From the NCBI GenBank assembly GCA_036381035.1, contig DASVDQ010000048.1, positions 1-35,141 of the forward strand: a DNA stretch of 35,141 nt, written 5' to 3'. Shown here in pieces: positions 1-35,141 of this stretch (position 1 is its first letter; each line of letters begins with the position of its first letter). The notes beneath the pieces were generated by a model, which saw only the letters and a list, made by a program, of their open reading frames with translations, did not search any database and was not told where the DNA came from. Made by a program: the position numbers and the translations under genes. The stretch is from Trueperaceae bacterium (GTDB lineage Bacteria; Deinococcota; Deinococci; Deinococcales; Trueperaceae).

Positions 1-86
1 GGGATGAGCACCGCTGCGAGGATGCCGATGATCGCGATGACGATCAGCAGCTCGATCAGGGTGAAACCCTTGGTGTTCTGACGCAT
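1..86 (-). CDS. Type IV pilin / pseudopilin, N-terminal fragment (runs off left edge)
   Basis: Only the first 28 codons are present; the rest lies outside the window. The reading frame gives MRQNTKGFTLIELLIVIAII and continues with a hydrophobic stretch. This is the class III (prepilin peptidase) signal: short basic leader, cleavage between G7 and F8, then the conserved glutamate at mature position 5 and the long N-terminal helix. In this family the helix packs the pilus or pseudopilus core and the leader is cut and N-methylated by PilD. The ATG at 84-86 is preceded on the minus strand by a strong AGGAGGA ribosome binding site (92-98), which fixes the start. Whether it is a major pilin, minor pilin or type II secretion pseudopilin cannot be told from this fragment. 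In Deinococcota such genes serve twitching and DNA uptake. Confidence 0.9.
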   Translation of the reverse strand, partial: MRQNTKGFTLIELLIVIAIIGILAAVLI

Positions 87-224
87 GTGCGTCCTCCTAG
101 TTCGGCCGCCCGGATATCTATGGATTAACGCCCGGTAGGCCAGGTATTGCTCCGACCCTCCGTGGGCCGGTGCAGCCAGCATATGGACGCCCCCTCACAG
201 GATTCTTACGAGATTGTCACAAAC

Positions 225-238
225 CCCCCATATGGGGG
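225..238. promoter_or_regulatory. Perfect 14-bp palindrome, possible operator
   Basis: CCCCCATATGGGGG reads the same on both strands. It lies in the intergenic stretch (87-282) between the divergent pilin gene and the SRP RNA gene, about 30 bp upstream of the proposed ffs -10 box. A second CATATG lies 49 bp away at 180-185 but without the C/G arms. The symmetry suits a dimeric DNA-binding protein, but no regulator is identified. Nothing else recognisable is seen in 100-260. Confidence 0.35.
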
Positions 239-267
239 ATAGCTGACCAGAAGGCCTAAGCGGGTCG

Positions 268-276
268 TGTTAGCAT
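268..276 (+). promoter_or_regulatory. Extended -10 promoter for ffs
   Basis: TGTTAGCAT fits the extended -10 pattern TGnTAnnAT and ends 6 nt before the predicted 5' end of the SRP RNA at 283. No good -35 element is seen at 16-18 bp. A CTGACC occurs at 243-248, but with a 22-bp spacer. Confidence 0.55.
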
Positions 277-282
277 CCCCTC

Positions 283-384
283 TGCCCCACCGGCCCAGCG
301 CGGTGGCGACCCCCGAACCAGGTCAGGTCGGAAGAAGCAGCCTTAAGGGGTGATCGTCAGGTGCCGCTGGTCACCGGAGGGGCA
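283..384 (+). ncRNA. ffs: Signal recognition particle RNA (4.5S, small bacterial type)
   Basis: The conserved SRP domain IV core is present at 317-342: ACCAGGTCAGGTC, a GGAA tetraloop (329-332), then GAAGCAGCC. The flanks fold into the expected single long hairpin. TGCCCC (283-288) pairs with GGGGCA (379-384), CCGG (290-293) with CCGG (374-377), CCAGCG (295-300) with CGCTGG (365-370), and CCCC (311-314) with GGGG (347-350). The size of about 102 nt matches the small bacterial SRP RNA without an Alu domain. The RNA binds Ffh and FtsY for co-translational targeting to the membrane. The tip helix is one base pair shorter than the usual GTCC-GGAA-GGAAGC; here it is GTC-GGAA-GAAGC. The 3' end overlaps the convergent small ORF by about 14 nt. 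The ends are set by base pairing, not by data. Confidence 0.92.
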
Positions 385-559
385 CTCCTCTACCGCGACG
401 GCCGCTGCGAGCTCGGCCGATCGTGAACGGCACCGAGCCGAGCCTCCCCTTGTACCGCACGTACGTGGCCACGAGCAGGGCCGCCGTGTAGACGGCCCAG
501 TTCTGGGCGATCACGACCACGTAGAGGGCGACCAGCGCCGCGAAGAGGAAGTGCCTCAC
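371..559 (-). CDS. Hypothetical small membrane protein (62 aa)
   Basis: The frame starts with GTG at 559, 30 bp after the tyrosine phosphatase stop, on the same strand. It could therefore be the second gene of that operon. Residues 4-31 are strongly hydrophobic (FLFAALVALYVVVIAQNWAVY), then a short basic tail follows that is rich in Arg and Gly. This would make a one- or two-span inner-membrane protein with a cytoplasmic tail. I recognise no family. Against it: no clear ribosome binding site before the GTG, and its last codons overlap the 3' end of the SRP RNA on the opposite strand. The true product may be shorter or absent. Confidence 0.4.
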   Translation of the reverse strand: MRHFLFAALVALYVVVIAQNWAVYTAALLVATYVRYKGRLGSVPFTIGRARSGRRGRGVPLR

Positions 560-589
560 CGGCGCAGCCTAGAGGCGAAAGCTGGTTTC

Positions 590-1111
590 CTAGGTACGGA
601 TGCGGTCGGCCGCGAGCAGCCGCGCCTTCACGTCCTCCAGCAGCCCCCGGCACGCCTCCTCGATGAGGTCGAGGACGCGCTCGAAGCCCTCCGGTCCACC
701 GGCGTAGGGGTCGGGCACCTCGCGCTCGGGCCGGCCGGGCGCGAAGTCCATGAGGAGGCGCACGTTCGGCGCGAGGCCGCCGCAGATGGAGCGCGCGCGG
801 TTGAGGTTGCCGCGGTCCATCACCAGGACGTAGTCGAAGCGGCGGCAGTCGGCGGGCCCGAGCTGGCGGGCCCGGAGGCCCGAGATGTCGTAGCCGCGGC
901 GCAGGGCGGCTGCCTGGGCGCGGCGGTCCGGCGGGGAGCCGACGTGGTAGTCGTGCGTGCCCGCCGAGTCGACGATCACGCGGCCCTCCAGGCCGGCCTC
1001 CGCCACGAGGCGCCTGAACACGCCCTCCGCGGTGGGCGAGCGGCAGATGTTGCCCATGCAGACGAAGAGAACCCTCACTGGCGAGTCGGCGGCCTCGGTC
1101 ACGCGGGCCAT
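590..1111 (-). CDS. Low-molecular-weight protein tyrosine phosphatase
   Basis: A 173-aa protein of the LMW-PTP / arsenate-reductase fold, which removes phosphate from tyrosine residues through a cysteinyl-phosphate intermediate. The P-loop C18-MGNIC-R24-S25 supplies the nucleophile Cys18 and the phosphate-binding Arg24. D134 in the DPY motif (134-136) is the general acid. SAGTH (49-53) and DYVLVMD (93-99) are also typical. The length is slightly above the usual ~150-160 because of about ten extra N-terminal residues. A GTG at codon 12, directly before RVLFVC, would give the standard length, and neither start has a good ribosome binding site. In bacteria this family often regulates exopolysaccharide kinases, but no such kinase lies in the window, so the substrate is unknown. 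It may be cotranscribed with the small membrane ORF downstream. Confidence 0.93.
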   Translation of the reverse strand: MARVTEAADSPVRVLFVCMGNICRSPTAEGVFRRLVAEAGLEGRVIVDSAGTHDYHVGSPPDRRAQAAALRRGYDISGLRARQLGPADCRRFDYVLVMDRGNLNRARSICGGLAPNVRLLMDFAPGRPEREVPDPYAGGPEGFERVLDLIEEACRGLLEDVKARLLAADRIRT

Positions 1112-1186
1112 CGTATGACGCCGGGCACGCGCCGCGCCGCATGAAGAGGCAGGGGCGCTCTCGGGCGGCTCTCATGAAGCCCCGGT

Positions 1187-1192
1187 TAGCAT
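1187..1192 (+). promoter_or_regulatory. -10 box for the FG-GAP lipoprotein gene
   Basis: TAGCAT is the same hexamer as in the ffs promoter. It overlaps the upstream in-frame ATG at 1191, so transcription would begin near 1199 and that ATG would not be in the mRNA. This favours the start at 1245. Confidence 0.4.
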
Positions 1193-1244
1193 GGCGGCAT
1201 CTCAACAGAGCCGCACTGCCCGGGGCTCAGGAAGATGGTCTGGC

Positions 1245-2750
1245 ATGGCTAGCTCCGCGCCACGGACCTACCGACTATCCGCGCGTGGATCGCTCGTCCT
1301 CGCAGCGGCGCTCGCCCTCGTCGCGTGCAACGGCGGCCCTGGGCTCGTCGACGAGGCGCCCTCTCTCGCGGCGATCCCCGACCAGAGCACGACGCTCGGC
1401 GAGCCCGTCGAGGTGGCGGTGACGGTGACCGACGAGGAGCCGGGGACCGTGGACCTCACGGCGACGAGCTCGGACGAGCAGGTCCTGCCCGCCGCTGGCC
1501 TGGCGCTGAGCGGTGCCGGCGCGGACCGCACACTCACCGTGACGCCCGGGAGCGTCACGCCGGGCACGGCGGTCGTGACGGTCACGGCGACCGACGGGGG
1601 CGGCAAGTCCTCGTCGGTGGAGTTCGAGGTCGTTGTCGACAGGCCGTTCGCGGGCGAGCCGGCGCTGCTCACGCCGCAGAACGCCGACCTCATCGGCACC
1701 TCCGTGGCGATGGACGGCGGCGTCGCGGTGGCGGGCGGGATCGAGTACGCCTACGTGTTCGAGCTGGACGGCGACACCTGGGTGGAGCGCGAGAAGCTGG
1801 ACTCGGCCGTCAACGGCATCGTCACCGTGCAGGACTTCGGCGACGCGGTGGCGGTGGAGGGCGACCGCGTGCTGGTGGGCGCCGCGGAGACCGACGGCGA
1901 CGCCACCGACCAGGGCACCGCCTTCGTCTTCGAGCGCTCGGGCGACGACTTCTCGTTCGCCGGCGAGCTCCTCGACCCCGCCCCCGAGCAGGACGACCGG
2001 CTGGGCCGGTCGGTGGGCGTGAGCGGCGACCACGTCTTCGCCGGGGCGCCCGGCGCCTCGGAGAGCGGCGTCCGCAGCGGCTCCGTGGTCGTCTTCCTAC
2101 CCGACGACCCCAACGGCTGGACGCTGCTGGGCAAGCTCACACCCAGCGACGCCGTGGACGGCACCGTCTTCGGCGAGGCGCTCGACGTCTCCGGCGACCT
2201 CCTCGTGGTGGGCGACTACGGGAACGACCAGAGGGGCGTCGACGCCGGCGCCGCCTACGTGTTCGAGGCCGAGGCCGGCTTCTGGAACGAGGTGGCGAAG
2301 CTGGCGCCCGCGGAGCTGGAGGCCGGCGACCAGTTCGGTCTGGCGGTCGCCGCCGACGACGGCTGGGTGCTGGTGGGCTCCTGGAACGACGACGACGCGG
2401 GGCAGGAGGCGGGCGCGGTCTACGTCTTCCACGACGCCGGCTCCGGCTGGCAGCTCGTGGACAAGCTCCTCGCGTCCGACGCGGCCCCGTTCGCGAGCTT
2501 CGGCGGGAGCCTGGCCCTCGACTACCCGTACGCGGTCGTGGGCGCCCACTACGAGGACAGCGCCGCCGACAACGCCGGCGCGGTCTACGTGCTGAGGCAC
2601 GACGGCACCACGTGGCACGAGGTGGCCAAGCTCACGTCACCGCACGCGGCGGCGGGCGGGGGCTTCGGCTTCGACGTCGACGTGAGCGGCGAGCACCTGA
2701 TCGTCTCGCAGCTCCAGTCCCCCACGTTCACGGCGGTCTACCGGCGGTGA
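1245..2750 (+). CDS. FG-GAP (integrin-alpha-like) repeat lipoprotein
   Basis: A 501-aa secreted protein. The N-terminus is basic then hydrophobic (residues 9-27) and ends in LVAC with Cys28, a lipobox for signal peptidase II, so it is probably a lipid-anchored surface or periplasmic protein. Residues ~35-135 resemble an immunoglobulin/cadherin-like bacterial surface domain (PSLAAIPDQSTTLGEPVEVAVTV and following). From ~140 to the end come about six FG-GAP-type repeats of ~50-55 residues, each with a phrase like GAAYVFE...W...KL....FG.ALDVSGD.LVVG, expected to form a beta-propeller. The repeats are rich in Asp, which may bind calcium. ATG 1245 is chosen because AGGAAG lies 10 nt upstream (1229-1234) and the upstream ATG at 1191 sits inside a -10 box. 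The ligand and role are unknown; adhesion or matrix functions are the family norm. Confidence 0.85.
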   Translation: MASSAPRTYRLSARGSLVLAAALALVACNGGPGLVDEAPSLAAIPDQSTTLGEPVEVAVTVTDEEPGTVDLTATSSDEQVLPAAGLALSGAGADRTLTVTPGSVTPGTAVVTVTATDGGGKSSSVEFEVVVDRPFAGEPALLTPQNADLIGTSVAMDGGVAVAGGIEYAYVFELDGDTWVEREKLDSAVNGIVTVQDFGDAVAVEGDRVLVGAAETDGDATDQGTAFVFERSGDDFSFAGELLDPAPEQDDRLGRSVGVSGDHVFAGAPGASESGVRSGSVVVFLPDDPNGWTLLGKLTPSDAVDGTVFGEALDVSGDLLVVGDYGNDQRGVDAGAAYVFEAEAGFWNEVAKLAPAELEAGDQFGLAVAADDGWVLVGSWNDDDAGQEAGAVYVFHDAGSGWQLVDKLLASDAAPFASFGGSLALDYPYAVVGAHYEDSAADNAGAVYVLRHDGTTWHEVAKLTSPHAAAGGGFGFDVDVSGEHLIVSQLQSPTFTAVYRR

Positions 2751-2833
2751 GGACCTAGAAGGGCTCGGCCGCGCCGGCCTGCTGCGCCTGCGGTCGCCGT
2801 CGTGCGGGTCACCGGGCCTCGGGCCCCGGCTCG

Positions 2834-5041
2834 CTACGCCTTCAGCCCCGGCTTGCTGCGGTAGACGCGCGTGACGTCGGGGATGCGGCCGATGTTGTCC
2901 TTGACGTACTCGATCTCGGCGTGGTCCTTGACGTCGATGCGGAACATGATCCGCGCGCTCATGTTCGAGTTCACGTCGGCCTGCACGCGGAACGCGCTCT
3001 TGTTCATGCCGCTTATCACGTCCAGGACGTCCTTCAGCAGGCCGGGACGGTCGACGGCGACGACCTCGAAGTCGACGGGGAACACCTCCCCTGCCGGCGT
3101 GTCCCAGGTGACGTTCACGAACCTGTCGGCGTCGGTCTCCATGAGGTGCTTGACGTTCGGGCAGTCGACGCGGTGCACGGAGATGCCGCGTCCGCGCGTG
3201 ACGTAGCCGATGACGTCGTCGCCGCGCACCGGGCTGCAGCAGTTCGCCAGGTTCGCCGGGGCGTCGAGGCCGTCGACGTAGACGCCGGAGACGCTCTTGC
3301 GCGGGTGCTCTGCCGGCTGCTGCGGCTTGCGGTCCTTGGCGATCTCGGGCACCAGCGCCTCGACGACCTGCTTCGGCGTGAGCCGCTGGGCGTCGAGGGC
3401 GAGGAACAGGTCGTCGACCGAGTCGGTGTTGAGGAGCTTCTCGGCGGCCTCGAGCAGCTTGGCCTTCGTCATGTTCGGCGCCACCGGCAGGCTGCGGCGC
3501 CTGAGGCCGCGCTCGAGCATGCGCCTGCCAGACTCGAGCTGCTGCTGGCGCTCCAGCGCCCTGAAGTAGTGCCTGATCTTCTGCTTGGCGCTGCGGGTGA
3601 CGACCATGTTCACCCAGTCGGCCGACGGCCCGTACTGGCTGGAGCGGTTCGTGAGGATCTCGACGCGGTCGCCGGTCTGGAGCTGGTAGGTGAGCGGCAC
3701 GATCTCGCCGTTCACGCGGGCGCCGATGGTCCTGTGCCCCACCTCGGTGTGCACCTGGTAGGCGAAGTCGATGGGCGTGGAGCCGCGCGGCAGGTTCACG
3801 ACGTCGCCCGCGGGCGTGAACACGAGCACGCGCTCGGAGAGGTAGTCGGTCTTGACGGCGTCGACGAAGCCCTCGGCGTCCTCCGAGGTGTTGTCGATGT
3901 CCAGGAGCTGCTTCATCCACTCGAGGCGCTTCTGGATCTCGGCGGGGTCGTTGATGCCGTCCTTGTAGGCCCAGTGGGCCGCGACGCCGAACTCGGCGAC
4001 CTCGTGCATCCGCCGCGTGCGGATCTGCACCTCGATGGGCTGGCCGAGGAGCCCGATGACCGTGGTGTGGAGGCTCTGGTAGCCGTTCGGCTTGGGCACG
4101 GCCACGTAGTCCTTGAAGCGCCCGGGGATGGGCGTCCACAGGCTGTGCACGATGCCCAGCGCGCGGTAGCACACGGCCTTCTCCGCGTCCTCCTGCGCCA
4201 TGCCGTTGCCGTTGTTCGTCTCGGGGTCGAGGATCGCGCGGATCGCCATGAGGTCGAAGATCTGGTCGAGCGAGCGGTTGTCCCGCTGCATCTTCCGGTA
4301 GATCGAGTAGAGGTGCTTGCTGCGGCCGGACAGCTCGAACTTCAGCCCCTCGGCCTTCAGGCGCTCGGCCAGCAGCTCGATGGACTCCTGCACGTACTTC
4401 TCGCGCTCGATGTGCCGGCTTCTCACCTGGCGCTCGAGCTGCTCGTAGCGCTGCCTGTCGACGTAGTAGAACGCGATGTCCTCGAGCTCGTTCTTGATGT
4501 GGTTGATGCCGAGCCGGTGGGCCAGGGGCGCGAAGATCTCTAGCGTCTCCTCGGCGATGCGCCGCTGCTTGTGCGGCGGCATGTGCTCGAGCGTGCGCAT
4601 GTTGTGGAGGCGGTCGGCGAGCTTCACGAGGATGATGCGCACGTCGCTGACCATGGCGAGCAGCATCTGGCGGAGGTTCTCCGACTGCTCGTCCTGGTAG
4701 ACGCGCACGGCGAGCTTGCTGATCTTCGTCTCGCCCTCGACGATCCGCCTGACCGTGGGCCCGAACTGCTCCTCGATCTCCTCGAACGTCGCCTCGGTGT
4801 CCTCGACGGTGTCGTGGAGCAGGCCGGCGCGCAGGGCGTCGATGTCGAGGCGCATCTCGGCGAGGATCACCGTGACGGCCACGGGGTGCGTGATGAACGG
4901 GTCGCCCGAGCGCCGCGTCATGCCGCGGTGGTGGCGCTCCGCGAAGGCGTAGGCGTCCTCCAGCCGGCGCCGGTCCTCCGGCGCCAGGTAGCTCGTCGCC
5001 GTCCGCAGCTCGGCGGGCACGGTGACCACCGCGGTCTCCAT
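2834..5041 (-). CDS. relA: Bifunctional (p)ppGpp synthetase/hydrolase, RelA/SpoT (Rsh) family
   Basis: A 735-aa long RSH enzyme that makes and degrades the stringent-response alarmone. The N-terminal hydrolase HD domain has H52, the HDTVED motif (76-81) and ADRLHNMRT (142-150), so hydrolysis looks intact. The synthetase domain has GRSKHLYSIYRKM (239-251), the NGYQSLHT loop (319-326) and EVQIRT (337-342). A TGS domain (~405-465), a CC/HxxxC zinc-finger-like segment (C601, C602, H623, C627) and a C-terminal ACT domain (~660-735) follow, as in RelA/SpoT of most bacteria. With both halves intact it is probably the only long RSH of the genome. The start at 5041 is preferred because a TACACT -10 box lies 9 nt upstream. 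A GTG at 5071 in the same frame would add ten residues. It converges with the lipoprotein gene across 83 bp in which I see no terminator. Confidence 0.96.
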   Translation of the reverse strand: METAVVTVPAELRTATSYLAPEDRRRLEDAYAFAERHHRGMTRRSGDPFITHPVAVTVILAEMRLDIDALRAGLLHDTVEDTEATFEEIEEQFGPTVRRIVEGETKISKLAVRVYQDEQSENLRQMLLAMVSDVRIILVKLADRLHNMRTLEHMPPHKQRRIAEETLEIFAPLAHRLGINHIKNELEDIAFYYVDRQRYEQLERQVRSRHIEREKYVQESIELLAERLKAEGLKFELSGRSKHLYSIYRKMQRDNRSLDQIFDLMAIRAILDPETNNGNGMAQEDAEKAVCYRALGIVHSLWTPIPGRFKDYVAVPKPNGYQSLHTTVIGLLGQPIEVQIRTRRMHEVAEFGVAAHWAYKDGINDPAEIQKRLEWMKQLLDIDNTSEDAEGFVDAVKTDYLSERVLVFTPAGDVVNLPRGSTPIDFAYQVHTEVGHRTIGARVNGEIVPLTYQLQTGDRVEILTNRSSQYGPSADWVNMVVTRSAKQKIRHYFRALERQQQLESGRRMLERGLRRRSLPVAPNMTKAKLLEAAEKLLNTDSVDDLFLALDAQRLTPKQVVEALVPEIAKDRKPQQPAEHPRKSVSGVYVDGLDAPANLANCCSPVRGDDVIGYVTRGRGISVHRVDCPNVKHLMETDADRFVNVTWDTPAGEVFPVDFEVVAVDRPGLLKDVLDVISGMNKSAFRVQADVNSNMSARIMFRIDVKDHAEIEYVKDNIGRIPDVTRVYRSKPGLKA

Positions 5042-5050
5042 CAGACGGCG

Positions 5051-5078
5051 AGTGTACCACCGCAGGCCCACTTCTCAG
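5051..5078 (-). promoter_or_regulatory. Promoter of the RelA/SpoT gene
   Basis: On the minus strand CTGAGA (5073-5078) and TACACT (5051-5056) are separated by 16 bp. The -10 lies 9 nt before ATG 5041, so the mRNA would be leaderless or nearly so. Confidence 0.45.
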
Positions 5079-5225
5079 GGAATCCCCCTTGCGTTGCGGA
5101 CGAGTTTGTGATTGGGCCCCGGCCTTTGGCTGCCGTCTGGGCGGGCGCGCGGGTGACTGTCGCGGTGCCCGCTCGCTGGCGGGCGGCGCGTCGGCAGGGG
5201 GCGCCCGCTCCGCGACGCCCGCTAT

Positions 5226-5253
5226 GTCAGTATCTCGCTCCCGGGATACTGCC
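5226..5253. repeat. Interspersed palindrome, locus 1 copy a
   Basis: CAGTATCTCG (5228-5237), loop CTCC, CGGGATACTG (5242-5251). The stem is 10 bp with one T-G pair. It belongs to the GTCAGTATCTCG-n4-CGAGATACTGAC family. Its partner copy begins 92 bp downstream. Confidence 0.8.
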
Positions 5254-5317
5254 TGGACGCGCGATTATCCGAGCGAGGCCGCTCCCAGAGGGCATCTCTC
5301 TGTCCCTAAGCCGCGAA

Positions 5318-5347
5318 AGTCACCATCCCGGCAGCGAGATACTGACT
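5318..5347. repeat. Interspersed palindrome, locus 1 copy b
   Basis: Left arm AGTCACCATCCCG (5318-5330), loop GCAG, right arm CGAGATACTGACT (5335-5347). The right arm is the family consensus; the left arm has three changes. It is followed at once by the degenerate tandem repeat at 5346-5456. Confidence 0.75.
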
Positions 5348-5456
5348 GAGCGTGTGGCGAAAGACAAGTAGCCGGGCACACGGCTGAGCGTGTGGCGAGA
5401 GACCGGTGGCCCAGCACCTGACCAAGTGTGCGCCGAGGGACCGGTGGCCCGGGCGG
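5346..5456 (+). repeat. Three degenerate tandem repeat units of ~34-39 bp
   Basis: Three units begin CTGAGCGTGTGGCGA (5346), CTGAGCGTGTGGCGA (5384) and CTGACCAAGTGTGCGCCGA (5418). Units 2 and 3 share GACCGGTGGCCC. The box GCCGAGGGACCGGTG in unit 3 recurs once at 13465-13479, just downstream of the second palindrome pair. No coding frame explains the repeats. Confidence 0.6.
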
Positions 5457-5475
5457 CCGACCCGCCCCCGCGCGC

Positions 5476-5481
5476 TAACCT
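5476..5481 (+). promoter_or_regulatory. Possible -10 box for the DUF2461 gene
   Basis: TAACCT lies 12 nt before ATG 5494, with no Shine-Dalgarno sequence between. It resembles the -10 to start arrangement of other genes in the window, though the gap is longer. Confidence 0.3.
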
Positions 5482-5493
5482 GGCCGTGACGCC

Positions 5494-6144
5494 ATGCCCG
5501 ACGACCAGCGCTTCACCGGCTTCTCGCCCGACGCCTTCAGGTTCTTCGCCGAGCTGCACCTCGACAACTCGCGGACGTTCTGGGAGGCGAACAAGCAGCG
5601 GTACCTCCAGAACGTGCGCGCGCCACTGGAGGCGCTCGCGCGCGAGCTGGAGGGCGCGTTCGGCGAGTGGCACGTGTTCCGCCCCTACCGCGACCTGCGC
5701 TTCACTAAGGACAAGCGGCCGTACAAGGAGCGGGCCGCGATGCAGTTCGGCGGGCGGGGCCCGGGCGCGGTGGGCGGCCAGTACCTGCAGGTCGGCGCCG
5801 ACGGGCTGTTCCTCGGCGTCGGCACCTACTACCTCCACGACGAGCACCTGAAGCGCTACCGCCGCGCCGTGGCCAACGACCGCGCGGGCACGGAGCTCGA
5901 GGAGATCGTCGCCGAGTTGACGGCGAAGGGCTACGGGCTCGCCGGCGAGACGCTCAGGCGCCCGCCGCAGGGCTTCACCGACGACCACCCTCGCGTCGCG
6001 CTGCTCAAGCGCAAGGGCCTGGCCGCCACCGTCCAGTTCGCGCCCGAAGAGTGGATGTACGGCCCCGAGGCCATCGACCGGGTCGCCCAGGTCTTCGCCG
6101 ACGGCGAGCGTCTCTGCGCCTGGTTCAGGTCGCGGGTGGCGTAG
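5494..6144 (+). CDS. DUF2461 (TIGR02453) family protein
   Basis: A 216-aa cytoplasmic protein whose whole length matches what I know of the DUF2461 family. It has the opening FxGFSPDAFRFFAELHLDNSRTFWEANK, the central DLRFTKDKRPYKERAAMQF block (~69-87), a GGQYLQVGADGLFLGVGTYYL strand pair, and the closing region with LKRKGLAATVQF. The family is widespread in bacteria and some fungi, and no biochemical function is established as far as I know. There is no signal peptide or membrane span. The gene stands alone: it is divergent from relA across the repeat region and convergent with the LptF/G-like gene 65 bp downstream. No terminator-like hairpin is evident in that gap. Confidence 0.9.
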   Translation: MPDDQRFTGFSPDAFRFFAELHLDNSRTFWEANKQRYLQNVRAPLEALARELEGAFGEWHVFRPYRDLRFTKDKRPYKERAAMQFGGRGPGAVGGQYLQVGADGLFLGVGTYYLHDEHLKRYRRAVANDRAGTELEEIVAELTAKGYGLAGETLRRPPQGFTDDHPRVALLKRKGLAATVQFAPEEWMYGPEAIDRVAQVFADGERLCAWFRSRVA

Positions 6145-6209
6145 CGGTCTCGGGCAGCCCCGTGGGCCCGTGGCCCCGAACGGCGCCGAGGCGCGTCCGC
6201 GTCCGGCCC

Positions 6210-7331
6210 TCAGGCCCGTCGACGCGCCAGCAGGAGCAGCCCGAGAACGACGAAGACGAGGTTCCCGCCCCAGGCGCCCAGCCACACGGGTATCGCGCCG
6301 GTCTGGGCGAAGAGCTGTCCGAACGTGTAGAAGAGGTACCAGATCAGCGTCACGACGAGGCTGACGCCGAAGGCCACGCCGCGCGAGCGCGAGTACGACA
6401 GGGCCAGCGGCACCGCCACGAGGAGCAGGACGAGGTTCGTGAACGGCTCGGCGAGCTTGCGCTGGTAGAGCACCTCCGCCTGGCGGCGCTCGCTCACCGA
6501 GATGAGGTCGTTCTCGGCGTCCCGCCGCAGCTCGCTGAGGGAGCGGCTGTCCTCGAAGCCGCCGCCGGAGAAGCGGGCGATGAGGTCGTCGGCGGTGTAC
6601 GAGGTCGTCACGACGAGCGTCTGCTCCGGGTCGGGCGGCACGTTGCGCAGGCGCACGAGGTTCGCCAGCGCCAGCGCCGGGTCGGAGACGGCCACGTCGA
6701 GCGCCCCTAGGTCGAGCCTGTCGATGCGGTAGCCGCTCAGCACCAGGTCGGTGCCTTGGAAGACCGCCGAGTCGGCGCGCAGGAGCGTGAGCACGTCGCC
6801 CTCCCAGCGCTCGATCCTCACGCCCAGCATGCCGTTGCCGCCGTTGGTGGTGGCGTCGAAGTGGAGCAGGAAGTCGTCGATGGGCAGGTTCTGGCGGGCG
6901 AGCCGGAACAGGCCGGAGCGGCCGGTCGTGAGGCGCCAGTAGGTCTCGGCGGTGCGCGCGTTCGTCACCGGCAGCACCCACTGGTTCATCGCCAGGACGG
7001 CGCCCGCGCTCACCGCCCCCAGAGCCACGAAGGTGAACGCCACGCGGCGCAGCGGCACGCCGCCCACCTGCATCGCCAACAGCTCGTGCTCGGTGGCGAG
7101 GCGGCCGAGCGCGATGAGTACCGCCAGGACCAGCGCTATGGGCAGCGTCTGCACCAGCGCCTGGGGGAGCTGCAGCACCAGCCAGGCCAGTAGCTCCGCC
7201 ACCGGCGTGCCCACGATCCACTGCAGGCGGGGGATCGTGACCGACACGACCGCCAGCGACGCGTAGAGCACCAGCCCGAACAGGAACGGGGGGAGGGCCT
7301 CCCGCAGGACGTAACGGTCGACGAGCTTCAC
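6210..7331 (-). CDS. LptF/LptG-family permease (YjgP/YjgQ)
   Basis: A 373-aa inner-membrane protein with the family layout. It has three spans in the N-terminal third (about residues 13-115), a large non-membrane beta-rich domain (~120-270), and three spans at the C-terminus (LLLVAVPLAL, SLVVTLIWYLFY, NLVFVVLGLLLL). In LPS-bearing bacteria LptF and LptG pair with LptB to extract lipid from the inner membrane and pass it to LptA via LptC. Here only one such gene is seen, downstream of lptA- and lptD-like genes on the same strand. The GTG at 7331 is chosen over the ATG at 7358 for two reasons: GGAGGGG (7340-7346) sits 8 nt upstream of it, and the ATG at 7358 overlaps a TATCAT -10 box. F versus G cannot be assigned from sequence alone. 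Confidence 0.9.
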   Translation of the reverse strand: MKLVDRYVLREALPPFLFGLVLYASLAVVSVTIPRLQWIVGTPVAELLAWLVLQLPQALVQTLPIALVLAVLIALGRLATEHELLAMQVGGVPLRRVAFTFVALGAVSAGAVLAMNQWVLPVTNARTAETYWRLTTGRSGLFRLARQNLPIDDFLLHFDATTNGGNGMLGVRIERWEGDVLTLLRADSAVFQGTDLVLSGYRIDRLDLGALDVAVSDPALALANLVRLRNVPPDPEQTLVVTTSYTADDLIARFSGGGFEDSRSLSELRRDAENDLISVSERRQAEVLYQRKLAEPFTNLVLLLVAVPLALSYSRSRGVAFGVSLVVTLIWYLFYTFGQLFAQTGAIPVWLGAWGGNLVFVVLGLLLLARRRA

Positions 7332-7356
7332 GGGGCGCGCCCCTCCATGAAGGGCC

Positions 7357-7362
7357 ATGATA
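7357..7362 (-). promoter_or_regulatory. -10 box for the LptF/G-like gene
   Basis: TATCAT on the minus strand lies 25 nt before the GTG start and leaves room for a short leader carrying GGAGGGG. It suggests the permease can be transcribed separately from lptA-lptD. No -35 consensus is visible. Confidence 0.35.
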
Positions 7363-7425
7363 CCCGCGCGCCTCGCTCGCCCAGGACTCCCCTGGCCGGC
7401 CCTACGGCTCGGCGGGTGCCTCCCC

Positions 7426-9555
7426 TCACGGGCCGCCGGGCGGCGGCTCGTCCTCGGGGGGCGCGGGCGGCGCTTCCGGGGCCGCCTCCTCCGAGGGCGC
7501 CGCCGGTTCCGCCGCCGGAGGCGGTCGCCGCTCGAGGTCGATGGAGAACGACGCCGTCAGGCTCCCGCGCTCGTTCGCGTAGCCCACGGTCAGCGAGCCG
7601 CAGCAGGTGATCACGGTGAGGTCGAGGGCGTGCAGGCTGAGGACGGGCATGTCGCCGTCCACGACGAGCGGCGCGAAGTCGAAGCCGATCGCCGGACGCA
7701 GCTCGAGGTTCTCGAACGCGAAAGGGACCGCCATCGACAGCTCCAGGTGCCGCAGGCCGGGGTCGGCCGGCACGAGCCCCTGGACGGCCTCGGCGCGCAC
7801 CGAGAACGCGCCGTAGGGCTCGATGGGCCCGGCCGAGCCCACCTGCACGACCGGCCAGCCGGAACGCCGGGCCTCGAGCGAGTAGGTGACGGCGGCGTCG
7901 CGCTCCGGCGACGGGTCCAGCACCCCGGCGAACTGCGCCTCGGCCGCGGCCTCGAAGGCCCAGTCGCCCGTGGCGTACCTCAGCCCCGTCTCCGCTACCG
8001 CCGTCGAGAGGCCGGCCGGCGACCCGCCGACGGGGACCGCGTCGTGCGTGGCCTCCACGCCGAGGAAGCCCGAGAGCCTCCTGACGGCGTCCCAGCGGTG
8101 GAGCTCGCCCTCGAGTCGCGCGGAGCCCGTGGTGCGGGCGAGGGGCTCGAGCCGGTCGAGGCCGTCGAAGGGCGAGGCGGCGTTGGTGAGCCGGGTGTCG
8201 TAGGCCACCGAGAGCGTCAGCGGCCCGGCCTCGAGCCGCCACGACGGGCTCAGCCGCACGCCCCACTGCAGCGCGTCCTGGCGCGGGTAGAGGGTCGCCT
8301 CGGCGCGCGCGCCCACGGCGAACGTGCCGGCGGCGGTCCGCCCCGTGCTCGCCTCGAGCCCGACGGCGCCGCCGACGCGCGGCCCGAACACCGTCGGCGT
8401 GGCGGGGTCCTGCGGCGTGGCCAGGGCCGTGGCGGCCGCGAACGCCTCGGCGGAGAGGGCCAGCGTCGTCGGCGCTGGCAGGGGCACCTCCACCTCGGCG
8501 GAGAGCCCCAGACGCCCCTCGTGGTAAGGCACGGCGTCGAGCTCGGCGCCGGAGTGGAAGCCCACCTGGGCGGCCAGCCAGGGCGTGAGGCCCTGCGTGA
8601 CGCCCACGTCGAGGAGCGGCTGCCCGGCCTCGAGCCCGACCGTCGCCTCGACCCTCTGCCCCGCCTGCTCAGCCGCGAGCCGCACGAGCGCCACGGCCCC
8701 GAGCCGGTGGCCGGGGTCGACCCCGGTGGCGCCGAGGTCGAGCGACGCCGTGCCCTCGTCGCCGACGGGCAGCCCCACGACGCGCACGCCCACGCCGCTC
8801 CCGGGCCGCGACGGGTCGCCGCGGTCGGGCACGTTCTGCACCCGCACGGGGAGCGTGAAGCGCTCCATGGTCTCCTCGGTGATCTGGATGCGCGGCCGCA
8901 GGCCCACCCGCAGCGCGCCGACCCGCAGGATCCCGCCGCGCAGGTCGACCGTGCGCGTGCCCAGGTCCACGGTCGCGCTCTCCCCCTCGATCGCGTAGGG
9001 CGCCTGCTCCAGCCCGATGCAGGTGGTCAGCTCCGGGCCCGCCACCGACAGGGTCTGGCCCACCAGCTGGGCGTTGTCCCCGCTGACCGCGAAGGCCACG
9101 CCGGCCAGCGTGAACCCCGTGAGGGCCATGCCGCCCCCGACGAGGTCGAGGGCGATGGTGTCGGCCTCGCCGGAGAAGTCGGGCGCCGTGACGGCCGCCT
9201 GCTGCAGCACCAGCGTCTCGGTCGTGGCCGCCAGGTGCTCCGCTGTCATGCGCAGGTCGCCCCAGAACAGCTCGGGCGAGTCGGCGCGCAGGCCGAGCCG
9301 GCCAGACAGGCCGGTGACGACGACCTCGTCGGCGATCACCGTCCACTCGCCCCCCACGGCCGTGACGCACACGCCGCCGTAGAAGCGGGCCTCGTCGGAG
9401 TCTGGCAGGCTGCGGAACTCCTGGTAGTAGACGGCGAGGAAGTCGGGGACGGTGACCTGCGACGTGTCGGGGCCCGGCGTGCACTGCGCCGCCGCCCAGC
9501 CTGCGAGGATGAGGGCCGCCAGCGCCGCCAGCGCCCGGAACAGCCGTCGGGTCAC
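7426..9555 (-). CDS. LptD/OstA-like outer membrane protein
   Basis: A 709-aa exported protein. Residues 1-24 form a signal peptide ending AAAQ. Residues ~60-220 contain OstA-like beta strands (VIADEVVVTG, LRMTAEHLAAT, ADTIALDLVGGGMALTGF). The rest is long alternating strand-rich sequence typical of an LptD beta-barrel. Near the C-terminus VITCCGSLTVGYANERGSLTASFSIDL resembles the usual LptD ending with paired cysteines. Cys25, a Cys near 62 and one in TTCIGL could form disulfides with it. A Pro/Glu-rich tail of about 30 residues (EEAAPEAPPAPPEDEPPPG) follows, which is not typical. LptD inserts lipid into the outer leaflet. Start GTG 9555 lies 3 nt after the lptA-like stop, so translation is probably coupled. 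The assignment rests on neighbours and C-terminal pattern; overall conservation is weak. Confidence 0.8.
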   Translation of the reverse strand: MTRRLFRALAALAALILAGWAAAQCTPGPDTSQVTVPDFLAVYYQEFRSLPDSDEARFYGGVCVTAVGGEWTVIADEVVVTGLSGRLGLRADSPELFWGDLRMTAEHLAATTETLVLQQAAVTAPDFSGEADTIALDLVGGGMALTGFTLAGVAFAVSGDNAQLVGQTLSVAGPELTTCIGLEQAPYAIEGESATVDLGTRTVDLRGGILRVGALRVGLRPRIQITEETMERFTLPVRVQNVPDRGDPSRPGSGVGVRVVGLPVGDEGTASLDLGATGVDPGHRLGAVALVRLAAEQAGQRVEATVGLEAGQPLLDVGVTQGLTPWLAAQVGFHSGAELDAVPYHEGRLGLSAEVEVPLPAPTTLALSAEAFAAATALATPQDPATPTVFGPRVGGAVGLEASTGRTAAGTFAVGARAEATLYPRQDALQWGVRLSPSWRLEAGPLTLSVAYDTRLTNAASPFDGLDRLEPLARTTGSARLEGELHRWDAVRRLSGFLGVEATHDAVPVGGSPAGLSTAVAETGLRYATGDWAFEAAAEAQFAGVLDPSPERDAAVTYSLEARRSGWPVVQVGSAGPIEPYGAFSVRAEAVQGLVPADPGLRHLELSMAVPFAFENLELRPAIGFDFAPLVVDGDMPVLSLHALDLTVITCCGSLTVGYANERGSLTASFSIDLERRPPPAAEPAAPSEEAAPEAPPAPPEDEPPPGGP

Positions 9556-9558
9556 CGC

Positions 9559-10239
9559 CTAAAGATAGGCTCTGAAGCGCTCCAGTAGGGCGGGGCTGAC
9601 CTCGGTGGCGGCCGAGTACACGACCTCGTCGCCGCGCTGCTCCAGGCTGAGCTGCAGCAGGCCGCCCGCCGCCGGCGACCTCATCGTGAAGAGCGCGCCC
9701 GCGAACTCGTAGCGCCCGTCGAGCAGGACGTCGCCGTTCAGGGTGTCGAGCAGCACGCGGTCGGCGGAGAACCTCGGCTCGGTGCCGGTGACCCCGCCGT
9801 CGAAGACGATGACCTGCTCCAGCGCGTGGTAGCGCAGCGAGCCGGCCGTCACGACCAGGCCGTCGCGGCTGAGGCGCAGCTCGCCCGACGCCGTGAGCAC
9901 GCTGCCCTCCACGTCGATGTGCAGCTTCTCGGCGACCAGGTCCCCGAAGTCGCCGGAGGCGGTGACGCCCGACGCCTCGATGTACTCGCCGTCCACGTAC
10001 TTGATGACCGCCGCCCGCACCTCGACGCCGGTGTGCGCGTCCCGCAGCGTGCCGCCGTCCGGCAGCGTCGTGAGGCCGGTGACGATGTCGATGGTCTGCC
10101 GTCCGTGCGAGACGATGACGAGCGCGGCGAACGGCTTGTCCTCGGCTGACGATCCGGCGGGCCGGTCCGGGCCCTGGGCCGCTCCCACCGCTAGCAGGAG
10201 CGCCGTCAAGGACGCGAGGACCGGCCGCCTCACCTGCAT
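9559..10239 (-). CDS. LptA/OstA-like periplasmic protein
   Basis: A 226-aa exported protein with signal peptide MQVRRPVLASLTALLLAVGA (cut near 22). The mature part shows the repeating strands of the OstA/LptA fold: IVTGLTTLPDGGTLRD, EYIEASGVTASGDFGDLVAEKLHID, LTASGELRLSRDGLVVTAGSLRYHA, FDGGVTGTEPRFSADRVLLDTLNGDVLLDGRY. In Gram-negatives LptA polymerises into the bridge that carries lipid across the periplasm. It is first in a minus-strand run lptA-like, lptD-like, lptF/G-like, with 3 nt to the next gene. The ATG lies 6 nt after a TAGACT box, implying a leaderless transcript. What lipid it carries is unknown, since Deinococcota are generally held to lack classical LPS. Confidence 0.8.
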   Translation of the reverse strand: MQVRRPVLASLTALLLAVGAAQGPDRPAGSSAEDKPFAALVIVSHGRQTIDIVTGLTTLPDGGTLRDAHTGVEVRAAVIKYVDGEYIEASGVTASGDFGDLVAEKLHIDVEGSVLTASGELRLSRDGLVVTAGSLRYHALEQVIVFDGGVTGTEPRFSADRVLLDTLNGDVLLDGRYEFAGALFTMRSPAAGGLLQLSLEQRGDEVVYSAATEVSPALLERFRAYL

Positions 10240-10245
10240 CGCGCG

Positions 10246-10251
10246 AGTCTA
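10246..10251 (-). promoter_or_regulatory. -10 box for lptA-like gene (leaderless arrangement)
   Basis: TAGACT on the minus strand is followed by 6 nt (CGCGCG) and then ATG 10239. There is no ribosome binding site. CTGACC occurs 22 bp upstream (10274-10279), the same motif and spacing as at ffs, though this is not a standard -35 distance. Confidence 0.5.
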
Positions 10252-10381
10252 ACCAGCGTCCAAGTGAGAACCAGGTCAGGAGGGTCACGTCGCGGGCGAG
10301 CGTCGAGGAGCGTGGGTCGGTGGGCCGCACGCGCCGCCCGAGCGGGTTGGCTCATGCCCCGCGGAACCGGTCCCCCGCCGG

Positions 10382-11779
10382 TCACCCTCGCCGACCGGGA
10401 CCCAGGGTGTAGACGAAGCTGGCGTCGAACGGACGCCCCTCCAGGAGCTCGATCCCGGTCTCGAGCTGCGCGTTCATGACGCGGTCGACGACCTCGGCGA
10501 CGCTCTGGTACACGCCGAGCGACTGGTAGGTCGCGCCGAGCGACGTCAGGCGCCCGAGCGGCGTCTCCGCCCGCAGGGTCAGGCCGGAGGCCAGCTTGCG
10601 CTGGGCGCGGCGCCACTCGTCCGGGGTGGGCGGCTCGTCCTGGGCGCGGCGCAGGACGCCTTCGTAGCGCTCGATGACCTCCTCGGCGCGCTCCGGCGCG
10701 GTGCTGAGGTAGCCGACGAACGCGCCGGTGTCCTCGCTCGCCTCGTGCCCCAGGCTGGCGGAGTCGGCCAGGCCCTTGTCGACGAGCTCCCAGTAGAGCC
10801 GCGAGCCGGTGGCGTCGCCGAGTACGTAGCCGAGCACGGCGGCGGCGTAGCGGCGCGAGTCGGTCATCGCGACGCCGGGCGCGTAGTACGCGACGTGGAC
10901 GCGGTTGAGCTTCGGGTCGACGGTGCCCTCGCGGCCCGTGGCGGGCGTCGCCACGGGGCGCTCCCGGGGAGCCTCGAACGGCGTCCACGAGCCGGCGATG
11001 CGCTCGGCCTGGTCGAGGACGGCGTCCCAGTCGTAGCGTCCCGCTACGGCCAGCACGAGGTTCTTCGGCGAGTACCGCCCCTGGAAGTAGCCCAGCATCT
11101 GGTCGCGGCTGAGCGCGCCCACGCTCTCCCTCGAGCCCAGGACGCTGTTGCCCAGCGGGTGACCGGCCCAGAACCGAGGGGCCGCCAGGTCGAAGACGTG
11201 GAAGTGCGGCCGGTCCTCGTACATCGCGATCTCCTCGAGGATCACCTTCTTCTCGACGTCGAAGTCCTCCTGCCTCAGCGACGGGCGCATCAGCTCGGCC
11301 AGCAGGTCGATGAGCTGAGGCAGGCGCTCCGGCAGCACGGCGCCGTAGTAGACGGTCCGCTCCTCGGAGGTGAACGCGTTGTACTGGGCGCCGAGCTCGT
11401 CGAAGGTCCTGTTGATGTCCTCGGCCGTGTAGCGCTCGTTGCCCTTGAAGACCATGTGCTCGAGGAAGTGCGAGACGCCCGAGAGGTCCTTGACCTCGTC
11501 ACGCGACCCGGTGTGCACGAAGAACCCCGCCGCCACGCTGGCGGCGCCGTCGTTGTGCTCCCCGATGACGGCGAGGCCGTTGCCCAGCACCGCCTTGTCG
11601 AAGCGGAGGCGAGGCGCGACCTCGCCGGCCAGGGGCTTGGGGGCAGCGGCGACGCCCTCCTCGACGCGCGCCGCCGCCTTGGCCGGGCCCACGAGGCCTC
11701 CCTCGCCCGCGACGCTCTCCTCGCCGCCGGCGCGGGCCGCGTTCCGGCCGCGCTCGTCCCCGTAGAGGCGCCGCGCCAT
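10382..11779 (-). CDS. M16 family zinc peptidase, catalytic subunit
   Basis: A 465-aa pitrilysin-family (M16B) protein. After a low-complexity Ala/Gly/Glu N-terminus (~1-55) comes the inverted zinc motif H104-FLE-H108 (E107 the catalytic base). The third zinc ligand is expected in LEE (182-183), about 75 residues later. GSRDEVKDLSGVSHFLEHMVFKGNERY is close to the mitochondrial processing peptidase / insulinase consensus. The C-terminal M16 domain is present, but the region that usually carries the Arg/Tyr substrate pair reads VDKGLADSASLG and lacks both residues. The start ATG overlaps the stop of the upstream M16 gene by one base (TGATG), so the two are co-translated and probably form one heterodimer. 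There is no signal peptide, so it probably acts in the cytoplasm unless the N-terminus is misjudged. Confidence 0.93.
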   Translation of the reverse strand: MARRLYGDERGRNAARAGGEESVAGEGGLVGPAKAAARVEEGVAAAPKPLAGEVAPRLRFDKAVLGNGLAVIGEHNDGAASVAAGFFVHTGSRDEVKDLSGVSHFLEHMVFKGNERYTAEDINRTFDELGAQYNAFTSEERTVYYGAVLPERLPQLIDLLAELMRPSLRQEDFDVEKKVILEEIAMYEDRPHFHVFDLAAPRFWAGHPLGNSVLGSRESVGALSRDQMLGYFQGRYSPKNLVLAVAGRYDWDAVLDQAERIAGSWTPFEAPRERPVATPATGREGTVDPKLNRVHVAYYAPGVAMTDSRRYAAAVLGYVLGDATGSRLYWELVDKGLADSASLGHEASEDTGAFVGYLSTAPERAEEVIERYEGVLRRAQDEPPTPDEWRRAQRKLASGLTLRAETPLGRLTSLGATYQSLGVYQSVAEVVDRVMNAQLETGIELLEGRPFDASFVYTLGPGRRG

Positions 11780-13149
11780 CAGCCCACCGCCGCCGGCACG
11801 CGCGCCGGACCGAGCGTGACGATCGTCGGCTCGGGCACGCGGTTGCGGCCCACGTACTCGTTCACGTCGTCGAGCGTGACCGCCTGGACACGCGCGGTGA
11901 TCTCCTCGAGGGTCCGCGCGCGGCCGAGGTTGAAGACGTCGCCGGCCAGGCGACCGGCCGTGGCGCCGGACGACTCGCCCTGCATGACGAGCGACGAGAG
12001 CATGCCCACCTTGGCGCGCTCGAGCTCCTCGGCCGTGACGCCCTGCGCCAGGCGGTCGAGCTCGGCGAGGAAGACCTCGAGGGTCTCGTCGGCGCGCTCC
12101 GGCGTGGTGCCGGCGTAGCCGACCGTGTAGCCGAAGCCGCGCAGCGAGCGGTAGAAGGCGCTGACCGTGTAGACGAGGCCGCGCTTCTCGCGCACCTCGG
12201 TGAACAGCCGCGAGCCCATCGAGCCCGAGAGGACGTTGAGCGCCACGCTGTGCACGTACGCCTCGTCCGTGCCCGGCACGGGGCCGGGGAACGCCAGGCC
12301 GATCTGCACCTGCGCCGAGTCGGCCACGACGTGGCGCCGGCCGGGAGCCGCCACGGCCACCTGGGGCACGGCGGGCCCCTCGCCCTCCCAGCCGCCGAAC
12401 GACGCCTCGGCCGACGAGAGCACCCGCTCCCAGTCGGCGCCGCCGGCGACCGCCAGCACCGCGCCGGCCGGACGCAGCGCGAGCCTCGCCTCGGCCCGCA
12501 CGCCCTCCGCGGTGAGGGCGGCCAGGCCCTCGGCCGTGCCCAGCGGGCTGCGTCCCTGGGGGCTGGCGACGAAGGCGGCGAGCAGCTCGTCGAACAGCCG
12601 CTGCGCCGGCGTGTCGTCGAGGGACTCCAGCTCCTGCACGGCCAGCTCGCGCGACGGCTCGAACTCCGCGTCGTCGAGGCGCGGCTCCGTGACCATCGAC
12701 GCGAGCAGGGGCATGACCTCCTCCAGCTCGGAGGCGAGGAACGACATGTTCAGGCTCGAGCTCTCGCGGCTCGCCCCGCCGCTGCGCCGCACGCCCAGGT
12801 CCTCCAGGGCGTCGGAGAGCGCCCGCGAGTCGAGGTCGCCGGCGCCCCGCTGCAGCCACTCGTGCAGCACTGTCGCCGTGCCCTCCAGGCCCTGCGGGTC
12901 GCTCGCCGACCCGAACGGCAGCACCAGCGTGGCGCTGACCGACGGCAGCCACGGCATGGCCTCGTAGACGACGGTGAGCCCGTTGTCCAGCCGCGCCGTC
13001 AGCGGCCGACGCTCCTTGACACCGGCGGCCTCGGTCTCGGTGGAGGGCGCCAGGTCGTCGCCCCCAGTTGGGGCCGCTGGAGCGTCGCCCGCCGCGGCGT
13101 CAGCCCGTGCGACGCCCCGAGCCGAGGCCGCCCGATCATCGATGGACAT
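11779..13149 (-). CDS. M16 family peptidase-like protein, non-catalytic partner
   Basis: A 456-aa M16 homologue. Where the zinc motif HxxEH should be, the sequence is T93-VLHE97 within GTATVLHEWLQRGAG, so the metal site is lost. The C-terminal domain keeps REKRGLVYTVSAFY (320-333), the Arg/Tyr signature (R323, Y327/Y333) used to bind substrate in M16B enzymes. The protein is thus complementary to the downstream gene, which has the zinc site but no Arg/Tyr pair. This is the known pattern of bacterial two-subunit M16B peptidases and of mitochondrial processing peptidase alpha/beta. The N-terminal ~45 residues are Ala/Asp/Pro-rich and probably disordered. ATG 13149 lies 7 nt after TATACT, a leaderless arrangement, and the frame upstream of it is not convincing. 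Confidence 0.92.
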   Translation of the reverse strand: MSIDDRAASARGVARADAAAGDAPAAPTGGDDLAPSTETEAAGVKERRPLTARLDNGLTVVYEAMPWLPSVSATLVLPFGSASDPQGLEGTATVLHEWLQRGAGDLDSRALSDALEDLGVRRSGGASRESSSLNMSFLASELEEVMPLLASMVTEPRLDDAEFEPSRELAVQELESLDDTPAQRLFDELLAAFVASPQGRSPLGTAEGLAALTAEGVRAEARLALRPAGAVLAVAGGADWERVLSSAEASFGGWEGEGPAVPQVAVAAPGRRHVVADSAQVQIGLAFPGPVPGTDEAYVHSVALNVLSGSMGSRLFTEVREKRGLVYTVSAFYRSLRGFGYTVGYAGTTPERADETLEVFLAELDRLAQGVTAEELERAKVGMLSSLVMQGESSGATAGRLAGDVFNLGRARTLEEITARVQAVTLDDVNEYVGRNRVPEPTIVTLGPARVPAAVG

Positions 13150-13156
13150 GAGCGCG

Positions 13157-13162
13157 AGTATA
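13157..13162 (-). promoter_or_regulatory. -10 box for the M16 operon (leaderless arrangement)
   Basis: TATACT on the minus strand, followed by 7 nt (CGCGCTC) and ATG 13149. It is the best match to TATAAT in the window. No ribosome binding site is present. Confidence 0.55.
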
Positions 13163-13310
13163 GCCCCGTGGCGCGCGCGGCCCGGTCTCCGGCCGTGCTC
13201 CTGAGGTGCGTTCGGTTCGGGCCTCGGGCCGGCTCTGGCGTGGCCCCTGTCGCGGCCGCTCGGGCGTGGCCCCGGCTCCCGCCGGGTGGTATCCCCGCCC
13301 GGCACCTTCA

Positions 13311-13338
13311 AGTCAGTATCTCGCCAGCGAGCTACTAG
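13311..13338. repeat. Interspersed palindrome, locus 2 copy a
   Basis: Left arm AGTCAGTATCTCG (13311-13323), which is the consensus, loop CCAG (13324-13327), right arm CGAGCTACTAG (13328-13338) with some drift. The partner starts 94 bp downstream. Confidence 0.75.
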
Positions 13339-13404
13339 CCCCCACACTTCGCCGCGCTACGCGTGCCGTCAGCGACGGACCTAGAGACCTGCTGAACGCC
13401 TCTC

Positions 13405-13433
13405 GTCAGTATCTCGGCAGCGGGATAGTGACT
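13405..13433. repeat. Interspersed palindrome, locus 2 copy b
   Basis: Left arm GTCAGTATCTCG (13405-13416), loop GCAG, right arm CGGGATAGTGAC (13421-13432). It is followed by TCGAGGGGGGCACGA, similar to the right flank of the copy at 29295-29332. Confidence 0.8.
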
Positions 13434-13527
13434 CGAGGGGGGCACGAAGCGACCTCAGGTGCCCGCCGAGGGACCGGTGTGGGCTGGGGCGGCGCGCGCC
13501 CACCCCTCACCCCGGCCGACCATTCCC

Positions 13528-14418
13528 TCAGCGGCCGGTCAGCCGCCTCAGCGCTCCCGCGAGGTCGCCGCTGGCGGCCAGGCTCGTGCCCACGAGCACG
13601 GCGTCGGCGAGGCCCTGGACGCTCTCCAGGTCCTCTCGCGTCCCGTAGCCGGACTCCGCGACCAGCACGCCCGCGAAGCCGGACGCCCGCGCCGCCGCGA
13701 GCAGCCGCGGGGCGTTGCCCAGATCGACCGCCAACGTCGTGAGGTCCCTGTTGTTCACGCCGATGACCTCGGCGCCGGCGGCCAGGGCGACCTCGAGCTC
13801 GCGATCGTCGTGCACCTCCACCAGCGCGGCGAGGCCGAGGGCGTGCGCCGCCGCCACGTAGTCCCGGGTGGCGCCCCCTGTGACGGCTACGATCACCAGC
13901 ACCGCGTCGGCGCCCGCCGCCGCCGCCTCCACGAGCTGCGCCGGGTGCACCGTGAAGTCCTTGCGCAGCAGCGGCACGCGGCGCGGCCAGCGCTCGCGGT
14001 CCGCCGCCACGGCGGCCAGGTGCGCGAGCTCGCCGCCGAAGTGGCGCTTCTCGGTCAGCACGCTGATCGCCGCGGCGCCGCCCGCCACGTACTGGCGCGC
14101 GGCATCCACGGGCTCGAGCGGCGCGATGTCGCCCTGTGACGGGCTCGAGCGCTTCACCTCGGCGATCACGTTCAGCGGCTCCGTCCCGGCGCGGCGCAGC
14201 GCCGTGACGAAGGCGTCGCGGCCGGACCGCCCCTGCGCGGCGCCAGCGGCCTGGACCGACCGGTCTAGCCAATCCGCCGCGGCGCCCTGGGCGTAGTCCG
14301 CCGCCCGCTCCCTCACGATCCGACCGAGCACGCCCGGGACGGCATCGAGCGCCTCGGCTCTCAACGGCGCCAACCCGGTCAGAGCCGCGGGGAGCGACCT
14401 GGCGGCCTCAGTAGACAT
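13528..14418 (-). CDS. trpC: Indole-3-glycerol phosphate synthase
   Basis: A 296-aa single (beta/alpha)8 barrel enzyme that closes the indole ring in tryptophan synthesis, turning CdRP into indole-3-glycerol phosphate. All signature strands are present: IAEVKRSSPSQG (85-96; E87 and K89), SVLTEKRHFGG (119-129), LLRKDF (150-155; catalytic lysine K153), DAVLVIVA (171-178), LVEVHD (199-204; E201), IGVNNRDL (219-226), VAESGY (253-258; E255, S256) and LVGTSLA (275-281). It is not fused to TrpF. The start ATG 14418 lies inside the end of the acylphosphatase gene (11-bp overlap) and is preceded by GAGGGG, so the two are one operon. No other trp genes are in the window, so the pathway genes are dispersed. 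Confidence 0.97.
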   Translation of the reverse strand: MSTEAARSLPAALTGLAPLRAEALDAVPGVLGRIVRERAADYAQGAAADWLDRSVQAAGAAQGRSGRDAFVTALRRAGTEPLNVIAEVKRSSPSQGDIAPLEPVDAARQYVAGGAAAISVLTEKRHFGGELAHLAAVAADRERWPRRVPLLRKDFTVHPAQLVEAAAAGADAVLVIVAVTGGATRDYVAAAHALGLAALVEVHDDRELEVALAAGAEVIGVNNRDLTTLAVDLGNAPRLLAAARASGFAGVLVAESGYGTREDLESVQGLADAVLVGTSLAASGDLAGALRRLTGR

Positions 14419-14716
14419 GGAAGCCCCTCAGCCCCACCGGGTCGGACCAGATCTCCTCGATGTCCTCCACCTCGGCGTGCGCCGGACCCGTCCGCAGACG
14501 CACGAGGAGCAGCTCGATGTCGTCGCGCCAGCCCTCGGCGACCACCTCCACGCGCCCGTCGTCGAGGTTCTCCACGTGCCCGGCCACCCCGAGGTCGAGC
14601 GCGTGGGCGCGCGTGAAGGCCCGGAAGCCGACGCCCTGGACCTTGCCCCTGACCAGCGCGGTCAGCCGCACCCTCCCGGCCGCGCCGCCAGCCTGCGTGT
14701 CGCCGTCGGTGGACAT
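14408..14716 (-). CDS. acyP: Acylphosphatase
   Basis: A 102-aa small cytoplasmic enzyme that hydrolyses carboxyl-phosphate bonds such as acetyl phosphate or 1,3-bisphosphoglycerate. The family signature VRGKVQGVGFRAF (22-34) carries the phosphate-binding Arg32, and GHVENLDDG (46-54) carries Asn50, which positions the water. The length is near the family norm of 90-100. ATG 14716 is chosen because TAGCAT lies 8 nt upstream and residues before it in the open frame look unlike the family. It overlaps trpC by 11 bp on the same strand. It is divergent from the TamB-like gene across 222 bp. Confidence 0.95.
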   Translation of the reverse strand: MSTDGDTQAGGAAGRVRLTALVRGKVQGVGFRAFTRAHALDLGVAGHVENLDDGRVEVVAEGWRDDIELLLVRLRTGPAHAEVEDIEEIWSDPVGLRGFHVY

Positions 14717-14724
14717 GGACCGAC

Positions 14725-14730
14725 ATGCTA
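14725..14730 (-). promoter_or_regulatory. -10 box for acyP-trpC (leaderless arrangement)
   Basis: TAGCAT on the minus strand, then 8 nt (GTCGGTCC), then ATG 14716. It is the same hexamer as the ffs and lipoprotein -10 boxes. Confidence 0.5.
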
Positions 14731-14819
14731 GCGCCGGGAGCGGCGCGGCGCACCACCCGAACACGAAGGTCGCGTGAAGGGCAGTTCGTGGCGTCGGGAC
14801 CGGCCCTCTCATGGGTTCG

Positions 14820-14828
14820 TGATAGATT
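14820..14828 (+). promoter_or_regulatory. Possible extended -10 for the TamB-like gene
   Basis: TGATAGATT fits TGnTAnnnT and would start an mRNA near 14835 with a leader of about 100 nt. The leader contains GAAGCG/CGCTTC arms that could pair. No clear Shine-Dalgarno sequence is seen; GGAA lies about 14 nt before the ATG. Confidence 0.3.
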
Positions 14829-14938
14829 TGCCTGTCATGAGAAGCGCGTAGGGAACGGGAATCCTGCCGCTTCCGACGAGCCGCGACCCCCGGCCGGCAG
14901 GCCCCGCCGGCGCACGCGAACGGAACCGCCTGGCAGCG

Positions 14939-17900
14939 ATGTCACGCCGAAGAGCATCCCTCATCGCCATCGTCGTCTTGGCGGTCCTCGCGGCGTTGGC
15001 GTTCCTGCCCGCGCTGCCCCCCGTGCGGGGGTTCATCGTCGAGCGCGTGGTGCAGGCGCTGGAGCGTTCCGGCACGCACGTCACCTACACCGGCACCGAG
15101 GGCAACGCGTGGCGCGGCGTCGCCCTGCACGGCGCTACCATCGCGGGTCCCGGCGTGGGCGTGACCGTCGACCGGCTGCGCGTGGGCTACTTCCTGCCCT
15201 CCCTCATCGGCGGCGAGCTCCCCCTCGACATCGAGGTCAGCGGCGCACGCGGGCGGGTGGACCTATCGCGGTTCCTCAGCGGAGCCGCGGCCGCGCCGGG
15301 GGCGCCGGCCGGTCCGCTCACCCTGCAGCTCCGCCGGCTGGCGCTCGACGACGTCTCTGTCGACGTCGAGGAGCTCCCGTTCACGCTGCCCGACGCCACG
15401 CTCTCCGACGTCCAGGTAGCGCAGAGCGGAACCGCCCTCGACCTCACGGGTACCGTGACGACCGCCGACGGCTCCGCCTACGTGGCCGGTCGCTTCGAGA
15501 CGCTCACGGGCAGCTTCGACGCGCGCGTCGAGCGCGCCGACGCCACCCTCGCCCGCAACTGGTGGCAGGGCGTCACGGCCGGCGAGGTCACCGGCGAGCT
15601 CCACGTGCGCGGCTCGCAGATCGCCGGCAGCTTCGACGTCACGGGTGGCGCCGTCGACGACCTGGGCATCGCTGCCACCGGGGTCGCCGGCCACGTGGTG
15701 CTCGACTACCCGGTGATCACGGCCGACCTTACCGGCAACGCGCTCGGCGGTCCTGTCGCGGCCACGGGCGTCGTGAACGTCGACGCGCGGCGCTGGGAGG
15801 CGCAGGCGACGGGCAGCCCCGGTCTGGCGGAGGCCGCCGGCTGGCTCCTGCGCGGCAGCTACCCCGACGGTCCGCCGGTGGCGCTCGTCGGCACCGCCTC
15901 CGTCGAGCTGAGCCTCAGCGGGTGGGACCACGTCGTGCTCGACGGCTCGGCGACGGCAGCCGGGACCGTCGAGGGCCTCCCGCTCGACCACCTCAGCACG
16001 GCGTTCCGACTTCCCCCCGACGGTCGGATCAGGGCGCAGGGGCTGGCCGTGCTCGGCGGCGGCGACGTCCGCTTCGAGCTCGGGCCGGGCCAGGAAGGCG
16101 ACGACCTGGTCGTGACCGCCGACGGCGTCGGCCTCTCGACCCTGGGCGAGGGCCTCGGCGCCGTCGACGCCCGCCTGCGCCTCGCGCTCGGCGGGCGCGA
16201 GGACGGCGAGCTCGCGCTGTCCTGGGCCGGAGAGGTCGCCGGCCGGCAGGCCGAGGCGCGCCTCGACGCCCGCCTCGACCCCGACGGCTGGCAGGGCTTC
16301 GTCACCGGCAGCGACTCCGCCGGCGCGCGCCTCGAGGGCGCCGTGGTGCTCGCCGACGGCACGCTCGAGGGCGGCCTGACGCTGAGCAGCCTCGGCCTGG
16401 ACCCATTGCCCGCGGGTGCGTCCGTCGCCCTCGGCGTCTCCGGCCCGGCCAGCCTGGACGGCGCGCGCGTGACGGTCGCTCTCACCGGCGACGACCCGGT
16501 CACGGTCCCCGGCCTCCCCGACGGCCCCGACCTGCGCGGCAGCGCCTCCGGCGTCTACGACCCCGCGCGCTCGCGGGTCACGGGGCTCGTGGGCCGCTTC
16601 GGCCCCGTGATCGTCTCGGGGGCTCTCGACCTCGACCCCGTCGCGCTCGTCGCCGACGTCATCGTCGAGCCCACGCGCCTCGCGCTCGAGGGCGGCGGTG
16701 CGGCCGCCTCGCTGACCGTGCCGTCGAGCTCGCTCGTGTTCGGGACCGACGGCCTGTCGTGGCACGGGCGCGTCGAGTACGCCGACGCGTCAGCCGGGCC
16801 CGCCGCGACCGCTGACGGCGCGCTGCAGGCCGACGCCAGCCTGGACGCCGCCACGGGCGCGTGGCGCGTCACCGCCGCGTCGGCGGCGGGCGACCTCCGC
16901 CTGGAGGCGGGACCGGGCGGAGCTAGCGCCGTCCTCGACGGCCTCCCCGTGACTGTCGCCGACGGGGACGGTCCGCCGGCCCTGGCCCTGGCCCTCTCGG
17001 GCCGCGCCTCGGCCCCCAGCGGCGCCGGACCCGTGAGCGTCGACGTGACGGTCGACGACGCGGGCGGCGGACGCGTCGCCCTGCCGGCCGGCGTGAGCCT
17101 GGCTGGCGACGCCGACGTCGGCGCTGCCCGCCTGCACCTCGCGGGCGCGGTGGGCGACCTGCCCGTCACCCTCGGCGCCGCGTGGGACGGGCCGCTGCGC
17201 GCCACGGCCGAGCTCGGCCCATCCGGCAGCGAGCGCGTCGTCGCCGCCTACGACGCCGCCACCGGCCAGGTCACCGCCGCGGGCGAAGTGGACCTGGCCA
17301 GGTACTGGCGGCTGGTCACGCGCCAGGAGCCGCCGCTCGAGGGCACGCTCGCCCTGGACCTCAGCGGTCGGCTCGGCGCGGGCGTCCTCGACGGCGTCGC
17401 GGGCACCGCGACCGTAGCGGTGACCTCCCCCGTGGCCGCCACCGCGGTGGTCACCGGGCGCGGCGACTCCCTCGCCGTCACCCTCGAGGCCGAGGCGGCG
17501 GGCCTGCCCGTGCGCGGCGCGGGCGAGGTCCGCCTCGCCGACCTGGGACCCGACACGCCTCTGCTCACCGTAGACGCCGGGCCGCTCGAGGACCTCGTCC
17601 TCACCGTCAACGGCCTAGAGGGGAGCGGCACGATCCCCGGTGTCGCGGCCGGTCCGGCGGCGGTGCCGGACGTGCCGTGGAGCCTCCGGGCCGACTGGAG
17701 CGGCGCGCCCACGGCCCTGGTGCGCCTCGCCGACTCCGAGCTGACGCTCACCCTGGAGGGCGGCGCCGTCGTCACGAGCGGGCCCGTCACGCTGCCCGCC
17801 ACCTACGCCGGCGAGGCGCTCGCGCTCACCCTCGACCTGCCGGAGCGCCGCGTCGACCTCGCGGACCCCACCGCCGCGCAGGTGCGCGCCAGCGTCTCCA

Positions 17901-20900
17901 GACCCGGCGAGGACCCGCTCCTCGAGGCGTCCGGCACGCCGGGGAACCTAGCTATCACCGGCGCGATCCCCGCCGGTCTCCTCGCCGCCCCGCTGCCCGA
18001 GCCCGCGAGGCCCGCGGGCGAGCTGGCCGTGAGCGGCAGCGCCGACCTGCTCGCCGGCGAGGCGGCCGTGTCGGTGGGCGAGGACGTGGCCGCCACGTTC
18101 CGGGACGGCACGCTCGAGCTGACGGCCCGCGGCGCCGACCTGACGACGCACGTGCCGGCGGCGGCGCCGGCCGGCCTCCGGGCCCAGCTCGACGGCACGC
18201 TCCGCCACGAGCCGGAGCGGGGCTGGCTGGGCGAGCTCGTGGCCGGCCTCTCCCTCCCCGGCACCGAGCCCACGGACGCCACGGTCACGCTCACCGGAGC
18301 CGGACCCGAACTGGCGCTCGCCGTCGCCGCCACCGGGCCGCTCGAGACCACGCTCCTGGCGCACGGCACCGTGTCACCCGAGCTGCGCCTGGAGGGCGAC
18401 GCCCGGGCGCTCGGCGGCGCGGTGACGGCCGCGATCGCGGCGACGCCGGAGGACGGCCTGCGCGTGGCCCTGAGCAGCGCTGCCCTCGCGGGCGAGCCCT
18501 ACTTCGCGCTGCCGCCGCTCGCAGCGAGCCTCACCGTGCCGGCCGCGGGCGGCGGTCCGCTGCTGACCGGCGACTGGGTCGACGCCCGCGTGGCGGAGGG
18601 CGGCACCATCGAGGGGCGCGTCGAGCTGCCGTTCACGCTCCTGGGCGCGCCCGCCACGCTGACCGCCGAGCTCGGGGGCACGCTAGACGACCCGACGGCG
18701 ACGGCCACCCTGACGGGCGCCGGCGTCACGGCGACGGCCGAGGGGAGCCTGCGCGCCGCGTCGGCCGAGGCGACGCTCACCGAGCCGGCCATCGCGGCGG
18801 CCCTGCCAGCAGGCGCCCGCGCGGCGGCAGGGATGGTCGCCTCGCCCGTGCTCGTGCGAGCCGCCTGGACGCCGGCGGACGGCTGGGACCTCGACGCCGC
18901 CGCCCGCGCGGAGCTGCCCGCCGCTGGTCAGGTCGACCTGGCCCTGGCGCTCTCCGGCGACGGCGCCGTCTACGCCGGTGAGCTCGCAGCCTCCCTCCCG
19001 GCCGCGCCGGGCGCGGCGCCCGTCGCCGTGGCCTCGCTCGCCGGAGAGGGCGCCGACCTCACCGCCGAGCTGGACATGGCCGCCGTCGACTTCGCGAGGA
19101 TAGGCGCCGCCTACGGCGTCGACGTCGACGTGCTGGCCAGCGGCCGAGCGTTCCTAGGCACCGATCCCGCTACCGCGGAGCTCACGCTCGACGTGTCTGG
19201 CACGGTGGAGGGCGCCGCGGTCTCACTGGCCGGTTCGGCGCCGGACGACCTGCGGTTCACGCTGCGGGCGCCGCAGCTCGACGTCGCCGGCCGGCTGGCG
19301 TGGCACGCGCGACGCCGCGTCGTCGTCTCCGGCCAGGCGGCGGGCCAGCCGATCGACGCCTGGCTCGAGGTCGACGACGCCTTCGAGAACGGGCGGCTGC
19401 ACGTCGACGTCCCCGGCGCGTCCCTCGAGGCCGTGCTGGCGGCGCCCGAGCCGGGCGTGCGCACCGCCGCGTTCGAGGGCGGGCTGGCGGGCGGGCCGCT
19501 CGGCTTACATGGCGAGCTGAGCGGTGAGGTCGTGGCGCGGGGCGCCGAGGTCGAGCTCGCCGACCTGACGGCCGAGCTGTCGGGGCTGCCCGCGCCGCTG
19601 GCCGGGGAGCGCCTGGCGGTCGCGGGGAGCGGGACCCTGGCCCCCCGTCTCGACGTCGGCGGCGCGCTCACCGCGACCGAGGGCCCGCTGGCCGAGGCGG
19701 CGGGCGAGGGGGCCTGGCGCGTCGCCGGCGACCCGCTGGAGGCCAGCGTGACGTGGCTCGGCCTGGAGGCGGCCTACGGCCTCGGCTCTGGCGAGGCGCG
19801 GCTGCGGCCGGTGGGGGACGTCGCTCCCGCGGTGGCGGTGCTCCTGCCGGAGCTCGCCGGCGCCGACCTGCGGCTCGAGGGCCCCGGCCTCGCCTGGAGC
19901 CGCGAGGCGGGCTTCGGTGGAGCGCTGACCGCGACGGCCTCGGGCGGTCCCGTGCCCGCCGAGGCGGCGCCGGTGACCGTCGCGCTGCGCGGCGCCTCAG
20001 GCGGCGACCTGGCGGTCGCCGCCACGGCCGGCGAGGACAGCGCCGGCGCGCCCCTGGTGGCGCTCAACGCCGTCGTGCCGGCCCACGCGCCGCTCACGGG
20101 GGCATTGACCGCCGACGTCGCCATCGCCGGCGCCGTGGAGGCGGCGGGTCGTCTCACCGCCGGCGCGGGCGGCCTGACGCTCGACGTCGCGGGCGAGGGC
20201 CTCTCCCTGCAGGCGAGCGTAGGCGCCGACGGCTGGTCGGTCTCCGGAGCGCTCGACGGCATGCCCGTCGCCGACGTGCTGCCGCTGCGGGAGGACCCGC
20301 GGGTGAGCCTCAGCCTCACGGGCGGCTCCGCGACCGGCGGGCTGGCCGTGGAGGACCTCGTCGTCGCGAGCGGCGCCAGCCGGCTCGAGGGGTCGGCGTC
20401 GTTCGACGGCCGGCTGCGCATGGCCTTGCGGGCGCAAGTGGACCTGGCCGACGTGGACGCCGGCGACACGCGGCTCACGGGCCTGCTGCGCGGGCCCATC
20501 GTCCTCGTCGCGCCCCAGCTCGAGGACCTGGGGCAGGTCACGGTGACGGCGCAGCTCGACGCCGCCGGCGTGGGCGTCGCTGGCGTGCCCGTCCTCGTCG
20601 ACGGCGGCCTGCAGGTGGGCGGCACCGCCGCCGACCCCGTGGTCTTCGCGGCGCTCTACGGACGCGGCGACCTGCGCGGCGCGCTGCGCCTCGAGGCGGC
20701 CCCGCGACGCGGGCGCCTCGACGTCCGCTCCACCCTGGCGTACCGCGACCTCACCAGCGACGTGCAGGTCGCGGTGTCCGGTGAGGAGGTGGTCGCGAGC
20801 GGCAGCCTCCGGGCGGGCGACGCGGTCCTGCTCGTCTCCGACCTCGGCGGCGCGGCGACGCTCACGGGCGCGGGGCGGCTCGACGGCTGGCAGGGAACGG

Positions 20901-23900
20901 TGTCACCCGGGCTCGCCGGGTTCGTGGTCGAGGGCCCCCTGGCCGCTCTGTCCCCCACGCTGCGGGGCTCGGCCCGACTCGCGCTCGGCGAGCCGGCCGG
21001 CGAGGGAGCCTGGCTGCGCGGGGAGTTCGCCGACCTCGCCGTCGCCGGCCAGGAGGTGGGCGACCTCGCGATCACTTCGGCAACCGCCGGGGCGCCGATC
21101 GCCATAGACGGCGACGGCGTGAGCGGCGTGTTCGACCCCGCCGACCAGTCGTGGATCCTGGAGCTAGAGGGCCTGACCCTGCCGGGCTCGCTGACCCTGG
21201 CCCTCGCCGCCGCCGGACGAGGACCGGAGGGCCGCGCCACCGGCCGCCTCGCGGGCGGCGCCGAGCTGGGCGTGGACGTGGGCGTCGAGGCGGAGGTCGG
21301 CGCGGGCGGCGCCAGCTTCTCGGCCTCCGGGACCGCCCTGGGCGGCGAGCTGTCCGTCTCCGGTCGCCGGCCGGCCGGCCGGGGGTGGACCGGCGAGGTG
21401 GCCCTGCAGGGGGCGGAGCTGCCGGCCACGGACGGCGAGCCGGCGGCGGTGCTGTCGGCGACGGGCGTCCTCCAGGGCAGCGGGCCCGTGCCCCAGGTGA
21501 TACTCGCCACCGCGGCCTACGCGCAGGGCGCGGGCGTCGCCGCCGCCGGACGCGCGTCCATCGGCCCCGGGGGCGTGACACTCGACCAGACCGTCGCGCT
21601 GCCGCGCGCCACGGCCCCGCTGCGGGTGGAGGGCCGCCTGGCGCCCGGCCTCGACGTCAGGCTCAGCGCCGCCGGGGCGGCCCCTGGGCAGCCGAGCGGC
21701 GAGGTGCGCCTCCTCGAGCGCCAGGACGGCCTCGCGGCGATGGGCGCGCTGCAGGTGCCTCTCGGACCCGTCACCGTGAGGCTGGGGTCCGTCGGCTCGT
21801 CTCAGTCGCCGCAGCTCACGGTCACGCCGACGTCGCTGCCCGACGCCAGGCTCTCGGCCGACCTGGCCGCCGACGGGCTCCTCGAGCTGGTCTCCCGCGT
21901 AGCGAGCGAGGGGCTCGTCGTCACCGGGGGCGGGGCGGCCAGCGGCTCGGCCAGGCTGGACGTCGCGGCAGGGTCGTTGGAGCTGCGGCAGCTGGGGCTC
22001 GCGGTGTCGGGCTTCCGGGCCACGCTGTCCGGCAGGCTCGCGCCGGCGTCCGCCGACCTGGAGGGCTGGCTGGAGCTGCCCCTCGACACCCCGGACCCCG
22101 CCTCCAGGAGGCTGCCGGTGGCGGTGAGCGCGGCGGGCGGCCAGTGGCGGCTCAGCTCGAGCAGCCCGCTGGGCGAGGTCGCGGCCAGCTACGACGCGTC
22201 GTCGGGCGCAGCGCTCCTCGACGTGGCGCTCGAGCTGCGGAGCGACGGGAGCGGCGGCAGCCTGCTGCCGGGCGTGTCGGCCGGCGCCGTGAGCGCGCAC
22301 CTGGCCTACGAGCCGGGGGCACCGCCCTCGGGCACGCTCTCCGTAGACGGCGTGCGGCTCACGCCGCCGGGCTGGGGCGAGGTCACCGTGAACGCCGACG
22401 CCGCGCTCGCGAACGGACGCCTCGAGGGGGCCGCGACCGTCGCCACCGCGGCGGGCAGCCTGAGCGTGAGCGGCGACGCCCCGGTGCCGAGGCTGCTCAC
22501 CGCCCTCGGCGTCGAGCCCGAGGTAGCGGCTGCGGCGGCCGGCGGCTCCGACCAGCCCGGCGCCACCGAGGTCGAGCTGCGGCTCCGCACGATCGAGCTC
22601 GGCGCGGTCCCGTTGATCGCGTCGTCGGCCCCGCACCTCTCCGGCGCCCTCTCGGGCGTCGTGCGGCTGCAGGGCGACTTCGTGTTCGGCCAGCTCGTCG
22701 CGCCGGACCTCGCCGTGGGCGAGAACAGCCTGCCGGTTACGGTGCAGGTCTCGGGCCCGACCTCGCGCGTCGACGCCGACGTCATGCTGGGCAGGTCGCT
22801 GCTCGCGCTCACGCTCTCCGACCTGACGCTGTCGGGATCGGCGCGCCTCGAGCGCCTCCCGCTCGACCTGCTGGCCGAGGCGGTCGTGGGGCCGACCGAC
22901 GTCACGGCGTTGCTCACCGGCGTCGCCCGCGTCGACCTGCCGCTGACGGACCCCGGCGCCGGCTACGCCGCCGTGGCCAGCGAGGAGCTCACCCTCCAGC
23001 GCGCCGGCGTCCTGACCCGCGGCGAGGTCACCCTCGTCTACGACCGGGGCTCGCTGTCCGTCGAGCGCGCCACGTTCTCGGGTCGCGGCGACTGGCACGC
23101 CGCCGGCGTCCTCGCGCCGGACCGGCTCGGCTTCGAGCTCGTGGCCGACGAGGCCGACTTCGGCCCCTTGCTCGGCCTGGTGCCGGGCCTGGCGCTCCTC
23201 GGCGTGGGCGCCGAGGGCAGCTTCGCCTTCGCGGCGTCAGGCACGCTGGCCGAGCCGCTGGTCACCTTCCAGACCGACGCGCTCGACTTCAGCGTGGCCG
23301 GCACCACGTACAGGCTCGCCGACACCGACGTGAGCCTCGAGGGCGCCGCGCTCTCGGCGGAGGCCACGCTCAGCGCCCTCTCGCCCGTGCGGGGCGACCT
23401 GCGCCTCGCCGGGGACGCGACCCTGGTGCTCGAGCCCTTCTCCCTGCGCGCCGCCGACCTGCGCTTCGAGGGGGCGCTGGTCGTGCCTGGCGTGGGGCGG
23501 ATCGAGGACGTGTCCGGCTCGGTGACCCAGGACCCGCTGTTCCGGCCGTTCCTCGCCCTGACGGGGCGCCTCGGGGCGCCGCTCGCCGTGCAGGGCACGC
23601 TCGTGCCGCTCGACCTCAGGGCCGGCGGAACCGGGCTGCACGTCGCCTACCCCGGCCTGCTCATCGCCGACTCCACGCTGGCGGCCGACCTCCGGCTCGT
23701 GGGCGGCGAACGCGGCGTCGCCCTGAGCGGCGCGATCGAGGCCGACGAGGTCGTCATCGACCCCAGCGCGGCGGCGCCCGCAGAGGCGGACGAAGCGCCG
23801 GCCGGCGCCGGTGCGGAGGCGGCGGGAGCCGAGGAGGCCCGGGCAGGAGCCGGCGGGGACGCGGCCCCGGCCGCGGAGGGTGCGGCCGAGGCGGCGGAAG

Positions 23901-25066
23901 CGGCAGGAGCCGAGGACGCCGAGGTCTCCGCCGGCGACCAGGCTGCCGAGGACCCGAGGGCGAGCACCGTCGACCCGGCCGGCATGGCCCCCTCGCCAGT
24001 AGCGCCGACCGCCGCCGAGCCGGCGCCCGCGGGGGGTCTCGCGAGCCTGCGCTTCGACGACCTGCGCATCACGGCGCCGCAGCGGGTCGTGATGACCACC
24101 TCGTTCGCCTCGCTCGAGGCGTCACTCGACCTCACGCTCTCCGGCACCGGCGCCGAGCCGCGTCTGTCGGGCGAGGCGCGGGCGCTGCGCGGGAACCTGC
24201 GGTTCTCCGGGCGCGACTTCACCGTCGACCAGGCGGTCGCCACGTTCAGCCCCAACCGCGGCGTGCTGCCCGACCTGGACGTGAGCGCGCACACCGAGTT
24301 CGAGAAGGCGCGCGTGCTCGCGGGCAGCACCGACGTCGAGTTCGTGGCGCCTGAGGGCCGCACGTTCAGGGTCGACCTCGCCTTCTCCGGGCCCGTCGAG
24401 CTCGACGAGGACGGCGGCGTGCGCTTCGACGTGAGGCCGACGCTGACGTCCGAGGCGCTCATCGAGGTCGGGCCGGGCGACGCCGACCCCGCCGCCGCGG
24501 TGGGCAACGGGGTGCGCCCGCTCACGCAGGCCGAGCTGCTGACGCTCGTCACCCTCGGCCGGCTCGAGCTGGGGTCCGACCTCATCGGCGCCGGCGGCCT
24601 GGGCGGCGCGGTGGCGCAGGGCGCGCTCGACACCGCCGTCGACGTCCTGCTGCTCGGCGAGCTGCAGAACGCCCTGCGCGAGGCGCTCGGCCTCGACGTC
24701 CTGGAGATCCGCACCTCGTCGATCACCCAGCTCATCGACGGCGACCAGCCGTTCGGCGTGTCGGTGCGGCTGGGCGGCTACCTGAACCCCGAGCTGTTCG
24801 CCAGCTACCGCATCGGCACCGCCGACCCCGACGACCCGGGCTTCGCGGTCACGAACGAGGTCGCGCTGCAGTACGCGCTAGGCCCGCTCGACCTGGAGGT
24901 CTCGGGGCGCATCGACTTCCCCACGACCGGCGTGCTGGCGTCTCCCCGCTCGGCCCTCGGCCTCGGGCTCTCCTACGACGTCAGCCGGTGGCTGGGCCTC
25001 GACCTCTCGACCTCGCTCTCGACCGAACGCAGCCTCATAAGCTTCGGCGTGACCCTGCGGTGGTAG
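14939..25066 (+). CDS. tamB: Giant TamB-like translocation/assembly protein (3375 aa)
   Basis: A single uninterrupted 3375-residue frame. Residues ~8-28 are an N-terminal membrane anchor (LIAIVVLAVLAALAFLPALP), and the start of the mature part resembles AsmA/TamB proteins. Almost all the rest is short alternating strands rich in Ala, Gly, Val, Leu and Asp, as expected of the beta-taco groove that shields lipids or beta-barrel precursors across the periplasm. The last ~330 residues match the TamB C-terminal (DUF490) domain: ALRGNLRFSGRDFTVDQAV, TQAELLTLVTLGRLELG, LDVLEIRTSS, VSVRLGGYLNPELFASYRIG, and a terminal strand ending GVTLRW. An Ala/Glu-rich linker at residues ~2940-3030 precedes it. 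E. coli TamB has 1259 residues, so this is about 2.7 times longer. Large TamB-like proteins are, to my recollection, known in Deinococcus. No TamA/BamA gene is in the window. PckA follows 21 bp downstream. Confidence 0.88.
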   Translation: MSRRRASLIAIVVLAVLAALAFLPALPPVRGFIVERVVQALERSGTHVTYTGTEGNAWRGVALHGATIAGPGVGVTVDRLRVGYFLPSLIGGELPLDIEVSGARGRVDLSRFLSGAAAAPGAPAGPLTLQLRRLALDDVSVDVEELPFTLPDATLSDVQVAQSGTALDLTGTVTTADGSAYVAGRFETLTGSFDARVERADATLARNWWQGVTAGEVTGELHVRGSQIAGSFDVTGGAVDDLGIAATGVAGHVVLDYPVITADLTGNALGGPVAATGVVNVDARRWEAQATGSPGLAEAAGWLLRGSYPDGPPVALVGTASVELSLSGWDHVVLDGSATAAGTVEGLPLDHLSTAFRLPPDGRIRAQGLAVLGGGDVRFELGPGQEGDDLVVTADGVGLSTLGEGLGAVDARLRLALGGREDGELALSWAGEVAGRQAEARLDARLDPDGWQGFVTGSDSAGARLEGAVVLADGTLEGGLTLSSLGLDPLPAGASVALGVSGPASLDGARVTVALTGDDPVTVPGLPDGPDLRGSASGVYDPARSRVTGLVGRFGPVIVSGALDLDPVALVADVIVEPTRLALEGGGAAASLTVPSSSLVFGTDGLSWHGRVEYADASAGPAATADGALQADASLDAATGAWRVTAASAAGDLRLEAGPGGASAVLDGLPVTVADGDGPPALALALSGRASAPSGAGPVSVDVTVDDAGGGRVALPAGVSLAGDADVGAARLHLAGAVGDLPVTLGAAWDGPLRATAELGPSGSERVVAAYDAATGQVTAAGEVDLARYWRLVTRQEPPLEGTLALDLSGRLGAGVLDGVAGTATVAVTSPVAATAVVTGRGDSLAVTLEAEAAGLPVRGAGEVRLADLGPDTPLLTVDAGPLEDLVLTVNGLEGSGTIPGVAAGPAAVPDVPWSLRADWSGAPTALVRLADSELTLTLEGGAVVTSGPVTLPATYAGEALALTLDLPERRVDLADPTAAQVRASVSRPGEDPLLEASGTPGNLAITGAIPAGLLAAPLPEPARPAGELAVSGSADLLAGEAAVSVGEDVAATFRDGTLELTARGADLTTHVPAAAPAGLRAQLDGTLRHEPERGWLGELVAGLSLPGTEPTDATVTLTGAGPELALAVAATGPLETTLLAHGTVSPELRLEGDARALGGAVTAAIAATPEDGLRVALSSAALAGEPYFALPPLAASLTVPAAGGGPLLTGDWVDARVAEGGTIEGRVELPFTLLGAPATLTAELGGTLDDPTATATLTGAGVTATAEGSLRAASAEATLTEPAIAAALPAGARAAAGMVASPVLVRAAWTPADGWDLDAAARAELPAAGQVDLALALSGDGAVYAGELAASLPAAPGAAPVAVASLAGEGADLTAELDMAAVDFARIGAAYGVDVDVLASGRAFLGTDPATAELTLDVSGTVEGAAVSLAGSAPDDLRFTLRAPQLDVAGRLAWHARRRVVVSGQAAGQPIDAWLEVDDAFENGRLHVDVPGASLEAVLAAPEPGVRTAAFEGGLAGGPLGLHGELSGEVVARGAEVELADLTAELSGLPAPLAGERLAVAGSGTLAPRLDVGGALTATEGPLAEAAGEGAWRVAGDPLEASVTWLGLEAAYGLGSGEARLRPVGDVAPAVAVLLPELAGADLRLEGPGLAWSREAGFGGALTATASGGPVPAEAAPVTVALRGASGGDLAVAATAGEDSAGAPLVALNAVVPAHAPLTGALTADVAIAGAVEAAGRLTAGAGGLTLDVAGEGLSLQASVGADGWSVSGALDGMPVADVLPLREDPRVSLSLTGGSATGGLAVEDLVVASGASRLEGSASFDGRLRMALRAQVDLADVDAGDTRLTGLLRGPIVLVAPQLEDLGQVTVTAQLDAAGVGVAGVPVLVDGGLQVGGTAADPVVFAALYGRGDLRGALRLEAAPRRGRLDVRSTLAYRDLTSDVQVAVSGEEVVASGSLRAGDAVLLVSDLGGAATLTGAGRLDGWQGTVSPGLAGFVVEGPLAALSPTLRGSARLALGEPAGEGAWLRGEFADLAVAGQEVGDLAITSATAGAPIAIDGDGVSGVFDPADQSWILELEGLTLPGSLTLALAAAGRGPEGRATGRLAGGAELGVDVGVEAEVGAGGASFSASGTALGGELSVSGRRPAGRGWTGEVALQGAELPATDGEPAAVLSATGVLQGSGPVPQVILATAAYAQGAGVAAAGRASIGPGGVTLDQTVALPRATAPLRVEGRLAPGLDVRLSAAGAAPGQPSGEVRLLERQDGLAAMGALQVPLGPVTVRLGSVGSSQSPQLTVTPTSLPDARLSADLAADGLLELVSRVASEGLVVTGGGAASGSARLDVAAGSLELRQLGLAVSGFRATLSGRLAPASADLEGWLELPLDTPDPASRRLPVAVSAAGGQWRLSSSSPLGEVAASYDASSGAALLDVALELRSDGSGGSLLPGVSAGAVSAHLAYEPGAPPSGTLSVDGVRLTPPGWGEVTVNADAALANGRLEGAATVATAAGSLSVSGDAPVPRLLTALGVEPEVAAAAAGGSDQPGATEVELRLRTIELGAVPLIASSAPHLSGALSGVVRLQGDFVFGQLVAPDLAVGENSLPVTVQVSGPTSRVDADVMLGRSLLALTLSDLTLSGSARLERLPLDLLAEAVVGPTDVTALLTGVARVDLPLTDPGAGYAAVASEELTLQRAGVLTRGEVTLVYDRGSLSVERATFSGRGDWHAAGVLAPDRLGFELVADEADFGPLLGLVPGLALLGVGAEGSFAFAASGTLAEPLVTFQTDALDFSVAGTTYRLADTDVSLEGAALSAEATLSALSPVRGDLRLAGDATLVLEPFSLRAADLRFEGALVVPGVGRIEDVSGSVTQDPLFRPFLALTGRLGAPLAVQGTLVPLDLRAGGTGLHVAYPGLLIADSTLAADLRLVGGERGVALSGAIEADEVVIDPSAAAPAEADEAPAGAGAEAAGAEEARAGAGGDAAPAAEGAAEAAEAAGAEDAEVSAGDQAAEDPRASTVDPAGMAPSPVAPTAAEPAPAGGLASLRFDDLRITAPQRVVMTTSFASLEASLDLTLSGTGAEPRLSGEARALRGNLRFSGRDFTVDQAVATFSPNRGVLPDLDVSAHTEFEKARVLAGSTDVEFVAPEGRTFRVDLAFSGPVELDEDGGVRFDVRPTLTSEALIEVGPGDADPAAAVGNGVRPLTQAELLTLVTLGRLELGSDLIGAGGLGGAVAQGALDTAVDVLLLGELQNALREALGLDVLEIRTSSITQLIDGDQPFGVSVRLGGYLNPELFASYRIGTADPDDPGFAVTNEVALQYALGPLDLEVSGRIDFPTTGVLASPRSALGLGLSYDVSRWLGLDLSTSLSTERSLISFGVTLRW

Positions 25067-25087
25067 CCTCGTGACTCGGAGGGAACT

Positions 25088-26737
<1,650 letters not shown>

Positions 26738-26805
26738 GGCGGAGCGGCGACGCGGCCCCGGCGGTCCCTCGCCGACCAGGGCCCGGCAAGCCCCACCGGC
26801 AACGG

Positions 26806-28455
26806 CTAGTCGCTCGGCTCCCAGCGCGCCAGCCGGCGGCTCCCCGCCAGCAGCGGCACGAGCGTGAACAGGGCGCACACCAAGGCGAGGCCGGCCAGCA
26901 CCAGCAGGCCGTCGGGGGCCGTCCAGGAGAAGGCTCCGGCACCTCCGGCCAGCGCCCGCCACGACGGGTAGGCGAACAGCAGCGTCGACAGGGCCGCGTA
27001 GGCGAGCGACAGCGCCATGTAGAGGAGCCCGCCGCTCGAGACGGCGACCTCGTGGGGGTTCACGCTGTCGAAGCGCGGGAACGCCGCGCCGAGCCCCACG
27101 CCCAGGCCTGCCGTGGCGAACGCCGCCAGGCCGCCGGCCAAGGGGGCGGCGAACGCCAGCGCCGGCGAGAGCTCGAGGCGCCCGGCCACGGCGAGGCCGA
27201 GGCCCACGCCCAGCGCCAGCATCGGGGGCAGCGCGCCGAGGAACTTCGCGAACACCACCCGCCACGCCCGCACCGGCGCGGTGCGCAAGAGCCAGACCGC
27301 CTCGCCCTCGAGCGACACCAGCGGGAACGCCAGCCTCACGCCCACGCCGGCGAGGAGGAAGGCGAGGAACGCCACGTTCATCGCGCCTATGACGTCGCGG
27401 AAGCGCTGGATCCCCACCGAGAGGCTCGCGGTGCTGATGAAGTAGACGCCGGCCAGCGCGCCCAGGACTAGGAGCTGCGACCACTGCGACGGGTCCCGCA
27501 GCAGCAGGCGCACGTCCTTCACGACCATCCCCCCACCCACGGGGCCCAGGACCCTCTCCCACGCCGGCGGACGCTCCGAGGAGCGCCTCCTGCCGCCGCC
27601 CCAGGGCGTGTCCCCCTCGGTGCGGTACCAGCCGGCCGCGTAGGCGCGGGTCGCGAGGAGCACCAGCCCGCCCAGCGTGGCGAGCGCGAGGGCCACCAGC
27701 AGCGTGGCGCCCGCGGAGAAGCGCCCCTCGAGGCCGTGCCACACGGCGTCGGCGGCCCAGGTGCTGGGCAGCCAGCCGATGTCGAGGGCGGCGAAGCGCT
27801 GCAGGAGCACCTCGAACTCCTCGGGCGTGAGCGCCTGCAGCTGCTCCGGCCGCAGCGCGCGCAGCCCGAGCACCAGCCCGGCGGCCACGACGACGCTGGC
27901 GGCCGTCGCGAACTCCCGCGCCTTGCCCGCCGGGGCCACGCGCATCAGCACGAGCGCCAGCAGCGCGCCGAGGGCCACCGGGAGCGCGTAGAGGCTGGCC
28001 AGCGCCAGCAGCGCCACGGGGTAGTAGAGCGCGGGCGCGAGGCGCTCGCCGCCGAGGGCGACGAGCACCGGCACCGTGAACACCGCCGGGAGCAGGGCGC
28101 TCGAGGCGTAGGTCTCGGCGACCTTCAGCGCGAACACGCGGAACGCCGGCACCGGCTGCGAGAGCAGGAAGGGCAGGTCGACGGAGCCGTAGAGCGTGCC
28201 GATCGAGCCCGTCAGCACCGAGAAGGCCACGGCGACCATCAGCACCGCCAGCATGCCCTCGAGGCTGCGCCGCGCCACGGCGTCGGCGATCGTGCCGATG
28301 TCGGGGTAGGTCGCCAGGAAGCGGAGCCCGCGGACCGTGATCGCGTGCATCCCCCAGTAGACGAGCGCCAGCAGCGCCACGCCCACGACCGCGCGCGTCG
28401 GGCGTCGGCGGAGGGAGTTGAGGGCGCCGCGCAGGCGCATCGCGAGGAGCGCCAT
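26806..28455 (-). CDS. ABC exporter permease (large, multi-span)
   Basis: A 549-aa very hydrophobic protein with about 12-14 predicted spans. Two groups of spans are separated by a hydrophilic segment at ~295-325 (YRTEGDTPWGGGRRRSSERPP), followed by VVKDVRLLLRDPSQWSQLL, a phrase typical of the putative ABC exporter / ABC-2-like permease families. Near the N-terminus LPFLLSQPVPAFRVFALKV is also characteristic. It is the membrane partner of the ATPase gene 4 nt upstream. The substrate is not evident. Length and layout suggest that one polypeptide supplies both half-channels. It converges with pckA across 68 bp. Confidence 0.85.
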   Translation of the reverse strand: MALLAMRLRGALNSLRRRPTRAVVGVALLALVYWGMHAITVRGLRFLATYPDIGTIADAVARRSLEGMLAVLMVAVAFSVLTGSIGTLYGSVDLPFLLSQPVPAFRVFALKVAETYASSALLPAVFTVPVLVALGGERLAPALYYPVALLALASLYALPVALGALLALVLMRVAPAGKAREFATAASVVVAAGLVLGLRALRPEQLQALTPEEFEVLLQRFAALDIGWLPSTWAADAVWHGLEGRFSAGATLLVALALATLGGLVLLATRAYAAGWYRTEGDTPWGGGRRRSSERPPAWERVLGPVGGGMVVKDVRLLLRDPSQWSQLLVLGALAGVYFISTASLSVGIQRFRDVIGAMNVAFLAFLLAGVGVRLAFPLVSLEGEAVWLLRTAPVRAWRVVFAKFLGALPPMLALGVGLGLAVAGRLELSPALAFAAPLAGGLAAFATAGLGVGLGAAFPRFDSVNPHEVAVSSGGLLYMALSLAYAALSTLLFAYPSWRALAGGAGAFSWTAPDGLLVLAGLALVCALFTLVPLLAGSRRLARWEPSD

Positions 28456-28459
28456 GGCC

Positions 28460-29182
28460 CTAGGCGGCCTCCTCGGTCAGGCGCAGGAAGATCTCCTCGA
28501 GGTCGGCCGCGTCGTCGCCGACGCGCTGCCTCAGCTCGGCCAGGGTGCCGCGCGCCACGGCGCGCCCCCGGGTCATGAGCACGATCTCGTCGGCGACGGC
28601 CTCCGCCACCGCCAGCGAGTGCGTGGTGAGCAGCACGGCGCCGCCGTCGTCGGCATGCCGGCGCATCAGGGCCCGCACGTCGCGGGCGCCGCGCGGGTCG
28701 AGGCCGACCATCGGCTCGTCGATCACCAGCGCCGGCGGACGATGCAGCAGCGCGGCGCAGAACGTGAGGCGCTGACGCATGCCGTGCGAGTAGGTCTGCA
28801 CGAGCTCGTCCGCGGCGTGCGCGAGCTCGAACCGCGCGAGCAGCTCGCGTGAACGCTCCTCGGCCCCGTCCACCCGGCGCAGACGTCCCAGGAAGCGCAG
28901 CAGCTCGCGACCCGTGAGGTTCGGGTAGAGGTACGGCCGGTCGGGCACGTAGCCGATGAGCGCCTTGGCCTCCAGGGGCCGCCTGACGACGTCGTGCCCG
29001 CCCACGGTCACCGTCCCCGCCGAGGGCATGACCTGCCCCGTGACGGCGCGGATCGTCGTGGACTTGCCCGCCCCGTTCGGCCCGAGCAGCGCCACCACGC
29101 GCCCGCGGGGGACCGCGAACGACAGGCCGTCCACGGCGGTGACCCGCCCGTACCGCTTGACGAGCCCGTTCACCTCGATCAT
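28460..29182 (-). CDS. ABC transporter ATP-binding protein
   Basis: A 240-aa ATPase of the ABC-2 exporter type (CcmA-like). Walker A GPNGAGKST (34-42), Q-loop region IGYVPDRPYLYPNLTG (76-91), a signature reading YSHGMRQRL (131-139; usual LSGGQ is diverged, as is common in this group), Walker B ALVIDEP (151-157) and switch H188 are all present. The Q-loop position carries VPD instead of the usual glutamine, a variation seen in this subfamily. ATG 29182 is chosen because the family begins IEVNGLVKRYG, and TAGCCT lies 7 nt upstream. It powers the permease encoded directly downstream (4-nt gap). The substrate is unknown. Confidence 0.95.
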   Translation of the reverse strand: MIEVNGLVKRYGRVTAVDGLSFAVPRGRVVALLGPNGAGKSTTIRAVTGQVMPSAGTVTVGGHDVVRRPLEAKALIGYVPDRPYLYPNLTGRELLRFLGRLRRVDGAEERSRELLARFELAHAADELVQTYSHGMRQRLTFCAALLHRPPALVIDEPMVGLDPRGARDVRALMRRHADDGGAVLLTTHSLAVAEAVADEIVLMTRGRAVARGTLAELRQRVGDDAADLEEIFLRLTEEAA

Positions 29183-29189
29183 GCCGATC

Positions 29190-29195
29190 AGGCTA
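29190..29195 (-). promoter_or_regulatory. -10 box for the ABC exporter operon (leaderless arrangement)
   Basis: TAGCCT on the minus strand followed by 7 nt (GATCGGC) and ATG 29182, without a ribosome binding site. Confidence 0.4.
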
Positions 29196-29294
29196 CGTGC
29201 CCGCGGGGGTAGGACCGTGTGGGCGAGTCGTCTCTCGGGGCATCGCTGGCGCGGCGCGTGGCCCGGCCGCAGAGAGAGGCGCCCGACCACCCCC

Positions 29295-29332
29295 CTCGAG
29301 TCAGTATCTCGTCTTCGGCGTACTGACTCGAG
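29295..29332. repeat. Interspersed palindrome, locus 3 copy a
   Basis: This is the longest perfect stem of the family: CTCGAGTCAGTA (29295-29306) pairs fully with TACTGACTCGAG (29321-29332). The inner part reads TCTCG-TCTT-CGGCG. The partner copy follows at 29391. Confidence 0.85.
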
Positions 29333-29390
29333 CGTCTGGAGGCACGAGATCCCCGTCAGGGCCGCGCGCAACGCCGCCAGGGGCCTCCTA

Positions 29391-29418
29391 GGCAGTAGCC
29401 CGCCAGCGGTCTACCGAC
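29391..29418. repeat. Interspersed palindrome, locus 3 copy b (degenerate)
   Basis: GGCAGTAGCCCG (29391-29402), loop CCAG, CGGTCTACCGAC (29407-29418). Relative to the consensus stem, positions 8 (T-A to G-C) and 10 (T-A to C-G) changed on both arms together, which keeps pairing. Three pairs are mismatched. Confidence 0.6.
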
Positions 29419-29489
29419 ATAGCGTGCGCGGCTCACCACCCTCGGCCCGGGCCATCCGGCCCCCGCGCGCTCGGGCGCCGGGGCAGCGC

Positions 29490-30845
29490 TCAGTCGGCGG
29501 CGGCGGCCGCGGCGGCGGCGCGCTGCTCGAGGACCGCCTCGTACGCGACCCGCAGCGCCGAGTCGCTCTCGAGGTGGACGATCGCCTCGCCCTGCACCTC
29601 GCTCATCTCGCGCACGGGTCCGAGGGCCATGACCTCGAACTCGCCCTCCTCGTCCGCGGTGCCGGTGCCGACGACCTCGCCGTCCACGACGATCTGCACC
29701 GTCTGGCCGGGCTTGAGCCCGCGTCCCTCGGCGACGATCGTGTCGGGGAAGCGCGTGTCCTCGGCTGGGATGTCGGGCGTCACGCCCTCCTCGGCGATGC
29801 TCTGCCGCGTGGGCGTGAGCCACTCGAACGACACGTAGCGGAGCTGGCCGCCGTCGGAGAGCGAGAGCACGGACTGCGCGACGCCCTTGCCGAACGTCTG
29901 CTCGCCCACGATGAGAGCGCGGCCGTTCTCCTGCAGAGCGCCGGCCACGATCTCGGAGGCCGAGGCCGACTGCTCGTTCACGAGCACGACCATCGGCAGG
30001 TCGTAGGCCGCCGGGTCGGCGGAGGCGATGCGCTGCGTGACGCCGCGGGCGCGCTGGAAGACGATGTCGCCGCTGGCGAGGAACTCGTCGGCGACGAGGA
30101 TGGCCTGGGTGAGCAGGCCGCCCGAGTTGTCGCGCAGGTCGAGGATCAGCGAGGTGGCGCCCTGCTCGATGAGGCGGTCGAGGTGCTCGACGAGCTGTTC
30201 ATGCAGGAGCTGGTTGTTGAAAGAGCTGAGGCTGATGTACCCCACTCCGTCCGGCAGCATCGTGCTGCTGACGTCGATGATCTGGATCGTGTCGCGGACG
30301 ATCTCGAACTCGAGCGGCTCGGGGACGCCGGGGCGGCTCATCTTCAGCTTGACGGTCGTGCCCTTGGGCCCGCGGACGACGTCGGCGACCTCGGAGGTCG
30401 TCAGATCGCTGACGTCCATGCCGTCGACCTCGAGGAAGACGTCGCCGCGCTGCAGGCCGGCCTCGCTGGCCGGACCGCCCTTGTAGACGGTGAGGACCTC
30501 CACGCCCTTGCCGGTGTTCCTGTTGTGCGGCGTGAGCACGGCCCCGATGCCCTCGAACGAGCCGGAGAGGTCCTGCGTCTCCCGGGCGGCCGCCCGCGGC
30601 TCGATGTAGGCGGTGTACGGGTCCTCGAGGGACTCGATCATGCCGTTGATGGCCCCGCGGATCAGCTTCTCGTCGTCGACGTCGTGCAGGTAGCCGCTCT
30701 TCAGCGCGCCGTAAGACTGGATCAGCGCCCGGCCCGCGGCGGTGTTGAGGAACTCGCCGGCGAAGTCGCGCGACACCTGCGCGTATACGGCCATCGTGGC
30801 GACGGTGAGGGCCACCAGGCCGGTGATCATCCATCTACGCTTCAT
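29490..30845 (-). CDS. S41 family C-terminal processing peptidase
   Basis: A 451-aa exported serine protease (CtpA/Prc type). Residues 7-22 are an uncleaved anchor or signal (ITGLVALTVATMAVYA). A short helical region (~35-80, with YGALKSGYLHDVDDEKLIRGAINGMIESLEDPYTAYI) precedes a PDZ domain (~90-185). The protease domain carries the catalytic dyad S295 in EQSASASEIVAGAL and K320 in QTFGKGVAQ (25 residues apart, as in E. coli Prc), with Q324. A tail of ~80 residues ends in eight alanines and Asp. It trims or degrades periplasmic proteins. ATG 30845 is chosen because GGAGG lies just upstream. The open frame continues further upstream but there it is antisense to glgA. It is divergent from glgA across 117 bp. 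Confidence 0.95.
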   Translation of the reverse strand: MKRRWMITGLVALTVATMAVYAQVSRDFAGEFLNTAAGRALIQSYGALKSGYLHDVDDEKLIRGAINGMIESLEDPYTAYIEPRAAARETQDLSGSFEGIGAVLTPHNRNTGKGVEVLTVYKGGPASEAGLQRGDVFLEVDGMDVSDLTTSEVADVVRGPKGTTVKLKMSRPGVPEPLEFEIVRDTIQIIDVSSTMLPDGVGYISLSSFNNQLLHEQLVEHLDRLIEQGATSLILDLRDNSGGLLTQAILVADEFLASGDIVFQRARGVTQRIASADPAAYDLPMVVLVNEQSASASEIVAGALQENGRALIVGEQTFGKGVAQSVLSLSDGGQLRYVSFEWLTPTRQSIAEEGVTPDIPAEDTRFPDTIVAEGRGLKPGQTVQIVVDGEVVGTGTADEEGEFEVMALGPVREMSEVQGEAIVHLESDSALRVAYEAVLEQRAAAAAAAAD

Positions 30846-30903
30846 AAGCCTCCAAGGGCGCGGCCGTGGGCCGGTAGACCGTGAGCCTCGCTGTGCATCG
30901 GGA

Positions 30904-30909
30904 AGTATA
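30904..30909 (-). promoter_or_regulatory. -10 box for the S41 peptidase gene
   Basis: TATACT on the minus strand. Transcription would start near 30897 and give a ~50-nt leader containing GGAGG, so this gene would be conventionally translated, unlike several neighbours. Confidence 0.45.
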
Positions 30910-30949
30910 CGCAGCAGGGGGGTGCGAGTCCGTAGGGACAATGACGGCC

Positions 30950-30955
30950 TAATCT
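30950..30955 (+). promoter_or_regulatory. -10 box for glgA (leaderless or very short leader)
   Basis: TAATCT lies 7 nt before ATG 30963 (gap CTAGGGG). The AGGGG could act as a ribosome binding site only if transcription began earlier. Confidence 0.4.
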
Positions 30956-30962
30956 CTAGGGG

Positions 30963-32378
30963 ATGCGGGTCCTGTTCGTCTCCGCCGAGGTCGCGCCGTA
31001 CAGCAAGGTGGGGGGTCTGGGCGACGTGGCAGGCTCGCTGCCGGCCGCGCTCGTCGGGCTCGGCCACGAGGTGCTCGTCGTCACCCCCTGGTACGGCGGT
31101 CTCGGAGGCGGCGCGCGCCCGCTCTGGATCGGCGACGTCGCGGTGCCGTTCGACGGCGGCACGGTGACCGTGGGCGTCGGCACGCTGGAGGAGCGCGGCG
31201 TGCGCCTGGCCTTCGTCGGCCACCCCGTCTACGCCCGCGAGCGCGTCTACGGCCACGAGGACGACCCATGGCGCTTCGCGCTGCTCTCGCGCGCCGCGCC
31301 GCAGGTCGCGCAGCGGGTCGGCTTCAGGCCGGACGTGGCGCACGCCAACGACTGGCACACCGGCCACCTGCCGCTCCTGCTGGCGCGGGGCCGGCACCTG
31401 CCCGAGGGCTTCCCGCGCCTCCCGAGCGTCTTCACCGTGCACAACGCGCAGTACCAGGGCGAGTCGGAGATGACGGCGACGCTGCGCTGGCTGCGGCTGC
31501 CCGGCGAGCTGGCCGGCTCGTTCGCGAACCACTACGGGCGCTTCAACGCCCTCAAGGCCGGCGCCGGGTTCGCCACGCGGGTCACCACCGTCAGCCCCAC
31601 CTACGCGCAGGAGCTCACGCAGCCCGAGCACGGCTGGGGCCTCGACGGCGCCTTCAGGAGCCTCGCCGGACGTCTCACGGGGATCCTCAACGGCATCGAC
31701 GTCGAGCGCTGGGACCCCGCGACCGACCCCCACCTGCCGGCCCGCTACGACGCCGCCCACCCGAACGCCAAGGCGTCGTCGCAGGTCGCCCTGCGCGAGC
31801 GCTACGGGCTCGAGCCCGGCCTGCCCGTGCTCGCCGCCGTGTCGCGGCTCGTCGAGCAGAAGGGCATCGACCTGCTACTGGAGGCGGCGCCGCGGCTGCT
31901 GCGGATGGGCTGGGCGCTGGCTCTGCTCGGCACCGGCGAGCCGGAGCTGGAGGCGGCCGCGCTGGCCCTGGCGGCGGACAACCCGGGCCGCGTGGGCGTG
32001 ACGATAGAGTTCGACGAGCCTCTCTCCCACCTCTTCTACGCCGGCGCCGACGCCCTGGCGATGCCGAGCCGCTTCGAGCCGTGCGGGCTCAGCCAGATGA
32101 TCGCCATGCGCTACGGGACCCTGCCGATCGTGCGCGCCACGGGCGGGCTGCGCGACACCGTCGAGCACATGCGCACCGGCTTCGCCTTCGAGCACGCCAC
32201 GGCCGCGGGGCTCGCCTGGGCCGCCGCCGAGGCGCTCGCCGTGGGGCCCGGCACCGACAGGTGGCGGGCGATGCAGCAGGCGGCGATGCGCCAGGACCAC
32301 TCCTGGCGGACGTCGGCACGGCGCTACGCGGCGCTGTATGAGGCGGCCGTCGCGAGCGTGATACCGTCACGGCCATGA
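30963..32378 (+). CDS. glgA: Glycogen (starch) synthase, ADP-glucose type
   Basis: A 471-aa GT5 glucosyltransferase that adds glucose from a nucleotide sugar to alpha-1,4-glucan chains. Both GT-B domains are complete. The N-terminal half has RVLFVSAEVAPYSKVGGLGDV with the KxGGLGD substrate loop (15-21), HANDWHTGHLPLLL and FTVHNAQYQG. The C-terminal half has NGIDVERWDP, AAVSRLVEQKGIDLL, and the nucleotide-sugar site SRFEPCGLSQM (~367-377) and TGGLRDTVE. The length is typical (470-480). It overlaps the TPR gene by four bases (ATGA). No other glycogen genes (glgB, glgC, glgP) are in the window. Confidence 0.97.
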   Translation: MRVLFVSAEVAPYSKVGGLGDVAGSLPAALVGLGHEVLVVTPWYGGLGGGARPLWIGDVAVPFDGGTVTVGVGTLEERGVRLAFVGHPVYARERVYGHEDDPWRFALLSRAAPQVAQRVGFRPDVAHANDWHTGHLPLLLARGRHLPEGFPRLPSVFTVHNAQYQGESEMTATLRWLRLPGELAGSFANHYGRFNALKAGAGFATRVTTVSPTYAQELTQPEHGWGLDGAFRSLAGRLTGILNGIDVERWDPATDPHLPARYDAAHPNAKASSQVALRERYGLEPGLPVLAAVSRLVEQKGIDLLLEAAPRLLRMGWALALLGTGEPELEAAALALAADNPGRVGVTIEFDEPLSHLFYAGADALAMPSRFEPCGLSQMIAMRYGTLPIVRATGGLRDTVEHMRTGFAFEHATAAGLAWAAAEALAVGPGTDRWRAMQQAAMRQDHSWRTSARRYAALYEAAVASVIPSRP

Positions 32379-33247
32379 CCGACCAGGACGCCGGGCGCGG
32401 CGCCCACGTGGTCCCCGCACAGGAAGGCGACGCGTCCGCCGCTGCACAGGCGAGCGTCGCGGACTGGCGCGAGCTCCTCGAGCTGAGGCGGTTCAACGCC
32501 GCGAAGCAGGCCTACCTGGTGGCCACCTACGCCGGCGCCGGCCGGCTCGCGGCGGACGCCGAGAGCGACGACGACGCGGTCAGGGCCGCTCTCACGGCGC
32601 TCGCCGACGTGGAGGACCTGCTGCGCGAGCGGCGCTACGCCAAGGCCGGCGAGCGCATCGCCAGGCTGCAGCACAAGCCGCCTCTGGCGCCGTGGCACGA
32701 CCTGCAGGCCGACATCGAGGCCCTGGCCGCGGTGGGCAAGGCCCTCGACAAGCGCGACCCCGAGCAGGCGCTGGCGGACCTCGACCGGCTGGGCGACACC
32801 TGGTTCGTCGCCGAGGCCAGCACGCTACGCGGCACCGCCCAGGCCTACCTGGGCGACGGCGTGGCGGCGAAGGCCTGCTTCGAGGCGGCCGTCGCCGTGG
32901 ACCCCAAGCACTTCCGCGCCCTGACGAACCTCGGCAACGTCGCGCTGGAGGAGGGCGACGTCGACGGCGCCATCGCGCGCTACCGCGAGGCCCTGGCGGT
33001 GAACGAGGAGTTCTCGAACGCCCACCACAACCTCGGCGTGGCGTACCGCCGCAAGGGCGACCTCGGCAAGAGCGTGAGGCACCTCAGGCGCGCCCAGCGG
33101 CTCGCCTACCGGCAGGACGCCGCCGAGGCGCGCGAGAGCTTCATGAAGGCGGGCGGCGCGCGCTTCGGCGGCGCGCTGAAGTGGGTGCTGTGGGTGGCCA
33201 TAGGCGCGGCCGTGTGGTGGGTGCTGCGGTCGCAGGGCGTGCTCTAG
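32375..33247 (+). CDS. TPR-repeat protein with C-terminal membrane anchor
   Basis: A 290-aa protein translationally coupled to glgA through an ATGA overlap. Residues ~1-30 are Ala/Asp-rich and probably disordered. Helical repeats fill ~60-245. The clearest tetratricopeptide units are at ~172-240 (AKACFEAAVAVDPKHFRALTNLGN, GAIARYREALAVNEEFSNAHHNLG, GDLGKSVRHLRRAQ). Residues ~266-286 are a hydrophobic segment (LKWVLWVAIGAAVWWVL) close to the C-terminus, so it is probably tail-anchored with the repeats in the cytoplasm. TPRs bind partner proteins, and the partner here is unknown. The tight link to glgA may only reflect shared transcription. Confidence 0.88.
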   Translation: MTDQDAGRGAHVVPAQEGDASAAAQASVADWRELLELRRFNAAKQAYLVATYAGAGRLAADAESDDDAVRAALTALADVEDLLRERRYAKAGERIARLQHKPPLAPWHDLQADIEALAAVGKALDKRDPEQALADLDRLGDTWFVAEASTLRGTAQAYLGDGVAAKACFEAAVAVDPKHFRALTNLGNVALEEGDVDGAIARYREALAVNEEFSNAHHNLGVAYRRKGDLGKSVRHLRRAQRLAYRQDAAEARESFMKAGGARFGGALKWVLWVAIGAAVWWVLRSQGVL

Positions 33248-33248
33248 C

Positions 33249-33434
33249 TCACTCCTCCAGGAGCTGCCTGAGCACGGCGTCGACCTCGGCGTCGTCGAGC
33301 CGCCTGAGGGCGCCGGGGCCCTGCGCGGCGTCGAGCACGCGGCCCACCTCTTCGAGCACCACGACGTCGTCCACCGTCACGAGCCTGCGGATCAGCTCGA
33401 ACTGCTTCTGTTCGACCTCAGCCTGCGTCGACAA
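33249..33434 (-). CDS. Small hypothetical protein (61 aa, TTG start)
   Basis: Reads STQAEVEQKQFELIRRLVTV after the start, then acidic and helical sequence to the end (DDVVVLEEVGRVLDAAQG..., closing LRQLLEE). It is soluble, with no membrane span. The start TTG 33434 is supported by GGGGAGG (33445-33451) ten bases upstream; longer in-frame starts would add Arg/Gly-rich sequence that looks non-coding. The pattern xELIRxLxxVDDxxxLEEVxRxLD resembles short antitoxin-like or addiction-module proteins, but no toxin gene is adjacent, so I do not assign that role. It lies about 100 bp downstream of glmS on the same strand and converges with the TPR gene. Confidence 0.6.
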   Translation of the reverse strand: MSTQAEVEQKQFELIRRLVTVDDVVVLEEVGRVLDAAQGPGALRRLDDAEVDAVLRQLLEE

Positions 33435-33536
33435 CGCTTCGCGACCTCCCCGTCGCAGCCTAAGTCCGCCCTCGCCGGCGCGCGGTGAAGGGCGCACCAG
33501 CGCGGCCGCTGCGCCCTTCATCGACGCGGGCCTGGC

Positions 33537-35141
33537 TCACTCGACGGTCACGCTCTTGGCCAGGTTCCGGGGCTGGTCGACGTCGCGGCCCAGCCGGTTC
33601 GCCACCTCGTAGGCCAGGAGCTGCAGGGGCACGACGTTGACGACCGGCGAGAGGTACTCGTGCGTCCGCGGCACGTAGACGACCTCGTCGGCGTGCTCCC
33701 TCACGCGCTCGTCGCCCTCGTTGGCCACGACGATGAGCCGTCCGTCGCGCGCCTTGACCTCCTGCAGGTTCGAGACGGTCTTGTCGTAGAGCGGCGAGGC
33801 CGTGGCGACGGCGACCACGGGCAGGTGCTCGTCGATGAGCGCGATCGGCCCGTGCTTCATCTCGCCCGTCGGGTAGGCCTCGGCGTGGACGTAGCTGATC
33901 TCCTTGAGCTTCAGCGCGCCCTCCAGCGCCGTCGCGACGTTCACGCCGCGGCCGAGGAAGAGGGCGCTCCGCGCGCCGAGCAGGCCCTCGGCCACGCGCG
34001 CCACCTCCTCGCGGCACCTCAGCGCCCGCTCGACCTGCTGCGGCAGCTCGCGCAGGCCGCGCACGAGCTCGCGCGCCAGGTCGTCGTCGACGGTGCCGCG
34101 CGCCCGGCCCAGCCACAGGGCGAGGAGCGCGAACGCGGCCACCATCGCCGTGTAGGCCTTGGTGCTGGCCACGCCGATCTCGGGCCCGGCGTGGATGTAG
34201 AGCACGTCGTCCACCTCGCGCGACAGCGACGAGCCCTTGACGTTGAGCACGGCCAGGGTGCGCGCCCCGCGTCGCCGCGCCTCGCGCAGGGCCTCGAGCG
34301 TGTCGATCGTCTCGCCCGACTGCGAGACGGCCACGCACAGCGTGCGCTCGTCGACGACCGGCTCCGAGTAGCGGAACTCGCTGGAGACGACGGTGGCGGC
34401 GGGCAGGCGGGCGAGGCGCTCGAGCAGCGCCTGGCCGACCATCCCCGCGTAGGAGGCCGTCCCCGCCGCGGTGATCACGACCCGGTCGACGGCCAGCGGG
34501 TCGAGCCCGAGGTCGAGGTCGACGCCGAGGCCGTCGCCGGTGAAGCGGCCGAAGAGCGTGTTCTGCAGCACCGTGGGCTGCTCGTAGATCTCCTTGAGCA
34601 TGTAGTGCGGGTAGCCCGCCTTCTCGGCCGCCTCGGCGTCCCACTCGACCGTCGTCGCCTCGCGGGCGACGGGCTCCCCGGCCAGGTCGGTGATGACGAC
34701 CTCGTCCGCGCGCAGGACCGCGACGTCGCCGTCGAGCAGGTAGACGACCTCGCGCGTGTAGGGCAGCAGGGCCGGCACGTCGGAGGCGAGGTACGTCTCC
34801 CCCGCGCCGAGCCCGATGACGAGCGGGCTGGTGTTCCGCGCCGCGACGAGGAGGTCGTGGTCGACGTGCGTGACGACGAGCGCGTAGGCGCCCTCGACCT
34901 CGGCCAGCGCCGCGCGCACCGCCGCGGGCAGGGCGCCCAGCACCGCGTACTTCTCCTCGATCAGGTGCACGAGCACCTCGGTGTCGGTGTCGGAGGCGAA
35001 CACGTGCCCCCGCGCCGCGAGGTCTCGCTTCAGCGCCACGTAGTTCTCGATGATGCCGTTGTGGATCACGGCCAGCCGCCCGTCCTCCGAGAGGTGGGGG
35101 TGGGCGTTGACGTCGTTGGGCCTGCCGTGCGTGGCCCACCG
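33537..35141 (-). CDS. glmS: Glutamine-fructose-6-phosphate aminotransferase, isomerising (5' end outside window)
   Basis: 535 codons of GlmS, which makes glucosamine-6-phosphate from fructose-6-phosphate and glutamine, the entry to peptidoglycan and other amino-sugar polymers. At the right edge the frame reads RWATHGRPNDVNAHPH, which is the glutaminase domain after the catalytic Cys1. About 70-75 residues, including the MCGIVGY start, lie outside. VIHNGIIENY and SDTDTEVLVHLIEE follow. The two SIS sugar-isomerase domains carry TAAGTASYAGMVGQ, SEFRYSEP, AVSQSGETIDTLEALREARRRG and TKAYTAM, then AYPTGEMKHGPIALID. The C-terminus DQPRNLAKSVTVE is the family ending. An internal ATG at 35069 (MIHNG) is not a start. 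Confidence 0.97.
   Translation of the reverse strand, partial: RWATHGRPNDVNAHPHLSEDGRLAVIHNGIIENYVALKRDLAARGHVFASDTDTEVLVHLIEEKYAVLGALPAAVRAALAEVEGAYALVVTHVDHDLLVAARNTSPLVIGLGAGETYLASDVPALLPYTREVVYLLDGDVAVLRADEVVITDLAGEPVAREATTVEWDAEAAEKAGYPHYMLKEIYEQPTVLQNTLFGRFTGDGLGVDLDLGLDPLAVDRVVITAAGTASYAGMVGQALLERLARLPAATVVSSEFRYSEPVVDERTLCVAVSQSGETIDTLEALREARRRGARTLAVLNVKGSSLSREVDDVLYIHAGPEIGVASTKAYTAMVAAFALLALWLGRARGTVDDDLARELVRGLRELPQQVERALRCREEVARVAEGLLGARSALFLGRGVNVATALEGALKLKEISYVHAEAYPTGEMKHGPIALIDEHLPVVAVATASPLYDKTVSNLQEVKARDGRLIVVANEGDERVREHADEVVYVPRTHEYLSPVVNVVPLQLLAYEVANRLGRDVDQPRNLAKSVTVE

What the first reader, a model, noticed from the sequence alone, without database searches (positions are those of the whole stretch)
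5226..29418. Family of paired imperfect palindromes confined to three intergenic regions
Six copies share the form GTCAGTATCTCG-n4-CGAGATACTGAC at 5226-5253, 5318-5347, 13311-13338, 13405-13433, 29295-29332 and 29391-29418. They come as three pairs. Start-to-start distance within a pair, measured from the same arm position, is 92-94 bp, although the sequence between the hairpins is not alike. Every copy lies outside coding sequence. I see no transposase and no T-run, so they are neither an obvious insertion sequence nor classical terminators. A fixed distance of about nine helical turns with unrelated filler suggests protein binding at two sites or a two-hairpin RNA. I do not recognise the family.
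Basis: partly seen in the sequence, partly recalled or inferred. Interest (0 to 1): 0.75.

Follow-up and report, generated by a model that had tools for sequence, protein, structure and literature searches.

The report
Paired palindromes inserted between genes
Six near-palindromic DNA stretches sit as three evenly spaced pairs between genes; they belong to a small repeat family of about ten paired copies found only in this one bacterial genome (a relative of Truepera), look like old insertions of a small mobile element lacking its own enzyme, and are a new family of a broadly known kind.

Summary
A profile trained only on copies outside the window scores the six hairpins 26-40 bits; the next window position scores 5.8. 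Each is a 28-bp imperfect palindrome, GTCASTAKCYCG-n4-CGRGMTASTGAC, at pair offsets 93, 93 and 91 bp. It is not confined to three intergenic regions: the genome holds ten pairs at eight intergenic sites on four contigs. Nine pairs have offsets of 91-93 bp and one 125. Fillers are not measurably alike. No other genome among the 111 held for the phylum has it; the family is Trueperaceae. Flanking genes are unrelated and in every orientation (3 convergent, 2 divergent, 3 tandem). In the relatives G006 and G016 the same gaps are 178-459 bp shorter, against a median difference of 0 elsewhere: the pairs are insertions. The arms show no compensatory changes, so a conserved RNA hairpin is not supported. 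Best reading: REPIN-like, non-autonomous mobile palindrome doublets, now probably inactive. Membership in REP/REPIN fails on two tested features: no RAYT or other Y1 transposase gene found, and no consistent GTAG tag. Unexplained: regional clustering (P about 3.5e-5), and conserved arms and spacing around free filler. A two-site protein-binding element is the main rival.

The parts
5226..5253 (.). Unit U1, left palindrome (arms 2 mismatches to consensus)
   Evidence: 38 bits leave-one-out
5254..5318 (.). U1 filler, 65 bp, not alike to other fillers
5319..5346 (.). Unit U1, right palindrome; offset 93 bp from the left one
13312..13339 (.). Unit U2, left palindrome
13340..13404 (.). U2 filler, 65 bp
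13405..13432 (.). Unit U2, right palindrome; offset 93 bp. Whole gap 13150-13527 is 310 bp longer than in G006 and 459 bp longer than in G016
29300..29327 (.). Unit U3, left palindrome (with a 5-bp perfect extension, 29295-29332)
29328..29390 (.). U3 filler, 63 bp
29391..29418 (.). Unit U3, right palindrome, most degenerate copy in the window; offset 91 bp. Gap 29183-29489 is 178 bp longer than in G016
5208..5353 (.). Probable extent of the U1 element: in the family, conserved positions run to about 18 bp outside the left palindrome and about 7 bp outside the right one
   Evidence: position-wise information outside the palindromes; boundary inferred

Best explanation
Each pair is one copy of a short (about 130-150 bp) non-autonomous insertion element whose two ends are palindromic (arm order A-A'-A-A'), with an interior whose length but not sequence is kept. 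It was dispersed into intergenic DNA of this lineage after it split from its sister genera, probably by an enzyme acting in trans on the palindromic ends, in the manner of REPINs. It now appears immobile: no two copies are nearly alike and no Y1-type transposase gene is found. Shown: dispersed family, fixed spacing, intergenic-only, insertion relative to two relatives, no gene-orientation preference. Inferred: mobility in trans, recognition of the palindromic ends, present inactivity.
For: Ten pairs, nine with offset 91-93 bp. All eight sites are intergenic where only about 12% of the DNA is intergenic. At the four unit sites with both flanking genes conserved and adjacent in a relative, own gaps are longer by 310/459, 178, 180 and 317/335 bp, against a median difference of 0 over 52 comparisons at other gene pairs. 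No degenerate copy lies in 225 kb of syntenic relative DNA. Found in none of the other 110 genomes held for the phylum. Flanking genes are unrelated and all orientations occur. Conserved positions run a few bases beyond the palindromes and then stop. Precedent for paired palindromes with preferred spacing and variable spacer: PMC3116915 (71 or 110 bp), PMC3733652.
Against: No RAYT or other Y1 transposase gene was found in the 96%-complete genome and no longer autonomous copy was seen. No target-site duplication was demonstrated. There are no near-identical copies: mean arm distance is 28% (13.4 of 48), unusual for a recent mobile family. If copies simply decayed, arms and filler should have diverged equally, yet the arms stay about 72% alike while the filler is at background. 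Copies are regionally clustered (P about 3.5e-5).
Confidence: 0.55

Rival explanations
1. Each pair is an in-place binding site for a dimeric or tetrameric DNA-binding protein (two dyad sites about 92 bp apart), which bridges or loops the two palindromes, perhaps marking particular chromosome regions. Selection keeps arms and spacing and ignores filler.
For: Arms are conserved and spacing is kept within 2 bp in nine of ten pairs while filler is at background. The four arms vary independently, as half-sites would. Sites cluster: four of eight neighbour gaps are at most 16.1 kb (P about 3.5e-5), and C48 and C33 are neighbours in G006. All sites are intergenic.
Against: Absent from every relative, including sister genera, in regions of otherwise conserved gene order. 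Sites with the element are about 180-460 bp longer than in relatives, more than point mutation to a binding site would need. Conserved bases extend outside the palindromes.
Confidence: 0.28
2. The pair acts as RNA: two hairpins or one long hairpin in a transcript that affects stability or termination.
For: U1 folds far better than shuffles (z = -6.5) and U3 somewhat better (z = -2.3). REP and MITE copies can act in this way in other species (PMC3733652).
Against: The other five units tested give z between -1.0 and -2.0. No compensatory changes above shuffles for either pairing. Three convergent, two divergent and three tandem settings, so no consistent transcription direction. No Rfam match.
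Confidence: 0.07
3. The pairs are target or attachment sites of a site-specific recombinase that brings in genes (integron-like).
For: Three of eight sites lie next to genes absent at that place in G006: DUF2461 beside U1, a four-gene block beside U4/U5, a variable region around U6/U7.
Against: The other tested sites have no extra genes in the own genome (U2, U3, U8, U9). Units do not bracket the extra genes on both sides. No integron-type attC core was recognised in the arms.
Confidence: 0.05
4. Chance palindromes in a GC-rich genome.
For: None found.
Against: Held-out profile separation, zero reversed-control hits, repeated 91-93 bp offset in copies outside the window.
Confidence: 0.01

Closest known systems
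REPINs / REP dimers (repetitive extragenic palindromes mobilised by RAYT; PMC3116915, PMC3733652)
   Same: Intergenic palindromes in pairs at a preferred distance (71 or 110 bp in P. fluorescens SBW25; 91-93 bp here); spacer sequence may vary while its length is kept; some families are small (20-100 units or fewer).
   Different: No RAYT or other Y1 transposase gene found here; no consistent unpaired GTAG (or CGTC) tag; 28-bp palindromes with 12-bp arms, strongly diverged; only about ten pairs, clustered regionally.
Bacterial MITEs (e.g. NEMIS/Correia, RUP, ERIC, YPAL)
   Same: About 100-160 bp, inverted-repeat ends, intergenic, no coding capacity, absent at the same place in relatives.
   Different: The interior is not shared between copies; no parental IS or target-site duplication found; each end is itself a palindrome.
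Small noncoding repeats (SNRs) of Deinococcus radiodurans (PMC1978522)
   Same: Lineage-restricted repeat families within the same phylum (295 copies of at least 9 types in D. radiodurans, none in D. geothermalis).
   Different: SNRs are mosaic and numerous; no sequence comparison with them was made here.
Regional chromosome marks such as matS or parS (from general knowledge)
   Same: Short palindromic sites in several copies, restricted to some chromosome regions.
   Different: Those are single sites; a fixed 92-bp pair and absence from all relatives are not expected.

Membership tests
REP/REPIN | Short imperfect palindromes in intergenic DNA, repeated in one genome | tested here: met
   21 palindromes over 21 bits at 8 intergenic sites
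REP/REPIN | Organised as doublets with a preferred distance | tested here: met
   Nine of ten pairs at offset 91-93 bp
REP/REPIN | GTAG (or CGTC) tetranucleotide tag at one end, outside the stem | tested here: not met
   Outer flanks are of two kinds, TNNAGGG and TNAGCG; TGTAG occurs in only some
REP/REPIN | Associated RAYT (Y1, HUH) transposase gene in the genome | tested here: not met
   PF01797: no match in the own genome (96% complete), while 5 of 39 family genomes have one
REP/REPIN | Excision or transposition observed | not testable with these tools
   Needs deep population sequencing
MITE | Inverted-repeat ends and small size without coding capacity | tested here: met
   Outer arms are inverted to each other, 84% of cells paired; about 130-150 bp
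MITE | Interior shared between copies or with a parental IS | tested here: not met
   Filler similarity at background level; no longer copy seen
MITE | Target-site duplication at the insertion | not tested
   Element edges too diverged and relatives' intergenic DNA too different to fix the insertion point
MITE | Presence/absence at the same place between related genomes | tested here: met
   U2, U3, U8, U9 gaps 178-459 bp longer than in G006/G016
Structured RNA | Compensatory base changes | tested here: not met
   Observed values within shuffles
Intrinsic terminator | Located downstream of genes, hairpin followed by T-run | tested here: not met
   Two of eight sites lie between divergent genes; no T-run in the sequence read

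The most novel reading that the evidence does not exclude
A bipartite, dyad-symmetric protein-binding element with a strictly kept distance of about 92 bp and free filler, acquired by one Trueperaceae lineage and concentrated in a few chromosome regions, where it organises or marks DNA (a lineage-specific chromosome-region mark), rather than a mobile repeat.
Probability: 0.2. Interest if true: 0.7.

Novelty: new variant of a known kind. Interest (0 to 1): 0.42.

Why it matters
It adds a paired-palindrome repeat family to the Trueperaceae, with the REPIN layout (palindromic ends, spacer fixed in length but not in sequence) in a genome with no detectable RAYT. If another enzyme dispersed it, the REPIN layout has arisen or persisted without its usual enzyme; if it works in place, it would be a new kind of two-site chromosomal mark. 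More genomes of this genus would decide between the two.

Tried and rejected
RNA structure: folds and covariation counts for two-hairpin and long-hairpin pairings gave no support, and Rfam found only the SRP RNA. Regulon: flanking genes are unrelated and orientations mixed. RAYT or IS200-type mobiliser: none found in the own genome. Copies in relatives: 61 relatives and all 111 held genomes of the class and phylum, none; the weak hits in relatives that were fetched scored below 18 bits and were unpaired. Collections: the pair pattern in 85,000 species genomes gave seven hits in unrelated taxa, about chance; two from Blastocatellia carry repeats of their own. One viral contig hit was not followed; one plasmid search with U1 had no match. 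Filler and flank homology: first scores against plain shuffles looked significant, but against real intergenic DNA of the same contigs they fell to background, so they are not claimed. Local duplication: copies on one contig are not more alike than others (P = 0.59).

Full report
What was claimed and what is there. The six palindromes exist at 5226-5253, 5319-5346, 13312-13339, 13405-13432, 29300-29327 and 29391-29418. They form three pairs with offsets 93, 93 and 91 bp. With a profile trained only on copies from other contigs, these six are the six best places in the window (26.4 to 40.0 bits); the next scores 5.8, and the reversed window at most 6.0. Chance is excluded.

The family in the whole genome. 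The window is contig C48 of a 3.43-Mb, 170-contig assembly, 96% complete. Pattern, covariance-model and profile searches find further pairs on C33 (24044/24135, 24169/24261, 35415/35508, 35560/35652), C55 (11612/11737, 22188/22280, plus two extra palindromes at 22118 and 22152) and C47 (27411/27502), and weak singles at C26:2908 and C47:42795. That makes ten pairs at eight sites. Nine offsets are 91-93 bp and one is 125. The consensus is GTCASTAKCYCG-n4-CGRGMTASTGAC. The right palindrome of C33 24044/24135 is very degenerate (14 bits) and is accepted mainly for its position. The model searches screen candidates before scoring, so very degenerate copies on other contigs may have been missed.

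Taxon. One relative, G012, has a single contig of 3,260,398 bp, the published length of Truepera radiovictrix RQ-24T (PMC3072082). The family is therefore Trueperaceae, phylum Deinococcota (inferred from that identity). No other genome of the genus appeared among the relatives searched.

Distribution. None of the other 110 held genomes of the class and phylum has a match at E <= 1e-4; the weak hits in relatives that were fetched stay below 18 bits and lack a partner. A pair pattern over 85,000 species genomes gave seven scattered hits, no more than chance would give.

Setting. All eight sites are intergenic, where about 12% of the sequence is intergenic by my gene calls. Three lie between convergent genes (U4/5, U8, U9), two between divergent (U1, U6/7) and three between tandem genes (U2, U3, U10). 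Neighbours include relA/spoT, DUF2461, M16 peptidases, trpC, ABC transporter genes, a CtpB-type protease, a thiolase and a protein kinase. This argues against terminators, promoters or a regulon.

Insertion. C48, C33 and C55 are largely collinear with G006. Where both flanking genes are adjacent in a relative, the own gap is longer by 310 and 459 bp (U2 vs G006, G016), 178 (U3 vs G016), 180 (U8 vs G006) and 317 and 335 (U9); in 52 comparisons at gene pairs without a unit the median difference is 0. G016 has about 4 kb of other DNA at the U8 site. No degenerate copy was found in 225 kb of syntenic relative DNA. The pairs, with some extra DNA, are gains in this lineage, or less likely losses in both relatives.

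Anatomy. Outer arms are slightly better kept than inner arms. Conserved positions run about 7 bp outward on both sides, with further conserved positions at 13-18 bp on the left, then stop; inward only the first base and a few isolated positions exceed the null. Outer flanks are of two kinds, TNNAGGG (mostly left) and TNAGCG (mostly right), so the element may have an orientation (inference). Fillers and wider flanks are no more alike than other intergenic DNA of these contigs. Earlier scores against simple shuffles were misleading in this GC-rich DNA.

Arms. The four arms of a unit do not match each other better within units than between units, and pair counts do not exceed shuffles. This fits DNA half-sites or ends recognised as DNA, not an RNA helix under selection; the sample is small (10 units) and the power modest.

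Mechanism. The best reading is a non-autonomous, REPIN-like insertion doublet. [quoted passage not shown] fluorescens have preferred spacings of 71 and 110 bp with less conserved spacers (PMC3116915). But no RAYT or other Y1 transposase gene is found here, although 5 of 39 family genomes have one and T. radiovictrix has eleven matches, and there is no consistent GTAG tag. So it works like a REPIN at most; it is not filed as one.

What stays unexplained. Arms differ by 28% on average with no nearly identical copies, so there was no recent burst; yet arms and spacing are kept while filler is free, which plain decay does not produce. The copies also cluster: four of eight neighbour distances are at most 16.1 kb, P about 3.5e-5 under uniform placement, a test chosen after seeing the positions. 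Both points favour an in-place function more than the mobile reading does, and are why the rival keeps 0.28.

Noticed in passing
window 287-383: Bacterial small SRP RNA gene (Rfam RF00169, 60.6 bits).
   Followed up: no
window 14939-25066: A 3375-aa reading frame with a TamB domain near its C-terminus; its relative in G006 is only 35% identical over most of its length.
   Followed up: no
window 5494-6144: DUF2461 gene next to U1 lies between relA and the LptF/G gene, which are adjacent in both G006 and G016.
   Followed up: partly
window 5346-5421: Two 38-bp tandem copies (76% alike) directly right of U1; the start TGAGCGTGYGGCGAA recurs right of U10 on C47.
   Followed up: partly
L050:1122-1250 and L052:5698-5823: Two Blastocatellia MAGs carry their own inverted repeats beginning GTCAGTAGCCCG and ending CGGGCTACTGAC; found because the search pattern selects for it, relation unknown.
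   Followed up: no
C33 24352-27309 (own genome; L056:4352-7309): A block of four genes beside U4/U5 is missing at this place in G006.
   Followed up: no
L101:5865-5980: Single viral contig with an exact match to the pair pattern; not inspected.
   Followed up: no
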